Shown here: in pieces, positions 1-64,000 of the stretch
How positions within the stretch are numbered: the first letter of the stretch is position 1
Layout of the letters: each line of letters starts with the position of its first letter
NCBI GenBank assembly: GCA_001914405.1
Contig: MSDW01000002.1
Location: 1 to 64,000, forward strand
Reading direction: 5' to 3'
Length of the DNA: 64,000 nucleotides
DNA from: Candidatus Methanohalarchaeum thermophilum
GTDB taxonomy: Archaea > Halobacteriota > Methanonatronarchaeia > Methanonatronarchaeales > Methanonatronarchaeaceae
Translations under genes and position numbers: made by a program
The notes under the pieces: generated by a model
Databases searched by the model: none
Seen by the model: only the letters and a program-made list of their open reading frames with translations
What the model was told of the DNA's origin: nothing

Positions 1-72
1 GTATTGTTGGGTTAAATCTAACATTAAATATATTTATTATTAACTGTTATATGTTATTATAGGTGGTTATGT

Positions 73-267
73 ATGACTACTGTTCAACTTGATGAGGAAA
101 CTCGTGAGAGACTTAAAAAGTTTGGTAAGAAGGGTGAGACTTATGATGAAATCTTAAATAGGATGATGGATTATCTTAGGGAGCTAGAGGTTGAGAAGTT
201 GATTGATGAAAAATGGGAGAGATTGCAGGAGGAGAAGGAAGAGTACATTCCACTGGATGAGGTATAG
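73..267 (+). CDS. Putative antitoxin of a RelB/VapB-like pair
   Basis: This encodes 64 residues, acidic and strongly helical. The N-terminus (TTVQLDEETRERLKKFG) reads like the ribbon-helix-helix or short archaeal antitoxin N-terminus that binds its own operator. The C-terminal half is rich in Glu and Lys, as expected for a toxin-wrapping tail. A GGTGG ribosome site lies about 6 nt before the ATG. The stop codon is followed immediately by the ATG of the next gene, so the two are surely co-translated. By family knowledge such proteins neutralise a RelE/ParE-type toxin. The pairing is clear from gene order; the exact family is an inference from short sequence. Confidence 0.7.
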   Translation: MTTVQLDEETRERLKKFGKKGETYDEILNRMMDYLRELEVEKLIDEKWERLQEEKEEYIPLDEV

Positions 268-522
268 ATGGAGGTAAGAATTCATCCAAGAGTGGTCGAT
301 TATATTGAGGAAGTAGGAGAGAAGGAAAGGATCAAAAGGAAATTGGAAAATCTTAAGGAAAAACCTTATAAGTCCAGAAGTGGTACGGATATAAAGAAGC
401 TTAAGGATAAGGAGAACGAGATGTATAGGTTGAGAATTGGGCCACATAGATTTGAATACTTTGTTGAGGAAGGAGTTGTTTGGGTTGAAAATGCTTTTAG
501 GAGAGGAAGAGGATATCGCTAA
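268..522 (+). CDS. RelE/ParE-type toxin-like protein
   Basis: This encodes 84 residues and begins directly after the putative antitoxin's stop codon. The basic middle section and the C-terminal part (MYRLRIGPHRFEYFV, then VWVENAFRRGRGYR) follow the RelE/ParE fold pattern, in which an R-x-R-x-G strand is followed by a hydrophobic strand and a terminal basic segment. RelE members cleave mRNA at the ribosome and ParE members inhibit gyrase; sequence alone does not say which applies here. The length is usual for the family. There is no sign of truncation, so it is probably functional with its partner upstream. Confidence 0.75.
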   Translation: MEVRIHPRVVDYIEEVGEKERIKRKLENLKEKPYKSRSGTDIKKLKDKENEMYRLRIGPHRFEYFVEEGVVWVENAFRRGRGYR

Positions 523-824
<302 letters not shown>

Positions 825-895
825 ATTAGGGCAAGTTCAACTAAAATGCTACAATTGGATATTCTTTGTTTTATATAATTTTTTTGGAGAGTTTT

Positions 896-1429
896 TTATA
901 AATAGGATTTGTAGACCTGGTCTTCGTTAACTATCTTTTCGAACTCTTCGTTTAATTCTTTTTGTTCCTCTTCAAACTTACTTCTTAGTTCCTTGATCGG
1001 TCCTTTTTTCTTTTGGTTGGAATGGGTTAGTGAGCCCTTGATGTTTACTTCTAGAGCTTTCATCACTTGGTCGAAGAAGTCTTTTTCATTAGAAAAATCC
1101 TTGTTCTCCAAAAGACCTTTAAGGTTCTTTTTTTGTCTTTTGCCTACTTTTCTGGGTAGTACGCCAAACATTGAATCTGGTGACTTTTTGAATTCCTGTT
1201 CTATTTCTTCATCGAGGTTTGATGTTATTTTTGCGCCTATTCCTTTTGATTCTAAGGAATTTTTCATGTAACTTTTGATCTGGTATAATCCTACATCTGA
1301 GTGACCTAAAAATAGGTCGTTACTTAGCTTCTGTGAGTCTGTCCCAGCCCACCACTTCTTCGATTGATTGGTTCCTTCACTCTCTTCTCTTATTTCATCA
1401 AATGTTTCTTCCAGTGATTTTGTCTTCAT
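896..1429 (-). CDS. Hypothetical charged protein
   Basis: This encodes 177 residues that I do not recognise. The protein is rich in Lys, Glu and Ser, has no membrane segment and no Cys, and its C-terminal third (from about residue 140) looks like a continuous amphipathic helix or coiled coil. It sits alone between tRNA-Glu and the pgk gene, convergent with the tRNA gene's flank. Codon use resembles the surrounding genes, so it is probably a real cytosolic protein, but no function can be given. Confidence 0.6.
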   Translation of the reverse strand: MKTKSLEETFDEIREESEGTNQSKKWWAGTDSQKLSNDLFLGHSDVGLYQIKSYMKNSLESKGIGAKITSNLDEEIEQEFKKSPDSMFGVLPRKVGKRQKKNLKGLLENKDFSNEKDFFDQVMKALEVNIKGSLTHSNQKKKGPIKELRSKFEEEQKELNEEFEKIVNEDQVYKSYL

Positions 1430-1858
1430 ATTCTACATCCATCATAACTTAGTCAGGTAAAAAAAGGTTTTTCTTCGAAACGCCCTCGCTTAGTGACATT
1501 TACTTGTAGTTTGTTAATCTTGATCTATTTGGATCGTTGATTAATATCTTGAGTTACTACATTTCTTGATCTTTGTTTTAAATTAATTTATTGGCTCAGG
1601 TTTTTTGAAGTTTTAGGGTAGGTCTTTTTATTTGATCTTAGATAGATATTTAGTTGTGAGTATTAGTCATAAGCGAAATTAATTTAATTAATAAAATCCT
1701 TAAACAAATTTGTAGTTTCTGGGATCTGTAATTGGATGCTGAGTAAAAAGACATTAGTTTAACTAGGGAGTTATTTATAGTTTGAATATATGTTTTAGTT
1801 GTTCGATATCTATTCAATGCTTTAAGGTGTATCTAGGTAATTTAGAAGAGGGGATAGA
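1430..1858. other. AT-rich intergenic region upstream of pgk
   Basis: About 430 bp of AT-rich DNA lies between the divergent starts of the unknown gene and pgk, so promoters for both should be here. No coding frame or repeat is evident. Confidence 0.5.
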
Positions 1859-3097
1859 TTGGATAATAAAAAGGATTTTCTTACTTTAGACGATGTAAAA
1901 CTAAAAAACAAATCTATCTTAATTAGGATTGATGTAAACTCTCCTATAGATCCGTCAACGAAGAGAATATTAGATGATAACAGGTTTAGATCTCATTTAA
2001 AGACATTCAGATCACTTAATGATTCAAAGACTGTTATATTAGCTCATCAGAGCCGTCCAGGTAAAAAAGACTTCACTAAAACTGAGAAACATGCCGAAAA
2101 ACTTTCCGAAATACTAAAAAGAGATGTCAAGTACATTGATGATATTTTCGGTTCAAGAGCAAAAGAAGAAATCAGAAAAATGAGAAACGGAGACATACTT
2201 TTCCTAGAAAACGTCAGATTCTATTCCGAAGAAACCATCGAAAGAGACAGAGAAAAACAAAAAGATACTTTTTTAGTCGATGAACTAGGTCCACTATTCG
2301 ATTTCTACGTAAACGATGCCTTTGCAGCCAGCCACAGACGACACCCCTCAATCGTTGGATTTCCCCTAGTACTACCAGGTATCTCAGGCAAATTAATGGA
2401 AAAGGAAATAGATATATTGAAAGGAGCAAATAAAGAAGAAGGAACCACTTATTTTGTCCTTGGAGGAGCAAAAGTCGATGACTCTCTTTATGTAACCCAA
2501 AATCTATTAAAAAACAATATAGCAGACAAAGTCTTCGCAACAGGGATCCTAGCCAACATATTCCTACGAGCAAATGGAAAAGAAATAGGAGAAAAAAGCC
2601 TAAAAGTGATCAAAGACCTAGGATACAAAGACAAACTCCCAGAAGCCAAAAAAATATATAAAAAATACAAAGAAAAAATTGAACTACCAAAAGACATCGC
2701 AATACTAAAAGAAAACGACAGAAAAGACATTAAAATAGATAAAATACCAAAAAAAGCACTAATACAAGACATCGGAATAGAAACCATAGCAGATTTCTCA
2801 AGTAAATTCAACAAAGCAGACAAAATAATCATGAACGGCCCAGCAGGCGTCTTCGAAAAAGAAAAATTCAGAACTGGAACAGACGAATTACTAAGATCAG
2901 CGGCCGAATCAGATGCATTTAACATAATAGGAGGAGGACACATATGTACAGCCGCAGAAGAAGCAGGCCTAAAACTATCCTTCGACCATGTCAGCACAGG
3001 CGGAGGAGCACTAATGAAATTTTTCTCAGGAACAGGTCTACCCGGACTAGAAGCTCTAAAAGAATCCAAAAAAAGATTCTGGATTAAAGAAAAATAA
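1859..3097 (+). CDS. pgk: Phosphoglycerate kinase
   Basis: This encodes 412 residues, the usual archaeal length. It interconverts 1,3-bisphosphoglycerate and 3-phosphoglycerate, moving phosphate to or from ADP in the cytosol. The N-terminal substrate domain shows RIDVNSPID near residue 23, HQSRPGKKD near 62 and NDAFAASHRRHPS near 150. The nucleotide domain has VLGGAKVDDS and ends in GGGHICTAAEEAG near 357 and STGGGALM. The start is TTG, chosen because a GAGGGGAT ribosome site lies just ahead and the first conserved strand follows at the right distance. It is monocistronic, with tRNA-Thr directly downstream. In a methanogen it would serve mainly gluconeogenesis. Confidence 0.95.
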   Translation: MDNKKDFLTLDDVKLKNKSILIRIDVNSPIDPSTKRILDDNRFRSHLKTFRSLNDSKTVILAHQSRPGKKDFTKTEKHAEKLSEILKRDVKYIDDIFGSRAKEEIRKMRNGDILFLENVRFYSEETIERDREKQKDTFLVDELGPLFDFYVNDAFAASHRRHPSIVGFPLVLPGISGKLMEKEIDILKGANKEEGTTYFVLGGAKVDDSLYVTQNLLKNNIADKVFATGILANIFLRANGKEIGEKSLKVIKDLGYKDKLPEAKKIYKKYKEKIELPKDIAILKENDRKDIKIDKIPKKALIQDIGIETIADFSSKFNKADKIIMNGPAGVFEKEKFRTGTDELLRSAAESDAFNIIGGGHICTAAEEAGLKLSFDHVSTGGGALMKFFSGTGLPGLEALKESKKRFWIKEK

Positions 3098-3104
3098 CTA
3101 TAAA

Positions 3105-3193
3105 GCCTCGGTAGCTTAGCTTGGCCAAAGCGATGGCTTCGTATCAAAAAGAGGAAAAGCCATTTACCGCGGGTTCAAATCCCGCCCGAGGCT
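3105..3193 (+). tRNA. tRNA-Thr (CGU) with a 14-nt intron
   Basis: The acceptor stem is GCCTCGG/CCGAGGC with a U discriminator, as in archaeal tRNA-Thr. The D-stem is GCTT/AAGC and the T-arm is GCGGG-TTCAAAT-CCCGC. The anticodon stem ATGGC/GCCAT (3133-3137 with 3159-3163) encloses 21 nt instead of 7. Removing 14 nt (about 3144-3157) after position 37 leaves loop TTCGTAA with anticodon CGU. The intron site is the canonical archaeal 37/38 position. The gene starts 7 nt after the pgk stop codon, so the two may share a transcript. Confidence 0.88.
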
Positions 3194-4139
3194 TATATAA
3201 AGAGTCTTCAAAGCCTATTCTTCATTTTATTTGCCATAAGCCAAAAGCCAGTTTTATCTTAGTAGTTGAGAAGACCCCTCCAAAATCACTGATTTTGGTA
3301 GTGGAGAAAGTCACTATATCAAGGCCTATTTAAATTTAAATGTTAATCGTTTTAGGTTACAGAAAACTACAAAAGAAGAATAGAAGCCAACAAATAATCT
3401 TACCCAAAGATATGATCCTAGGCCTAGAATGGGAAAAAAGAAACAAAATAGACATTAGCTATAACCCGAGTAGCCCAAAGTGCTCAAGGAGCTTTTACCG
3501 TGTTCATTCTTTATCCTTTCTCCATTGATTTAAAACAACTTGTCGGTAGTTCATCATCTTTTATTTCTTTAATTCGGACAGAAAACATCTTTTAACTCAC
3601 CTATCTCCTTTTTTAAATTCAGATTCTTGGCAACTATCTTGGAAACTGTAATATTTACATCTCCATCTCTCGGAAAACGAAAAAAACTCTTCCTTGATCT
3701 TTGTTTTAGATAGAAGTAGTTCACAGTTGTGAAATGCCTCCTATTTTTACTCATATCCGTTCGTAAAGGAAAGAGAAAGAGCTTCCAATGTAACCTCATT
3801 ATCCTGAAGAGTTTGCTTTAACATCCGGGCTTATCCCACAGTATCTAAATTCAACCTCAGGGAACTATTGCCCTAGAGAAAACAGGGACTAGAACCAAAA
3901 AAATGCCATAAACTAATTCTATAAATGCTCCCTATATCCTCTCCGGGCCACGGCCACCCAGCTACTACATCCTACAAAACTTCGAGCATAACCTACACAC
4001 CTATCCTATGCAGAATTTTAGGCTTTATCCGGATGCCTCAAGGAGACATGAAACCACCTTTTGATATATAAAGGGCAGAGAAATGCAATCAACTATAAGT
4101 TATCTCCTCAACCACTATCAGAACTACTTAAGTTCTACA
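3194..4139. other. Transposon-relic zone downstream of tRNA-Thr
   Basis: This stretch has no intact gene. It holds a minus-orientation copy of the hairpin repeat (3252-3314) and, from about 3806, the first copy of the ~0.45-kb repeat that ends in another hairpin unit at 4140-4209. The 76-codon minus-strand frame at 3569-3799 lacks any recognisable domain and is not annotated as a gene. Confidence 0.6.
3252..3314 (-). repeat. Hairpin repeat, long form (IS605-type end)
   Basis: Read on the minus strand this gives the consensus end GTCA...CC, then ACCAAAATCA with its complement TGATTTTGG, then GGGGTCTTCTCAAC and a TAAGATAAAA tail. It is the only clear solo copy in this orientation, and it lies 3' of the plus-strand pgk and tRNA-Thr genes. 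Confidence 0.8.
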
Positions 4140-4210
4140 GTTGATTTATCTCTCTACCTGAAATCAGAGATTTGAGGAAGAAAGGTCTTCACAACCAATA
4201 ATATAAAAGA
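3806..4210 (+). repeat. Copy A of the ~0.45-kb repeat
   Basis: Blocks shared with the copies near 12.9, 20.3, 30.9 and 33.8 kb occur in the same order. They are a GAGTTTGCTTTAACAT block, a CCTCAAGGA-ACATG block followed by TTTTGATA, a CAATCAACT block, a TTAAGT block, and then the hairpin unit at the right end. No open frame crosses it. It ends about 40 bp from the stop codon of the minus-strand Usp gene. Confidence 0.6.
4140..4209 (+). repeat. Hairpin repeat, long form
   Basis: CCTGAAATCAGAGATTTGAGG forms an imperfect stem, followed by the tail GTCTTCACAACCAATAATAT. It lies just 3' of the minus-strand Usp gene and forms the right end of repeat copy A. Confidence 0.75.
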
Positions 4211-4248
4211 ATATAATTTTAGGAAGACTAACTTTAGGTCTTTTGTTC

Positions 4249-5325
4249 TTAGAATTTGCCAACGATTTTTCTCATTATCTTGTTGAAATAGGATTTAATT
4301 CTTTGGTGTTTCTTTACCATTATCACCTGTTTGTCGAATCTTTCCCCAATCTCTTCCGGCACATTACCAAACAGTGCACTTGGTATTAGACCTTTCTCTG
4401 TTGCTCCTAATACGATCATATCGACATCCCTATCCTCTGCGTACTCGATTATATCATCTGCAACCCCCTTCTTTTCTCTAATCGCTACATTCTCTACTTT
4501 ATCCAATCCTTCTTCTATTAAATGTCTTTTATGTTTATCTAAAAGGTTATTAGCTTTCTTTTCACCTTTTTCAAAAACATTAACTAGAATAATCTCTGAA
4601 TCGTATTTTTTTGCAAAGGATTTAGCTATTGATTCGGATAACTCAACATTTCTACCACCAGCCACAGGTATCAGTATCTTTTCAGGTTTGTATTCCTCCA
4701 TTGCCTTAGCTACTGAAACATCACAAGGAGCATTTTCAACCACATAGTCTATCGTGGAACCTAAGAAATAATCAGAAAACCTCTTTCGCTTACCTCTCCA
4801 CCCTAACAAGATTAAATCAACATCTTTTTCGTAAGCCAGATTAGTAATACTTTTTCCTACATCATGGCCCACGGCCGTAATTTTTCTAACAGGAACATCC
4901 TCAATATATTCATCGACTTCTTTTAATATCTCTTTTTGTTCTTTACTGATATATCTATGTCCTTCGTCTAATGGAGTCTGTTCTGGTACGGTTACTATCG
5001 TTGTTACAATTACCTCTCCATTTTTCTCTTTGGCTATCCTTTCTCCTATCTTTGAAAGTCTCTCCGTGTGAATCGGATTAGCTATCGGAACCAAAACCTC
5101 ATATGGTCTTTCAGTTGGTTTTCTTTCTTCTTTCACTAACCTAGTTTCTTCTTTTATTTCCTTTTCTCTAAGATGTCCTCTCGAATAAACAAAAAAGATT
5201 AGAAACCCTACTAAGATCCATATTATTGCTCCAGCCCACGCGATTGGGCTGTATGCAAATAAATAAACGGCTAGGAAGAGTTTCGTTATTATACCTATTA
5301 TAGGCACATAAGGAAAGTAAGGCAT
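4249..5325 (-). CDS. C-terminal half of a split permease-Usp fusion: two TM helices plus tandem Usp domains
   Basis: This encodes 358 residues. The first ~50 form two membrane helices (MPYFPYVPIIGIITKLFLA, then a second hydrophobic stretch ending FFVY). Two universal stress (UspA) domains follow, each with an ATP-loop-like segment: LLGWRGKRKR...STIDYVV in the first and VLGATEKGLIP..FGNVPEEI in the second. No ribosome site precedes the ATG. The frame continues upstream as DELDYGYV, which is how intact amino acid permeases run into helix 11. The stop of the permease gene lies only 14 bp away in another frame. I therefore read it as the rest of one permease-Usp gene broken by a frameshift, either a pseudogene, a phase-variable gene, or a base-call error. 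Confidence 0.85.
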   Translation of the reverse strand: MPYFPYVPIIGIITKLFLAVYLFAYSPIAWAGAIIWILVGFLIFFVYSRGHLREKEIKEETRLVKEERKPTERPYEVLVPIANPIHTERLSKIGERIAKEKNGEVIVTTIVTVPEQTPLDEGHRYISKEQKEILKEVDEYIEDVPVRKITAVGHDVGKSITNLAYEKDVDLILLGWRGKRKRFSDYFLGSTIDYVVENAPCDVSVAKAMEEYKPEKILIPVAGGRNVELSESIAKSFAKKYDSEIILVNVFEKGEKKANNLLDKHKRHLIEEGLDKVENVAIREKKGVADDIIEYAEDRDVDMIVLGATEKGLIPSALFGNVPEEIGERFDKQVIMVKKHQRIKSYFNKIMRKIVGKF

Positions 5326-5339
5326 TACATATCCATAAT

Positions 5340-6593
5340 CTAATTCATCTCCTCTCTCTCTCTTCTTAGTTTTATAGCTGCATAGTTAACCTGTAAGAAA
5401 AGTAAAAGAAACATTACATCAGTGGCTGCTGCTACATCTTCTATTGGAAGGGTAACTGCCATTCCAATGATGAGTGCACCACTGAAAAAAACGGAGAGAT
5501 ATGGAGTTTTCTTTTCAGGGTGAACCTTTTTGAATGCCTCTGGCAATACATAGTCTCTACCCATAGCAAAACCGACTCTGGTGCTAGAAAAAGTTGTTGC
5601 ATTGAGTGCAGACAAAGTAGAAAATATACCAGCCACCAATATCAGCAATGTACCAAAAGGTAATACTTGATTAGCTGCTCTAGCAAATCCTAATTCACCA
5701 AAATGACCAAGAACCTGCCAAAGAGCTGGATCCTCTGGTAAGCCTGTTGCATGCCTCTGAGCCGCCTCTAAGAGCCCAGGAGTTAATTCTATTGGACCTA
5801 GTAACACCACTCCCACTAACATGTAAATAGTTACTACTGCAAGCATTGAATAGAAAACTGCCTTAGGGACATTTTCCTTAGGGTTTACTACTTCTTCTCC
5901 GCTTTGAACAATTATTTCGTATCCCTCAAAAGCTATAAAGGTTAATCCCATAGCGATAAATACACCGCTAAATCCCTTTGGTAAAAATGGACGAAAGTCA
6001 GCAGCTGGATTGGGCGTTCCCAAATAAGCTCCTAAGCCAGCTATTATAAAAAGAACAATAACCGTTACTTTAATTAATGTTACTATGTTTCCTGCTAGTC
6101 CGGTTTCCTTAGCTCCTCTGTAGTTTATATAAGTGAACAAAACTCCAGCAAAAACCGCAAAAATTTTGTGCAAAATGGATTCGGAAACACCAAATGTTAT
6201 CCCAAAGTATTCTACTAGTAGTAGGGTTACGAAGGACCCAAATCCTAGGCAGTAGAGTGAACCGGCCACAGCATGAGCAAACCAACTCATCCAACCTGAT
6301 ATGAACGCCTGGGATCGGCCTAGGGCTTCTCTTACCCATAGGTATCCTCCTCCAGCTTCAGGAATAGCACTACCTAACTCAGCGTAAGCCATTCCCGTAA
6401 AAATGGTTACAAAACCATTTAGAGCAAAGACCAAAAAAAGTGATGGCCCAGCTTCACCTGCAGCAAGTCCTGATAAAACGAATATTCCTGCACCTATCAT
6501 TGCTCCTACGCCAATCATCGAGATATCAAACAAAGAAAGAGTTCTAACTAAAGAAGCTTCTTCAGAGGAATCATTTGTTGCCATAGACTTCAC
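5340..6593 (-). CDS. APC-family amino acid permease, N-terminal ~10 TM helices (frameshifted)
   Basis: This encodes 417 residues of an amino acid-polyamine-organocation transporter. The N-terminus has SLFDISMIGVGAMIGAGIFVLSG, the substrate-binding unwound helix 1 of the family, then GSAIPEAGGGYLWVREALG and AFEGYEIIVQSGEEV. About ten membrane helices are visible, against twelve in the family; the last two lie in the next frame downstream. The break follows a CT dinucleotide tract at 5352-5362 (GA on the coding strand), and loss of one unit would join the frames. The start is GTG at 6593, and its first bases overlap the stop of a small upstream gene (GTGA), implying coupling. Substrate unknown; haloarchaeal relatives are annotated as amino acid importers. 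Confidence 0.88.
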   Translation of the reverse strand: MKSMATNDSSEEASLVRTLSLFDISMIGVGAMIGAGIFVLSGLAAGEAGPSLFLVFALNGFVTIFTGMAYAELGSAIPEAGGGYLWVREALGRSQAFISGWMSWFAHAVAGSLYCLGFGSFVTLLLVEYFGITFGVSESILHKIFAVFAGVLFTYINYRGAKETGLAGNIVTLIKVTVIVLFIIAGLGAYLGTPNPAADFRPFLPKGFSGVFIAMGLTFIAFEGYEIIVQSGEEVVNPKENVPKAVFYSMLAVVTIYMLVGVVLLGPIELTPGLLEAAQRHATGLPEDPALWQVLGHFGELGFARAANQVLPFGTLLILVAGIFSTLSALNATTFSSTRVGFAMGRDYVLPEAFKKVHPEKKTPYLSVFFSGALIIGMAVTLPIEDVAAATDVMFLLLFLQVNYAAIKLRREREEMN

Positions 6594-6721
6594 CTGAAAG
6601 GTCCTTTATTGTATTCGTCTTTTTTTATTTTTTCTACTACATATTTTGAATGAAGAACAAATATAAGTAAACCTAGCCAAGCTAAGATAGATAGAATAAT
6701 TCCAAGAATTAAATCATCCAC
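6590..6721 (-). CDS. Small single-span membrane protein coupled to the permease
   Basis: This encodes 43 residues starting with GTG behind a GAGGTGG ribosome site. Residues 4-24 (LILGIILSILAWLGLLIFVLH without its flanks) form one membrane helix, followed by a basic cytosolic tail ending NKGPFR. Its TGA stop overlaps the GTG start of the permease by two bases, so the two are probably translationally coupled. Small proteins of this type often accompany secondary transporters as accessory or stabilising subunits; that role here is inferred from position only. Confidence 0.65.
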   Translation of the reverse strand: MDDLILGIILSILAWLGLLIFVLHSKYVVEKIKKDEYNKGPFR

Positions 6722-6781
6722 TTCAACCACCTCTTTATTTTTTTAATTGAAAAATCTAATTTAATTTGATTTAAAATATTT

Positions 6782-7684
6782 TTAGAAACTTAATTTATCC
6801 TTTAAAGTTTTAAGTCTTTTTCTTTTTTTAATTATTACTACATTCTCGTTTGAATTAAGGGCTATTTTTTTTGGTATTGAACCAAAGGTTGGCTTTTTAA
6901 ATCTACTTAATTGCGTTGAACCAAGGCATACCGTATCAAAGTTCTTAGATTCATTTATTATGGACTCGACTATATTCTCCCTATTGTATATCCGTAGCTT
7001 ATAATCTTCTCGAGAGATGTTGGCTTCTTCGATTTTTTCCTTTAGTCTTTCTCTAGTTTTATTTTTACTATTATTTTTTCCATTTATGTGTATGATATTT
7101 AATTTGGATTCCTGTGATTCAGTTTGAAATTGATTTGCTCTTTTTAGTGTTTCAAGTGTGTTTGAGTCTTTTTCCTTTTTTATAAATGCTGCAACCTTAC
7201 CGATCTTTGGTTTACCTGGTTTTATTATATTTACTTTACATGGAACGTATTTTAAGATCTTATCTACTTTAGAACCAAATATAAGTTTATTTTGGCTTCG
7301 TTCACCATCCCAGCCCATGTATATTTGGTCTATGTTTTGTTTTTTTACATAATTGATTACCGTCTTCTCAAATTTTCTTCCTGCCATAGCTTTGCTATCG
7401 AAATCGAAATTATCGGAAGTTATTTTGTCTCTAGCTATTTTTAAAATAGCTTTTTGTATTTCTACGATTTTTTTGTCTGGTATTTCTACTTTTGGACTAT
7501 TTAATTTATCTCTTCTTGTTAATGGAGTTTGTTCGGGTAAATTAATAAAGTTGAATCCTATTATTGAACTTTCTTTATATGAGTTTGCAGATGCCTTTGC
7601 AAAATTAATTAAATTTTCTTGAATTTCTGGATAAGCTAACAAAACTAGTATTTTTTCCTTTCTTGACTTCTCCTGATCTTTCAT
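6782..7684 (-). CDS. Tandem universal stress protein (UspA) domains, soluble
   Basis: This encodes 300 residues with two Usp folds. The first begins KEKILVLLAYPE and has YMGWDGERSQNKLIFGSKVD. The second ends VCLGSTQLSRFKKPTFGSIP. The second repeat's G-x-n-G-S-x-P pattern resembles the ATP-binding loop of the family. It is a paralogue of the Usp part of the permease gene downstream but has no membrane segment. A GAGGT site precedes the ATG. It is the first gene of the minus-strand transporter locus and is divergent from the Lrp-type regulator at 7896. The likely role is nucleotide-responsive modulation of the transporter, which is inferred. Confidence 0.82.
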   Translation of the reverse strand: MKDQEKSRKEKILVLLAYPEIQENLINFAKASANSYKESSIIGFNFINLPEQTPLTRRDKLNSPKVEIPDKKIVEIQKAILKIARDKITSDNFDFDSKAMAGRKFEKTVINYVKKQNIDQIYMGWDGERSQNKLIFGSKVDKILKYVPCKVNIIKPGKPKIGKVAAFIKKEKDSNTLETLKRANQFQTESQESKLNIIHINGKNNSKNKTRERLKEKIEEANISREDYKLRIYNRENIVESIINESKNFDTVCLGSTQLSRFKKPTFGSIPKKIALNSNENVVIIKKRKRLKTLKDKLSF

Positions 7685-7895
7685 GGAAATAACCTCTTAA
7701 TGACTATAATTTTGCCTAAATAGACATATAAAAAAGAATACTTAAAAATCTTTTGATCCGATAATATCTAGTTAATTTATTACTGAAAAACCAATATATT
7801 GCCACAAAAATTACGAAAAATAAAAAAATTAATAATGAATTCAATTAAATAATTAATTAATTTAAACAAAAAACAAAAAAACAAGGTACAAAAAA

Positions 7896-8630
7896 ATGAG
7901 TGACCTCGATAAAGTAGACAAAAGAATAATCTACAGGCTATCAAAAGACTCAAAAAACATAAATGCACCAGAGCTAGCTGAAGAACTAAATGTTTCTTCT
8001 GCAACAATAAGAAACAGAATAAGGAAGCTCGAACAAAAAGAAATAATAAAAGGGTACCATGCAGAAATAGATTACACAAAAATCAATAATAAACTAACTG
8101 TCCTATTTAAATGCTCTTCACCATCAATAAAAGACAGACCAAAATTAGCAAAAAAAACCCAAACACTAAAAAATATCGTCCAAATAAAAGAAATTACATC
8201 AGGAAGCGTAGAAGATCTTTTAATAAAAGCAGTCGTACAAGACTCCGAAGAAATAACAAAAACCGCAAACAAACTAGAAGAAATAGGTTTAAAAGTAAAA
8301 GACGAAGACTTAATAATAGAAGAATACTTCTCATCTTATAGCAAATTTGGGCCAAAAGAAGACATAGAAGACAGAGTAGTCAAATTCAAAAAACTAAGCG
8401 GTAAATCAGAGATAGCAGACATCACACTCACCGAAAAAAGCAGCATAAGCAATAAAAAAATCAAAGAAATCGCCGACATACTACCAGAAGAATGCCTAAT
8501 AGTAGCTGTAGAAAGAAAAAAATCCATAATCTCACCAAACGGCGAAACCAAGTTAAAACCAGGCGACATCATCTCCCTATTCTCCTCAAAAGGAATAGAC
8601 CAAGAAACACTAAAAACCATACTAGGCTAA
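7896..8630 (+). CDS. Lrp/AsnC-type HTH regulator with C-terminal TrkA-C (RCK_C) domain
   Basis: This encodes 244 residues. Residues 1-55 form an AsnC-type winged helix: LDKVDKRIIYRLSKDSK, then LAEELNVSSATIRNRIRKLE with the recognition helix, then IKGYHAEID. The last ~70 residues (from SEIADITLTEKSS to LKPGDIISLFSS) match the RCK_C fold, which binds small ligands in K+ and anion transport proteins. This domain pair is common in haloarchaea. Divergence from the Usp/permease genes suggests it controls them in response to an amino acid or an ion; this is inferred. The intergenic space of about 210 bp would hold both promoters. Confidence 0.85.
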   Translation: MSDLDKVDKRIIYRLSKDSKNINAPELAEELNVSSATIRNRIRKLEQKEIIKGYHAEIDYTKINNKLTVLFKCSSPSIKDRPKLAKKTQTLKNIVQIKEITSGSVEDLLIKAVVQDSEEITKTANKLEEIGLKVKDEDLIIEEYFSSYSKFGPKEDIEDRVVKFKKLSGKSEIADITLTEKSSISNKKIKEIADILPEECLIVAVERKKSIISPNGETKLKPGDIISLFSSKGIDQETLKTILG

Positions 8631-8781
8631 AAAATACGATAGAACACCTCTCCCCCTACTTCATTTAACAGATCAAAGAAACAAAAACAAACGAAATCCA
8701 ATTAGCCAAAATTTCAATTATCATCCAATTAATTTCACTACTGTACCCCTTACTTAATACTAAAATTTGAGGAATCACTTT

Positions 8782-9666
8782 ATGGTTAAACCAGTTTTAA
8801 AGTGGGCTGGAGGAAAGAGACAGCTCTTAGAAGAGATAATTAAGTTATTTCCAAATGGATACGAGAAAAAGAGACTACATGAGCCAATGGTAGGAGGAGG
8901 AGCTGTAACATTTGAAATAGAACCTAACAAGGGAACAATCAACGATGTAAACGGTCGATTAACGAGATTTTACGAGGTAATAAGAGACAAGCCGGAGGAA
9001 CTAATAGAAGAAAACAGATCCCACAGATACAACGAAGACTATTACTACTCTGCTAGGAAAGAATTCAATAAACCAATCCGCAACGAGGACTTAGACAAAG
9101 TTAGAGAAGCTAGCCTTTTGCTTTATTTAAATAGAACATGTTTCAACGGATTATATAGAGAAAATTCAAAAGGAGAATTTAATGTCCCATTTGGAGACTA
9201 CAATAACCCTGATTATGTAAAAGCAGAACAAATAAGAAACTGTAGCCAAGTACTAAAAAACCTCAAAATCGAGAACAATGACTTTGAATATATACTAGAT
9301 GAAGCTAAAAAAGGAGATCTAGTCTACTTTGACCCCCCATACCAGCCAGTTAGTGAAACAGCTAACTTTACCGAATACTCTAAAGAAGGATTCGAGCTTA
9401 AAGATCAAAAAAGACTCTTTAACACCTGTATTAAATTAGATAAAAAAGAAACATACTTCATATTAAGTAACTCATGGGCAAAACCCATTAGAAAACTATA
9501 CGAAAAACAAAAAAACTTCGAAGTCATCAAAGTTAAAGCAAACAGAGACATAAACAGCAAAGCTAAAAACAGAAAACCTGTCTCAGAGATCCTAGCCACA
9601 AACATACCTAAAGACTTAAGAATAGGTAAAAAACAAAAAGCACTCAAAAAATTCCTAAAAGACTAA
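8782..9666 (+). CDS. dam: Orphan DNA adenine methylase (D12/Dam class)
   Basis: This encodes 294 residues from the ATG at 8782, which follows a TGAGGA ribosome site; an in-frame TTG five codons earlier is less likely. It transfers a methyl group from S-adenosylmethionine to adenine N6 in DNA. The AdoMet motif KWAGGKRQ is at residues 7-14, LNRTCFNGLYREN lies in the middle, and the catalytic DPPY is at residues 184-187. The length is normal. No restriction endonuclease gene adjoins it. The IS5-like relic begins 19 bp after its stop, so it may belong to an accessory patch. Target sequence unknown; family relatives often methylate GATC. Confidence 0.9.
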   Translation: MVKPVLKWAGGKRQLLEEIIKLFPNGYEKKRLHEPMVGGGAVTFEIEPNKGTINDVNGRLTRFYEVIRDKPEELIEENRSHRYNEDYYYSARKEFNKPIRNEDLDKVREASLLLYLNRTCFNGLYRENSKGEFNVPFGDYNNPDYVKAEQIRNCSQVLKNLKIENNDFEYILDEAKKGDLVYFDPPYQPVSETANFTEYSKEGFELKDQKRLFNTCIKLDKKETYFILSNSWAKPIRKLYEKQKNFEVIKVKANRDINSKAKNRKPVSEILATNIPKDLRIGKKQKALKKFLKD

Positions 9667-9685
9667 AAAACAAAAAACATGGCCC

Positions 9686-10653
9686 TGTTACAACCCTTCT
9701 CGGAACCTTCTTAACTTTTCGGTAAAAAGCGAGGTTTGAGGATGGAATAGATGTAGCAGTTGTAGACTAGATTTGGGTGAGCTTCCAGAGGCAGAACTTT
9801 ACAGATTTGTTAAGGAGATTAAACGTTTAGTAGATAAGAAGGTTACAAGGTATTCTTCTAAGTATTCAAGGAATTAATATGGTTTAAAGCAGCAGCACTG
9901 TTCTTGTATGCCCAAAAATAAAAAGGGAGAACACCTATAAGGAATAGTTAATGAAGCTGTGGATATGGTACTTATTAGAAGTGAACTCAACCTAAACAAG
10001 ATCCCTCATCTCTTCAACACTCTGTAAGAGCATCCAACAAAGCTTTCTATGAGGCCCTGGAAAACCTCTTAAGGCTCTCCATCAAAAAACTGGATCTCAT
10101 CAGAGTTTATAGGCGTAGATGACTCCATGTTTGAGAGGATCCTGCGCATCAAGACACTACACAAAGAGAACAGGAATGAAGCTGAGTTCGGTAAAAGACC
10201 CCATTACTCATAGACGCGAGTGGAGCGATAATTGAACTCCACATAACCACAACAAAGGAAGATATAACACAAAAGACAGCTCCACAGATCGTTAAACACA
10301 ACTCCAAACCTATAGACGTCCTATTAGGTGACAAGAGATACGACAACCAAAAAATTAGGGAGCTATGCCTCAAGAGAGGACATAAAAACCAATAATCAAA
10401 TATAAAGAGTTCATTAGGAGAACATAAAAAACTTAACCGGGAGCTAAGAGGGTATGAAAGAGAAACATGAACGAAATCCTTAAATCCTCTTTGAAGAGAA
10501 TGTATCGGCTCCTATGTTTCTTCTAGAACTTGGTGGAAACAGTTCAGAGAAATAACGGTAAAATGCCTAGTGCAAAACATAGAAAAAACAATAAATTATC
10601 TCGCGACCCTCAACCCTTATTGATCCCAGGTAGTCTCAGAAAGGGTTGCAACA
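9686..10653 (+). mobile_element. Degenerate IS5-like insertion element
   Basis: Imperfect terminal inverted repeats bound it: TGTTACAACCCTT at 9686 and, on the other strand, TGTTGCAACCCTT ending at 10653. Between them the plus strand encodes broken transposase pieces: GVDDSMFERILRIK; then LLIDASGAIIELHI with VLLGDKRYDNQKIRELCLKRG; then GSYVSSRTWWKQFREITVKC. These follow the order of a DDE transposase of the IS5 group. Several stops and frame changes interrupt it, so it is inactive. I could not identify a convincing target duplication. Confidence 0.82.
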
Positions 10654-10781
10654 TAGCCAAAAACATTAATTAATTACTTAGAACAGTATTCTATATCAGG
10701 TATAGCTAAAGAAACTTGGATAACATCAAAATGGTAACAATAATTACATAGAAAATGTAAATCTATAATATTGTGGTATAT

Positions 10782-11036
10782 ATGACTGGGGAACATGAAG
10801 GAAGAGAAAACTTAACCTCTGAAACACTAGATTTAGAGAGAGCTAGAAAATCTATTATGGAAGAACTGGAAGCTGTGAACTGGTACCAAGAAAGAATTGA
10901 AAATGCAGATGATAAGGAGCTAATAGAGATATTAGAACACAATAGAGACGAAGAAAAAGAACATGCTGCCATGCTCATCGAATGGTTGAGAAAAAACGAT
11001 GAGGAACAGGACAGAGTCTTTGAAGAACACGACTAA
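10782..11036 (+). CDS. Encapsulated-ferritin-like (EncFtn) protein
   Basis: This encodes 84 residues from the ATG at 10782; a GTG three codons earlier is the alternative. It matches the short two-helix ferritins associated with encapsulin: LERARKSIMEELEAVNWYQERI, then ILEHNRDEEKEHAAMLIEWLRK. The Glu in EELEA and the Glu/His in EEKEHAAM are the diiron ligands of the ferroxidase centre formed between subunits. No cargo-loading peptide follows; the tail ends RVFEEHD. No encapsulin gene is nearby, so it may act alone or with a shell encoded elsewhere. The expected role is iron oxidation or protection. Confidence 0.85.
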   Translation: MTGEHEGRENLTSETLDLERARKSIMEELEAVNWYQERIENADDKELIEILEHNRDEEKEHAAMLIEWLRKNDEEQDRVFEEHD

Positions 11037-11746
11037 CATATCAGATCAAACTAAAAAAACCTTAAAATATTTCTTTCATATTTTCACCTTATCCTAGATT
11101 TATGTTACAAATATTTGGTCAATAACCAATCCCATTCTTTTAAAATAGATTTAAAAACCCACTTTCTTCCCAAAAAAACTCCCAGTTAACTCAATAAAAC
11201 CAAAAAAACATATCTTTTAAAAAACTCCATAATACAAGTTCTAATAACTCCTTACTCCCACCTATCGATACTAATGAAAGTTAGAGACATCTATTTCTTC
11301 CTAAATGATAGAAACTTCCAGCCATTCACACCCACTTTAATCCAAAGATTGAAAATAGTACCAATTGAAGTAACGAAAAATAGAAGAATCATCAGATCAT
11401 TATAGCCACTCTAAAACTGTCCATCCCTATCAATCCAACATATTTGCAGAAACCATGGTTCATTACTTTCAAAAACCCCATATATAATCAGAAATTGGAT
11501 AAATATCGCCAAACAACTGATAAGATGAAGTCCTATAAGATTGCCCTAAAATATCCCCCACCCATCACTAACAAGATACTCATCTCCCAAAAGTTCAATG
11601 CATCCCATCTAGATGCAGATACAAGATGGAAGAGTTCCTTGCCACAGACCCACCGATAACCCATTATCTTTCTAATAGTAGTTGAAATAATTTAAGCATT
11701 GATTGCCTCTTCTCTCAAAGAAAAGAATTATTAACAAATTACTAAT

Positions 11747-11792
11747 GTGACTTCCTCCCCTACCAAAACCAAAAATAGGAGAAAGAGGCTTC
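11747..11792 (+). repeat. Hairpin repeat, short form
   Basis: GTGACTTCC, then CCTACCAAAACC and a weakened second arm, then GAGGCTTCC. It is followed by degenerate coding text on the minus strand, so it looks like the right end of a transposon relic. Confidence 0.6.
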
Positions 11793-12003
11793 CAGAGTCC
11801 AGAGAGCTTCACACCCCTACCGCCGTCAAATCATCCCAGTCTAGGGGCAGGGTTATCCAAGAAGCTTTATTCGGGAAGGTTCCCTGGCTCAGCCAGCGAC
11901 CTTGATAACCAGAACCCCCAACCTGTCCACGGGCTATTGGTTCAGCCACAACCCCTGCCCACGAACCAAAACCTAAGACACGAAGCCATTTAACCCTTAT
12001 AGG

Positions 12004-12070
12004 TTAATTCATCCCTCCTACCAAAATCAAAGATCTTGGAAAGAGGCCTTCTCAACCACTAATATAAAAA
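12004..12070 (+). repeat. Hairpin repeat, long form
   Basis: TTAATTCATCC, then CCTACCAAAATCAAAGATC with TTGGAAAGAGG, then CTTCTCAACCACTAATAT and an A run. It is a near-consensus solo copy. Confidence 0.78.
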
Positions 12071-12300
12071 TGGTTTTTGGGCTTAGAGAAAAATCTAGGA
12101 ATATAAGGGATACAGATTAGTTTGATCCATTAGGAAAACTTTATTTTAAAAATAATACGCTGTTTTCTTTGAAACATGATTTCATTTCCTAACTTAACAA
12201 ATCAATCGACATAAAAAAGATTGCCTTGATGTTTTTTTGGGATTTCAAAGAATAGTTAAGGTATCACTTGTATATCAATTTTTGTCTCTAACATCACCTT

Positions 12301-12362
12301 GTGAACTACCCCTACCTAATCAGAGATCTAGGAAGAGGATTTCTCACCAAATAAATTAAAAG
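12301..12362 (+). repeat. Hairpin repeat, long form, at a gene 3' end
   Basis: GTGAACTACC, then CCTACCTAATCAGAGATC with TAGGAAGAGG, then TTTCTCACC and AAATAAATTAAA. It ends about 30 bp from the stop codon of the minus-strand gene at 12393. Confidence 0.78.
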
Positions 12363-12392
12363 GCCTGAATAGAATAAGGTTATTTCTTGGTT

Positions 12393-12845
12393 TTAGAGTA
12401 GGGATTGACTGGGAGAGAAAACTTCTAGTTCTACAAAAATTCCTTCATCTTTTCTTTCTACTTCCATGATTTTTAGGTTATCTTTTTCCTTAACTTTTCT
12501 TCTTAACTTGTTGAAGTCAATTAGATTATCTAGTTCTATGTAGAGGATCTCTGAGGTTCCAAAGCTAGGTGTTTCTTTTTTTAGAAACTCTTCTGTTTGT
12601 TTTATTAGGCTATTGTAGTTTGTGGACCGCTGCTTAGGATATAGACCCTCTTGATTCAAATATTTGATTACCTCTTTTCTAATTTCATTGGAACTAAGGT
12701 CTTCTCCGTTTTCAATCTGATTTTCTATCTCTATAGACATTTTACTGGCTTTTTGAGGCTTAACCCCTATTTTAACCAAGCTTTCAAATATCTTTTCGTT
12801 TAAAGTTTCATTCTCTTTATCCTTACTCTCCAATCTATCTGGCAT
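12393..12845 (-). CDS. Hypothetical protein with an ATP-cone-like N-terminal segment
   Basis: This encodes 150 residues, with an AGGTAAATT ribosome region before the ATG. Residues 18-68 (KIFESLVKIGVKPQKASKMS, then ENGEDLSSNEIRKEVIKYL) have the helical spacing of ATP-cone domains, which bind nucleotides in ribonucleotide reductases and NrdR. The canonical N-terminal strand of that domain is missing, so this is only a resemblance. The C-terminal half (residues 90-150) has alternating beta-like segments and no known motif. It stands alone between relic zones, with a hairpin repeat at its 3' end. Function unknown. Confidence 0.6.
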   Translation of the reverse strand: MPDRLESKDKENETLNEKIFESLVKIGVKPQKASKMSIEIENQIENGEDLSSNEIRKEVIKYLNQEGLYPKQRSTNYNSLIKQTEEFLKKETPSFGTSEILYIELDNLIDFNKLRRKVKEKDNLKIMEVERKDEGIFVELEVFSPSQSLL

Positions 12846-12926
12846 TCTAATTTACCTTAAGTTAATTCCTTACTTTAAATATTACATTCTATATTATATA
12901 AAATTAGAGATCACTAGAAATGTTAA

Positions 12927-13380
12927 GTGCCCCCCCACCTAAATCAGAGATTTAGGGAAGGGATTCCATGTGAGCCTTATCCGGAGTGGAGTTTGCTTTT
13001 CTATCAGGCTTCTCTCACTGCACCTAAATCAACACCTGGAACTATTTGTTTTAAAAGAAGAATTGAATCAGGACACAAAGAAGTATCATATACTAATCAA
13101 ATGGTTCTCTTAATTCTTCATTGGTTGATCCTACGTCAGCCACTAGGAATCCCCTGCTAGAGGTTTCGAGTTCCCCAAATACACCTTATTCGATGTAGAG
13201 TTTTGGGGGGTTTTAAATTAGCCATAATACCTCAAGGGACATGGAAATCGCTTTTTGATAGAGCAAACAATCCAACCAACTGCGAGCTACCCTAAATTGC
13301 TCTTAAAAACCATTTAAGTGCTAGAATTGATTCGTTCTGTGTGAGAGAAGTTCATGTATTCTCCGCCCTAAAGAACCGGG
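12927..13380 (+). repeat. Copy B of the ~0.45-kb repeat
   Basis: It begins with a short-form hairpin (CCACCTAAATCAGAGATTTAGGG), then GGAGTTTGCTTTT, then GCACCTAAATCAACACC with GGAACTATTTG (found inverted near 31.1 kb). It continues with CCTCAAGGGACATGGAAATCG and TTTTTGATA, AATCCAACCAACTGCGAGC, and TTTAAGTGCTAGAATTGATTC. The order matches copies A and C. Confidence 0.65.
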
Positions 13381-13698
13381 TCTATACTGGTCTATCACAG
13401 ACCTACAAAAGATAATTGGGAAAAAAAGAAAGATGTGAACTAAACCTCAGTAGAGTCGAGAGAGGTCCCCCAAGATTAATTATATACGTCCTGTATACCT
13501 GGGTAGGATGGCCTCAAGCGGTGTACGAGGACTGACAGTCGGCCCGTTCATGGGACCCGTTTACCAGTTACCCTCATCCTCCTAAAAGAGGGGAGGTAAA
13601 AGTTCTTGAGAGACGGTACAGACAGAGACCAATTACCCAAAAGGAGGTCTCTTCTAGGAATTACGCAAAGTATATCGCTCTCAAAACATAAAATTACC

Positions 13699-13737
13699 GG
13701 CATTCATCCCCACGGCAAAGCCATGGGATTCTCTGCC
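13699..13737 (-). repeat. Second-class hairpin (CCCCACGGC-type)
   Basis: GGCATTCATCCCCACGGC, an AAA loop, then GCCATGGGATTCTCTGCC. The same element appears on the other strand at 30778-30816. The form resembles the GC-rich right-end hairpins of haloarchaeal IS200/IS605 elements. Confidence 0.65.
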
Positions 13738-14050
13738 TTAAATACTATAGAAGATATCAAAAAATTGACTAAGATCTGGTTTTAGCTCCAATTAACCAAT
13801 ATATTTTTAATAAGAGGGGTTTCCTTGCTTAGAATAAGTAACTAAATCAATTAAATTGTCTTATAGTTAGATCTATCCAAAAATTGATTAATTAAAGTTT
13901 TAAGGGAGATAATCTTAAAAAATTGAGGTGTTAATACTGGTTTTTAGTTATTTAAGTGTAGTTTTAGGTTTTTTGTTTCAGAATTTTGTTTGGAAATCTT
14001 TTTTTTTTCTGTCTTTCTCTTTTTTGTTTTTTACGTGATTGCTTTTGTTT

Positions 14051-14935
14051 TTATGTGATTACTTCGCAGGTTTTTTCTTTTATTATCATTGTGTGTTCTT
14101 TTTGTGAGACTCTGCCATTTGATCTATCTTTGAGAGGGCTGTATGTGTTTAGTAGGTTTTTTTTCCTGAGTTGCTTGAGTGAGTAGTCGAGTCTTTTAAA
14201 GTCTGATAACCATCTTTTTGCGAATGGTAGTGTCTTGTAGTTTTGTTTTATGTGCTCCAATAGTTTTCTGGATCTTCTGTCTCTTACATTTGCTTTTTGT
14301 TTTGCTAAGCTGTAGATCTCTGGTGATCCTGATTCATTTACTCTCCCTGATCCAGCGCTTGCAAATGGTTCTATTGCGATTACTTGGCCCTTATCTAGTT
14401 TTGCTTTTGTAGGGGATGATATGTTGGGTATTGTTGGGTCTACATGGGTTTTCCATCTATTTAGTCCGTGTCCGGTTAGGTTTGCTACTGGTTTATAACC
14501 GTGTTCGTGTATTTCTTTTTCGATTGTTTCGCTTATTTTTTTGACACTAATTCCTGCTCCTTGTTCTTTAACCAATTTTATGGCTTTTTCTAGAGCTGAT
14601 TTTGTTGCTTTTATTAGATCTTGGTCTTTTTCTGTTCCTACTGTGAATGCTGAATCTGCTATGTATCCATCTATATGGACGCCTATGTCAATTGTTACTA
14701 ATGCGTCTTCGGGAATATCGTTTTCGTCATCTTGTTTTGGAGTGTAATGTGCTGCTATTTCGTTCAATGATATGTTGCAGGGAAAAGCTGGTTTGCCGCC
14801 TTTTTCGCGTATTCTGTTCTCTACATATTCGGCTAGTTGAAATAAATTTTTACCTGGTTCGATCTCTTCTCTTGTGTCTTTTTTTACTTCTCTTAGTATT
14901 TTTCCAGCTTTCCTGTATTTATCGTAGTTAACCAT
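14051..14935 (-). CDS. map: Methionine aminopeptidase, type II
   Basis: This encodes 294 residues, the usual archaeal length. It removes the initiator methionine from nascent proteins. The metal ligands are visible: Asp in TIDIGVH, Asp in YIADSAFTVG, His in LTGHGLN, Glu in IAIEPFAS and the final Glu in CEVIT at the extreme C-terminus. The type II insert between the His and Glu motifs is present. Its ATG lies one base after the S6e stop, so it is the last gene of the IF5B-S6e-map run. Codon use is like its neighbours. Confidence 0.95.
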   Translation of the reverse strand: MVNYDKYRKAGKILREVKKDTREEIEPGKNLFQLAEYVENRIREKGGKPAFPCNISLNEIAAHYTPKQDDENDIPEDALVTIDIGVHIDGYIADSAFTVGTEKDQDLIKATKSALEKAIKLVKEQGAGISVKKISETIEKEIHEHGYKPVANLTGHGLNRWKTHVDPTIPNISSPTKAKLDKGQVIAIEPFASAGSGRVNESGSPEIYSLAKQKANVRDRRSRKLLEHIKQNYKTLPFAKRWLSDFKRLDYSLKQLRKKNLLNTYSPLKDRSNGRVSQKEHTMIIKEKTCEVIT

Positions 14936-14936
14936 T

Positions 14937-15317
14937 TTACTCTTCCATTATTTCGTTAAAGTCTTTGTTTCCTACTTCTTTTACGCTTAAGTTTATCTGT
15001 GTTATTTTTTCACTTATTTCGCTTCCTCTTACTGTTTTTCTTTCCTTTAAACCATCTCTAGTAGGATTAAACCCTGTTCCTCCTTTCATTAGTACTTTTT
15101 CTTTCTGTGGCCCTGACATCCTTTTAGTCATGGGGAAGCCATCTTGGTCCGTACCTCCTTTTATCTCAAAGAGGTATCCTTGAAACCCTATTTTATCTCC
15201 TTCAAGCGTGTCACCTATTCTCTTTCCAACTAGTGAATTCGCTTCTTTTCCGGTAACTTCTAGTTGCTTAGCGTTCCCGTCATTTGGATTTGATATTACC
15301 AATTTAAATTCTGCCAT
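14937..15317 (-). CDS. rps6e: 30S ribosomal protein S6e
   Basis: This encodes 126 residues. The protein starts AEFKLVISNPNDGNAKQLEV and has GKRIGDTLEGDKIGFQGY and GGTDQDGFPMTKRMSG, diagnostic of archaeal and eukaryotic S6. It is a small-subunit protein of the ribosome body and lacks the eukaryotic phosphorylated tail, as in other archaea. It sits 13 bp after IF5B and one base before map, consistent with one operon. Confidence 0.97.
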   Translation of the reverse strand: MAEFKLVISNPNDGNAKQLEVTGKEANSLVGKRIGDTLEGDKIGFQGYLFEIKGGTDQDGFPMTKRMSGPQKEKVLMKGGTGFNPTRDGLKERKTVRGSEISEKITQINLSVKEVGNKDFNEIMEE

Positions 15318-15330
15318 AATTTATTCCTCC

Positions 15331-17100
15331 TTATATCGCCCAATACTTGTTTTCTTTTCTTTTTATATCTATTATTTCTTGAAAAACTATTTCTTCTTTT
15401 TCGGTTAAGGAATCTTTTAGTTCAGTTTTTAGTACTTCTGCGTGTTTTTCCGGGATATCCACATATAGTTCTTCTCCTTCTTCAATTTGTCTCCCAACTG
15501 TCGGTCCTCTTATGGAAACCGCTACCTCGTCTCCCGGATTCGCCTCTTCTACATTTTCTCCTTGATCTTGTATTTCTTTAACCTGGCCAATCCTTTCTCC
15601 GGCTTGGTTCATCAAGGGATAACCGGATTTGATCGTGGAAAGGACTCTAACTCCAACAATAGCTGGATCATTTCTTCTGAAGACATGATCAATTAGTATC
15701 TTTATTTTTCCTGGTCTTATTATATTCTCCAAACGCTTTTCTTTTTGAAGTTTTTTCCTTCTGTCAATCCACTCTTGGTAATCTTCTATTAACCTGTATA
15801 TTACATCATCGTTAAATATCTGTATTCCTTCTTTTTCAGCTTTTTTCCTTGCTTCAGGTAATATATCTACATCAAAAGCCAGTATCGCCCGCTCAAGTGG
15901 CTCTTGGATAGTATTTGCTTCTATTATATCTCTTCTTGAAACGCTTCCTATATCTGCTCTTCTTATACTAATATCAGAATCCTCTAGATCCTTTATCACA
16001 GCTTCAAGTGAACCTATAGTGTCTGCTTTGACTATTATACCTGATTCCTCGGTCCTAATAACTACATCCTCTACCTGTGACTTCATTTCTTCCTTAAGGG
16101 AATCAGTATCCCTATCCCCTATAACTCTTATTGGAAAACCCGCTCTAACCGATCCAAGGTCTGGTGCCGCTACCTTTATTCCAGCTGCTGCTCTGACCTC
16201 ATCGACTTTTGAAAACTCGCTTCCACTTTCTCTAATCTCTTCCATAGGATTCGGCTTTAACAATGCTCTTATCTTAGTCTCTACAGGTTCATCAGCTCTT
16301 CCAATTAATACACTGTCCCCAGTTTTCATTAAGCCATCATAAAGTATTACATCAAGCGTTTTTCCCAGGCCTTTTTCTTCTTTTACTTCTAAAACCGTGC
16401 CTTCTCCTGGTCCTTCTTCTTCGAATTCTAATTCCGTTTCTAGGTATCTCTGAGCCAATCCTATTAAAACCATCAGCAGGTCAGGGATTCCTTCTCCCGT
16501 CTTAGCGCTAACGGGAACTACTCCAACATTGTCCTTAAAGTTCTTTAATCTATCATATCTATCTGAATTAAATCCCTTATCATGGAGTTTTCCCACAATC
16601 TCATAGATCCTGTTATCCAGATCTTCTTTAACTCTTTTTTCCTGGTTTTTGTAGGATAATCTAAAGGGAACATCCTTTTTATTTGTTTTCCAACCAGGTA
16701 TCTTATCTATTTTATTTGCAGCTACTATAAATGGAGTTTGAAAGTCTTGAAGTATGTCTATAGCCTCATGGGTCTGAGGCTGGAATCCATCGGTTACATC
16801 TACTAATAAAACAGCTATATCAGCAAGGGATCCTCCTCTAGATCTCAGTGAAGTGAAGGCGTGATGGCCTGGTGTATCGATAAAGAGTAGCCCCGGTACC
16901 TTGAACTTGTCTTTTTTAACTAAATCTCCACTTACCTTTGAAATAATATCTAATGGAACTTCAGTAGCTCCTATATGTTGTGTAATAGCTCCTGCCTCTC
17001 TTTCTGCTACAGCTGAGCCCCTAATCTTATCCAAAGTCGTGGTTTTCCCGTGATCTACATGTCCTAACAGACATACTATGGGAGTTCTGATTCCTGACAT
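15331..17100 (-). CDS. infB: Translation initiation factor aIF5B (IF-2 homologue)
   Basis: This encodes 589 residues, normal for archaea, which lack the long bacterial N-terminal region. The G-domain shows GHVDHGKTT (G1), DTPGHHAF (G3) and NKID (G4), followed by the beta-barrel II domain, the GSLEAVIKDL segment of domain III and the C-terminal domain IV ending in QEIIDIKRK. It is a GTPase that promotes subunit joining. A GAAGG ribosome site precedes the ATG. No intein is present. tRNA-Pro lies 22 bp upstream and S6e follows closely. Confidence 0.97.
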   Translation of the reverse strand: MSGIRTPIVCLLGHVDHGKTTTLDKIRGSAVAEREAGAITQHIGATEVPLDIISKVSGDLVKKDKFKVPGLLFIDTPGHHAFTSLRSRGGSLADIAVLLVDVTDGFQPQTHEAIDILQDFQTPFIVAANKIDKIPGWKTNKKDVPFRLSYKNQEKRVKEDLDNRIYEIVGKLHDKGFNSDRYDRLKNFKDNVGVVPVSAKTGEGIPDLLMVLIGLAQRYLETELEFEEEGPGEGTVLEVKEEKGLGKTLDVILYDGLMKTGDSVLIGRADEPVETKIRALLKPNPMEEIRESGSEFSKVDEVRAAAGIKVAAPDLGSVRAGFPIRVIGDRDTDSLKEEMKSQVEDVVIRTEESGIIVKADTIGSLEAVIKDLEDSDISIRRADIGSVSRRDIIEANTIQEPLERAILAFDVDILPEARKKAEKEGIQIFNDDVIYRLIEDYQEWIDRRKKLQKEKRLENIIRPGKIKILIDHVFRRNDPAIVGVRVLSTIKSGYPLMNQAGERIGQVKEIQDQGENVEEANPGDEVAVSIRGPTVGRQIEEGEELYVDIPEKHAEVLKTELKDSLTEKEEIVFQEIIDIKRKENKYWAI

Positions 17101-17122
17101 CTTCCTTCTCTCTTATTTGAGG

Positions 17123-17194
17123 TGGGGCCGCTGAGACTCGAACTCAGGTCCGGCAGCCCCGAACCGCCGAGGATACCGACTACCCCACGGCCCC
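17123..17194 (-). tRNA. tRNA-Pro (CGG)
   Basis: The minus strand folds with acceptor stem GGGGCCG/CGGCCCC and discriminator A. The anticodon stem GGCGG/CTGCC contains one G-U pair, loop TTCGGGG gives anticodon CGG, and the T-loop is TTCGAGT. There is no intron. It lies between rpoN and infB in the same direction, so it is probably cut from their transcript. A T-rich run sits just upstream. Confidence 0.92.
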
Positions 17195-17318
17195 TTTTTT
17201 TACGTCCAAATCCCTTACTATATTCTGATACAACAATAGAATTAATTTTTTCCTAAAATCAATGATCTTGTAATTTTATGAATAGAGTAAAAGGAAAAAA
17301 GAATACCCTTTTCTTCTT

Positions 17319-17513
17319 TCAGTGGTAAGGTGCTATATCTTCTATTAGATCCTCATGAGACATGAAAATCCGTCTACAACAGTATCTATCTAAACCGAGG
17401 TCATCTAGAACTTTTTCGGGATCTTCGTTTCCTTCTTTAGCTCTTTCCTTAAATTCCTCCCACCTGTGTGCGATTACTTTTCCACAGGTTATGCATCTCA
17501 CTGGTATTATCAT
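17319..17513 (-). CDS. rpoN: RNA polymerase subunit N (Rpb10 homologue)
   Basis: This encodes 64 residues. The zinc site is complete: [12 protein letters not shown] near the N-terminus and [16 protein letters not shown] near the C-terminus, the atypical CX2C...CC motif of Rpb10. It sits on the RNA polymerase assembly platform. An AGGTGA ribosome site overlaps the end of S9, six bases upstream. The S9-RpoN order is the conserved euryarchaeal arrangement. Confidence 0.97.
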
Positions 17514-17519
17514 CTATCT

Positions 17520-17921
17520 TCACCTGTAGGATTTCTGTCTCCTTGCTCTTGCTCCTCTTCCACCTGCTTTCTTTCTCTCTTTCTGTCTTGGATCATTTAT
17601 AAGGAAACTTCTATCTCTTTCGAGGTATTTTTGTTTTAGTTCGTCGCTTTCCGTGAATTCTACTAATCCTCTAGCGATTGCTGTTTTGATTGCATCTGCT
17701 TGGCTCATTTTTCCTCCTCCTTCTGCTTTTACCTCTATATCTATGTTATCAGCTGAATCGCTAGCGATCATTATAGGTTCTTTAACTTTTAATCTTCTTT
17801 CTTCTGGTTCTATCGTTTCTAAGGGTTTCCCATTGATTTTGACTCGCCCACTACCTTCCTTTAATGTTGCTCTCGCTACAGATGTTTTTCTTTTTCCGCT
17901 GGTTTGGACAATTTTTTTCAT
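17520..17921 (-). CDS. rps9: 30S ribosomal protein S9 (uS9)
   Basis: This encodes 133 residues. TSGKRKTSVARAT at the start and the terminal GGRGARARRQKSYR are the signature; the basic C-terminal tail reaches toward the P-site tRNA. AEGGGKMSQADAIKTAIARG is the central conserved helix. Normal length, directly upstream of rpoN and downstream of L13. Confidence 0.97.
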   Translation of the reverse strand: MKKIVQTSGKRKTSVARATLKEGSGRVKINGKPLETIEPEERRLKVKEPIMIASDSADNIDIEVKAEGGGKMSQADAIKTAIARGLVEFTESDELKQKYLERDRSFLINDPRQKERKKAGGRGARARRQKSYR

Positions 17922-18007
17922 ATTAATAACCCTAAGTTTTGTTAAAGAAATTAATTGTGATATAATGGTTTATGTATTTATCTTCAAAAACTTTTTGTAA
18001 TGATCTA

Positions 18008-18433
18008 TTAATTAGCTCCCTTGGTCCATCCAAGGCTTTTGCTTATCTCTTCTATTTCCACATACCTGCTTTTGCTTATATCACCGGCAGCAGCGTCTTC
18101 AACTTCTGTAATTTCTTCATCTTCGTATTCGGCTGGTACTCCCATGTTTACCTCTATCCTATCTAATGCCTTTTCACCTTTCTCTTGTTTGTGTGGCACC
18201 ATATTTCTGATCGCTCGCTTAACTATTCTATCTGGGACTCTTGGGTAATGTGGGCCCCAGTCTTTACTTCCTCTATCGTATCTCTGTTTGTACTTATCAA
18301 ATATATGTTCTCTGTTTCCAGTTATAATCGCCTTTTCCGCATTTAGAATAACTATTTTCTCGCCTTCAAGCGCTTTCTCTGCTATATGAGTCGCTAATCT
18401 ACCTAGTATAGAACCTTTGGCATCTATTATCAT
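18008..18433 (-). CDS. rpl13: 50S ribosomal protein L13 (uL13)
   Basis: This encodes 141 residues. MIIDAKGSILGRLATHIAEK, then NAEKAIITGNRE and PHKQEKGEKALDRIEVNMG identify archaeal L13. It begins four bases after the L18e stop behind AGGTTGAT. About 85 bp separate it from S9, the largest gap within the L18e-L13-S9-RpoN run, so an internal promoter is possible. Confidence 0.96.
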   Translation of the reverse strand: MIIDAKGSILGRLATHIAEKALEGEKIVILNAEKAIITGNREHIFDKYKQRYDRGSKDWGPHYPRVPDRIVKRAIRNMVPHKQEKGEKALDRIEVNMGVPAEYEDEEITEVEDAAAGDISKSRYVEIEEISKSLGWTKGAN

Positions 18434-18437
18434 TTTA

Positions 18438-18791
18438 TCAACCTATTATCGTTATTCCGCTGCCCTTTGGGTTTTTTTGGATTAATTCTTCTATGCTAAG
18501 GTGTTCTCCATCAGCCTGTTTTATTTTAGTAATGGCTGTATCAGAGAAATCTAAAGCGGCTATATTCACCGGTTTTTCTAGTCTACCCGATCCCAAAACT
18601 TTTCCTGGAACAATTATATCTTCTCCTTCTTTTACATGCCTATTGATCTTGCTTATATTAACTTCACTGTAATTGCTTCTAGGTTTTTCAAGTCTTTCAG
18701 CAATATCCTTCCAGATTTTGGTTCCTTCCTGATGTGATTTTTGTTTGAGTTTTTTAACTAGTTTTCGTATCCTTGGATTCTTTTTACTCAT
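18438..18791 (-). CDS. rpl18e: 50S ribosomal protein L18e (eL18)
   Basis: This encodes 117 residues from the ATG at 18791. A GAGGTG site lies 6 nt ahead of it, which excludes the longer GTG start at 18800. KNPRIRKLVKKLKQKSHQ opens the protein, and VPGKVLGSGRLEKPVNIAAL is the conserved core of L18e/L15-type proteins. It closely follows NDP kinase, linking the L7Ae-S28e-L24e-ndk group to the L18e group. Confidence 0.95.
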   Translation of the reverse strand: MSKKNPRIRKLVKKLKQKSHQEGTKIWKDIAERLEKPRSNYSEVNISKINRHVKEGEDIIVPGKVLGSGRLEKPVNIAALDFSDTAITKIKQADGEHLSIEELIQKNPKGSGITIIG

Positions 18792-18811
18792 TAAATCCAC
18801 CTCTACCTCTT

Positions 18812-19228
18812 TTAGTAGTTATGCAATTCTTCTTCATCGAAGTACATATTTAGCTCTCTTTCAGCTGTTTCTTTTGAGTCAGCAGCGTGTACTACATTTT
18901 GTTCTATATCTAGAGCATAGTCTCCTCTTATAGTCCCAGGACTTGCTTCTGAGGGATTTGTTGCTCCTATCATATCTCTTATAACTGAAACTGCATTCTG
19001 GCCTTCTATTGCCATTGCTACTATTGGTGAAGATGTTATGTATGATATTAGTTCACTGAAAAATTCCTTGTCTTTGTGCTCTTCGTAGTGTTCCTCGGCC
19101 ATCTCTTCATCCAACCAGATCATTTTCATTCCTACGATCTTGAGGCCTCTATCTTCAACGCGTTTAATTACCTCTCCAACCAAGCCTCTTTCCACTCCAT
19201 CTGGCTTAACAGCTAAAAAAGTCTTCAT
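18812..19228 (-). CDS. ndk: Nucleoside diphosphate kinase
   Basis: This encodes 138 residues. It transfers the gamma phosphate of ATP to NDPs through a phospho-histidine. [16 protein letters not shown] is the N-terminal motif and the catalytic His is H114 in NVVHAADS; the RGDYA segment precedes it. Length is normal. It follows L24e by 24 bp in the classical L7Ae-S28e-L24e-NDK order of Euryarchaeota. Confidence 0.97.
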
Positions 19229-19252
19229 AGTTATTTACAGCCTGATTTAGTT

Positions 19253-19429
19253 TTACTTTTCTGTTTTTGCCCACTCTACATCTCGAGGTCTTCTTTTCAG
19301 ACCTAGCATGTTTTTTTGGCACTTGGATGAACAGAAATAATAGACCTCGCCGTTGGTCTTTACATACATCTTTCCTCGGCCAGGCCTAATCGAGTCCCCA
19401 CAGAAGCTGCATTCTCTTTCTTCAACCAC
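19253..19429 (-). CDS. rpl24e: 50S ribosomal protein L24e (eL24)
   Basis: This encodes 58 residues from a GTG start; AGGTGAT lies 7-13 nt ahead and overlaps the S28e stop. The zinc-binding pattern is complete: RECSFCGDSIRPGRGKMYV, then VYYFCSSKCQKNM, giving C-x2-C and C-x3-C. It ends RRPRDVEWAKTEK. It is a small large-subunit protein near the subunit interface. Its size and position between S28e and NDK leave little doubt. Confidence 0.95.
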   Translation of the reverse strand: MVEERECSFCGDSIRPGRGKMYVKTNGEVYYFCSSKCQKNMLGLKRRPRDVEWAKTEK

Positions 19430-19435
19430 CCTAAA

Positions 19436-19648
19436 TCACCTTGCGGATATCTCTTTGGCTTCTCTTGAGGTATCCAGTAACATCAATATATCTCCTTCTC
19501 TTACTGGACCCATCACGTTTCTAGTGATTATTCTTCCCTTGTTACTGTCCTCTAGAACCCTGCATTTAACTTGTACTGCTTCTCCATGCATACCGGTTCT
19601 ATCTAGGACCTCAATTACTTCCGCTGGAGTTGCTTCATTGTCCGTCAT
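19436..19648 (-). CDS. rps28e: 30S ribosomal protein S28e (eS28)
   Basis: This encodes 70 residues. [20 protein letters not shown], then [20 protein letters not shown] and the terminal ESREA-like [11 protein letters not shown] are the S28e hallmarks, an OB-fold protein of the small-subunit platform. It starts at ATG, 31 bp after L7Ae, and its stop overlaps the L24e ribosome site. Confidence 0.97.
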
Positions 19649-19679
19649 TTTATTTTTCCACTTTTCTTATTTTATTTTT

Positions 19680-20048
19680 TTATTCCTTCAGTTCATTAAC
19701 TTTACTAGAAATTTCTTCAATTAATTCATTTGCTTGGCCGGGATCGGTAACGGCAACGGCAGAAGAAGAGACATTTATGCCAGCAGCTGCTCCTAGATCA
19801 TTCTGGCTAGGGACATAAATATATGGGACATCGTTTTCCTTCGCCAGCATTGGCAAGTGAGCTACTATTTCTTCCGGCTCAACATCTTCTGCTATAACAA
19901 TTAGTTCCGCAGTTCCTCGTTCCAGTGCCTTGGTTACCTCATTAGTTCCCTTTGAAATTTTTCCAGTATCTCTAGCTAACTCAACAGATTCTAAAGATTT
20001 ATCTGCCAAATCTTGTGGTACTTCAAAATTTACATAAACTTTTGACAC
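19680..20048 (-). CDS. rpl7ae: 50S ribosomal protein L7Ae (eL8)
   Basis: This encodes 122 residues from a GTG start behind a strong GGAGGT at 6 nt. It binds kink-turns in 23S rRNA, box C/D and H/ACA guide RNAs and RNase P. The RNA-binding signature [13 protein letters not shown] is complete, and [18 protein letters not shown] is the second contact loop. It is the first gene of the run. The ~50 bp before it are AT-rich and probably hold the promoter. Confidence 0.97.
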
Positions 20049-20742
20049 ATCAATACCTCCTTCAGACTAAAGTCTTCATTATTCATCGGATAAGGAGAAA
20101 ACTTAACTCTCTCTTTCAATATTCCTTTTAGTTAATAAAACCAATGTTTCAATATACTTTTTCGAGGGAAATTTAATACAATACCCCTACCTCGAGTAAG
20201 TAATCAAATACGTCTATCCCAACTTATCCTGTTAAGGATAATGAAAAATGTGGAGTAACTTTTACCTTGCTCACCTTCTGTTCGCAAGAAGTGAGCTTCC
20301 GATGCGACGACGAATGCCTTAGTTAGAGAGTGGTTTGCTTTAACATTGCGGCATATTCCACTGCATCTCGAATAAAATACGTCAAACCTATGTGTTCCTT
20401 AAGAGAGGACATGTATCAGGACACGTGCCATGCACTAACCCATAAATGTTCCCTGTATCCACCCTATCAGCCGACTCCACACCAATCTCTCACTTTACTT
20501 CTCAGAGGCTTCAAGTTTACCCCAAAACCTATTTGATGTCGGCTATGGGGCCTTAATTATTACCTCAAGGCTTGAGATTGTTTTTTGATAAGGCAGGTAA
20601 TCCAACTAACTGCCAGTTAACCCTATTTTACTTACTCGAAATATTTAAGTTTTTTTGGGTGATTCATCCTCCTCCCTGAGATCAGAGACTCAAGTAAGAA
20701 GTCTATCCAACCAATAGGATAAAACTTTTGGTTAATTATTTT
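20049..20742. other. Non-coding zone between gltX and rpl7ae with repeat copy C
   Basis: Seven hundred bases without an intact gene. From about 20281 to 20724 lies the third copy of the ~0.45-kb repeat, ending in a long-form hairpin that abuts the gltX stop. Minus-strand text such as FYSRCSGICRNVKANHS may be a decayed zinc-ribbon tail of a TnpB-like protein, but this reading is weak. Confidence 0.55.
20281..20724 (+). repeat. Copy C of the ~0.45-kb repeat with terminal hairpin unit
   Basis: Blocks in order: GAGTGGTTTGCTTTAACATT; CCTCAAGGCTTGAGATTG with TTTTTTGATA; AATCCAACTAACTGCCAG; ATATTTAAGT; and the hairpin CCCTGAGATCAGAGACTCAAG with a TCCAACCAATAGGATAAAA tail (20659-20724). It ends 20 bp from the gltX stop codon. 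Confidence 0.65.
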
Positions 20743-22431
20743 TTACCTATGGGCGTAACAGACCGTTAGAGGGTTCTTTGAATCTACTCTGCAGAAGCCA
20801 AATCTTTCGAATTGTATTATTTCTCCAATATCTAGTTTCCCGGTCAATGGCTCTGTGATGCCTCTTATCTCTTTATCTTTTCTTAGGACCTTAGTTTCTA
20901 TGTTTTCATCTGTTACCCATTGTACAATCTTTACTCCGTCCTGTATCACTGAAAGATCGTTATTGACATATTCTGCTATATAGGGGTCTTTGTTTTTTAA
21001 TTTGATGTTGTATAGATCCTTTAATCTAATTAATTCGTTTAACTCAATTTTCTGTGCATCTTTTTTTGGTATATACAACTTAGGGTTTTCTTCTACATCT
21101 ATCTTCCTAGTTTCTTCTTTATCCGGATGGAGTGGAGGGGTTGAATTTTTTGATTTGGCATTTTTTACTTTGATCTCAATGGGATCCGGAACAAAGAAGT
21201 ATCTATTAGCGTTTTCATCTATAACTTTTCTGTTCTGGGAGTACAAATTTTTCCAGCTAAATTCTGCATCTACTTCGGATAGACCTAATTCCTTGACTGA
21301 TTCTCTTATTGCTTCTGGTCTGATTCCTCTTCGCTTTAAAGCTCGTATTGTTCCTAGTCTTAAATCATCCCATCCGCTGAATTCTCCGGAGTCAATTCCT
21401 TTCTTAATCTTTCTAGTAGATAGTTCGACTTCTTCGATATTTAGATGTCCATGGTGTATGTACTCTGGTTTTTCCCAGTCTAGGTAATCAAAGATGTATT
21501 TCTGTCTTTTTTCGCTTGGTATATGGTCCTTACCTCTTATCACATGGGAGACATCAAGGAGGTGGTCGTCTACTGCTACTGAGAAATTCATTAAGGGATA
21601 TACATTGTATTTTTTACCATATCTTGGATGTGGGGAATCTACTATTCTAAACGCGGGCCACTCTCTTATAGCTGGATCCGGATGATCTAGTTCAGTTTTT
21701 ATTCTTAAAGCTGCTTTTCCTTCTTGGTACATTCCATTTAACATCTTATTCCATTCTTTGAGATTTTCTTCCGCATTTCTTTCTCTGCAGGGACAAGGCT
21801 TTCCTTTAACTCTTAGATCTCTGAACTCTTTTTCTCTGCATTTACATACATAGGCAGCTTCTCTCTTGATTAACTTCTCTGCTATTCTGTAGTATTCGTT
21901 TATTTTTTCTCCTTGGATTATTTCTTCATCAACCTCTACATTTAAATACTCTAGATCTTCTCTTATCATATCATATGCTGGTGGGTAGACTCTATTTGGA
22001 TCTGTGTCTTCTATTCTTAATATGAAATCACCATCGTATCTTTTGACATATTCGTCGTTTAATATCACTGCTCTAGCGTGGCCTATGTGTAGAGGACCGC
22101 TTGGATTTGGTGCAAATCTCATTCTAACATCTGAGGTGTCACCAGGTAGGTCCGGAAGGTTTTTTTCTTCTTTTTTATCTTCTTCTAGTAGTCCAGGAGA
22201 TAGTTCTTTTAGTTTTTCTCTTTGTTTTTCCTTTGATTGGGAATTAATTTCTTCTATAGTTTTCTTGACTAGTTCCTTTACTTCGTTAGCTTTCTTTCTG
22301 TACTCAGGGTTTTCTCCCATAACTTTGCTCATTACTGCTCCTATCTCTGCTTCTCCATCGTATTTTACTGCATTATGTAATGTAAACTTCTTTATTTCGT
22401 CTTTTATCTCCTTGTTTGTTTCTTTGTTCAT
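20743..22431 (-). CDS. gltX: Glutamyl-tRNA synthetase (archaeal type)
   Basis: This encodes 562 residues, typical of the archaeal/eukaryotic GluRS family with its ~100-residue N-terminal helical extension. It charges tRNA-Glu and, in organisms lacking GlnRS, usually also tRNA-Gln for later amidation. The HIGH motif is at 115-118 in GPLHIGHARA, the KMSKS equivalent is ELSTRKIKKGID, and a zinc-like cluster CKCREKEF...GKPCPCRE lies near 200. The C-terminal beta-barrel anticodon domain is complete. It is the last gene of the rpoK-eno-S2-mvk-ipk-idi-rnj-gltX run. Confidence 0.96.
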   Translation of the reverse strand: MNKETNKEIKDEIKKFTLHNAVKYDGEAEIGAVMSKVMGENPEYRKKANEVKELVKKTIEEINSQSKEKQREKLKELSPGLLEEDKKEEKNLPDLPGDTSDVRMRFAPNPSGPLHIGHARAVILNDEYVKRYDGDFILRIEDTDPNRVYPPAYDMIREDLEYLNVEVDEEIIQGEKINEYYRIAEKLIKREAAYVCKCREKEFRDLRVKGKPCPCRERNAEENLKEWNKMLNGMYQEGKAALRIKTELDHPDPAIREWPAFRIVDSPHPRYGKKYNVYPLMNFSVAVDDHLLDVSHVIRGKDHIPSEKRQKYIFDYLDWEKPEYIHHGHLNIEEVELSTRKIKKGIDSGEFSGWDDLRLGTIRALKRRGIRPEAIRESVKELGLSEVDAEFSWKNLYSQNRKVIDENANRYFFVPDPIEIKVKNAKSKNSTPPLHPDKEETRKIDVEENPKLYIPKKDAQKIELNELIRLKDLYNIKLKNKDPYIAEYVNNDLSVIQDGVKIVQWVTDENIETKVLRKDKEIRGITEPLTGKLDIGEIIQFERFGFCRVDSKNPLTVCYAHR

Positions 22432-22455
22432 TTTATCACTTATCTAGGGTTCTTT

Positions 22456-23796
22456 TTAGGATTTTAATAGTAGTTCTTGTCCGTTTCTTAGTATATGTAC
22501 ATCTTCTCCAAATGTGTATCCTAGGTTTTCTGCTAGTTCTGCGTAAGAGCTAGCGAAGTCTAGTCCTCCGTGTGCTGGGATCACGTGTTCTGGTTCTGTC
22601 ATTTCTAGTATATCGTAATGGTCCTGTCTTGAAGCGTGGCCGGAGACGTGGACATCTTTGAATAGTCTTGCTCCTTGCATCTCTAATTTAGTTTCCAGGG
22701 AGTATCTATTGGCTTTTGTTAGGGGGTTTGGTATTACATTTGCGGAGAAAATAACTTGGTCGCCTTCATCTATTTCTAGTGGTAATGTTCCGTCGGCTAT
22801 TCTTTTTAGGCTTGAACCAGGTTCTCCTTGATGGCCCGTTAAGATTATTAGGTAGTTTTCTTTTCCGTTTTTGTTTACTTTTTTAAGGATTTCTTCTCTT
22901 CCTCTTGGAGTCCCAAAGATACCTACATTGTCTGGTAGATCTATTATGCCCATTTGTTCAGCTGTTCCTACATATTTTTCCATTGATCTTCCGATTAAAA
23001 TTGGTCTTCTATCCATATCTTTTGCTGCTTCTACGATGGATTTGATCCTAGCTACATGCGAGGAAAAAGTTGTTACAAAAACTCCTTTTTCTTTGTTTGC
23101 TTGATGAAGCGTGTCCCAGACCATTTCTCTTGCTATTGACTCTGAAGGTGTTCTTCCTTCTTCTTTGATTCTTGTTGAATCCATTATTGCTGCAATTATG
23201 TTTTCTTCTTGGTTTATCTCTTGTAGTCTATCTGTATCTGTTTTTTCACCTAAAACTGGGTTATTATCAAGTTTAAAGTCTAATGTGTACATTATAGATC
23301 CTTCTGATGTATGTAAAACGGGGATAGCACAGTCTGGGATACTATGTTGTGCTTTAACAAATTCGAGTTCTATGTCTGGTGTTAATAGATATTTTCTACC
23401 GGTTTCTAGGGTGTAAACTGGGTTATCTACTTCAAATTTTTCCTCCGATTTTATTTCTTTCTCTATCAATTTGACTGTAAAGGGAGTTGCAACTATGGGA
23501 GCTTCATATCTGTGCGCTAATTTTGATAGTCCTCCAATATGATCTAGGTGGCCGTGTGAACAGACTATTCCTACAATTTCTCCTTTCATGTCATTTAATA
23601 CGGTGTCATCTGGGATTGCTCCGATATCTATTAGGTCAAGTGAATGCATTTTCTCTGTACGTGTTTCTTCATGAACCTGGACTCTATCCAAGTATAAGCC
23701 AATATCAAAGATGATTATTTTATCCTCTATTCTAATTGCAGTCATGTTCCTTCCGACTTCTTCATATCCTCCAATTGCTTTAATTCCAACATCCAT
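22456..23796 (-). CDS. rnj: Ribonuclease J (beta-CASP metallo-beta-lactamase)
   Basis: This encodes 446 residues. It is a 5'-3' exoribonuclease/endonuclease of mRNA and rRNA processing. GGYEEVGRNM opens the metallo-beta-lactamase domain. The metal motif is SHGHLDHIGG at 80-89, with later ligands in VKAQHSIPD and YTLDFKLDNNP. The beta-CASP domain runs from about residue 200, and HVSGHASRQD plus EPEHVIPAHGG complete the active site. A GGAGAG site precedes the ATG. Many haloarchaea carry a GGPP synthase gene between rnj and gltX; here none is present. Confidence 0.95.
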   Translation of the reverse strand: MDVGIKAIGGYEEVGRNMTAIRIEDKIIIFDIGLYLDRVQVHEETRTEKMHSLDLIDIGAIPDDTVLNDMKGEIVGIVCSHGHLDHIGGLSKLAHRYEAPIVATPFTVKLIEKEIKSEEKFEVDNPVYTLETGRKYLLTPDIELEFVKAQHSIPDCAIPVLHTSEGSIMYTLDFKLDNNPVLGEKTDTDRLQEINQEENIIAAIMDSTRIKEEGRTPSESIAREMVWDTLHQANKEKGVFVTTFSSHVARIKSIVEAAKDMDRRPILIGRSMEKYVGTAEQMGIIDLPDNVGIFGTPRGREEILKKVNKNGKENYLIILTGHQGEPGSSLKRIADGTLPLEIDEGDQVIFSANVIPNPLTKANRYSLETKLEMQGARLFKDVHVSGHASRQDHYDILEMTEPEHVIPAHGGLDFASSYAELAENLGYTFGEDVHILRNGQELLLKS

Positions 23797-23798
23797 TT

Positions 23799-24860
23799 CT
23801 ATCTCTCCTTGTAACTTCTACTTTCTAACCATTCTTTAGTGTATCCTGTTATTACAGGCTTTTTTTTCTTTAATTCATCTACATTTTTGCTTCCTGTTAA
23901 AAACATAGCAACCTTCAATCCTTCTTTATAAGCTTTTAAAGTTTCTATTAATTTATCATAGTCATTTAGAGCTGGTTCAACTAGTGGTAAAGCAGCTCCA
24001 GCTATATCGGCTCCTAATGCAATAGATTTTGCGATATCCAATCCGGATCTTACTCCACCAGTAGATAAAAGCTGTAGGCCTATATCTGCTTCTATTAAAC
24101 TTGCGACAGTAGGTATACCCCAATTAGTGAATTCATCGCCTAGTTTCTCCTTCAGACTGTTTCCATCGTTTCTTGCTCTTATTTTTTCGACTGTAGCCCA
24201 GTTGGTTCCACCTCTACCGCTTATGTCTATGGCTTGAACTCCTGCATCCTTCAATTTATTTGCGACTTCTCTAGAAATTCCAGCTCCAGTTTCTTTTATT
24301 AGTACTGGAAGTTTTAAAGACTCTGTTATCTCTTTTAGTCCATTTAAAAATCCTTTTGCTTCGGTATCTCCTTCCAGTTGAATTGATTCCTGTAAAAAAT
24401 TTAAGTGGACTGCAAGCACATCGGCGTCTATCATTTTGATTGCTTGTTCGATCTTAGATAGGTCATAATCTTTAGCGATCTGGGGAGCACCTATATTTGC
24501 TATTTTCATCGCATCTTCAGCTTCTTCTGCCACCACTTCCAGTGAATCACTCAAATCATCGTTTTCTATTGCCGCTCTCTGGCTTCCTACTCCAATTCCT
24601 ATGTTCAGTTGGTTAGCGGCTTTTGCCAGTCTTCTGTTGACTTTTTTTAGCTCCGGATGGCCTCCAGTTATTGCTGGTATTAAAAATGGAAAATCGAATT
24701 TTTGGCCTAGAAACTGGGTTTTGGTTTTTACTTCGCTTTTATCTATTTCTGGAATAGCATTGTGAACCAATTTAACATCTTTAAACCCGGTTTTTCCCTT
24801 TTCGACATCGTAATTTTTACATATTACTATATGATCAAGTTTTCTTTCCTTTATCGTCAT
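23799..24860 (-). CDS. fni: Isopentenyl-diphosphate delta-isomerase, type 2
   Basis: This encodes 353 residues from the ATG at 24860, which has GAGGT 6 nt upstream; a start six codons earlier is less likely. It is an FMN-dependent enzyme converting IPP to DMAPP. The start TIKERKLDHIVIC is the family signature, PFLIPAITGGHPELKKVN carries the FMN contact, and KETGAGISREVANKLKDAG and STGGVRSGLDIAKSIALGAD form the barrel phosphate-binding end. The gene overlaps the 3' end of ipk by 26 bp, implying coupled translation of consecutive pathway steps. Confidence 0.96.
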   Translation of the reverse strand: MTIKERKLDHIVICKNYDVEKGKTGFKDVKLVHNAIPEIDKSEVKTKTQFLGQKFDFPFLIPAITGGHPELKKVNRRLAKAANQLNIGIGVGSQRAAIENDDLSDSLEVVAEEAEDAMKIANIGAPQIAKDYDLSKIEQAIKMIDADVLAVHLNFLQESIQLEGDTEAKGFLNGLKEITESLKLPVLIKETGAGISREVANKLKDAGVQAIDISGRGGTNWATVEKIRARNDGNSLKEKLGDEFTNWGIPTVASLIEADIGLQLLSTGGVRSGLDIAKSIALGADIAGAALPLVEPALNDYDKLIETLKAYKEGLKVAMFLTGSKNVDELKKKKPVITGYTKEWLESRSYKER

Positions 24861-25593
24861 ATTCGACCTCTGTCCCAATGTTTTTGCCTTTTATGAATTT
24901 TTCAAGTGCTTTTCTTTTTTTAGCATTGAAGATATATGATTTGGCTCGGGTTTTTAAAAGCTCATTTACTTTGTTTAACATTCCTCCCGTGACATCAGTT
25001 GAATTAGATTCTCCTATATTTTCTAAATCGGTTTGGGTGATTAAATCGATCTTTTGATTGTTTTTATCTAATACGGGAGTAGTTGTAGCCATACCAACTT
25101 TATTTGGTTTAAGTTCCTGAGCTAAGAAGGAAACTAATCGATCACCAGATAATACACTTGCTCTATTTTTGGTATCTAAAACCATGTCACCATACAGGAG
25201 AGGTATATAGCCCTCCTTGAGTGCTTGTCTTATTGTATTTAATTCTAGATCTATTATCTCTCCATTTTCCGTTCTTGTAATTGATGAAGGATGAATCGTG
25301 TAAGCTGGTATTTTTTCTTTATTTAAAGAGTCCTTAAATAACCTATTTAATTCCCTAACTGAATCTTGTACCTTTAGAATAGAAAATAAATCCTTGTTTG
25401 TTGATTTTTTATTTAATTTAAATTTCTTGACTAATGGGTGTCCGAAGGACCCAGCTCCATGAATTAGTATTAATCGATCTGAGTTGATTCCCTTACTTAT
25501 CTCTCTTGCTATACGATTTATCTCGTGGGTATCTGGGGTTTTATAACTGTCCTTATCTGTTATTAAGCTTCCACCGATTTTAATTATTTTCAT
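24835..25593 (-). CDS. ipk: Isopentenyl phosphate kinase
   Basis: This encodes 252 residues of the amino acid kinase fold. It phosphorylates isopentenyl phosphate to IPP, the last step of the archaeal mevalonate pathway. KIIKIGGSLITDK is the phosphate loop, and the catalytic His is H52 in HGAGSFGHPLV. LLYGDMVLD and GDRLVSFLAQ are the nucleotide-site strands, and DVTGGMLNKV is the late motif. The ATG overlaps the mvk stop (ATGA). The gene supports a route that decarboxylates before the second phosphorylation. Confidence 0.96.
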   Translation of the reverse strand: MKIIKIGGSLITDKDSYKTPDTHEINRIAREISKGINSDRLILIHGAGSFGHPLVKKFKLNKKSTNKDLFSILKVQDSVRELNRLFKDSLNKEKIPAYTIHPSSITRTENGEIIDLELNTIRQALKEGYIPLLYGDMVLDTKNRASVLSGDRLVSFLAQELKPNKVGMATTTPVLDKNNQKIDLITQTDLENIGESNSTDVTGGMLNKVNELLKTRAKSYIFNAKKRKALEKFIKGKNIGTEVEYDDKGKKT

Positions 25594-26561
25594 CTGACTT
25601 CTACTCCTTTGGCTGTTATTTGATCGGCTATAACTTCACCGTCTCTTACTTTTATAGCGTTTTTGATTTCTTCTTTTCTATCTCCTAGAGCCACCATACA
25701 TCCTCCTCCTCCAGCACCGGTTAATTTTGATCCCCATGCACCAACCTTTCTAGTACTATAAATTAGTTCAGATAGTTTTAGGTTGCTTACATTCAGTGCA
25801 TCTAGAATTCCTTGATTTATATCCATAAGTTGTCCTACTTTTCTGAGTTTTCGGTTTTCTAGTGCTTTTTCTCCTTTTAGAGTAATTTTTCCAATATCAT
25901 CTATAAGAGGGTCAATTATCTCTGAGTTTTCTATTTTAAGTTTTTTTACTTTTTTCACCAGTTTAGATGTGCTTGATTCCTGCCTTGTAGAGCCTACGAC
26001 TATTGGGAGATCCATCTTCTCCTTTTTCGTGAGTGTTTCTCCTGGAATTACTTTTGTTATTCCTCCCATCGCTGAGGTAAATGTATCGCAGGGGCTTGCT
26101 CCTCCTTGAACTTCTTTCTCGATTTTGTATGATTTATTCGCTATTTCTCGTTTATCGAAATTTAGGCCATAGAACTTATTTAGTGCAGCTATTAGAGAAA
26201 CTGTTAATGCTGCTGAAGACCCTAATCCTCCTGCAGGAGGTAATTCACTTGTTATATTTATTTCAAAACCAGAATTATCCCTTATTTCCCTTTTTATTAA
26301 ATCTATTGCAGTTTTTATGTACTCCAAAGAAGGAAAAGATCTCTTTAATTTATTTTTTAATTTAAATCCGTCTTCAGAGTATTCAAAAGATATTTCTTTG
26401 AATGAAAGATCATTTGGATGGATCAATATCTCTTTATCACTTCTTTCTTCCAGTTCTATTTTTATTCTTTTATTTATAGCAGACGCCATAGCTGGTTGGT
26501 TGTATACAACAGCGTGTTCACCGAATAAGTAGACTTTCCCTGGTGCCGTTGTCGTTATCAT
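25590..26561 (-). CDS. mvk: Mevalonate kinase
   Basis: This encodes 323 residues from the ATG at 26561; a GTG at 26570 is possible but would sit too close to the AAGGT site. It phosphorylates mevalonate. The GHMP signatures are APGKVYLFGEHAVVYNQPA at the N-terminus, the ATP loop LPPAGGLGSSAALTVS, and KLTGAGGGGCMVAL at the C-terminus. The gene lies in the MEMO-mvk-ipk-idi2 run with overlaps, so the three isoprenoid enzymes are made together. Confidence 0.96.
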   Translation of the reverse strand: MITTTAPGKVYLFGEHAVVYNQPAMASAINKRIKIELEERSDKEILIHPNDLSFKEISFEYSEDGFKLKNKLKRSFPSLEYIKTAIDLIKREIRDNSGFEINITSELPPAGGLGSSAALTVSLIAALNKFYGLNFDKREIANKSYKIEKEVQGGASPCDTFTSAMGGITKVIPGETLTKKEKMDLPIVVGSTRQESSTSKLVKKVKKLKIENSEIIDPLIDDIGKITLKGEKALENRKLRKVGQLMDINQGILDALNVSNLKLSELIYSTRKVGAWGSKLTGAGGGGCMVALGDRKEEIKNAIKVRDGEVIADQITAKGVEVR

Positions 26562-26575
26562 ATGGTTCACTTACC

Positions 26576-27352
26576 TTACTTGAAACACATTGATACATAG
26601 CCCACTACCTGGCTCTCGTCTCCTGTCTGATCTGCACTGGTTGAGTACTCTATGAACTCAGATTCTAAACCTAACTTCTTAGAGTAATTCATTAATGTAG
26701 CTATTGGGCCATATCCACATATAGATAAATTATTTTGTCTAATCAAATCGTAAAATCCTTTTACGTCAAGTTCCTCGATCTTTTTCCTAGCTTCCATGTC
26801 CTGTCTTTTTGCAATCTCTAACGGCTGATAGTGTGTGAAATCGCTACTTGCAACTATGGAAATATCCCTTTCCTCACTTATTTCCGCTAATCTCTCTCCT
26901 AGTTTTTTCGTTGTTTCTTCATCTTGTATTGACATACATATTGGGATTATCTGAAAGTCATCAAAGAAGTATTGTAATATTGGAACCTGAACTTCTATTG
27001 AGTGTTCTCTCTTATGAGCCCTTTCATCGAATACTCCAATATCTCTAAGTCTCTCTGAAATTTCTTTATTGACCTCTACCTGTCCTAGCGGGGTTTCCCA
27101 ATCTTGGTCTGAAAGCGCTATTCCGCTTCCTATTCCATGGTGATTTGGGCCTAAAATAACATAGTTAGATGCTTCTTTTAAGCTTGCAATTGATTTTACC
27201 GCAGTCTTACCAGAATAAATGTATCCAGCGTGAGGAGAAACCGCTGCTTTGGCTTTTTTACTTAAATTATTTCCGGCATATTTTTTTATATCCTGCTTCA
27301 GCTTTTTCTTTGAGTTTGGATAAAACTTACCAGCTACTGCAGGTTTTCTCAT
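26576..27352 (-). CDS. MEMO1-family protein (AmmeMemoRadiSam protein B)
   Basis: This encodes 258 residues. RKPAVAGKFYP, SPHAGYIYSGKTA, LGPNHHGIGS and ASSDFTHYQP are the conserved blocks, with the metal-binding His residues of the LigB/dioxygenase-like fold. It ends TGDESQVVGYVSM. The biochemical role in archaea is not settled. Comparative genomics links MEMO to AMMECR1 and a radical SAM enzyme, and an AMMECR1 protein is encoded elsewhere in this window (about 60.6 kb). It sits between S2 and mvk, as in many Euryarchaeota. Confidence 0.93.
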   Translation of the reverse strand: MRKPAVAGKFYPNSKKKLKQDIKKYAGNNLSKKAKAAVSPHAGYIYSGKTAVKSIASLKEASNYVILGPNHHGIGSGIALSDQDWETPLGQVEVNKEISERLRDIGVFDERAHKREHSIEVQVPILQYFFDDFQIIPICMSIQDEETTKKLGERLAEISEERDISIVASSDFTHYQPLEIAKRQDMEARKKIEELDVKGFYDLIRQNNLSICGYGPIATLMNYSKKLGLESEFIEYSTSADQTGDESQVVGYVSMCFK

Positions 27353-27411
27353 CCTAATTCCTTTTTATTTATTAAAGAAAAATAATTCTTTGTTTTTTGT
27401 TTGATTTTTTT

Positions 27412-28029
27412 TTATATTTCTGCTTCGAAGTCCTCTACTTCGTATTTGAATTTTTCATCATCAGCTAGTCTTTCTTGTTCTTTCACTGTTTCTCTTGATA
27501 AAAGCCAGTAAACCATGGACAGGGCTTTTCTACCTTTGTTGTTTGCTGGTATAACTAGATCTACATTTGAAATCATGTTATTTGTATCGCATAGTGCTAT
27601 AACTGGTATTCCTGATGTATTTGCCTCTTTTAGAGCCTGTTGATCTCCTATTGGGTCTGTCGCTACCACTATCTCGGGTTCTATGTAGTGATCTAAGTTT
27701 GGGTTTGTTAGCATTCCCGGTATCATTCTCCCTACACTTGACTTTCCACCGACTATTTTGGCAAATAATTCCGCTGGTCTTTTACCGTATTCTCTTGCGG
27801 AAACTGCAAGTATCTTAGAGGGATCAAACCTAGATAAAAATCTTGCCGCAGTCCTTATTCTTTGATCAGTTTTTCCAATATCAAATATGTATAATCCGTC
27901 ATCTCTTACCTTATAGATAAAGTCTTCCATGTCATTCGTTTTATGTTGAGTCCCTATATGTACTCCCGCTTTAAGGTAATCTTCTACTGGTATTAGCGTG
28001 TCTTCTTCTACCATTTCGGTTTCTTCCAA
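27412..28029 (-). CDS. rps2: 30S ribosomal protein S2 (uS2)
   Basis: This encodes 205 residues from a TTG start preceded by GAGGTG at 5 nt. [28 protein letters not shown] without its flanks, then [20 protein letters not shown] and [19 protein letters not shown] are diagnostic. The acidic C-terminal tail is typical of archaeal S2. It lies two bases after the enolase stop. Confidence 0.96.
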
Positions 28030-28030
28030 A

Positions 28031-29275
28031 TTAACACCTCAAGTTTGAAACTTCTATATTTGTTTTTTCTTCGATTCTAATCAATTCATTTAACTTAGAA
28101 ACTCTTTCTCCTCCAACCGCTCCAGTTTTTATAACTTCAGTACAAGCAACTCCAATATGGGATATGGAGTTATCAGAGGTTTCTCCGGATCTATGGGATA
28201 CTACTAGCTTGTAATTATTTTCTTTTCCCATCTCAATCGCTTCCACAGTACCGGTTAATGTCCCTATCTGATTTGGCTTGATCAGTATTGAATTAGCAGA
28301 TTTATTTTTTATCCCTTTTTTTATCCTGGTCTTGTTTGTAGTAAATAGGTCGTCCCCACATATCAAAGTAGAGTTACCAAGTTCACTATTTAAATCGCTA
28401 AAGCCATCAAATGCATCTTGATCCAATGGATCTTCTATGTATTTTAGGTCGTATTCCTGGGTTAGTGATTCTATGAAATCTATTTGGTCTTTTTCTCTTT
28501 TATCGAGGTCTCTTCTATACCTGTAAACGGATCCATCCCACATTTCACTCGCGGCTAGATCTAAACCTATTCCTATATTAAGATTAAATCGATTCTCTAC
28601 TCTGTTTTTAGCTTTTTCTAATACATTCAAGGCTTCTTCAGTGTTTAAAGGAGCAACCCATCCTCCTTCATCGCCTTTACCACCTGAAAAATCTCTTTTT
28701 CTCTCCGAAAGTATCTTTCCTGCCTCTTGGTGTACCCTAGCATTAGCTAATACTGCTTCTTTTACGGAATCAGGATCTAAGGGAAGAGTTAAAAACTCCT
28801 GAATTTCAGTTGCTCCTTCACCAGCATGTTCTCCTCCTTCTATTATATTACCTAAAGGCAAAGGAAGAAGAGGATTATATCCAATCTCATCCGATAAGTG
28901 TTCATAAAAAGGCTTATCTGTTTCTTCAGCCACGGCCTTCGCAAACGCTATCGAAAGGGATATACTAAAATTTCCACCCATCTTTGAGAAATTCTCAGTC
29001 CCGTCTACTTCTTTCAACAATTGATCCAGTTTTCTTTGATTTAGAGCATCGTTACCTATTAATTTCGGCTTTACTTCGTCTTCAACATATTTTATTCCTT
29101 CATCTACTCCTCCATCAGGTAATGCTTTGGCCTCATATTTCCCTACGCTGGCCCCACTAGGTGCAGAAAACCTCCCAACTGAGCCACTACTAAGGTAGAC
29201 TTCAACTTCCACCGTTTCTTCGCCACGACTGTTTATTATCTTTCTGAGTTTAATGTCATTAATTAAAGTACTCAT
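28031..29275 (-). CDS. eno: Enolase
   Basis: This encodes 414 residues. It interconverts 2-phosphoglycerate and phosphoenolpyruvate. [14 protein letters not shown] opens the N-terminal domain, and [11 protein letters not shown] carries the mobile loop. The metal ligands lie in [23 protein letters not shown] and [10 protein letters not shown], the catalytic Lys in [14 protein letters not shown], and the closing motif is [12 protein letters not shown]. It follows rpoK and precedes S2 in the usual archaeal order. Confidence 0.97.
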
Positions 29276-29326
29276 TCTTACACCGATCTATTTAAAAAAT
29301 GGTTTTTGGCACTAACTTCACTCAAT

Positions 29327-29536
29327 CTAGGTTTCAATTTCTCCAAAATAGTGTTTCTTCATCTCTTCCTTATTTTCTTTAACGGTAACTGGTATTATTC
29401 CTTTCTCAAATTCCATTTTCGCTAGTTCTAGTGACTCCTTTTCCCCATTAGCCTCAACTAGAACTGGAGCTCCCAGAGAAATCTGAAGAGCCCTCGCCCC
29501 AATTATCCTAGCTTTCTCAAATTTCGTGTATCCCAA
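29327..29536 (-). CDS. rpoK: RNA polymerase subunit K (Rpb6/omega homologue)
   Basis: This encodes 69 residues from a TTG start behind GGGGGT. YTKFEKARIIGARALQISLGAP and EKGIIPVTVKE are the Rpb6/omega signature that clamps the largest subunit. It is the promoter-proximal gene of the eno-S2-MEMO-mvk-ipk-idi2-rnj-gltX run. The AT-rich ~170 bp upstream should contain the promoter. Confidence 0.95.
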   Translation of the reverse strand: MGYTKFEKARIIGARALQISLGAPVLVEANGEKESLELAKMEFEKGIIPVTVKENKEEMKKHYFGEIET

Positions 29537-29704
29537 GTAATTACCCCCAAAATAAAAGAAGTTATATCACGGTTTTTTCATTAATTGTTGTAGGTTAAAA
29601 AATTTCCCCTAAAAAACCAAAATTTAACAACTTAATTCTAAATTCTACAACAAAATCCCCACCATCCTTTACCTACCAAACGAAACCAAACACACATTTA
29701 AGAA

Positions 29705-29767
29705 GTAACTTCCTCCCCACCAAAATCAGAGATCTAGGAAGGATCTTCCCAACCACTAAGATAAAAA
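29705..29767 (+). repeat. Hairpin repeat, long form, upstream of the superoxide reductase gene
   Basis: GTAACTTCCTCCCC, then ACCAAAATCAGAGATC with TAGGAAGGATC, then TTCCCAACCACTAAGATAAA. It lies between the divergent rpoK and superoxide reductase genes, 50 bp before the latter's start. Confidence 0.78.
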
Positions 29768-29817
29768 AACGACAATTATATCTAATATTTTTACTTATCT
29801 TGTTATGGTAGTTAATT

Positions 29818-30201
29818 ATGGAAGAAAGTTGTGATAAAGATATTCTTTGTGGGGTAAACAAACCCAGCACAGAAGATGTAGAAAAAATGGACGACCTAGA
29901 GAAAAAACATGCAGTAATAATTAATGCACCAGACAAAGTCAAAAAAGGAAAACTATTTGAAGTTGAAGTTAAAGTAGGAGAATACATGGAACACCCTAAC
30001 AAGCCCACTCATTTTATAGAATGGCTTGAACTATACGCAGGTGACACATTCCTGTCTAGACTAAACCTAACACCCCAATATAGCCACTATATAATGAAAA
30101 CTTCAATTAAACTCGACCACTCACATCCCCTAAAAGCATGGGCCAAATGCAACCTACACGGCCTATGGGAAGGAAAAAAAGAAATAAAAGTCGAAGACTA
30201 A
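29818..30201 (+). CDS. sor: Superoxide reductase (neelaredoxin type)
   Basis: This encodes 127 residues. It reduces superoxide to peroxide at a mononuclear Fe(His)4Cys site. The ligands are H31 in EKKHAV, H59 in EHPNKP, H65 in THFIEW, and C111 and H114 in CNLHGLWE. The N-terminal rubredoxin-like domain of desulfoferrodoxin is absent, so it is the one-iron class, common in anaerobic archaea. It is monocistronic and divergent from rpoK, with a hairpin repeat in the promoter-side region. An AT-rich promoter (AATTATATCTAATATTTTTA) lies about 35 bp upstream. Confidence 0.93.
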   Translation: MEESCDKDILCGVNKPSTEDVEKMDDLEKKHAVIINAPDKVKKGKLFEVEVKVGEYMEHPNKPTHFIEWLELYAGDTFLSRLNLTPQYSHYIMKTSIKLDHSHPLKAWAKCNLHGLWEGKKEIKVED

Positions 30202-30777
30202 AACTTTGAACCTGAATAAACTAATAACCAATATTTATAACTATTTAATTCGTTTAATGGCATTAAAGTTCCTTAAAAAAACATAAAACATTAAAAACAC
30301 TACAATAACATCCTCTTTGCCTTAGGAGGGCAGAGCTTCCATCCATTCACACCCACATAGTTTCAAGGTAGAGATACTACCATAAAAGTAACGCAAAAAG
30401 CCACCAACCCCTCATATGCCATTTTCATAAGTTCCACCCCCAAAACCCCACAACACCCCCACACCCAACTCCAAAAACTAGAAGAAAAACCCCACCACAA
30501 ACCTTACCATAAACCCAATACTCCTTACTAACATCAAAACCACCCAAAAACTAAATCAAATGTAAACCCCCCTAAAAAACGACATCCTACCAAACCACCA
30601 AGAAAAAAATACACCAATAAAAAACATCACCTCCACTGACATCCACCTACAAACAAATTCATGGAGATCATTCATTTACCCCATGTCGTGCCATCCGGCT
30701 TTCGAGTTACCTATTGGAAAAGCTTCATAGAGACACTCTGAAAAGGAGTAAACACTCACTTTTTTATATTAGAGCAT

Positions 30778-30816
30778 GGCAGAAAAACCCGCGGCTCTGC
30801 CGTAGGGATAAATGCC
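30778..30816 (+). repeat. Second-class hairpin
   Basis: GGCAGAAAAACCCGCGGC, then TCT, then GCCGTAGGGATAAATGCC. It is the reverse-complement counterpart of the element at 13699-13737. Confidence 0.65.
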
Positions 30817-30839
30817 TTCAGTAACGCTTAAGAGATATT

Positions 30840-31190
30840 AGGAACTGGTTAGAGATAGCCGGCAGTTGATTGGATTTGTCTGCCTTTTTCAAACCAAAAA
30901 TCAATCCCATTGTCTCTCGAGGTATTCTGGCTAAGCTAAAGACCCCAAGACACTACATCAAATAAGATATATTAGGGTAAACTCAAAACCTCTAAGGGGA
31001 AGTCCTAGTGGCTGGTTTAGGAGCTACCAGAAGAGAATAAGGGAACCATCCTAAGAGTTAAGTTAATATATGGGCTCTTGTGTCTTGATCCAATTTTTCT
31101 CTTGGAGCAAATAGTTCCAAGTGTTGATTTAGGTGCATGAGAAAACCCCCGAATGCGAATGGAAAAAAACTCCTTCTATAAATAAGGCTC
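30840..31190 (-). repeat. Copy D of the ~0.45-kb repeat (inverted)
   Basis: On the minus strand the blocks read GCACCTAAATCAACAC with GGAACTATTTG, then GACATTG-like and TTTTTGGTTTGAA blocks, AATCCAATCAACTGCCGGC, and TCTTAAGCG, aligning with copies B and C. It is the only full copy in this orientation. Confidence 0.55.
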
Positions 31191-31192
31191 GT

Positions 31193-31226
31193 AGGAAAGC
31201 TCCACAGCTCTGCTGTGGGGTCACTT
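31193..31226 (+). repeat. Second-class hairpin variant
   Basis: GGAAAGCTCCACAGC, then TCT, then GCTGTGGGGTCACTTC forms an 8-9 bp stem similar to the element at 30778. Confidence 0.5.
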
Positions 31227-31241
31227 CACAACCAGCCTACC

Positions 31242-31289
31242 ACTCTACTCTACTCTACTCTAATCTAATCTAATCTACTCTACTCTACT
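31242..31289 (+). repeat. Pentanucleotide tandem array (ACTCT/AATCT)
   Basis: Four ACTCT units, three AATCT units and two more ACTCT units run head to tail, followed by a partial unit. It lies inside the relic zone and is too short and simple to be CRISPR. Confidence 0.9.
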
Positions 31290-31625
31290 GTCACAGACTT
31301 GTTAGCAAAAGCCTTCAGAGGCCCAGGTTAACAGTTCAACAGTAAAGTAGGTGGCTTAGCTTCAAGTCCTGCCTTAGAGAGTCTTCATTCTGCAGTAGGG
31401 GCTTAAACCTATGTTTAGTGAAGGGATTCAACCTCCACTATCCAAAGCGCTTCCATAAACTCTAAAAACTTGGAGATTACCACAAAACCCATTACCTCCA
31501 AGCTAGATTTCAGGATACATATAAATTATGAAAGAGTTCATGAATCCTCCCTAAAAGAGAGAGAGCTTACAGTCCTCTAAAACTTCCTCGAGGTTAATTT
31601 TTAGATGGGTTTTATTTTTCTTGTC

Positions 31626-32459
31626 TTAGTTTACCTCTAACCAAGGAACTTCTATTAATGTTGGTATGTGGGTTTCTATATGGTGCTCCCAGACCCCATT
31701 TTCACCGAAGGCCTCACCATGATCTGCCGTTACTATGATTTTTCCTTTATCTCTAAGAGAATCGATTAGATTTGAAACAGTTTCTAGTACTAATCTAAGG
31801 TTTTCTTCGTAATATTTCATTATTGTTGTCTTAAACCCATTTCTCCATATTTCTTTGACTATTTTCCTGAGATCCAGATCCAGAAGCATTCCAAACATCC
31901 ATAACGGGTTTTTATTCAAGTATTTTTCTATATTAAACCCAACTTTGTCTTTGATTCTAGTTAAAACCGTGGATTTTGTATCTCTTATTCCATTTCTCAT
32001 CTTACCTAGTCTATTTCCTCTACCAGCATTTAGTAAAGGAAAATGCGGTTGCATATAGTGAATTATTGTTCTTTCCCTGCCTGGATTTTCAAAGAAGGAC
32101 ATATTAACATCCCTAGGATGAACCGTTCCTAGTTCTTCATCCCATCTTTCATGCCATACATCAATTATTTCCTCAAAATGGTCAGTAGGATTCCATTCGT
32201 AACCATATCCCCAGTAAGATTCATCTAAGGGAATTCCAAAGCTATTGACATATGGATTTGCAGAAATATAAGTTAAATCGTATTTATCCTTAAATGTCTT
32301 TGCAAGCCATTCCTGGGTTGAAGAACCTCTACTCTGCCTTTTCTCTAAATTACCCTCTAGGTAATCCAAATAAACCTTTTCAAAACTATCGTATCTACAT
32401 GCATCTAAAACAACTAAATAATCCCATTCTCTATCCGATATTTCTTGTAACTTAACCAA
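31626..32459 (-). CDS. Sulfatase/alkaline-phosphatase-superfamily protein
   Basis: This encodes 277 residues from a TTG start behind GAGGGGG; an in-frame stop lies just upstream. YLVVLDACRYDSF at the N-terminus holds the metal-binding Asp and the position of the nucleophile (Cys in DACRYDS), and VTADHGEAFGENGVWEHH near 240 supplies the late Asp-His and His ligands. This layout is typical of a haloarchaeal family of sulfatase-like hydrolases often near surface-polysaccharide genes. The substrate is unknown. It has no signal peptide or membrane helix and no related neighbours; it is flanked by relic zones on both sides. Confidence 0.8.
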   Translation of the reverse strand: MVKLQEISDREWDYLVVLDACRYDSFEKVYLDYLEGNLEKRQSRGSSTQEWLAKTFKDKYDLTYISANPYVNSFGIPLDESYWGYGYEWNPTDHFEEIIDVWHERWDEELGTVHPRDVNMSFFENPGRERTIIHYMQPHFPLLNAGRGNRLGKMRNGIRDTKSTVLTRIKDKVGFNIEKYLNKNPLWMFGMLLDLDLRKIVKEIWRNGFKTTIMKYYEENLRLVLETVSNLIDSLRDKGKIIVTADHGEAFGENGVWEHHIETHIPTLIEVPWLEVN

Positions 32460-33109
32460 CCGAAAAACCCCCTCTTCTCAAATTCTTCAACTAACTTTCT
32501 ATATAACTCTAAGACCATAAGTTTTTATACAATTAGCGTTCAATTACCCCGAGTTAATCAGTGAACTACCACTACTTTACCCACAATTTATAAGTGATTA
32601 AGAGGTCTTATGCACCACTAAAATAAAACTCTTCAAAGTTAACTAATTTCTCGTGAAACCATCAGTCACTAAATTTTCGGTTAAAAAGGTGAATTCCTTG
32701 GTAACCTCCTCACCTACCTAATCAAAGATTAGGAAGGTGCTTCCATCCATTCACAAGACCAGTATCCAAGATTTGGAGCCTTGTTACCGAATGGTCTAAC
32801 AAAGGCAGACACGGACTGCCAAACATTGCAGGCCCACAAGGACTTAAATACTGGTTTACAGTACTTATGGCCATGTCCATCGCCATCATGCGCCTTGGTC
32901 CTAGGCTCGATCACAGAGGAGGCCCCCCAACCCCACCACGTATCTATTGCGATGGAGCATTGCGCTCAAGTGCTTGCCCACTCAAACTTGGCTATTGGGC
33001 TAGGAATCTCTCAACAAAAACCCCCATTGGCCACCCAAATACAAATACCCTGTAATGATTCACCCTCCCATCCTATCAAAGAAAGGAAGGAGATTTCTCA
33101 GCAAATAAG
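32460..33109. other. Relic zone with two hairpin units
   Basis: There is no intact gene. A degenerate minus-strand peptide at 32729-33050 includes IDTWWGWGASSVIEPRTKA and FVRPFGNKAPNLGYWSCEW. It ends just before a short-form hairpin at 32701-32746, the order expected of a TnpB-type gene followed by its right end. The base composition here (GC-rich) differs from surrounding DNA, suggesting transfer. A second hairpin unit is at 33055-33114. Confidence 0.55.
32701..32746 (+). repeat. Hairpin repeat, short form
   Basis: GTAACCTCCTCACC, then TACCTAATCAAAGATTAGG and AAGGTGCTTCC. It lies 3' of the degenerate minus-strand frame at 32729-33050. Confidence 0.72.
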
Positions 33110-33114
33110 TTAAA
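33055..33114 (+). repeat. Hairpin repeat, long form, overlapping a stop codon
   Basis: ATGATTCACCC, then CATCCTATCAAAGAAAGGAAGG, then TTTCTCAGC and AAATAAGTTAAA. The last bases include the TAA stop of the minus-strand gene at 33110. Confidence 0.7.
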
Positions 33115-33412
33115 TGAGATCTAATTTTTCAATTACTTCTCTTACATTATCTGGGATTAAGCTTGTTTGCTCGATTTTAGTTTTTCTTTCTCCATTTATT
33201 TGAACCCAGCCCCTCTTTATGGAACAGTGAGATATTTCGTGGTTTTTATTCTCTGATACATGCTCTTGAGCTTTGTATCTGTCTCCTTTCCAGTTACAGT
33301 CGCGGCAAAATAAAAACTGAATTGAATTTGTAGTTTCTAACTGATCTTTTATGTACCTTTCTTCGTCTAAAACTTCTAGATCAAATAATCCCTCTGAGTT
33401 CATACAGAACAA
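33110..33412 (-). CDS. Small protein with a C2H2-like zinc finger
   Basis: This encodes 100 residues from a TTG start; an ATG three codons later is equally plausible. FLFCRDCNWKGDRYKAQEHVSENKNH without its flanks gives a C-x2-C-x11-H-x7-H pattern, a likely zinc site. The C-terminal part (RKTKIEQTSLIPDNVREVIEK) is charged. I do not recognise the family. It stands alone between relic zones, and a hairpin repeat runs into its stop codon. A nucleic-acid-binding role is possible but unsupported. Confidence 0.55.
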   Translation of the reverse strand: MFCMNSEGLFDLEVLDEERYIKDQLETTNSIQFLFCRDCNWKGDRYKAQEHVSENKNHEISHCSIKRGWVQINGERKTKIEQTSLIPDNVREVIEKLDLI

Positions 33413-34082
33413 CCCACATTATATCATGAACCAAAGTAATATTTATTTTTTACACAATCCCTTCCCCAAAATTATCCTTCTCAAACTTAATCAGATTTAT
33501 TTGCTAAAGTAAATGCTTTCTCTGCGGCCTCCAACCATGATAAAACCTACTCTCTTTCATTTGTACTTTGGTTTACTTTACTCAACCAAAAAAGAAGAAC
33601 TATTTGTTTCTGAGAGAAAAACTGGTGTAAACACAGATATTATCACATATTTGCCAATTAGTCTCCTTATGCTCTCTGCCAACAGCCCCACAAAAAATAC
33701 TAAAACTTAACCTCCAAGTTTTTGAGATTAGTTCATAAACCTATTCAATGGTGATTCTAAGATGTATACAATTTAAAAAAACTGTGAAATCGGTTTTTAG
33801 CATATAGAAGACAATAAAAAGCCAAGGAACTGCCAGCTTCTTTTAATTAATAACCTTTCTCGAACTATTTATATTAAGAGTTACGATGGATCCATCCTCT
33901 CTATCCTAAAAACTACACCAATACTCTGATATATTAACAAAGACTTGGGAATAGAGGGTTCTTTCACCAAATAAAGCTAAAACCTATTTTATTTAATTTC
34001 ATTTACTAAATATCCTCTTAATCTACCAAAAACCCTAATATAAATAATATATAGCCCCTCTATTGATTAAATTATAGTTTAC
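33413..34082. other. Intergenic zone with a partial ~0.45-kb repeat
   Basis: There is no supported gene in about 670 bp; a 65-codon frame near 33513 has no recognisable features. From about 33760 to 33990 blocks of the long repeat recur (AATCGGTTTTTAGCATA, GCCAAGGAACTGCCAGC, CTCGAACTATTTATAT, TTCTTTCACC with AAATAAAGC), a degraded copy E lacking a good hairpin. Confidence 0.45.
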
Positions 34083-34379
34083 TTATTTAGAGTTTTTTTC
34101 TTCTATTATTCCCCATACAATTAAGGCTAGACCGGTTATTATTATGGCCCATATAAGAATTCTTGTTCCTATAAAAATATTTATAGAGTTAAAGGGCGCA
34201 TTTAAAAACTCTCCATATCTTGATGGGGCTGTAAATTGGCCTCCCCCTAGCAAAGAAAGTCCTCTTCCTATATGAGCAACTGCCCAAAAGAAATGAGGTA
34301 ACCAAGAATTTATTACTTCAGCCAGCAATCCAAATCCTACCAATATAGCTCCTGTTATTTGTTTCAGTGTATGCACCAT
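34083..34379 (-). CDS. Small three-helix membrane protein
   Basis: This encodes 98 residues with three hydrophobic spans: roughly residues 8-24 (ITGAILVGFGLLAEVI), 28-46 (FFWAVAHIGRGLSLLGG) and 68-92 (INIFIGTRILIWAIIITGLA onward). It ends in a charged EEKNSK tail. Gly-rich helices suggest tight packing. I do not recognise the family and no neighbour gives context; tRNA-Ser lies 120 bp upstream in the same direction. Membrane location is well supported, function is not. Confidence 0.6.
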   Translation of the reverse strand: MVHTLKQITGAILVGFGLLAEVINSWLPHFFWAVAHIGRGLSLLGGGQFTAPSRYGEFLNAPFNSINIFIGTRILIWAIIITGLALIVWGIIEEKNSK

Positions 34380-34503
34380 CTAAATTCTATATTTCTATGT
34401 AATATAAAAATTTCTATCTCAGAACTCATTTCAAAATTATTGGGGTATGCTGTGTTCTTAAAGAAGGTAGAGAGGATGTATCTCTTTAAGCATTTGGTTA
34501 AAG

Positions 34504-34621
<118 letters not shown>

Positions 34622-34660
34622 TTTGATATATAATAAAAAATAGGGGAGAATTTTTTTTTC

Positions 34661-34972
34661 TTAGTTTTCTATTACTAGTTCTATGTGAACTCCGTCTGGG
34701 ACTTGAAGTCTCATTAGTTGTCTTAGAGCTCTTTCATCGCTTTCGATGTCTATTAGTCTTTTGTGGATCCTCATCTCCCAGTGTTCCCATGTGGCTGCTC
34801 CTTCTCCATCTGGGGATTTTCTGGTGGGGACTACAAGCGTCTTCGTGGGAAGTGGTACTGGTCCGCTTATCCCTACTTCTGTTCTCTCAGCTACGCTTTT
34901 AATCTCTTTGACTACGTCTTTAATTTTTTCTACATTGGTTCCGGTTAATCGTATTCTTGCGCTCTGTTTCAC
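34661..34972 (-). CDS. rps10: 30S ribosomal protein S10 (uS10)
   Basis: This encodes 103 residues from a GTG start with AGGTGAT close upstream. [42 protein letters not shown] and the closing [16 protein letters not shown] are archaeal S10. It is the last protein gene of the long minus-strand run and follows EF-1alpha by 18 bp. Confidence 0.97.
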
Positions 34973-34990
34973 TGTATCACCTGTTTTTCA

Positions 34991-36265
<1,275 letters not shown>

Positions 36266-36298
36266 ATTCTATACCTCTTTACTCTTTACTTAAAGTTT

Positions 36299-38476
36299 TT
36301 AATCAGATTTTGGGGTTTCAACTTTTAAACCTTTTCTTTCTCTAATTTCTTTTATTAATTCTGTTTGTATATTTTGGGGTACTTCTTCAAAATCAGCTGG
36401 TTCTGTGCTCCACATTGCTCTACCTTCTGTAGCTGATCTTATGTCTCCTGCGAATCCGAACATTTCTGCTACGGGAGCTTTTCCTTCTATTACAGATAGG
36501 TCTCCTTCTTGTCCCATATTTTCTATTCTTCCTCTTCTGCTTTGTATCTCTCTGGATGCTGATCCCATTGTTTCTTGTGGCGTGTGTACATATACTTCTT
36601 GCATTGGTTCTAGTAAGGTGGGTTTTGCGTCTTCTATTGTGGAGTGTATAGCTTTTCTTACTGCTGGTATTACTTGGGCTGGTCCTCTATGGACTGCATC
36701 TTCGTGGAGTTTTACATCGTCTAGTTTGATCATTACTCCTCTGCATGGTTCTCCTGCTAGTGGCCCGGAATCCATTGCGTCTTCGAATGCTTCTAGTACT
36801 AATTCTATTGTGTCTCTAAGGTATTGAACTCCTTTTGTTCTATCTACGAAAGCGTTGCTGTTGTGTAATGATTTTACATTTTTTGCGTTTTTTTTGCTCA
36901 TTCCTGCTTCTTTTAGTACTTCTCTTCTCTTTGTTTCTGGCATGTCCATTGTAGCGTTACCTTCTTTTATTTCTTGAACTGCTTGGTCTGGTAGTGGTTC
37001 AACTTCTATGTAGAAGCGGTTATGTCCGTTCGGTGATCTTGCCTCTACTGGTCCGGCGTTTCCGGTGACTGTTTCTCTGTATACGACTATTGGCTCGGAT
37101 GTCTGTATTGGTACGCCCTTGTCTCTTTCTATTCTATGGGTTACAACCTCTAGGTGGAGTTCTCCCATTCCGCTTATTAGGTGTTCTCCTGTTTCTTCGT
37201 TTATTTCTACTTCGACAGTTGGGTCTTCTTTGCTAACTTGTCTGAGAACTTCTATCAGCTTTGGTAAGTCATTCATATTTTTAGCTTCTACTGCTACAGT
37301 AACTACTGGCTCACTTATGTGTTTTATGCTTTCAAATGGAGTCATTTCTGTACTTGATGCTGTAGACCCTGCTATAGCTTCTTTTAATCCAGTTACAGCT
37401 ACGATGTTTCCTGCTGGAACTTTGTTAACATCAACTCTATCCGGCCCCATAAAGATACCTACTTGCTGTATCCTGTTTTTACCTGGTACTCCATTAATTT
37501 CTAACTCCATTCCCTCTTTTAGAGTACCTGAGAATAGTCTTCCCGTAGCGACTTCGCCTGCGTGTGGATCCACTGATATATCAGTTACCATAAAAGCGGT
37601 TTCTCCATCCGGATCACATGCTACCATCTGTTCTCCTACATCTCTCTCTAAATCCCCATCCCAGATAGTTGGAATACGATACTCCTGCGCAGTAAGTGGA
37701 TTCGGTAGATGCCGAATCACCATATTTAAGACAATTTGATGTAATGGGGATTTTTTATGTAATTCTAGATGTTCTTCATTCCTACAGTGATCAATTATTT
37801 CTTTAAAGCTAATACCTGTTTCTTCCATATGCGGGAAACTTAAAGCCCAATTATATAAAGCTGAACCAAAGGCAACGCTTCCATCGTTTACGCTAACCTT
37901 CCATTCCTTCTTCTTTTCTTCGTCTTCTATCATTCCCGTTACTTTCTCGTTAACCTCTTCAATGACACTAATGAACTTTTGTTGCATTTCTTGTGGTGAA
38001 AGTTCAAGTTCATTAATTAACCTATCTACCTTGTTAATAAAGAGAACGGGCTTTACATTTTCTTTAATAGCTTGTCTTAATACGGTTTCGGTCTGTGGCA
38101 TCGAGCCTTCAACTGCATCAACAACAACTACAGCTCCATCTACTGCTCTCATCGCTCTTGTGACGTCTCCTCCAAAATCAACATGACCTGGAGTGTCGAT
38201 TAAGTTAATTAGATAGTTATCATTATCGAAGTCATGGACCATAGAGACATTTGCCGCATCTATTGTTATTCCTCTCTCCTGTTCTTCTTCATCAAAGTCC
38301 ATAAATAGCTGTTCACCTGCTAAATCCTCTGAAATCATTCCAGCTCCTGCTAAAAGGTTATCTGTGAGCGTGGTCTTTCCGTGGTCAATATGAGCGACTA
38401 TTCCTATGTTTCTTATTTTCTCTCGTTCGCTCATTAGTTCTTTTACTTTTTTTACCATCTTTTTTTGTCGTCCCAT
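36299..38476 (-). CDS. fusA: Translation elongation factor 2
   Basis: This encodes 725 residues. It is the translocation GTPase. G1 is [10 protein letters not shown]3 [12 protein letters not shown] and G4 NKVDRL. The domain IV tip keeps the diphthamide site histidine in [13 protein letters not shown]. The C-terminal [17 protein letters not shown] is conserved. The ATG has a GAGGT site 7 nt ahead and lies four bases after the S7 stop. Length is normal and no intein is present. Confidence 0.97.
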
Positions 38477-38480
38477 GGTT

Positions 38481-39038
38481 TTACCTCGCTGCTTTTGCTA
38501 CTCTTTCTTTTTCTTCTTTTTTGGATACTGCGTAGCTGGACATGTCAAAGTCTGCGGCTTTTATTATTTCTTCGGCTAGGCAGTCTTCGATGTCTTTTTT
38601 GTTTTTGAAGGATTCTTTTTTTGCTCCTTTTGCTATTAGCATTAATGCGGTGTTTACTCTTCTTTGGGGTGATATGTCTACTGGCTTTTGTATTGATATT
38701 CCTCCTTGTTTTAGTCTAACTGTTCCTTCTCTTGGACCTGAGTTCTGTATTGCGTATACTAGTAATTGAACCGGGTTTTCGTCTGTTTGTTGGTTTATTC
38801 TGTCGAATGCGTCTTTGACTATGTTAAATGCTCTGTTTTTTTTGCCGGTATTTTCTTCGCCTCTCATTAGTTTGTTCATTAGTTGTTCTACAACCGGTAC
38901 TTCTGATTTAAATTTGTTGTCTGCTTTTCTTCCTCCTGAATGCGGTACTACTACTGGATCTAGGTTTATGTATCTTTCTAGTCCTTTGTCGGTTACTTCT
39001 ACTTCTGTAAGATCGTATTTTCCGAATAGCTTTGTCAT
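38481..39038 (-). CDS. rps7: 30S ribosomal protein S7 (uS7)
   Basis: This encodes 185 residues. [14 protein letters not shown], then [30 protein letters not shown] and the terminal [19 protein letters not shown] identify archaeal S7, which nucleates the small-subunit head. It starts at ATG behind GAGGTAA, five bases after S12. Confidence 0.97.
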
Positions 39039-39043
39039 CTTAT

Positions 39044-39472
39044 TTACCTCATTGGTTTTTCTGCGTTTCCTCTTACTAGTTCTTCTAGGGAAACTCCGTT
39101 TACTTTTATTACTTTAAATCTTACTCCTGGAATGTCTCCCATTGACCTACCCATTCGTCCTCCTATTCCTTCTATTAGGACTTCGTCGTGTTCGTCTATA
39201 AATGATATTGCGTTGTCCCCTGGACAGAAGGCGGTTAGTTGCCTTCCATTTTTTATTAATTGAACTCTAACGCATTTTCTTATTGCTGAATTAGGTTGTT
39301 TGGCTTCTATTCCTACTTTTTCTATGACTATACCGCTTCCTTGAGGTGCTCCTCCAAGGGGATCTGCTTTTTCATCTAAGTTTAAGACTCTTCTCTGGTA
39401 ATTTTTATCGCTCCACCTATGATTCTGTCTATCCTTTTTTAGTTTTCTTGCTGCGTACTTTCCATTTCCCAT
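39044..39472 (-). CDS. rps12: 30S ribosomal protein S12 (uS12)
   Basis: This encodes 142 residues. [30 protein letters not shown] without its ends is the decoding-centre loop, with the conserved [24 protein letters not shown] follows. It begins with [16 protein letters not shown], typical of archaea. About 125 bp of AT-rich DNA separate it from nusA, so a promoter may lie there. Confidence 0.97.
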
Positions 39473-39599
39473 TTTATCAACCTTTAGGTTTATTGTGATG
39501 TAATTAAGGTTTAGGTTAGATTAACCTGTCAGAAAGTGAAAATCAACCCTAGTATGTTCTCTATGTTTAAAATAATTTTCGTGATTGATTTTGTTTATC

Positions 39600-40031
39600 T
39601 TAATTTATTATTATGTCGTCTATATCATAATGTCTTTTTGCTAGTAATTTTGCTTTTTCTATGTTTTTTCCATTTTTTCCTATTACTAGGCCTTTTTTGT
39701 TTTCGTCTACATTTACGGTAGCTATTTTTTCTTCTCCTCTGTCTTTGACTTCGATTTCTTGGATGTCTGCTGGTGAGAGTGAGTTTTCAATAAATCTGCG
39801 TGGTTTTTCTGAGTATTCTACTACTTCTACTTTTTTGCCTATAGTGTTTTTTACTTTATTTATGTTGCTACCATCCTTTCCTATTGCTAATCCCATTTCT
39901 CCTTCGCTTACTACGAATATTACTCTACTGTTTTCTTGATCTACTAAGCAGTCTTTTGCTCCTGCGTTTGTTAAGCTTTCAAATAAAGCTATATATCTTA
40001 TTTCTTCTGATGAGAGTTTAACTTCACTCAT
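39600..40031 (-). CDS. nusA: Archaeal NusA-like transcription factor (KH domains)
   Basis: This encodes 143 residues from the ATG at 40031 with AGGTGG 5 nt upstream; the longer start at 40040 is less likely. It consists of two KH domains, with MGLAIGKDGSNINKVKN and KGLVIGKNGKNIEKAK as the GxxG RNA-binding loops, and lacks the bacterial N-terminal and S1 parts. Its start overlaps the L30e stop. The gene is always in this place in archaeal rpo operons; its role in termination or antitermination is not well defined. Confidence 0.95.
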   Translation of the reverse strand: MSEVKLSSEEIRYIALFESLTNAGAKDCLVDQENSRVIFVVSEGEMGLAIGKDGSNINKVKNTIGKKVEVVEYSEKPRRFIENSLSPADIQEIEVKDRGEEKIATVNVDENKKGLVIGKNGKNIEKAKLLAKRHYDIDDIIIN

Positions 40032-40338
40032 CTTGGCCACCTGTTTCTTTTAAACCCAATATGCCTGAATCTCCTGCATCTGTAATTGAAAGTGAAGCTA
40101 CTGTGTGGGGTCGTCCACAGACTTTTCCTAGCTCGTAGTTCTGGTAATCTGTTTCAATTACTCTTGTTCCCGCTTCTTTTGATTTTTGGTTAATTTCTTC
40201 GTTTATTTCTTTGGGACAGTTACTTGCGACTATAACTAACTCGGCTTGCTCATTTTCTAGGGATTTTATTGTTTCATTCGAACCTATTTTTACTTCTCCA
40301 GTGTTTAATACATCTTCTATTGCTTTTTCGAAATCCAA
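40024..40338 (-). CDS. rpl30e: 50S ribosomal protein L30e (eL30)
   Basis: This encodes 104 residues from a TTG start with GGAGGA about 9 nt ahead. It has the L7Ae/L30e fold: GEVKIGSNETIKSLEN is the RNA-binding strand-helix, AELVIVASNCPKE the core and LGKVCGRPHTVASLSI the closing part. It lies five bases after rpoA'' and overlaps nusA, so all three are translated together. Confidence 0.96.
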   Translation of the reverse strand: MDFEKAIEDVLNTGEVKIGSNETIKSLENEQAELVIVASNCPKEINEEINQKSKEAGTRVIETDYQNYELGKVCGRPHTVASLSITDAGDSGILGLKETGGQDE

Positions 40339-40343
40339 TTAAA

Positions 40344-42848
40344 TCAATCCTCCTTTTTTATGTTTGGAGACATTGTTAAGTCAACTACACCTGTACCCAG
40401 GTCAACTGGTTGACCTACTATCACATTTTCGGGAACGCCCTTAAGTTCATCTTTTTCTCCTCTTTTACCCGCATCAAGCAGGTGGTTTACTGTTACTTCG
40501 AATGATGCTCTGGCTAAAACGCTTTCTTTTTCTCCGCTGACTCCGTGTCTACCTATTTGTTTGATTTTACCGTGGTTAGTCATTATGTCAGAAACTAGCA
40601 TTACATGTCTTACATCAACTTCAAGGCCTTGTTCTTCCAATGTGTCCTTTGCTTCGTCAATTATTGCCTGTCGAGCTGCTTCTATTCCTAGTGCATCGTA
40701 TATTTCATGTAAATCATTTGTTCTAGTTCTAGAGGCGTCCACGCCATCTACTTTAAGTGCCTCAGTAAATGCTGACCCTTCTGTGTATATAGTGTATTCG
40801 CCAGATTCTTTTCTTATTATAACTCTCTTTATTCCTTCTATCCCTGAAACTCTTACTTCCTTTAGATTTTCAACTAATCTTAGGAGTTTCCTATAAGATG
40901 AGGATTCAGGCCTAATTATTAGACTATCGTCTTCGAATTTAACTTCATTTCCCAGTTCAGATTCTATTTGATCTGCAACATCTTCTTTTGTTAGGTTTCT
41001 CTGTTTAACCATCTCCATATCTAGTTCTAACTTAACTCTCATCTTTGAGTAATCGGTTTCGATGTTGGAGATATCTTCAATCAATGTTTCTTCGATCTCC
41101 CATCCTACTTCTCTCGCTTTGTCTCTGTCTTCTGCATATCCTTCTTCAAGTTTAACGGTCATCATTGGACTTGATGGCGTTTTTCTAGCATCTACTATTT
41201 CTATCAATCTAGGTAATCCTAAGGTAACATCGATTTCAGCGACACCAGCGTAGTGGAATGTACGCATTGTGTTGTGGGTTACTATTCCTTGATATGTAGT
41301 GAAGTTTTCAGTGTCTTTGACGCTGAAGTCGTATACATAGTCATGGCTTGGGTCTTTTTCTTCTATTTCTATTATCTCATCCCATATAACTTCGCTTTCA
41401 ACTGCTTTTTCAAGTTCTTTTATTTTTTCCTCGGTTTTTCCTTTAATTTTTTCTTGATTAATGTCTTCTAAAAGGTTCTGTAGGGTTGTTCTCTCTATAT
41501 TTCCTGTTTCAGGGATGTTATCTATTTCTTTAGGTATGTCTATGTCTATTTGTTCTGATATTTCCTTGATTAATTTGGCTGTTCCCGGTACCTTATCTAT
41601 TTTATCTATTTGATCTGGAGTTGATGGCTCTTTTAGCTCATAAATCTCCTTTGTTTTGTATTCTTTGTTGAAACCTATTTTTTCCTTGAATCTATTGGCG
41701 TATTTTTGTGGAATGGTTAGCTTGTTTTGTTGGTTTTGTGTCTTTTTCATTGAAAATATGTTTAGTCTATTCAGAAGTAATGAGATACCATTTATTAATT
41801 TAATTGACCTTGATTCGAAGTTAATTTCGTGTTTTTCATTGTCTATAGCTCCTTTTGTGTCAAAGATCCCTTTTAGTAGAGCTGAAACGAATTTGTCTCT
41901 GGCTGAGTAAGCAAATTCTGGTATTTTCTTATTGCTTGGTTCGGTGTTGCATGTATTTGTAAGTAGATCGGATAGCTGCTTGGAGTTTATTTTAAGGTCT
42001 TTCTCTTGAGAATTGTCTTGTAGAGTGTTTTTTAGGGTGAAATTAAACCTATTTGAGATTGTTTTTATCTTTTTCTCGACATCTTGTTGTTGGCTTGGGA
42101 AACTAATTACATGGTTTTTGCATTTTCCCACTGCTAAGTAGGTACCTATTAACCAGCCAAATTCTTTATCTAATTTTATCTTTTCTGGTAGTTTACTTTT
42201 AGTCCGTTTTGGTTTAGCGTAGTTGTTGGTTTTTATTTTAGTGATGCAGTTTTGCTTTAATTTTCTCATTGAAGGGATTCTATCTCCTTCTTTCAGTTCT
42301 GAACCTGAAACTGGTTTTATATCGTTATTTTTTCTAATTAAGAATGAATGTGATTTTGTTGCTTTTATATTTCTTCCTGACTTAGTTTTTACTTCTATTA
42401 ATTTATTAGGAGCTGGATGTCTGCTGCATTCTTCTACTGGTTTCCATTCTATTTTTTCTTTTTCGGTCAAGGAGGGTACTTCGATTTCTTCGTTAGAGAT
42501 ATCGGTTACTTCCCAGTTACCTTTTTTCCTAGAGTCTTCTTTGAGTTTTTTGTCTGTAAACTTTCCGATTTCTTGGATTTTTATTTCATCGTCTTTTCTT
42601 AGTATTACTTTCTCATTGTAGCTAATGCTCATTTGGGTGCCTGGTTCTCCTATAGACTGTGCAGCTACCGTGCCTACTGGATCTCCATATTCGACTTGTT
42701 TTCTATCGAATTCTTCCTTAGTTTTTTCTAGTAATTTGTCTAGTTCTTTTTCTGTTAAATTTTCTTCTTTTGTCTTGGTCTGTATGTCTTTTAGAACTTT
42801 TGGAGGGATTTTTCCTTCGTATTTCTTTATTTTTTGTTTTATCTTCAT
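40344..42848 (-). CDS. rpoA2: RNA polymerase subunit A'' interrupted by an intein
   Basis: This encodes 834 residues, against about 380 in relatives. Residues 1-73 end GTVAAQSIGEPGTQM, and the conserved continuation TMRTFHYAGVAEIDVTLGLPR resumes after the insert, so the mature protein is 381 residues. This subunit carries the C-terminal part of the largest polymerase chain including the trigger loop. The start ATG overlaps the rpoA' stop (ATGA) and has GGAGG upstream. Production of active polymerase therefore depends on protein splicing. Confidence 0.97.
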   Translation of the reverse strand: MKIKQKIKKYEGKIPPKVLKDIQTKTKEENLTEKELDKLLEKTKEEFDRKQVEYGDPVGTVAAQSIGEPGTQMSISYNEKVILRKDDEIKIQEIGKFTDKKLKEDSRKKGNWEVTDISNEEIEVPSLTEKEKIEWKPVEECSRHPAPNKLIEVKTKSGRNIKATKSHSFLIRKNNDIKPVSGSELKEGDRIPSMRKLKQNCITKIKTNNYAKPKRTKSKLPEKIKLDKEFGWLIGTYLAVGKCKNHVISFPSQQQDVEKKIKTISNRFNFTLKNTLQDNSQEKDLKINSKQLSDLLTNTCNTEPSNKKIPEFAYSARDKFVSALLKGIFDTKGAIDNEKHEINFESRSIKLINGISLLLNRLNIFSMKKTQNQQNKLTIPQKYANRFKEKIGFNKEYKTKEIYELKEPSTPDQIDKIDKVPGTAKLIKEISEQIDIDIPKEIDNIPETGNIERTTLQNLLEDINQEKIKGKTEEKIKELEKAVESEVIWDEIIEIEEKDPSHDYVYDFSVKDTENFTTYQGIVTHNTMRTFHYAGVAEIDVTLGLPRLIEIVDARKTPSSPMMTVKLEEGYAEDRDKAREVGWEIEETLIEDISNIETDYSKMRVKLELDMEMVKQRNLTKEDVADQIESELGNEVKFEDDSLIIRPESSSYRKLLRLVENLKEVRVSGIEGIKRVIIRKESGEYTIYTEGSAFTEALKVDGVDASRTRTNDLHEIYDALGIEAARQAIIDEAKDTLEEQGLEVDVRHVMLVSDIMTNHGKIKQIGRHGVSGEKESVLARASFEVTVNHLLDAGKRGEKDELKGVPENVIVGQPVDLGTGVVDLTMSPNIKKED
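41271..42629 (-). other. Intein in RpoA'' (453 residues, degenerate LAGLIDADG)
   Basis: The insert begins with Ser (SISYNEKVILRK) and ends TYQGIVTHN before Thr, giving Ser1, the penultimate His, terminal Asn and Thr+1. Block B is NIKATKSHSF with the conserved T-x2-H. Two LAGLIDADG-like helices, LIGTYLAVGK and LLKGIFDTKG, lie about 100 residues apart. The acidic residue of the second is replaced (FDTKG rather than FDADG), so the homing endonuclease may be dead while splicing blocks look intact. The site, after GEPGTQM in the trigger-loop region, is a known hot spot for archaeal inteins. Confidence 0.93.
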
Positions 42849-45472
42849 TCTTCGTCCTCCTTTATATCCTCTATTATTCTATCTAGGTCTACTGCTTCTC
42901 CTCTGTTACTTTTTGTTGGATCTATTCCGTCTTCCCCAAAGTCGAATTGGACTATTTCACCGCTTGTGTTTCTTACTTTTCCATCTTTTCCTACTTTCAG
43001 ATCCTGGAGAGCGTTTATTAGTCTTCTTTGCATGTAACCTGATTGCGCTGTTCTGACTGCGGTATCTACTAATCCTTCTCTTCCTCCCATTGCGTGCATA
43101 AAGAATTCTGTAGGAGATAATCCGTCTTTGTAGCTTGAGTATACGAATCCTCTGGCATCCGCGCTTAGGTCATCTTTTTCGAATGAAGTTAGGGTTCTAT
43201 CTTCGAATCCTCTGTTTATTCGTTCTCCTCTTACAGATTGTTGTCCAACGGAAGCTGTCATTTGGGTTAAGTTTAGCATTGATCCTCTTGCTCCGGATAC
43301 TGCCATTATTACTCCTGCGTTGTCCGGATCTAGGTGTTGGCTTGCTATGTTTCCTGCTTTGTCTCTTGCATTTCCTAGTCTCTGCATGATCTTCATTTCT
43401 AGTGTTTCATCGAGTGATCTTCCAGGTATTGGTTCGAGTTCTCCTCTTTCATAGGTCTCTATTAATCTATCAACTTCTTCTTCGGCATTTTCTACTACTC
43501 TTTCAATCTGGTTTTCTGCTTCTTTTGGTAGGTCCTCGTCGTCGATTCCTATTGAAAAACCAAATTTTGTTATTGCACTTATTGACATTCTTGTTACTCT
43601 GTTCAGGAAATTTATTGCCTTTGATTTATCATATTCTCTAACTATTTCATTTAGTATTTCTCCACTAAATGCCCCGAATGCTTTTTCGTCTATTACTCCT
43701 GTTTTTAGTTCCCCGTTTCTTATTTTTACATATGCTTCGTTTTCGCATTCTTCTTCGTCGCATGTTTCACAGCTTTTGCAGGTTTCTCCTCTATAGGTTA
43801 GGTTGATGTCTTCTGGGATGACTTGGCTGAATATTTTTTTACCCGACCAATACTTTTGGCCGCTTTCTTCTTCTGTGGGTTCTGGTAGTTCCTTTATTTC
43901 TGCTTTTCTGAGTAATTCTATTGCTTCGCTTTTTTCTAGTTTTGTTTTTTTCCGTGTCAGTAGGTATGACCCTGAAATATGGTCGTGTATACCTCCTATT
44001 ATTGGTGCTCCAAATCTGGGTGAGAGTAGCTGTGTTTGGACTTTCATTAGTACTTCTGCTTCTGCTCTTGCTTCTTCTCCTTGCAGTACATGGAGGTTCA
44101 TTTCGTCTCCGTCGAAGTCGGCGTTGTATGGTGGGCATACGCATAAGTTCAGTCTGAATGTCTTGTATGGCATTACTTTTACTTCGTGTGCCATTATGCT
44201 CATTCTATGTAGAGATGGTTGCCTATTGAAAAGTACTACATCTCCATCTTTTAGGTGGCGGTCAATGTGCCAGCCTTCTTCAATTTTTTGGGCTATTTCT
44301 TCGCAGTTTTCTTCGGTTACTTTTTGTTTTCTTCCGTCTGTTCTTTCCACATAGTTTGCTCCTGGATGGTTTTCTGGTCCTCTTTTAACTAGTTTCCTAG
44401 CTTTTTCGATATTTCTCTCTGTGACTTCGAGTGGTATTGTGAGTTCTTTTGCCATCTGTCTGGGTACTCCTACTTCATTAATAGATATATTTGGGTCTGG
44501 AGAGATAACTGTTCGAGCTGAAAAATTTACTCTTTTTCCTGATAAGTTGTTTCTGAATCTTCCTTCTTTTCCTTTTAGTCTTTGAGCCAGTGTTTTTAGT
44601 GTTCTTCCTGACCTGTGCCTTGCTGGTGGTATTCCAGATACTTTGTTGTCTAGGAATGTAGTTACATGGTATTGGATTAGTTCCCATAGGTCTTCTATTA
44701 CTAGTTGAGGAGCTCCTGCATCTCTATTTTCTTGGAATCTTTGGTTTATTCTTAGTATGTCAACTAGTTTGTGGGTTAGGTCGTCTTCTGATCTTTGGCC
44801 TGATTCTAGGGTTATTGAGGGTCTTATTGTCACGGGTGGTACTGGTAGAACTTCTAGTACCAGCCATTCTGGTCTAGCGTTTTCTGGATCCATTCCAAAG
44901 ACTCTTACGTCTTTGTCTGGTATGTTGGCAAGCCATTCTCTGACATCTGTTGCGGTTAGTTTTTCTCCGTCTTCTTTGAATGTAGTGGGTTTTTCGAATT
45001 TTATGTCGTTTTTAGTTGTTCCGCAGTATATGCACTCGTCTTTTTTTCTTGCTTCTTTGAAGACCTCTCGAGCGACATCTTCCGGGTCTTCACCTATATC
45101 TATTCTTTTTTGGATTTCTTCTAGGTATTTTTCTTTTTCGTCTTCTGTTAATTGTAATTTACCACATTCTTTGCATGTGGCTCTTAATATTTTCCTAATC
45201 TCTCTCGCATAACCTACATGGACTACTGGTGCTGCTAGTTCTATTCTACCAAAATGACCTGGGCATTCTCCCGGTCGTCCACCACATGTTTTACATTCTA
45301 AACCTGGGTCTATTACCCCTAATCTTCTGTCCATGAGACCCATTTCAATGGGATAACCATCGTCATCGTACGTATCAGGAGTTATTATTTTTGTTACGCT
45401 CATCTCACGGATTTCTTCCGGAGATAAAATACCAAAATTAATACTACTTATCTTTTTTAAGGGTTGACTCAT
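42845..45472 (-). CDS. rpoA1: RNA polymerase subunit A'
   Basis: This encodes 875 residues. The zinc site is CKTCGGRPGECPGHFG near residue 60, a second is CKSCETCDEEECEN, and the active-site Mg motif is NADFDGDEMN. The bridge helix region SGARGSMLNLTQMTASVGQQ is intact. It ends in acidic residues overlapping the rpoA'' start. Together with A'' it forms the equivalent of bacterial beta-prime. A GAGGA site precedes the ATG. Confidence 0.98.
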   Translation of the reverse strand: MSQPLKKISSINFGILSPEEIREMSVTKIITPDTYDDDGYPIEMGLMDRRLGVIDPGLECKTCGGRPGECPGHFGRIELAAPVVHVGYAREIRKILRATCKECGKLQLTEDEKEKYLEEIQKRIDIGEDPEDVAREVFKEARKKDECIYCGTTKNDIKFEKPTTFKEDGEKLTATDVREWLANIPDKDVRVFGMDPENARPEWLVLEVLPVPPVTIRPSITLESGQRSEDDLTHKLVDILRINQRFQENRDAGAPQLVIEDLWELIQYHVTTFLDNKVSGIPPARHRSGRTLKTLAQRLKGKEGRFRNNLSGKRVNFSARTVISPDPNISINEVGVPRQMAKELTIPLEVTERNIEKARKLVKRGPENHPGANYVERTDGRKQKVTEENCEEIAQKIEEGWHIDRHLKDGDVVLFNRQPSLHRMSIMAHEVKVMPYKTFRLNLCVCPPYNADFDGDEMNLHVLQGEEARAEAEVLMKVQTQLLSPRFGAPIIGGIHDHISGSYLLTRKKTKLEKSEAIELLRKAEIKELPEPTEEESGQKYWSGKKIFSQVIPEDINLTYRGETCKSCETCDEEECENEAYVKIRNGELKTGVIDEKAFGAFSGEILNEIVREYDKSKAINFLNRVTRMSISAITKFGFSIGIDDEDLPKEAENQIERVVENAEEEVDRLIETYERGELEPIPGRSLDETLEMKIMQRLGNARDKAGNIASQHLDPDNAGVIMAVSGARGSMLNLTQMTASVGQQSVRGERINRGFEDRTLTSFEKDDLSADARGFVYSSYKDGLSPTEFFMHAMGGREGLVDTAVRTAQSGYMQRRLINALQDLKVGKDGKVRNTSGEIVQFDFGEDGIDPTKSNRGEAVDLDRIIEDIKEDEE

Positions 45473-45482
45473 TTTATCTTCC

Positions 45483-47297
45483 TCATACCTTGTCTTCTAA
45501 TTCTATCCGTGGCATTATACACATGCTTTTTATTTCATCTAGTAGAACCTTGAACGCGTAACTCATTTCAACTTGAGAAAGTACTACATCTTCTCCACAT
45601 ACTGGACAGTAGCTAACATTTCTTTTTTTATCGTAGACTGCTACATGTCCACAGCTTTCACATACTAGTTCAACGACTCTGTCTGATTCATCTAGTAACC
45701 TATCTTTTAGAGCCATTGATGCTCCGTGACCTACTAGACAATCTCTTTCCATTTCTCCGAATCTTAGTCCTCCTTCCCTAGCTCTTCCTTCAGTTGGTTG
45801 CCTAGTTAGTACTTGTACTGGTCCTCTGGATCTGGAATGTATTTTTCCTGATACCATGTGATATAGTTTTTCGTAGAATATTACTCCTGTAAATATGTTT
45901 GATTTGAGTTTTTTTCCATTTCTTCCGTCGTAGAGGACTTCTTTTCCTGAGTGGCTGAATCCATATTTTTGTAGTTGTTCTCTGAGTTTTTCTTCGCTTT
46001 CACCGCTAAATGGGGTTCCATCTACTTCTTCTCCTCTTAGCGAAGCAACTTTTCCTCCGATCATTTCTAAAACATGTCCTACCGTCATTCTGCTTGGTAT
46101 TGCATGAGGGTTTACTATGAGGTCAGGTACGACTCCGTCCTCGCTGAATGGCATATCCTCTTGAGGAACAATATTTCCTATCACGCCTTTTTGGCCGTGT
46201 CTCGTTGCGAATTTGTCACCTAGTTCTGGTATTCTTTCGTCTCTAACTCTTACTTTTGATAATCTAAGTCCTTCTTCAGTTTCAGTTAATATTACTGTAT
46301 CTACAGTTCCTTCTTCGTTTGATCTCATTGTCACACTGGTTTCTCTTCTTTTTTGAGGTGATAGACCTAGTTCAGTTGGTTCTTCTAGAAATCTTGGAGG
46401 AGCTGTCATACCAACTAATACATCGTTTGGGCCTACATCCATCTCCGGGTTCACTATTCCGTCCTCATCCAGGTGTTTGTAAGCTTCTGACCCTCTTGAT
46501 CCTCTAACCTCTGGATCAGGTATCTCAAATCGATTTTGTTGTCCACCTGGGTATCTTCTTTCTTCTCCTTCGTACATCCTAAAAAAGTGGCTTCTACCTA
46601 AACCTCGGTCTATAGAAGCCTTATTCACTATTAATGCGTCTTCTATGTTATATCCGCCGTGTGAAAGAACGGCTACTACGAAGTTTTGTCCTGCAGGCCG
46701 GTCTCCATATTCAATTTCATCTAGGACTCTCGTTTTAACTAAAGGAGTTTGAGGGTAATGGAGTAAATGACCACGGGTATCGCCTCTTAATCTAAAATTT
46801 GCTTGTGGAAGACCGAGAACCTGTTTAACCATTCCTGCTCCCATGGTGTTTCTTGGTGATGCGTTATGTTCTGGATAAGGTAGCGCTGAAGCTGCTATTC
46901 CTAATATTAAAGCAGGATCAAGTTCAAGATGAGTATGTTTTTCCGTTATATCTTCTTCATTTATAGCTATTAGGCAGTTCTCTTCTTCTTCAGCATCTAC
47001 ATATTCGACTACTCCTTCTTCTACTAGGTCCTGCCAACTGTATTCATCTTCTTTTAATTTCTGTACATGTTCATCGGTTAATAGGGGCTCTCCATCTCTC
47101 ACCACTATCAGAGGTCTTCTAGCTCTTCCTCCACCTGTTCGAACAATTATTTGGTCTGTTTTTTCCCTATAAGAGGTATTTAGTTCTTCTGGTAACTTAT
47201 TTTCTCTTCTTGCTTTTCTGATTTCTTCAACTAGTTTTCTAGGTTCATTATGGGTTCCGACTAAACTTCCGTTTAGGAAAACTTTTGATCCTTTCAC
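45483..47297 (-). CDS. rpoB1: RNA polymerase subunit B' (C-terminal half of B)
   Basis: This encodes 604 residues from a GTG start two bases after rpoB''. [37 protein letters not shown] and [18 protein letters not shown] are the catalytic-core segments, and [23 protein letters not shown] without its ends is the C-terminal zinc ribbon. The split of subunit B into B'' and B' is typical of methanogens and halobacteria. Confidence 0.98.
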
Positions 47298-47298
47298 T

Positions 47299-48795
47299 TT
47301 AGACCCTCTCTATGTTGTTTACTCCAAATTTGTACAGAGTTTCTTCGATTTCCTGAGAGTCTTCTACTCCTTTTGTTAATTCTACTGCCATTGCGTAATT
47401 TTTGACCAGACCACAGTTAGGTCCTTCTGGAGTTTCGCTTGGACATATTCTTCCCCAGTGGGTTGGATGCAGGTCTCTTGCCTCGAAATGAGGCTGTGAT
47501 CTCGATAATGGTGAAACCACTCTTCTAAGATGAGCTAATGATGCCATGTGATCTGTTCTATCCAGTAGTTGAGCTACTCCTGTTCTTCCTCCTACCCATT
47601 CTCCTGTTGCCATTGCACTTTGAAGTCTCTGAGATAAGACATCTGGCCTAACTGAAGTTTTAACGCTTAATTCTCTGTTCCTAGTGTTTGCTCTTTCTAG
47701 CTGATATTTTACATCTTTTGTTAACCTGTTAAAGCTTACTCTAAATAGGTCTTCCATAAGATCTCCTGAAAGCTTTAGTTTTTTGTTTGAATAGTGGTCC
47801 TTATCTCCTTCTTCTCTTCTACCCAATGCTAGCTCAAAACAGCTCTCAGCCATTCTCCCTAGATAGTGAGCCTTTAAAATCCTATCCTCTTCATCATTTC
47901 CAAGATGAGGTAGTAGATAATGTTCTAAGACATAATTTGCTCTTTGGTTTCTGTACTCTTTTGCTTGGCCTGCCGCAACCCTATTACCTATTTTTTCTAT
48001 AGCTTCTTCCTGTGATTCTACTTCAGCCTCTTCTAGGTTTTCGAACATGTACTTCATTATCTCGGTGTCGTCAGAAACAGAGTCAGATATTTCTTTATCA
48101 CTCTCAAGTCCTAGTGCCCTCATTAAGGTTATGAAGTTTATGCGCCCGGATAGTCCAGGAAAAGAAACTTCTAGCAGACCATCTCTACCTCTTTCGACTA
48201 TAATTAGTGCTCTATATCCTTCTCTCTTAGAAAAAGTTTTAGCTACTTCTATCTGATCACCATATCGATCATTGTATTCAACCATTATCCTATTAGGAGC
48301 TAGATCCTCTAAGGTAACCAAAACTCTTTCAGATCCATTAATTATAAAATAGCCACCAGGGTCTTTTGGATCCTCACCATTTCTTATTAACTCCTCTCTA
48401 TCAAGGTCATTTAGATTACAGTATTTGGACCTCAGCATAATAGGAAGAATTCCTATCTCAACCCATTCGGCCTTTTCCTCATTACCGTTCCTTATTGGAA
48501 TCATTTCAAGCTCTAAAGGAGCAGAATAAGTTAAATTTCTTAATCTAGCTTCTGTAGGATACAGCTCACTTGTAGATCCATCGGCCTCCCTAACTATAGG
48601 TTTACCTACTCTTATTTCTCCTAATTTGATTTCGTAATTTTCTATCTCATCCTCTTCAATATCAGTTTCAATCGTCCCATGTTCATCTATTACTTTCTGC
48701 AGACCTTTATCCAAAAAATCATTAAAAGATTCAATATGATGGCTAGCTATGTCTTTACCCTCTAAATATGATTTAGTAACTTCCTCCCGATTCAA
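47299..48795 (-). CDS. rpoB2: RNA polymerase subunit B'' (N-terminal half of B)
   Basis: This encodes 498 residues from a TTG start with GGAGGAATAAC upstream. [22 protein letters not shown] and the fork region [25 protein letters not shown] without its ends, then [15 protein letters not shown], match the N-terminal half of Rpb2. It is followed immediately by rpoB'. The start is set by the ribosome site; no earlier in-frame start is preceded by one. Confidence 0.97.
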
Positions 48796-48807
48796 GTTAT
48801 TCCTCCT

Positions 48808-49056
48808 TTATAATTCTTCGTCTATAACTAGTCTATACGCTAATGCTTTACCCGCAGTTGGACTTTCCCTGATCACTTTTAAAACATCACCTGGCTCGGC
48901 ATCAAGTTCTTTAGCAACGGGATCCCTCTTAAGCACCTTTGGGAGGCTACCTAACTGTATATCTTCTTCCTCTTTAAGCTCCTCAACCTCTTTTTCCGAC
49001 AATAGTTCGTGATCAGGAACTAGATCGTGATCTAATACATTATATTCCTTCGGCAA
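48808..49056 (-). CDS. rpoH: RNA polymerase subunit H (Rpb5 C-terminal homologue)
   Basis: This encodes 82 residues from a TTG at 49056, which has GGGAGGAT about 7 nt upstream. The ATG at 49080 would begin only 7 bp from tRNA-Lys, lacks a ribosome site and adds residues absent from relatives. YNVLDHDLVPDHELLSE and LPKVLKRDPVAKELDAEPGD and RESPTAGKALAYRLV are diagnostic. It opens the long rpo-translation factor run. Confidence 0.93.
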   Translation of the reverse strand: MPKEYNVLDHDLVPDHELLSEKEVEELKEEEDIQLGSLPKVLKRDPVAKELDAEPGDVLKVIRESPTAGKALAYRLVIDEEL

Positions 49057-49086
49057 ACTTTTTATCCTCCCATTAAACAAACAGAA

Positions 49087-50109
<1,023 letters not shown>

Positions 50110-50331
50110 ATGTGTGTTGGCGTGCCTGGCGAAATTATTGATATAGATGGTAATGAGGCTTTAGTGGATTTTAAGGGTACCAGGCAGAAGGTTAGGATCG
50201 ATTTTGTTGATGATGTAGAGGAAGGGGATTACATATTAAATCATGTTGGTCATGCTATAGAGGTTTTACCTCAAGAAGAAGCTGAAAAGAGATTAGAATT
50301 GTTTGATGAATATCTTGAGTCTTTAGAGTAG
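50110..50331 (+). CDS. hypC: Hydrogenase maturation chaperone HypC
   Basis: This encodes 73 residues from the ATG at 50110 with GGAG about 8 nt ahead. The long upstream extension of this frame is not used, because HypC must begin M-C and its Cys2 is catalytic. MCVGVPGEIIDIDGNEALVDF and YILNHVGHAIEVL are characteristic. It carries the Fe(CN)2CO unit with HypD to the hydrogenase large subunit. It is the first gene of hypCDAE. Confidence 0.95.
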   Translation: MCVGVPGEIIDIDGNEALVDFKGTRQKVRIDFVDDVEEGDYILNHVGHAIEVLPQEEAEKRLELFDEYLESLE

Positions 50332-50333
50332 AT

Positions 50334-51401
50334 ATGGATAAAAAAGAACTTGCTCAGAGGTTTTCTAAAAAGATCAAGGATCTTTGCCCTGAAAGAGAGG
50401 TCAGAGCTATTCATGTCTGTGGAACCCATGAACAAGCTATAACAAGATATGGTTTGAGATCTCTGCTTCCAGATAACTTTGATCTTAAGATGGGGCCTGG
50501 TTGTCCGGTTTGCGTTACTCCGGCTAGGGTTATTGATAGGGCAATAAAATTGGCAAGAAAGGGATTGACTTTAGCTACTTTTGGAGATATGCTTAATGTC
50601 CCTGGTTCTTCCTCTAGCTTGTCTGATGCAAAATCTGATGGGGCTGATGTTAAGGTTGTTTATAGTGTAAATGAAGCTATTAAGATAGCTAAGAAGATTG
50701 ATAATGACCTAGTTTTTTTAGGTGTGGGTTTTGAAACTACGGCTCCTTCTAATGCAGCTGTTTTAGAGAGAGGGGTTCCTAGTAACTTTTCTATATTAAC
50801 TTGTCACAGGCTTATTCCTCCGGCAATGGAACTGCTTGTTAATTTAGAAAATGTTAATTTTGATGGTTTTATAGCTCCGGGACATGTTTCTACTATAATT
50901 GGAGAAGATCCTTATGAGAAGTTTGTATCCGAATATGATATGTCTACAGTTATCGCAGGTTTTGAGCCTCTGGATATATTATTTGCCGTCTTAAAGTTTG
51001 TTAAACAGATAGATGAAGAAATTATTCAATTGGAAAATGCATATGAGAGAGCTGTTAGGCCTGAAGGAAACATTAAGGCTAAGGAAGCTCTGAATAGGGT
51101 TTTTAAGGTAGTTGATGCTGAATGGAGGGGTATTGGAGAGATCGAGGACTCGGGTCTAAGGCTCAAAGATGAATACAGTAAATTTGATGCTAGGAAAAAA
51201 CATGACGTCACTCTCGAAGAAAGCAGGGATGTTCATCCAGGATGCATTTGCCATTTGGTTTTAACTGCCCAGAAAACTCCGAAGGAATGTAATTTATTTA
51301 AAGAAAAATGCACTCCCCAGAACCCCTATGGTCCATGTATGGTTAGCGAAGAGGGAGAATGTAACATATGGTATCAATACGGTGAGAGACCCAGTTTGTG
51401 A
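50334..51401 (+). CDS. hypD: Hydrogenase maturation protein HypD
   Basis: This encodes 355 residues. It builds the Fe(CN)2CO group with HypC and HypE. AIHVCGTHEQAITRYGLRSLLP, GPGCPVCVTP and FLGVGFETTAP are the conserved Cys and core motifs. The C-terminal PGCICHLVLTAQKTPKECNLF and CTPQNPYGPCMVS bind the 4Fe-4S cluster. It starts two bases after hypC and is of normal length. Confidence 0.97.
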   Translation: MDKKELAQRFSKKIKDLCPEREVRAIHVCGTHEQAITRYGLRSLLPDNFDLKMGPGCPVCVTPARVIDRAIKLARKGLTLATFGDMLNVPGSSSSLSDAKSDGADVKVVYSVNEAIKIAKKIDNDLVFLGVGFETTAPSNAAVLERGVPSNFSILTCHRLIPPAMELLVNLENVNFDGFIAPGHVSTIIGEDPYEKFVSEYDMSTVIAGFEPLDILFAVLKFVKQIDEEIIQLENAYERAVRPEGNIKAKEALNRVFKVVDAEWRGIGEIEDSGLRLKDEYSKFDARKKHDVTLEESRDVHPGCICHLVLTAQKTPKECNLFKEKCTPQNPYGPCMVSEEGECNIWYQYGERPSL

Positions 51402-51407
51402 TCTACA

Positions 51408-51773
51408 ATGCATGAATTTAGCGTAGCTAAACAGGTTTGTGATAAGGCATTAGAGATTTTAGATGAGGAAGATATGGAAAAAGTTGTTGATGTTTATGTA
51501 GGCATAGGTAAATTAAGTCATATTAATGAAAAACAGTTTAGATTCTGCTTTAATAACATTAAAAAAAATTTTGTTGCTTTAGAAGAGTCAGACCTTTCAG
51601 TTAATGAAAAAGATGTTTCAATAGAATGTGATTGTGGCTACAAAGGTGTCATAGAGATAAACGACTTCGAAGAGATCCCTAATAAATTTAAATGTCCAAA
51701 GTGTGATGACCCTAATCCGTCTATAGAGAAAGGAGACGAAGTTATTATTGAAAAAATTAAATTAGAGGATTAA
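51408..51773 (+). CDS. hypA: Hydrogenase nickel insertion protein HypA
   Basis: This encodes 121 residues. The nickel-binding N-terminus MHEFSVAKQV has the essential His2. The zinc domain is IECDCGYKG...FKCPKCDD, so the first pair is C-x-C rather than the usual C-x2-C. It delivers nickel to the large subunit, normally with the GTPase HypB, which is not encoded here. It sits six bases after hypD and four before hypE. Confidence 0.93.
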   Translation: MHEFSVAKQVCDKALEILDEEDMEKVVDVYVGIGKLSHINEKQFRFCFNNIKKNFVALEESDLSVNEKDVSIECDCGYKGVIEINDFEEIPNKFKCPKCDDPNPSIEKGDEVIIEKIKLED

Positions 51774-51776
51774 AGA

Positions 51777-52799
51777 ATGGAAGATAAAGTTATTAAAATG
51801 GAACATGGAGCTGGTGGAGAGCTGATGCAGAACCTGATCAAGGACTTGATAATTAAAAATATTGAAAAAAAAGAAGCTGGTGGCGTTGGTCTCGATGAAC
51901 TTGACGATGGAGGCTCGATTCCTCTGAATAACTTTAGAGGGAATGTAGTACTTACTACAGACAGCCATATTGTAAAACCTCTTTTCTTTCCAGGAGGAGA
52001 TATTGGAAAGCTAGCAGTTTCAGGAACGGTTAACGATCTTTCAGTTATGGGAGCCAAACCAGTTGCTTTATCTAGCAGTATAGTAGTTGAAGAAGGTTTT
52101 GACATGAATAAAATTGAGGAAATAATGAAATCCATCAATAAAACATCTAAAGAAGCAGATACACCAATAATTACTGGTGACACTAAAGTTATGGAAAAAG
52201 AAGAGATAAGTGACTTAATAATTAATACTACCGGAATAGGTTTCTGTAAAAACCCAGTTCGTGATTCAGGCCTAAATAGCGGAGATAAATTGATCATTAC
52301 TGGACCTATCGGAAGACACGGCATTTCCTTACTCTCTTTCAGAGAAGGATTTACTTTTGAATCGGATCTTGAATCCGATGTTCAACCAATAAACTCTCTA
52401 ATAGATTCTGCCTTAAAAGCAGGAGGAGTAACAGCTATGAAGGATCCAACCAGAGGAGGATTAGCTACTGCCCTAAACGAGATGGCCAGCAAATCTAACC
52501 TTGGTCTATTAATAAAGGAAGACAAAATACCTTTAACCGATGGAGTTGAATCTGCATCCAGTATACTAGGCATTGATCCTATGAATGTAGCTAACGAGGG
52601 AATCGCTATAATAGGAGTTAAAAAAAATAAAGCTGAAGATGTTTTAAGTGAACTTAAAAAACAAAAAAAGGGTAAAAAAGCTAAAATAATAGGTAAAGCC
52701 GTTAAGGAAAACAAAAGAAAAGTGGTTTTAGAAACAAAAGTAGGAGGAAAAAGATTTCTAGAAGCCCCTGACGGAGACCCAGTTCCCAGAGTATGCTAA
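51777..52799 (+). CDS. hypE: Hydrogenase maturation protein HypE
   Basis: This encodes 340 residues of the PurM/ThiL fold. It dehydrates a C-terminal thiocarboxamide to thiocyanate, the CN donor for the active-site iron. MEHGAGGELM opens it, TDSHIVKPLFFPGGDIGKLA holds the metal and ATP ligands, KDPTRGGLATALNEMA follows, and it ends PRVC, the catalytic Cys340. GAGGAT precedes the ATG. The carbamoyltransferase HypF must be encoded elsewhere. Confidence 0.97.
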   Translation: MEDKVIKMEHGAGGELMQNLIKDLIIKNIEKKEAGGVGLDELDDGGSIPLNNFRGNVVLTTDSHIVKPLFFPGGDIGKLAVSGTVNDLSVMGAKPVALSSSIVVEEGFDMNKIEEIMKSINKTSKEADTPIITGDTKVMEKEEISDLIINTTGIGFCKNPVRDSGLNSGDKLIITGPIGRHGISLLSFREGFTFESDLESDVQPINSLIDSALKAGGVTAMKDPTRGGLATALNEMASKSNLGLLIKEDKIPLTDGVESASSILGIDPMNVANEGIAIIGVKKNKAEDVLSELKKQKKGKKAKIIGKAVKENKRKVVLETKVGGKRFLEAPDGDPVPRVC

Positions 52800-52800
52800 A

Positions 52801-52860
52801 GTGAACTACCTCCTACCAAAATCAGAGAATAGGAAGAGGTCTTCTCAACCACTAAGATAA
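52801..52860 (+). repeat. Hairpin repeat, long form, filling the hypE-dnaG gap
   Basis: GTGAACTACC, then TCCTACCAAAATCAGAGAAT with AGGAAGAGG, then TCTTCTCAACCACTAAGATAA. It occupies almost the whole 66-bp gap between the convergent hypE and dnaG stop codons, one base after the first and about 5 before the second. Confidence 0.85.
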
Positions 52861-52865
52861 GTGGA

Positions 52866-54206
52866 TTATATTTCTTCTTTTGTTATAACTTCAACTTTTG
52901 TTGGTTTTTTTACTACATCTCCAAGTTTTATTCCTAGAACTCTATTTATTCTTTTTTCTTGTGAAATGTCTAATAGTCGTTGAGTTACTACTCCATCGAA
53001 TATAACTGTTTCTACATTTTCTCCTACTTTTTTTAGTGAGTTTGCTAGTTCTCTGACCGCTACTTCTGTTACTTCTTCGTCTTCTTTGTTTAGTAGCTTT
53101 GCCTTTAATGTTCCTTCTAGGGAGTCTAATATATCAAGATAGGATCTATCACTTAGGTTTATTTGGTCTTCGGTTTTTGAACTGGATTTTTCTATTTTTC
53201 TCTTTAATTTTTTATTTTCCTCTGATTCTTTCGTACTTTTTACTTTATTAAAGCCCTTTTTTGCTTTTCTTAGTAGTTTACTTCTTGTTGTATTTTCATT
53301 GGATTGATCTCCTTGGCTTTCATGTTCACTATTCTTTTTCTTTGTTACTTCTTTATCCCTATCATTCTCTTTTTCTTTTTTTCTTTCTCTTTCTCTTGTG
53401 ATAGCATCTTCCATTGGTTCTTTGTTTCTGAGTGCTTTCATTATCTCTTCATGGTCTAGCTCTTCTACCTGTTTGCCTTCTGGTGCTCTGGCTACATAGT
53501 CTATTTCAGCTCTTTGTGCAATTTCTTTTAGTATTAGGTCTCCTCCTCTGTCTCCATCTAGAAAAGCTGTAACTGTTTTATTTTGGCTTATTTCTTCCAT
53601 TTGCTTTGGCAGATCTGTTCCTTCTATTGCTATTGCATTTTTGACTCCGTAGTCTAGTAGATTTAGGACGTCTGATCTTCCTTCTACTAATAGTATTGCG
53701 TCTGAGGATCCTACATTGGGTCCTGAGCTTAGTCCTTTGTATTTTGTTATACCTGTTTCTCCAAAGGATCTTTTTACTGTTTTTGCTATCTCTTTATTGT
53801 CTAGATCTTCTTCTGAGAACATGTCTGAGAGTATTTCCTTAGCCCTATCGACTATTTTGTCTCTTTTACTTTCTCTTATGTCTTCAACATCTGTTACATT
53901 TATTTCTGCTTTACATGGACCTATTCTATCTATAGTTTCTAGCGATGCTGCTAGTACAGCTGTTTCTACTTTATTCAGGCTTGATGGTATGAGAACCTTG
54001 CCTCTTGATCTTCCATCCTCTGAGTTTATGCTAACTCTTATTCTACCTACACGTCCTCCGTTCTGTAGTTCTCTTAGATCCGAATTCTCACCAATCAACC
54101 CCTCTGTTTGACCAAATATCGCTCCTACTACATCTGGTTTTTCTACAACTCCATTTGCTTGAATTTGAGCATGAATAAGATATTTTGCCTCGCCAAAGTT
54201 TTGCAT
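52866..54206 (-). CDS. dnaG: Archaeal DnaG-like primase (exosome-associated)
   Basis: This encodes 446 residues. The archaeal N-terminal domain (AKYLIHAQIQANGVVEKPDVVG) precedes the Toprim domain, with EGRSDVLNLL and FLDGDRGGDL as its Glu and DxD motifs. Residues 260-345 form a long, highly charged, low-complexity linker rich in Lys, Glu and Ser. The C-terminal domain (SYLDILDSLEGTLKAKLLN) in other archaea contacts the Csl4 exosome subunit. It can synthesise primers in vitro and is a stable exosome component. It is monocistronic and convergent with hypE. Confidence 0.95.
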   Translation of the reverse strand: MQNFGEAKYLIHAQIQANGVVEKPDVVGAIFGQTEGLIGENSDLRELQNGGRVGRIRVSINSEDGRSRGKVLIPSSLNKVETAVLAASLETIDRIGPCKAEINVTDVEDIRESKRDKIVDRAKEILSDMFSEEDLDNKEIAKTVKRSFGETGITKYKGLSSGPNVGSSDAILLVEGRSDVLNLLDYGVKNAIAIEGTDLPKQMEEISQNKTVTAFLDGDRGGDLILKEIAQRAEIDYVARAPEGKQVEELDHEEIMKALRNKEPMEDAITRERERKKEKENDRDKEVTKKKNSEHESQGDQSNENTTRSKLLRKAKKGFNKVKSTKESEENKKLKRKIEKSSSKTEDQINLSDRSYLDILDSLEGTLKAKLLNKEDEEVTEVAVRELANSLKKVGENVETVIFDGVVTQRLLDISQEKRINRVLGIKLGDVVKKPTKVEVITKEEI

Positions 54207-54564
54207 TAAGATTCCTCCTAAGGTACTGGGGAACTAATCTAATAAATAATACTAATATCATTATCTTGAACAAGTTGAGTTCTGAACTAAGTTTGATCAA
54301 GTTACATTTTGTCATTTAAAGCTCCCCTTAAAGTTAATTATCAATAATTTAGTTTTCCTCTAAAAATATAAAATATTTGGCCAAATTGCTTTGATAAAAA
54401 TATATAATCTCTCTAAACCTATTATTGCAATTAAAAAATAATTTAAACTATTTTATTAATTCCTGATATCCAATAAGCTCAAAGAGCATTATCTCTATTT
54501 AAAAATCTGATGAAACAAAATTTAGAGGTATAATATGATTTAATTGACCTAATTTTGTATTTAA
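54207..54564. other. AT-rich intergenic region upstream of dnaG
   Basis: About 360 bp without a supported gene between the dnaG start and the 3' end of the hydrogenase protease gene. It is very AT-rich, and the dnaG promoter should be here. No repeat of the families above was seen. Confidence 0.5.
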
Positions 54565-55050
54565 TCAATTATTATGGGTTTTTTGTGGATTTGATTCATT
54601 TTTTACTTCTGATAACACTTTTTCTATTAATTTAGGTAATTTTTCTTTTATTTCTTTACTTAGTTCCATTGTGTAATTTGTTCTATCTACTTTTCCTATC
54701 TCTATGCCGTAAACTTTTATTTCTGGTAATATTTCCATTTCTTCTCCGACTGCAAGGGCATCCAAGAAATCTATGTCGTGTGCTGATAGGCTTAATTTTT
54801 CTATATCTGGAGCTTTATTTACCTTGAATTCTACTATGTCTCCTTTTTCTTTCTGCATTTTGACTGCATCTATTATGATCACTTTTTCGTATTCTTCGAA
54901 ACTGTTTAATAATCGAAAACCTGGAGTTCCACCGTCTATAACGGATACATTGTCTGGTGCTTCTTCTGTAAGCTCCTGAACTGCCTTTATACCTAATCCT
55001 TCATCCCCTAAGAGAAGGTTTCCGAGTCCTATTATTGCTGTATTTGTCAT
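54565..55050 (-). CDS. vhtD: Hydrogenase maturation endopeptidase (HyaD/VhtD family)
   Basis: This encodes 161 residues. It cleaves the C-terminal extension of the large subunit after nickel insertion. GNLLLGDEGLGIKAVQEL carries Glu17, IIIDAV carries Asp61 and LSAHDIDFLDAL carries His91, the three nickel-sensing ligands; GGTPGFRLLNSF is also conserved. It is the last gene of the hydrogenase operon, 51 bp after the cytochrome gene. The large subunit upstream has exactly the kind of tail it should remove. Confidence 0.93.
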   Translation of the reverse strand: MTNTAIIGLGNLLLGDEGLGIKAVQELTEEAPDNVSVIDGGTPGFRLLNSFEEYEKVIIIDAVKMQKEKGDIVEFKVNKAPDIEKLSLSAHDIDFLDALAVGEEMEILPEIKVYGIEIGKVDRTNYTMELSKEIKEKLPKLIEKVLSEVKNESNPQKTHNN

Positions 55051-55101
55051 AGTAAAAAAGAGAAAAAAGGTTTTGTGTTTTGTTTTTTATTTTCCTAGTT
55101 T

Positions 55102-55839
55102 TTATTCTTCTTTCTTCTTTACTTTACTGTATGGTGTTTTGGATGGATCTTCTGTTCCTCTGTAAAACATAGCTTTTACGTATTCCCATGAATCTGGGTC
55201 TGCTAAATTTATCCATGAATGGAATATTACTTCAAAAACGAAGTACCAAGCTGCTAGTACATGCCAGGTTCGTGCGACTGCTAGGAAGTTTGATTGAGGT
55301 GCAAAGAACCCTATAATGCCATAGGTTATTGAGTTCATTATTTCAGCTGCTGGTGTTAGTAGCCCGAATTGTCCATTTGGAGCCCAGATTGCAACGCCGG
55401 TGAAGAATACTATTAGTATTGGAACTGCTTCTATGAAGATGAAAGGCTTCCAGAAAGGTGCGTGTTTTGTTTCGTGTGTTCCTTCTTCTTCGTCATATAT
55501 ACTAAAGGCCTCGTAATCTTTTTTTCCTATGTAGCTCAGTAATACATTTTTCATTCGCTTTAGGTCATCTTTTTTTATCAGATACATCCCTATATGTCCT
55601 TCTAGGAATATAGTGGCTATATTATAAGCTAGGAGTATCCATGCAAAGAAAAGAGCTACTGCCATCCAGAGGTGAAGTGCTCTTGCAAATGCTCTAGTCC
55701 CAAACAGTCCTTCAAGCCATCCTCCACCGTAATATATGTAGAAACCTGTTATTAGTAATGCTATAACTGCTATTAGGTGAACCCAGTGTTGTATTATCTC
55801 ATTTATGCCATATCTCTTTATTAGATCTTTTTTTGGCAT
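55102..55839 (-). CDS. vhtC: Hydrogenase cytochrome b subunit (VhtC/VhoC type)
   Basis: This encodes 245 residues with about five membrane helices. Likely haem-b ligands are His18 and His21 in IIQHWVHLIAV, His in ARALHLWMAVAL, His in ARTWHVLAAWY and His in VIFHSWINL. It receives electrons from the small subunit and passes them to a membrane carrier, methanophenazine in Methanosarcina homologues. A GGAGGTCC site precedes the ATG, and the gene starts directly after the large subunit. Its presence implies electron-transport-linked H2 oxidation at the membrane. Confidence 0.93.
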   Translation of the reverse strand: MPKKDLIKRYGINEIIQHWVHLIAVIALLITGFYIYYGGGWLEGLFGTRAFARALHLWMAVALFFAWILLAYNIATIFLEGHIGMYLIKKDDLKRMKNVLLSYIGKKDYEAFSIYDEEEGTHETKHAPFWKPFIFIEAVPILIVFFTGVAIWAPNGQFGLLTPAAEIMNSITYGIIGFFAPQSNFLAVARTWHVLAAWYFVFEVIFHSWINLADPDSWEYVKAMFYRGTEDPSKTPYSKVKKKEE

Positions 55840-57567
55840 TTAGGACCTCCAGCTATCGAATTCATTTTGGTTGCCTTCGGAGTCTATTGTGTGTACTGCG
55901 CACGCTATACATGGATCAAATGATCTTATCGTGTGGAATAACTGTACCGGGTTCTCTGCTTTTTCTGGGAGTGAACCGTTTATATCTGGCCCTATACTGT
56001 TTACTGCCTGTTCATATGGCCCCATCTTTCCTTCTGGTCCTCTAGGAGACATGTTCCAGGTTGTAGGTACTACTGCTTGGTATTTGTCTATTTTTCCTTT
56101 TCCATCTGTACTAACATAGTGTAATAGTGATCCTCTAGGTGGCTCCCACATCCCTATTCCTTCACTGTTTTTACCTTGCTCCCAGTCAGGTTCGTTGTAG
56201 AATCTTCCTTCTGGGTCAACCATTTTAACCCACTCAAGTATTTTTGGAACTAATATGAGTAGGTTGTGGGCTCTAGCTATTATTCTAGTAAATGTGTTGA
56301 CTGGATTTAGTTCTAGTTGATCCCATTCTTTGCTTTGTACTATATTTGGAATTAGTCCTGTAGGATCGCTTATTGCCATTCTAGCTAGTGGACCTACTTC
56401 TGCTGGTTTTCCATTGTATCTAGGTGCTTTTGTCCATGTGTATTCTGCTTCTGGTTCATAGGTATTGAAGTCTTCTTCTTTTAAATCTGTTTTAGGTTCT
56501 GTTGTTTCTTCTGAGAAATGTCCTCCTGTACCTTCTTTGTAGTATGAGTTAGTTACATACTCTTTTATTTTACCAGTGTCTACTTCGCTTAGATCTCCTG
56601 TCTGTATGTCATAGACTCCGGATCCTAGGTATTCCTCGTCTTCCCATTCTTCCCATCCACCGTAACTCATTAGTAGTTGGTTTGTGTTCCCATACCTATG
56701 CATTTTTAGGTTTGGTTCTCCTTTTATGTCATTTAAAGCTCCGTATTTCAGTATTAGTGGTATATCTCCTATATTGGATATTCCACCTTTTTCATCGATA
56801 AGCGTGTTCACCCACTCTAAAATATCAGTGAGCGGTTGGTCGCTTTTTGACCATTCATTTGCCTTTTCCATATAAGTCTGGTAGGTGATTGGGTCTCCTG
56901 GTCTGCCGAGGGCTACTTCTTCTACAAATTTAACTGCTCTTTCCCATAGACCAGCCATTTTTGATAGATCGGAATATGTGGGCACATAGGATATTCCACC
57001 GGGTGCAAATGTCCTTGGATGTGGTGACATTCCATTTATTATGCCCGGTACTTTTGCTACTTCTTTTCTAGCTTCGACAGCCTTTAGATATGAGTCTCCT
57101 GGCCCATGTGGATCGTTTATTGCTGCAAATCTTTTTATTAGTTCCTTTCTTAGCATCGAATAGTTAGCTAGTATTCCTTCATCTGGATCAACATATCGAG
57201 GGCTTGCTAGATCCGGTAAACCTAGAGCATATATTATTTCAGCGTGATCCTCTATTGCCTGGGCCCCATTTGCTATATTTCTCATTATTCGGCCTTGTTT
57301 AGGTGGTGTAACATCGTATAGTTCTTCTAGAGCTCTAGTTGATGCGGTTGCATGAGCTAGGTAGCATACCCCACAGAACCTGCTTGAAATATGTATTGCG
57401 TCTACTGGATCATTACCTGCCATTATATTTTCAAATCCTCTGTACAGGGTTCCTGAGCTATATGGGCTTTCGTCTACCACATTTCCTGAGTCATCTATTT
57501 TTGCTCTTATTTTAAGATGGCCTTCTATACGAGTTAAAGGATCTACAACTACTTCTTTTTCAGACAT
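55840..57567 (-). CDS. vhtA: [NiFe] hydrogenase large subunit (VhtA/VhoA type)
   Basis: This encodes 575 residues. The nickel-site cysteines are C65 and C68 in RFCGVCYLAH and C553 and C556 in DPCIACAVH. The final 16 residues after H559 (TIDSEGNQNEFDSWRS) form the extension removed by the protease. DPLTRIEGHLKI at the N-terminus and SPHPRTFAPGGI are also conserved. It is group 1 type, with relatives in methanophenazine-reducing hydrogenases. It lies between the small subunit and the cytochrome gene; a GGAGGAAT site precedes the ATG. Confidence 0.96.
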   Translation of the reverse strand: MSEKEVVVDPLTRIEGHLKIRAKIDDSGNVVDESPYSSGTLYRGFENIMAGNDPVDAIHISSRFCGVCYLAHATASTRALEELYDVTPPKQGRIMRNIANGAQAIEDHAEIIYALGLPDLASPRYVDPDEGILANYSMLRKELIKRFAAINDPHGPGDSYLKAVEARKEVAKVPGIINGMSPHPRTFAPGGISYVPTYSDLSKMAGLWERAVKFVEEVALGRPGDPITYQTYMEKANEWSKSDQPLTDILEWVNTLIDEKGGISNIGDIPLILKYGALNDIKGEPNLKMHRYGNTNQLLMSYGGWEEWEDEEYLGSGVYDIQTGDLSEVDTGKIKEYVTNSYYKEGTGGHFSEETTEPKTDLKEEDFNTYEPEAEYTWTKAPRYNGKPAEVGPLARMAISDPTGLIPNIVQSKEWDQLELNPVNTFTRIIARAHNLLILVPKILEWVKMVDPEGRFYNEPDWEQGKNSEGIGMWEPPRGSLLHYVSTDGKGKIDKYQAVVPTTWNMSPRGPEGKMGPYEQAVNSIGPDINGSLPEKAENPVQLFHTIRSFDPCIACAVHTIDSEGNQNEFDSWRS

Positions 57568-57570
57568 TCT

Positions 57571-58755
57571 TTATTCCTCCTCTTTTTCTTCAAAAGCTAA
57601 TTTTCTTATTGCATGTGCGGCTATTCCTGCTGCCGTTACTACTCCACCGATCTTTGCGAAGTCTCCTACATCATACCCTAAGAAAGTTGACAATCCTTCT
57701 ACTGGTTCTTTAAATGGGGTGAATGCTTCCGGGAAACCTGGTTCCGTACATCCAACGCATGGTCCACCACTCTCCATGCAGTAGCTGTTGCCTCCGTGCC
57801 ATTGCTCTTCTGGACAGTTGGCATAGGTCACTGGTGCTTTACAACCTAGTTTCCATAGGCATCCATCGTCTGAATAGGTTTCTGCAAAGTTTCCAACACC
57901 GTAGTCCCCTCTTCTCGTGCAATCCTGGTGTTCTATTTCTCCAAAAATGTCTTTAGGCCTATTATATTGATCTAAAAAGGGTCCTTCTGGTTTAAATGGT
58001 TTTAATTCTTCAGGTTTTGGTAATTTTCCTAATAAAGCTGCAACTACTACAGTCATTAACCAATGAGGGTTAACTGGGCAACCTGGGATATTTATTACAG
58101 GGTATCCTGCAGTTGATCTGTAATCTTTTCCAAGGTATCCTCCTGGTTCGTCTTTTGTAAATTGAACTCCCTTAGCTCCAGTTACTTCTCCTCCTCCTGG
58201 CGCACCAGGGATTCCTCCCCAAGCTGCACAGGCTCCTACTGTACAGGTGATCTTTGCGTTATCCTTCGCTTTATCCAGGTGTTCTATAAAGGGTTTCCCC
58301 CCTATTCTCAAGAAGTTTCCATTCATTTTGTCTTGTACAGATCCTTCAACAACCAATAGATATTCTTCATCGCTTTCGACTAAGTTTTCAAGAGCGTAAT
58401 TAGCGTTATATTCTTCTTCAACTTGTTCTCCATCTACTATAACTCCTGTTTGATAACCAATGACTTCATGGTATCCTACATCTACGCTTACTCCATCTAT
58501 ACCTAATACTGCTTCTGCTAAGGTAGGTGTTTCCGAGTTTAGGGTTGAAATTGAGCATCCCGCGCATTCGGCTCCAGATAGCCAGACAAGTTTGGTTCCT
58601 GAATCTTGAACTCCTTTTGCTAGGTCAGTTGAATATTTTGATAAAAATGCTCCTGCTCCTAGAGCCCCTGCTACTTTCAAAAAATTTCTTCTACTAAGTT
58701 CGAGTACATCTAGGTTTTCTAAATCCATGTCCTGTAGGTCAATCCCTTTTTCCAT
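57571..58755 (-). CDS. vhtG: [NiFe] hydrogenase small subunit with Tat signal (VhtG/VhoG type)
   Basis: This encodes 394 residues. SRRNFLK at 21-27 followed by VAGALGAGAFLSK is a twin-arginine signal, so the folded heterodimer is exported. GAECAGCS (C64, C67) ligates the proximal cluster; the histidine in the medial/distal region and CMESGGPCVGCTEPGFP complete the Fe-S relay. The C-terminus FAKIGGVVTAAGIAAHAIRK is a membrane anchor. It is the first gene of the operon, with GGAGGT about 10 nt before the ATG. Confidence 0.96.
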   Translation of the reverse strand: MEKGIDLQDMDLENLDVLELSRRNFLKVAGALGAGAFLSKYSTDLAKGVQDSGTKLVWLSGAECAGCSISTLNSETPTLAEAVLGIDGVSVDVGYHEVIGYQTGVIVDGEQVEEEYNANYALENLVESDEEYLLVVEGSVQDKMNGNFLRIGGKPFIEHLDKAKDNAKITCTVGACAAWGGIPGAPGGGEVTGAKGVQFTKDEPGGYLGKDYRSTAGYPVINIPGCPVNPHWLMTVVVAALLGKLPKPEELKPFKPEGPFLDQYNRPKDIFGEIEHQDCTRRGDYGVGNFAETYSDDGCLWKLGCKAPVTYANCPEEQWHGGNSYCMESGGPCVGCTEPGFPEAFTPFKEPVEGLSTFLGYDVGDFAKIGGVVTAAGIAAHAIRKLAFEEKEEE

Positions 58756-58949
58756 AACTTAAGTAACCTCCTTATTTAAATTAAACAAATAGACTTCAAA
58801 CATCCCCTATTTTCTCCATTTTTTCCATAAGTTAAATAATTTCGGGTTTATTAAGTTATATTGAATCCTATACTGTTTATGTAATCTTATCTACTTTTTG
58901 ATCAAGGTGTTTAACCTTAAGAGAAAAATAATATTATCAAAAAAACCTA

Positions 58950-59354
58950 TTAAATCCTGTCTTTTTCTTTTTCTTGTTTACCTAAATATGTATAGAGAGA
59001 TTCTACATCAGAAATCTCTTTCAAAAGCATTGCTTTTAATTTTCTCCTATACCAGTCGTTTGGTGTTACACCGTTTTTCTGTAGTAGTTTATGTATTTTA
59101 CTGGATAATTTTTCCCCATGGGCGTCCCAATCCGTTAAAATTATTGCGTTATCATATTTTTCAGCTATTTGCTCAGTTATCTCAAAAAAAGCCTTAGAAT
59201 TCTCAGATAGCTTTACTATCTCGTTAGTAACACCTAGATTTCTTAAAGACTTCTTATCTTGGCTTCCTTCTACCAGAATAACGGATCCTTCTTTTTTTAG
59301 TTTATCCAACACATCTCTTAGTTCAGATAACTTACTTTGATCCTCCCACTTCAA
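58950..59354 (-). CDS. Toprim-domain protein
   Basis: This encodes 134 residues. SVILVEGSQDKKSLRNLGV carries the Toprim glutamate (E29) and AIILTDWDAHGEKLSSKI the D-x-D pair, so the catalytic metal site is complete. The remainder (LKAMLLKEISDVESLYTYL) is helical. Small archaeal Toprim proteins of this kind resemble ribonuclease M5 and the primase core; the substrate is unknown. Its ATG overlaps the pyrC stop, so it is coupled to dihydroorotase, an odd pairing that is nonetheless common in archaea. Confidence 0.85.
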   Translation of the reverse strand: MKWEDQSKLSELRDVLDKLKKEGSVILVEGSQDKKSLRNLGVTNEIVKLSENSKAFFEITEQIAEKYDNAIILTDWDAHGEKLSSKIHKLLQKNGVTPNDWYRRKLKAMLLKEISDVESLYTYLGKQEKEKDRI

Positions 59355-60616
59355 ATTCTCTCACCTTTTCTCTCCTCGAAACCTCCTTTATCATAAACTA
59401 CATCTCCTCTCAATATTGTTTTTTCGGGGAATATGGCCTCCTTTCCTTCATATGGGCTCCAACCACATTTTGAATAAAGATCCGATCTATTTATTTTCTT
59501 TATTTCGTTGAAATCCATTATTACCAAATCCGCATCATTACCTTCTTTTATCTGACCCTTGTTTTTCATATTAAATATCTCCGATGGGTTTCTGGCCATC
59601 AACTTGGACAATGTATTTATAGAAATGTTCTTTCTTTTAACTTGATAAGCAAGCAGGGGTAATGTAGTTTGAACTCCAGGTACGCCGGAAGGTGTATCCC
59701 AGAAATCTCCTTCTTTTTCTCCTACAGTGTGAGGGGCGTGATCCGATGCAATTATATCAACTGATTCGTTTTTTAAGTAATACCAGAGTCTTTTCCGGTT
59801 TCTTTTATTTCTAACTGGTGGATTAGTTTTTATATAAGATCTTTTTTCTTCCAGGTCACTTTTAGTAAAAAATAGGTGATGAGGAGTAACTTCGTATGTC
59901 CAATTTTTTGTGTTGGCCACTATCTTTGCGGCCTTTGCCGTACTGACATGGCAGATATGTACACTATTTTTATCTAAAGTTTTTTTAAGTTCCTTAATTG
60001 ATTTTATTTCAGCTTTTGCTGGCCTAGCTCTTGAAAAATAACCTGGACTTCTATCTCTAAACTTTTTTAGGCCTATATCGACTATCCTCTGATCCTCTGC
60101 ATGTAAAGTTGGCTTTTTATCTAGTTTATTTATCTCATCAACTTTTCCTTTTAATTCATTTAAGTCTATACCTAGTTCATCGTGAGCCAGAAAAATTTCT
60201 CCAAAAGCCGTCGGATCCTCCTTATTTAGTTCGCTGATATCCGTTCCCGACACTACTCCAGCATTTAATCCAAAGTCTACGAAAGACCTCCTAGAAGCTA
60301 ATTTACTTTTTCTCCTAATAGCTTTTCTGGATAAGGTTGGAGGATCAGTATTAGGTTGTTCAACTACGGTTGTTATCCCTCCAGCAGCTGCTGCTTTTGA
60401 TCCAGTCCTCCATGTCTCCTTTTGCTTTTGTTTAAAGTCCCTGAAGTGTACATGTGAATCAATAAAACCAGGTAAAACTATTTTGTTACCTGCGTCAATA
60501 ATTTCTCCATTTAAACCTGTTTTTTTAATTTCGGTTATTTTTCCTCTTTCTATTCCGATATCAGCTTCTATTAAGTTATTTTTATAAAGTATTCTTCCAT
60601 TTTTAACTACTTTCAT
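59351..60616 (-). CDS. pyrC: Dihydroorotase
   Basis: This encodes 421 residues of the class I amidohydrolase type. It closes carbamoyl aspartate to dihydroorotate in pyrimidine synthesis. GFIDSHVHFRD carries H55 and H57, PTLHAEDQ and HICHVST supply later ligands, and IASDHAPHT carries the catalytic Asp. SGVPGVQTTLPLL is typical. An allantoinase-like activity is less likely. A GGAGAG site precedes the ATG. The gene overlaps the AMMECR1 3' end by 14 bp and the Toprim gene by 4 bp. Confidence 0.93.
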   Translation of the reverse strand: MKVVKNGRILYKNNLIEADIGIERGKITEIKKTGLNGEIIDAGNKIVLPGFIDSHVHFRDFKQKQKETWRTGSKAAAAGGITTVVEQPNTDPPTLSRKAIRRKSKLASRRSFVDFGLNAGVVSGTDISELNKEDPTAFGEIFLAHDELGIDLNELKGKVDEINKLDKKPTLHAEDQRIVDIGLKKFRDRSPGYFSRARPAKAEIKSIKELKKTLDKNSVHICHVSTAKAAKIVANTKNWTYEVTPHHLFFTKSDLEEKRSYIKTNPPVRNKRNRKRLWYYLKNESVDIIASDHAPHTVGEKEGDFWDTPSGVPGVQTTLPLLAYQVKRKNISINTLSKLMARNPSEIFNMKNKGQIKEGNDADLVIMDFNEIKKINRSDLYSKCGWSPYEGKEAIFPEKTILRGDVVYDKGGFEERKGERI

Positions 60617-61199
60617 CTATATTTCTCTCCACAATCTCTCCATTTGGTGTCTTTTCAGTAAAGATACTCCCCTGAAACTTGTAGATCTCTACATCTTCAT
60701 CAAGCCAGGCATCTGGTTTAATTCCAGCCTTAGTACATGTATTAGATAAAAACTCAACTTCGCTCCAACCTTGTTCAACAGGAACCTGCGGCAGCAAAAG
60801 ACCTTTTTTATTTCCTTTTTCTATTATCAATCCATCTTCACCGATTTTCACTTTATCTTCAATGTCTTTAGAATCCTCATTTATCTCTTGTGGCTTAGTT
60901 AATATAGTCACTTCAATAGTTACATTACCTAGATCGCTTTCCTTTAAAGGAGGAAACCTTGGGTCGTTGAAGGCTGCTCCCAAAGCAGATTGCTTAACTG
61001 CATCTTCAAGCGTCTGATCAGGATATGGACGGCCTATACAACCAAAAAGATCACCATTCTTATGTAATGTAACAAAAACCCCTCTATTTTCCTTAAACAC
61101 ATCTGAAGTCTCTAATTTGGTTTTTTCATTCTTTAAATTAGCCTCAATCGTCTTTCGAGCTAATTTAATTGCCTCAGCTCCTTCTTCTTTACCTAAAAT
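60603..61199 (-). CDS. AMMECR1-domain protein, apparently starting at ATT
   Basis: This encodes about 198 residues if translation begins at ATT 61199. The first ATG in frame would give only 165 residues and would omit LGKEEGAEAIKLARKTIEAN, which matches the conserved N-terminal helix of the family. A perfect GGAGGT lies 6 nt before the ATT. RGVFVTLHKNGDLFGCIGRP, then SALGAAFNDPRFPPL and LLLPQVPVEQGW are the AMMECR1 hallmarks. The domain's role is unknown; the family is linked to MEMO, whose gene is at 26.6 kb here. It overlaps pyrC. Confidence 0.85.
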   Translation of the reverse strand: MLGKEEGAEAIKLARKTIEANLKNEKTKLETSDVFKENRGVFVTLHKNGDLFGCIGRPYPDQTLEDAVKQSALGAAFNDPRFPPLKESDLGNVTIEVTILTKPQEINEDSKDIEDKVKIGEDGLIIEKGNKKGLLLPQVPVEQGWSEVEFLSNTCTKAGIKPDAWLDEDVEIYKFQGSIFTEKTPNGEIVERNIDESS

Positions 61200-61317
61200 A
61201 ATAAGACCTCCTAGCCAAATAATAACTCTAAAATGATTTATAATTCTTTAAGTTCATTAAACTTGAATTAAACTAAGACCTTCAAACAACTATAACATTC
61301 AAACAACCATAATACGT

Positions 61318-61360
61318 GTGAACTAACCATTACCTAATCAAAGATTAGGAAGGGACTTCA
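61318..61360 (+). repeat. Hairpin repeat, short form, right end of a TnpB relic
   Basis: GTGAACTAACC, then ATTACCTAATCAAAGATTAGG and AAGGGACTTC. On the minus strand it follows the tnpB relic's 3' end, the position of an IS605-type right end and guide-RNA scaffold. Confidence 0.82.
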
Positions 61361-61399
61361 GGAGAAGTTTAAATTAGGCTCATATTTACATTTGAGCCA

Positions 61400-62300
61400 T
61401 ATCTTAACCCAAATGGCTTTCTTATTCTTCTCGGCGTGTCCACACCACCACTACCCCCCTACTCCTACTTCAAATGTTTCAGGCTTACCCAACTCCTTCA
61501 ATCCTTTCTTAGCTACATTCAAAGCACCATCTACATCAACATTAATCAAACTACCATCACCCATCATATATAACCCTCTTTCAATTCTCCCTCCCTCATA
61601 GCCTTGCTTTTTCCCCTACCCCACATCCGCTAACCCATTACACTTACTCGAACATAACTCATAAACAAACTCAAACCCTATACCATAATACTCCAGTTCA
61701 CGCTCCAATTTTTGCTAAAACTCATCAAACAATACCTAAACAAACCTCCCAATGATACAACCACCTAAATCTACCCTCCTCCACCACTCCCCCCACCACC
61801 ACAAAACACCTCCCCATACCCTACTCTCTTTAAAGCAATCAACAATCACCTAAGCTGCCTCATCCAAACAATCATACACATAGTTGCTCCTGTCCCTAAA
61901 CAACTTGTTTATTCTCTCCGTGCCCCCTCTCAATACCCTGCTTATCCTTAACAGATTGTAACCTAGCCACTTCCTTATCGAACCACCTGTTATACAATTT
62001 AAGCTCACACCCATCCAAAACAAATAAACGCCCAAAATAGCCAACACAAACAACCTAGATAACCAGAACCCAAAACAACACCTAAACAAACACCCTCCCC
62101 CGTCTCAACTAATTCCTTCTCTCCCTCACATATAACTCAACACTCAAAATATCGAGCACCCGCCTCAGAGGATTACTTGTAATCGCTTAATCTCCTTTTC
62201 CCTAACCTCCCCAAAGATAAACGGTATCCGAATCTCTTTTAATTTTGAGGCTGTATTGTTTTCTGAAGTCCTTGGAGACTCCGATCCTTATGTGATCCTC
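61400..62300 (-). pseudogene. tnpB: Degenerate tnpB (IS200/IS605 OrfB), RNA-guided nuclease relic 1
   Basis: Read on the minus strand, broken frames give in order HIRIGVSKDFRKQYSLKIKR, then GCELKLYNRWFDKEVARLQS with VKDKQGIERG, then RINKLFRDRSNYVYDCLDEA, then ERELEYYGIGFEFVYELCSS, and finally [20 protein letters not shown]. This is the order of TnpB: barrel, RuvC helices and the D-x-NGALN end of the last RuvC motif. Many stops and frameshifts are present. No tnpA transposase is adjacent. The plus strand here is strikingly poor in G. Confidence 0.9.
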
Positions 62301-62333
62301 CTTGACCTGGAACCCCTGCCTTGGGCTAGTTCA

Positions 62334-62374
62334 GTCAACTACCCCTACCAAAATCAAAGATTTTGGAAGGGGCT
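62334..62374 (+). repeat. Hairpin repeat, short form
   Basis: GTCAACTACCC, then CTACCAAAATCAAAGATTTT with GGAAGGGGC. It is the best-paired copy (CCAAAATC with GATTTTGG), lying 3' of the second tnpB relic on the minus strand. Confidence 0.85.
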
Positions 62375-62375
62375 T

Positions 62376-62708
62376 GTGTATGATAGGACCAGACCACATG
62401 TACAATTTAATTATCGGTTTCCTCGGAGAACTTCCGTTACACACAGAGAGGTTCTCGCTCATCTAGAACCGATTCCAAGGGCCAGTTGACCGTGACCCAT
62501 CCACTTCTGGGAACCGAACATGGTCAGTGGTTCCATCGGCTCTCGCGAGCACGCTTTTGCCCGAAGCGGAAAAGTTCAGGTTCTCAAGCATGGTAGCGTT
62601 CCCCAAAGAAGCGGTTTTCCCTCCTTTAAGAGAGTGCCTTAAACCAGGAGCCAACCATTCAAACCTATTGACTTTGACCAAAAATATGTGTTCTAGCCAT
62701 TCAAGCAT
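62376..62708 (-). pseudogene. tnpB: tnpB relic 2, C-terminal tail
   Basis: An open stretch of about 81 codons reads NRFEWLAPGLRHSLKGGKTA, then ASGKSVLARADGTTDHVRFP and EVDGSRS. It ends before a hairpin right end at 62334-62374. The order suggests the C-terminal tail of a TnpB-type protein lying beyond the zinc ribbon. It is more GC-rich than the surroundings. The rest of the gene is missing. Assignment rests on context more than on motif. Confidence 0.6.
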
Positions 62709-62710
62709 TA

Positions 62711-62760
62711 CCTCAATTCCTCTCCCACCTAATCAGAGATTAGAAAGGAGTCTCCTTGAG
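62711..62760 (+). repeat. Hairpin repeat, short form, at an internal deletion junction
   Basis: CTCAATTCCTC, then CCCACCTAATCAGAGATTAG and AAAGGAGTC. It follows the N-terminal tnpB fragment (62750-63120) directly, so everything between residue ~125 and the right end has been lost in that copy. Confidence 0.75.
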
Positions 62761-63120
62761 GTGAAAAGATGAATAATACCCTTCTTTGTCTAGGTAAGTT
62801 GGTGGTTGAGGTTCTTCCGTGTACTTACCCTCTCTTTTTCTTCTCAATTAATTTAAAAAAGGATTGGAAGGCTTTGTCCACATGCTTCATCGTTTGCTGA
62901 GTCACCTGAGAAGGCAAACCTCATAGTTCTCACTCTCACCCCTCAATCCTTTGTAGGCGTTGTAGTAGTTTAGGTATTCTCCGTTTTTGTGGAAATACTC
63001 CATATCACCTTGTATAAATGTCTCATTGCATAGGTCTTTACTTCTATGAGTCATTTGCTCAATCACCTTGTGTTCTTCACTGCTTAGGTCTGATAGATGC
63101 TGTCTCAACGCCTTCTTCAT
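62750..63120 (-). pseudogene. tnpB: tnpB relic 3, N-terminal third
   Basis: It starts at ATG 63120: MKKALRQHLSDLSSEEHKVI, then [31 protein letters not shown], a one-base frame change near 62930, [18 protein letters not shown], and GKY-like text with PPTYLDKEGYYS. This is the typical TnpB N-terminus (Y-x-x-Y-x2-L-R-x-S-E-N-Y, then SQV-x-QQT-x-x-x-VD-x-AF-x-SFF). It stops at a hairpin right end, leaving only about 120 codons, so the copy is internally deleted and inactive. Confidence 0.88.
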
Positions 63121-63164
63121 TCTCTTATCATATACCTTTATATCTCCCTATTTAAGTGTTGAGG

Positions 63165-63227
63165 TTGATTCATCCCCCACCAAAATCAGAGATCATGGAA
63201 GAGGTCTCCTCAACCACCAAAATAAAG
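63165..63227 (+). repeat. Hairpin repeat, long form
   Basis: TTGATTCATCCC, then CCACCAAAATCAGAGATCATGG and AAGAGGTCTCC, then TCAACCACCAAAATAAA. It lies between tnpB relic 3 and the promoter of the zinc-ribbon gene. Confidence 0.78.
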
Positions 63228-63249
63228 AGTTTAATATTATACCATAAAC

Positions 63250-63264
63250 AATATATTTATAAAT
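63250..63264 (+). promoter_or_regulatory. Candidate archaeal TATA box
   Basis: ATATATTTATAAATC, about 30-40 bp before the ATG of the zinc-ribbon gene, matches a euryarchaeal TATA element. The short distance suggests a leaderless or nearly leaderless message. Confidence 0.5.
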
Positions 63265-63290
63265 CAATAATCATCTAAGAGTTGATTTAA

Positions 63291-63464
63291 ATGAGCGATG
63301 AAGATGAAATTAGATGCGTGTCCTGCGGTATCACCATAACCGGGCCCGCCTTCACCTCGTTCCCTTGTCCGGAATGCGGGGAAGTAACCATTGCGAGATG
63401 TAAAAACTGTAGAAAGCAAAGTAATCACTACAAATGTTCAGAATGTGGATTTATAGGGCCGTGA
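63291..63464 (+). CDS. Small double zinc-ribbon protein (HVO_2753-like)
   Basis: This encodes 57 residues with four C-x2-C knuckles: [21 protein letters not shown] and YKCSECG. This forms two treble-clef-like zinc sites, as in the haloarchaeal HVO_2753 family, which in Haloferax is linked to swarming and biofilm phenotypes. The gene lies four bases before EF-1beta, the same pairing as in haloarchaea, which hints at a translation-linked role. The start is the only ATG in frame. Confidence 0.9.
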
Positions 63465-63468
63465 TAAA

Positions 63469-63735
63469 ATGGGAGAAGTAGCAGCCAAAATTAAGGTTAT
63501 GCCGGAAGGCACTGATGTAAATTTAGACGAACTGGAAGAAGAGATAAGTGACAAAATCAAGGATGAACAGTTGAAAAACATAGAAAGAGAAGCAGTTGCA
63601 TTTGGCCTAGAAGCTTTAATGCTAACAGTAGTCGTAAAGGACGATGAAGGAGGAACAGACGAAATAGAAGAAAAACTCTCCGAAATAGAAAAAGTTGAGA
63701 GCGTTAAAGTAGAAGACATCAATAGATTGATGTAA
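63469..63735 (+). CDS. ef1b: Translation elongation factor 1-beta
   Basis: This encodes 88 residues. It is the GDP/GTP exchange factor for EF-1alpha. [23 protein letters not shown] opens the ferredoxin-like fold, [15 protein letters not shown] is the core strand-loop, and [13 protein letters not shown] is the end. The length is the archaeal norm. It is co-transcribed with the zinc-ribbon gene upstream. Confidence 0.96.
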
Positions 63736-64000
63736 GTTTGTTTTACTTTTTAGTTACATAGTAGAGACCAGCTAAAAAATCCTTTAAGATTAAACTAAAA
63801 AATAATTAAACAATCTAATGCTTTTTTTTATTTTTATTTTTTTTTAAAGTCAGTTGAGATCTAAATTTGGTACTAGATGGGGGGATTAAAGGACTAAAAG
63901 TAATTTTTTGAGGTAAATTTTACTTGCGTAGGTAGATTAATGGTTTTATATATTTCTTTGGGTTTTTTGGTTTATTGGAATTGCTTTGAGGTTTTGGGTT
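63736..64000. other. AT-rich end of the window, nothing recognised
   Basis: T-rich tracts near 63823-63845 could end the EF-1beta transcript. No gene or repeat was seen before the window ends. Confidence 0.4.

What the first reader, a model, noticed from the sequence alone, without database searches (positions are those of the whole stretch)
3252..63227. A dispersed family of about 16 short hairpin repeats resembling IS605/TnpB right ends
One motif recurs at 3252, 4140, 11747, 12004, 12301, 12927, 20659, 29705, 32701, 33055, 49461, 52801, 61318, 62334, 62711 and 63165. The core is GTGAAyTACCTCC, then CCwAAATCAGAGATTTwGG, then AAGrGGnCTTC. Stem bases vary in a compensated way (CCAAAATC/GATTTTGG in some copies, CCTAATC/GATTAGG in others). 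Copies at 61.3, 62.3 and 62.7 kb sit exactly 3' of tnpB pieces, so the core is probably the right end and guide-RNA scaffold of a TnpB transposon. About nine copies carry no tnpB but instead share a tail CTCAACCACTAATATAAAA. These look like minimal, palindrome-associated non-autonomous elements, as described for IS200/IS605 relatives in haloarchaea.
Basis: partly seen in the sequence, partly recalled or inferred. Interest (0 to 1): 0.8.

Follow-up and report, generated by a model that had tools for sequence, protein, structure and literature searches.

The report
Guide-RNA-only transposons in a salt-loving archaeon
The short hairpins are the two ends of a large family of jumping DNA elements that have lost their protein genes, yet most copies still carry a conserved, folded RNA gene related to the guide RNA of the DNA-cutting protein TnpB, so they may borrow that protein to spread and persist.

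Summary
The hairpin family is real. A covariance model scores at least 150 copies in the genome and the stems covary. Two points change. First, the tail (TTTATcTTAGTGGTTGAG on the opposite strand) is the LEFT end; it also stands 5' of intact tnpB genes, and TTTAT is the retained target site (one empty site resolved). Second, most tail copies are not minimal. Of 130 classified, 81 carry a 250-430 nt non-coding body between left and right end, 32 are ~62-nt single-hairpin minimal elements, 9 are linked to tnpB, 8 are other. Two body types (A, B) are homologous to the 3' end of tnpB genes in the same genome, i.e. to the omegaRNA. Type B shows strong covariation, strongest in helices that tnpB loci lack. 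Type A/B right ends (GAGGAAGTCAC, GGGTCACTTCAC) are essentially never next to tnpB (1/35, 1/72), whereas GGGTAGTTCAC is (29/69). These look like independent omegaRNA-only elements, a prokaryotic counterpart of the 'ghost' Fanzor loci. Trans use of TnpA and TnpB is inferred; no expression data exist here.

The parts
11747..12068 (-). Type-A omegaRNA-only element: left end 12003-12068, RNA body, right end GGGGAGGAAGTCAC at 11747
   Evidence: R1 70.6 bits; type-A body profile E 6.5e-56 over 12001-11788; right-end pattern
3729..4207 (-). Type-B omegaRNA-only element: left end 4140-4207, body 4065-3797, degenerate right end at 3729
   Evidence: R1 48.1 bits; type-B profile E 3.2e-18; ends
20255..20723 (-). 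Type-B omegaRNA-only element, decayed right end
   Evidence: R1 31 bits; type-B profile E 6.8e-14
12922..13337 (-). Type-B omegaRNA-only element; right end at 12922, left end decayed (its inner edge at 13320-13337)
   Evidence: Type-B profile E 5e-38 over 13259-12964; R1 43.1 bits at the right end
30763..31229 (+).
   Evidence: Type-B profile E 3.7e-39 over 30893-31196; weak left end, R1 11.1 bits
61318..63226 (-). Type-B tnpB pseudogene element: left end 63164-63226, right end at 61318, interrupted by the type-D element
   Evidence: R1 78.5 bits at the left end; tblastn type-B TnpB pieces downstream of L014; type-B profile 61505-61356 E 1e-14
62334..62768 (-). Type-D RNA-bearing element nested in the tnpB pseudogene; left hairpin 62713-62765, right end GGGGTAGTTGAC at 62334; left boundary uncertain by a few bases
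   Evidence: Body repeated in L175, L030, L023, L039 (E 8e-101 to 1e-21); position inside tnpB from paralogs
32701..33114 (-). Family-F RNA-bearing element, left end 33054-33114, right end at 32701
   Evidence: Body repeated in L029, L022, L026, L211, L144, L125 and in the second genus, L220; ends
49461..49880 (-). Family-G element: right end at 49461-49479; left limit not resolved, 49880 is only the limit of the query used
   Evidence: Body repeated in L202, L108, L109, L187, L177
52801..52861 (-). Minimal single-hairpin element (left-end tail + one hairpin + GTTCAC)
   Evidence: R1 66.6 bits
29704..29765 (-). Minimal single-hairpin element
   Evidence: R1 77.5 bits
12301..12360 (-). Minimal single-hairpin element ending TAGTTCAC
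   Evidence: R1 42.9 bits; right-end pattern
3253..3314 (+). Minimal single-hairpin element ending AAAGTCAC, opposite orientation
   Evidence: R1 61.9 bits

Best explanation
The hairpins are the left- and right-end palindromes of IS200/IS605-type elements. Most copies belong to protein-less elements that consist of a left end, a TATA-like promoter, a structured omegaRNA-type RNA gene and a right end; the host DNA just after the right end supplies the guide. Such an element would be moved as single-stranded DNA by a Y1 transposase (TnpA) from another locus. It would then be kept, or copied onto sister chromosomes, because its own omegaRNA directs a TnpB made elsewhere to cut the empty site (TTTAT followed by the right flank). 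The ~62-nt copies are end products of recombination between the near-identical left and right hairpins. Shown: ends, target site, homology of type A/B bodies to tnpB 3' ends, covariation, distinct right ends, intact tnpA and tnpB in the genome. Inferred: transcription, TnpB loading in trans, cleavage and retention.
For: Left end of tail copies equals the left end of tnpB elements. Sharp TTTAT and TCAC boundaries over 79 elements. Empty-site paralogs L115/L211 of the type-A insertion in L177: insertion exactly 3' of CTTAT, no duplication. Body profiles without the right-end hairpin hit tnpB 3' ends: type A E 4e-7 to 3e-5, type B E 3e-15 to 2e-13. Type-B covariation 50 both-side changes against 23.2 +/- 3.4, strongest in helices outside the tnpB-homologous part, score 0.450 against 0.230 shuffled. 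No long reading frames. TATA-like motif at a fixed place after the left end. Own right-end sequences, 1/72 and 1/35 next to tnpB against 29/69. Intact TnpB types A and B and an IS200-type TnpA in the genome.
Against: No transcript data. The right-end sequence just before the guide differs from that of tnpB-linked omegaRNAs, so loading on the resident TnpB is not assured. Type C has no tnpB relation found, and F and G were not tested thoroughly. The type-A consensus structure is weak. Type-B TnpB has no glutamate in the usual RuvC-II place in my reading of the alignment, so its nuclease activity is uncertain. Shuffle controls do not remove relatedness of the copies.
Confidence: 0.6

Rival explanations
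1. Passive deletion derivatives (classical PATEs): only the ends matter for mobilisation by TnpA; the RNA body is a passenger left over from tnpB elements.
For: PATEs and core deletions are known in Haloquadratum (PMC3119063); a PATE-like copy with the last 58 nt of tnpB plus the right end is known in Halanaerobium (PMC7290912). 32 of 130 copies here are end-only. Many copies are decayed.
Against: Covariation in the body, strongest where tnpB has no counterpart; type C and F bodies shared with a second genus; own right-end lineages.
Confidence: 0.25
2. TnpB decoys: the RNAs bind TnpB but, with altered 3' ends, do not guide cutting, and so protect the element or the cell from TnpB.
For: Homology is to the 5' core of the omegaRNA while the segment before the guide differs from tnpB-linked copies.
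Against: The right-end border and guide position are retained; ghost Fanzor omegaRNAs that differ from the canonical ones do work as guides (PMC10432273).
Confidence: 0.1
3. REP-like hairpins of a RAYT system, or transcription terminators near gene ends.
For: Short single hairpins, dispersed, some lying just 3' of genes.
Against: Same ends as tnpB elements. The transposase is an IS200-type TnpA (NF033573, 125.8 bits, over its cut-off), not a RAYT (33.4 bits against a cut-off of 80).
Confidence: 0.03

Closest known systems
Ghost Spu-1 elements of Fanzor in Spizellomyces punctatus (PMC10432273)
   Same: Many protein-less copies (134) between the nuclease element's end repeats, with a conserved region and an omegaRNA that differs somewhat from that of the nuclease loci; ends also distinct
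   Different: Eukaryote, inverted repeats and Fanzor; there the ghost omegaRNA was shown to work. Here: archaeon, IS200/IS605 hairpin ends, TnpB, several RNA body types, no functional test
PATEs of Haloquadratum walsbyi (PMC3119063)
   Same: Protein-less elements with near-terminal palindromes like those of IS605 elements, no target duplication, terminal-only versions (down to 52 bp) by repeat-mediated deletion
   Different: No RNA gene is described in their cores in the passages read; here most copies carry a covarying RNA related to the omegaRNA
PATE-like copy in Halanaerobium hydrogeniformans (PMC7290912)
   Same: Left-end hairpin + last 58 nt of tnpB + full right end, i.e. the omegaRNA region is retained
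   Different: One copy, read there as an ends-only remnant; here dozens of copies in families
omegaRNAs / sotRNAs of archaeal tnpB genes (PMC12558985)
   Same: omegaRNA from the 3' part of IS200/IS605 tnpB loci in archaea
   Different: Linked to tnpB; the text has no hit for orphan, standalone, MITE or PATE

Membership tests
IS200/IS605 non-autonomous element (PATE) | Palindromic (hairpin) ends like those of resident IS605/tnpB elements | tested here: met
   Same left end before tnpB and in protein-less copies; stem covaries
IS200/IS605 non-autonomous element (PATE) | Insertion 3' of a short target motif, without target duplication | tested here: met
   One resolved empty site, CTTAT|TCC; TTTAT at 79 left boundaries
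IS200/IS605 non-autonomous element (PATE) | No transposase gene inside; Y1 TnpA available in trans | tested here: met
   Longest stop-free stretches short; intact IS200-type TnpA at L047 behind the same left end
IS200/IS605 non-autonomous element (PATE) | Mobilised by that TnpA | not testable with these tools
   Needs an excision assay
Ghost omegaRNA element (as in Fanzor) | Protein-less copy carries a guide-RNA scaffold homologous to that of the nuclease locus | tested here: met
   Types A and B against tnpB 3' ends; not met or not shown for type C
Ghost omegaRNA element (as in Fanzor) | RNA is made and guides the nuclease | not testable with these tools
   No RNA data
MITE (terminal inverted repeats and target duplication) | Target duplication | tested here: not met
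   Empty site shows none
Known Rfam RNA family | Match to a curated covariance model | tested here: not met
   Only tRNAs in the window; no relevant match on eight element and tnpB loci at E <= 1

The most novel reading that the evidence does not exclude
Independent lineages of guide-RNA-only IS200/IS605 elements outnumber tnpB genes in this archaeon, have evolved their own RNA domains and right ends, and work as TnpB-dependent gene drives between chromosome copies. Types C, F and G would be further standalone guide-RNA classes whose protein partner is unknown.
Probability: 0.35. Interest if true: 0.82.

Novelty: new variant of a known kind. Interest (0 to 1): 0.62.

Why it matters
Two known things are joined: protein-less IS605 derivatives (PATEs), usually treated as scraps, and the guide RNA of TnpB. 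If the RNAs are used in trans, PATEs are RNA-guided parasites and a prokaryotic parallel to Fanzor ghost loci. The open question whether TnpB serves elements other than its own then becomes testable in one organism with dozens of natural guides.

Tried and rejected
Orientation bias along the replicons, expected for single-strand transposition: not significant (C1 p 0.71, C2 p 0.25); the one-strand look in the window does not hold genome-wide. MAFFT alignment of bare hairpins was poor; replaced by equal-length seeds and a covariance model. RNAalifold structure for type A: weak covariation, not relied on. Type-C body against tnpB loci: no homology found. Rfam: no match. Euryarchaeal relatives: 46 copies in one genome of the same family, none in the 19 others. 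REP/RAYT and classical MITE readings rejected. Papers on standalone TnpB guide RNAs in prokaryotes: none found in the held library; key subscription papers (Altae-Tran 2021 and 2023, Meers 2023, named from memory) are not held, so novelty against them is untested.

Full report
Setting. The window is 64 kb of contig C2 of a 2.14-Mb genome in four contigs. Its elongation factor 2 is closest to archaeon SCG-AAA382B04 (82%), with a Methanonatronarchaeales MAG at 69%, so the host is most likely a relative of the extremely halophilic methanogens (inference). The genome holds 61 OrfB_IS605 (TnpB) pieces and 24 Y1 transposase pieces.

The observation. The literal consensus string is hardly rarer than chance, but the structured family is far beyond it. 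A covariance model built from six copies finds 14 of the 16 listed places in the window and at least 150 in the genome, a floor because only 150 candidates were scored. The stem covaries: 110 both-side changes against 47.1 +/- 5.2, score 0.383 against 0.235 shuffled and at most 0.090 slid (the alignment was fitted to the structure).

Anatomy. Read on the element strand (minus in the window, except 3253-3314 and 30763-31229), a tail copy is TTTATcTTAGTGGTTGAG-AAGACC-hairpin. The same unit stands 5' of intact tnpB genes, and a hairpin ending in TAGTTCAC stands 3' of them. The tail is therefore the left end. Over 79 elements the left boundary is sharp at TTTAT and the right one at TCAC. One type-A element lies antisense in a gene whose uninterrupted paralogs in the same genome read CTTAT|TCC. 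The insertion is exactly 3' of the pentamer without duplication, as for IS200/IS605.

Kinds of copy. Of 130 left ends with their downstream DNA, 33 are type A, 43 type B, 5 type C, 32 minimal single hairpins, 9 linked to tnpB and 8 other. Types A, B and C are about 320, 460 and 500 nt from end to end. Further body families D, F and G occur in the window and elsewhere. The minimal elements end in the same flavours as the longer ones (GAGGAAGTCAC, GGTCACTTCAC, GGGTAGTTCAC), as expected from recombination between the similar left and right hairpins. Such core deletion, down to 52 bp, is known in Haloquadratum (PMC3119063).

The body is an RNA related to the omegaRNA. Profiles of the type-A and type-B bodies, with the right-end hairpin left out, hit the 3' ends of tnpB genes and no other part of them: type A E 4e-7 to 3e-5, type B E 3e-15 to 2e-13. 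In type B the homology includes the last codons of tnpB (GKPETSGVG) although no long reading frame is kept. The type-B structure has 37 pairs with 50 both-side changes against 23.2 +/- 3.4 in shuffles, score 0.280 against 0.194 shuffled and at most 0.107 slid. Helices at columns 345-381 lie outside the tnpB-homologous part (columns about 147-320) and covary most: 7 of 8 pairs, score 0.450 against 0.230. This suggests the RNA has been evolving under structural constraint in the protein-less lineage, not merely as a leftover of tnpB; the shuffle control does not remove relatedness, so this is strong but not conclusive. Type C is a large predicted fold (69 pairs, nine with compensatory change) found in two genera, without known tnpB relation. 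A TATA-like motif lies 5-10 nt after the left end in nearly all A and B copies.

The lineages have their own right ends. GGGTCACTTCAC occurs 72 times and GAGGAAGTCAC 35 times in the genome (reversed-pattern control 0). Only one of each lies within 900 nt downstream of an OrfB domain on the same strand, no more than on the wrong strand. GGGTAGTTCAC does so in 29 of 69 listed places, against 0 on the wrong strand (the list of that search was cut at 100 places).

Helpers in the genome. Type-A TnpB (399 aa) is an RNA-guided TnpB by NCBIfam and aligns over most of its length with TnpB structures in the PDB (8bf8, 8ex9, 8h1j). Type-B TnpB passes the same family cut-off. An intact IS200-type TnpA lies behind a left end of the same family (L047).

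Mechanism proposed. TnpA made elsewhere recognises the end hairpins and moves the element as single-stranded DNA to a TTTAT site. From its own promoter the element makes an omegaRNA whose 3' tail is the new right flank. TnpB made elsewhere, loaded with it, would cut the empty site (TTTAT followed by that flank), and repair from a copy that holds the element restores or spreads it. The first half rests on anatomy and one empty site. The RNA part rests on homology and covariation. Loading and cutting are inferred from what is known of TnpB and from the ghost Fanzor loci, whose omegaRNAs differ from the canonical ones and yet work (PMC10432273).

Window inventory. Type A 11747-12068. Type B 3729-4207, 20255-20723, 12922-13337 and 30763-31229(+). 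A type-B tnpB pseudogene 61318-63226 with a type-D element 62334-62768 inside it. Family F 32701-33114. Family G from 49461. Minimal 52801-52861, 29704-29765, 12301-12360 and 3253-3314(+).

Verdict. Observation confirmed; interpretation partly right. The novelty lies in the omegaRNA-only elements: a prokaryotic variant of the ghost-element idea and a new reading of PATEs. Similar statements may exist in papers that are not held here.

Noticed in passing
L018, L020, L101, L112, L121; L219, L221 (second genus): Type-C bodies are a ~420-nt, strongly folded RNA (69 predicted pairs) conserved in two genera, between IS605-type ends, with no tnpB counterpart found and no Rfam match on the copy tested (L018).
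   Followed up: partly
window 8767-9666: D12-class N6-adenine DNA methyltransferase (PF02086, E 4e-68) amid element-rich DNA; possibly a restriction-modification remnant or an orphan methylase.
   Followed up: no
L008:952-2286: Type-B TnpB has GDGKGWK where the RuvC-II glutamate is usually found; either a moved catalytic residue or an inactive nuclease.
   Followed up: no
L207 (C1:1498300-1501600), downstream of tnpB: A type-B body lies directly behind the right end (GGGAGAAGTCAG) of an IS605 element that has its own tnpA and tnpB, with no left end seen between; element-next-to-element arrangement.
   Followed up: no
L208, L209, L215: A distinct G+C-richer tnpB group with its own end (GGGTTAGCTTAC), two near-identical 415-aa copies; looks recently acquired.
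   Followed up: no
window 30763-31229: Left and right hairpins of this type-B element share a different loop sequence (GCTCTGC), as if the two ends had been homogenised together.
   Followed up: no

Follow-up and report, generated by a model that had tools for sequence, protein, structure and literature searches.

The fusion of an APC permease to Usp domains is a known architecture in haloarchaea, in which the permease is followed by Usp and a further Usp gene is adjacent (PMC3102087). A gene of Candidatus Methanohalarchaeum thermophilum located in the window (the whole stretch of 64,000 nucleotides analyzed here) has the same organization, including a separate Usp gene beside the transporter (6782-7684), but a frameshift divides it in two. 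Rather than an intact member of the APC permease-Usp fusion family, it is a disrupted descendant. Two other types of described genes are relevant to this locus. In bacterial phase-variable loci, the reading frame is set by the copy number of a short intragenic simple sequence repeat (SSR) (PMC11868660, PMC3711429), as it is here, although the repeat of the window gene is short and unconserved, its variation, reversibility and switching are hypothetical, and the paralogs are broken without repeats of this kind. Indel mutation or sequencing error has been given as the origin of most singleton fs-genes (the GeneTack class comparable to frameshifted pseudogenes; PMC3711429). The window gene resembles them in that the frame transition is found at the same place in no homolog, and differs from them in the presence of a single lesion located at a repeat.

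A permease-Usp gene split across two reading frames

The first open reading frame (ORF), on the minus strand (5340-6593), encodes TM 1-10 of an APC-family amino-acid permease and ends prematurely at a TAG codon (5342-5340) following the residues ...KLRREREEMN. It matched the Pfam domain AA_permease (E 4.8e-44), and its best NCBIfam match was TIGR00909, with a score below the cut-off of that family. Translation is likely to start at the ATG at 6584, which is preceded by GGTGA. The second ORF (4249-5325, minus strand) encodes the second half of the same gene, with a match to AA_permease_C (TM 11-12; residues 2-51, E 4.8e-5, 23.8 bits, just missing the cut-off of 27 bits) followed by two Usp stretches matched by Pfam, in which the nucleotide-binding motif, GWRGKRKRFSDYFLGS, was judged intact by inspection. 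The frame of the Usp half reads open upstream of 5325 through ...KKRERGDELDYGYVMPYF, and its in-frame extension, LCSYKTKKRERGDELDYGYV (5326-5385, minus strand), overlaps the end of the permease out of frame. The upstream limit noted for this open frame is KKRERGDELDYGYV. Thus, the detection of AA_permease in the first ORF and of AA_permease_C and then Usp in the second indicates that one transporter is encoded across two frames: the permease ORF and the helix 11-12/double-Usp ORF are a single gene split by a frameshift. The domains found on both ORFs, whose frames differ by one 2-nt unit, bear out the initial annotation of a permease-Usp fusion with a broken frame, and the match to AA_permease_C agrees with its assignment of helices 11-12 to the frame of the Usp half.

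The frame break is located at a dinucleotide tract, (AG)6 on the coding strand and (CT)6 on the plus strand (5352-5363, gene on the minus strand). A tract had correctly been placed at the junction by the initial annotation but was read as (CT)5C (5352-5362), which is one base too short. The tract unit at the junction, 2 nt, is not a multiple of three. Loss of one unit restores a single uninterrupted frame, as had been proposed; the junction then reads LRRERGDELDYGYVMPYF and is as long as its intact counterpart in the closest paralog, IRREYGHKLDYGYVMPYF. Repair of the frame by a gain of 1 nt would make the junction one residue too long.

The two halves might also form a working split gene, in which the second ORF would re-initiate at the ATG at 5325-5323, or be joined to the first by recoding, to produce a permease core and a TM 11-12/Usp subunit. 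This ATG is only 14 nt past the permease stop, the frame is kept open in both halves, and the Usp motif is retained. However, inspection revealed no Shine-Dalgarno-like sequence at a suitable distance from the ATG at 5325 and no heptamer of the X XXY YYZ type before the permease stop; the lack of this slippery heptamer led us to reject programmed -1 frameshifting. In addition, recoding would take a +2 or -1 shift, the permease would be without TM 11-12, and all relatives are fused. A working split gene is therefore unlikely.

Relatives in other genomes

Relatives were sought as best matches in 40 related genomes. The junction was open in one frame in 12 relatives from other genomes (L009, L011-L020, and L022), 11 of which were 736 to 795 aa long, L020 being of 597 aa. 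Both domains are in frame in these 12 relatives, whereas the Usp domains of the window gene are present but in a different frame from the permease. The initial annotation had named relatives with two separate genes as evidence that would refute it; instead, they carry one fused gene, and permease and Usp halves encoded by two separate intact genes were found in none of the relatives examined. In the draft genome of a relative from the same class, the permease-Usp gene (L010; G002, C4:14367-16714) has a frameshift near residue 245, where a T5 run is present. Scanning for named relatives gave no match in viral contigs and distant matches only in genome contigs.

Dinucleotide tracts and the possibility of phase variation

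The (AG)6 tract was the sole 6-unit dinucleotide run, and the longest, in the 1.26 Mb sampled of the 2.14-Mb genome. In this sample, 51, 10, 1, and 1 dinucleotide tracts were seen at lengths of 9, 10, 11, and 12 nt, respectively, versus 47, 10, 5, and 0.7 in order-2 simulations. Runs of at least 10 nt thus occurred at about chance frequency (12 seen versus approximately 16 simulated). The AG tract was present in none of the 15 other homologous junctions, that of the paralog included, where the longest dinucleotide run was of 7 nt. No other out-of-frame coding SSR with units of 2 to 7 nt was evident in the 1.26 Mb sampled, nor was any set of switch-like genes; richness of a genome in such coding SSRs is a supportive criterion for phase variation that is not strictly required. 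Most of the other SSRs of the sample had units of three or were intergenic 5- and 6-mers. The 5- and 6-mers were frequent in contig C2, mostly outside genes, and a pentanucleotide array, ACTCT x9.6, was present in the window at 31242-31289, with no ORF of 100 aa across it.

These results bear on the earlier suggestion that the transporter is switched on and off through changes in tract length, which would arise by slipped-strand mispairing. The break coincides exactly with an uninterrupted (AG)6 tract, one 2-nt unit restores the frame, and phase variation is known in bacteria for transporters, among other functions (PMC3711429). However, the tract has just six units and is unconserved at homologous junctions, the sampled genome displays neither an excess of dinucleotide tracts nor a wider pattern of out-of-frame coding SSRs, and both paralogs are broken elsewhere, at sites devoid of such repeats. 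We regard the suggestion as weak and switching as improbable. A particular form of it, in which AG slippage would switch the full-length form of an archaeal transporter, the off state being the permease core without the Usp domains, is very improbable. If the locus were a switch, it would be one of the rare examples of phase variation by SSRs in archaea.

Disruption of the two paralogs

The genome contains two further permease-Usp genes, C1:893576-895868 and C1:1388385-1390571, which are both disrupted, at sites outside long repeats. The closest paralog, C1:893576-895868, is approximately 57% identical to the window copy in the Usp half and 75 to 83% identical in the permease. Its junction is intact, but a frameshift is present near permease residue 131. 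An 89-bp block is identical between the two copies (window 6205-6293 and C1:895495-895583), in surroundings that are approximately 70 to 84% identical; fewer than 1e-5 identity runs of this length are expected by chance. The frameshift of the paralog adjoins the end of the block, and this frameshift and a 9-nt insertion are both found near the block ends. Synonymous divergence between the copies was 0.5 in the first 131 codons versus 2.7 after. The block is a recent gene-conversion patch. Overall, divergence between the window gene and this paralog was mostly synonymous (dN 0.10 to 0.34, dS 0.50 to 2.85), indicating that selection has acted on the window gene over most of its history.

The third copy, C1:1388385-1390571, contains an in-frame TAG codon in TM 12, where a 66%-identical homolog from a genome of the same family (G001) has Trp. 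This codon could be a nonsense mutation, or it could be decoded as pyrrolysine because two PylRS genes scored above the family cut-off in this genome, in agreement with a published description of Ca. Methanohalarchaeum thermophilum HMET1 (PMC9071458).

Origin of the frameshift

The main rival to a mutation is an assembly or sequencing error, the true tract of the organism being in frame and the gene intact. The lesion lies within the longest dinucleotide run of the sample, a type of site at which indel errors accumulate, and the T5-associated frameshift of L010, from a draft genome, could share this origin. To evaluate the error rate, ORFs of G001 (0.83 Mb sampled) were compared with 1.26 Mb of host sequence. 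Comparison of 256 orthologs (77,594 residues, approximately 233 kb aligned) gave six rows with a frameshift, on four loci, which were identified by inspection as an integrase-like gene, additionally containing a TGA codon, two transposases, and an ACR3-like arsenite transporter. The latter (C1:1180591-1181252), a non-mobile gene, combined a frameshift with a TAG codon. Lone frameshifts in non-mobile genes were absent from the 256 orthologs, indicating that assembly indels are uncommon. The 95% upper bound on lone indels was approximately 1 per 77 kb, or a chance of approximately 3% for one 2.3-kb gene, which the repeat tract raises somewhat; the sample leans to conserved genes and provides a better bound on sequencing error than on accessory-gene decay. 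The closest paralog also has a lesion of a form unusual for a read error: it lies at a recombination patch and close to a 9-nt insertion. An error at the tract is thus conceivable but rather unlikely.

A recent slippage mutation disrupting the window gene, in a genome losing all three members of the family, is the explanation that we favor, with moderate confidence. The junction of the paralog has the length expected for one AG unit fewer, and the genes of the 12 relatives are open through the junction. The alternative offered by the initial annotation, a recent mutation, is accordingly preferred over switching: all three copies are broken at different places, suggesting ordinary recent gene damage rather than an on/off switch. 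An ancestral (AG)5 tract would have gained one AG unit by strand slippage. Translation would then stop after TM 10, and TM 11-12 and the Usp domains, which are presumably regulatory, would not be made within the transporter, leaving a truncated protein that is most likely non-functional. Against decay, the junction frameshift was the only lesion found in the window copy, and the TAG codon of the third copy could be read as pyrrolysine; reversion could occur at a modest rate in a 12-nt AG tract. In this halophilic methanogen, disruption has affected all three APC-Usp transporters in parallel, in one case at a gene-conversion boundary. This suggests that the lineage no longer depends on these transporters, the need for which may have been lost.

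Genes adjacent to the transporter

An ORF of 46 aa with one hydrophobic stretch (6590-6730, minus strand) lies just upstream of the permease and overlaps its start region. It matched no Pfam or NCBIfam family. A similar ORF, of 59 aa, precedes the paralog, indicating that the 46-aa ORF probably encodes a small partner of the permease in the same operon. Beyond the separate Usp gene, the transporter is flanked by a divergent gene for a regulator of the Lrp/AsnC type containing a TrkA_C domain (7896-8630).
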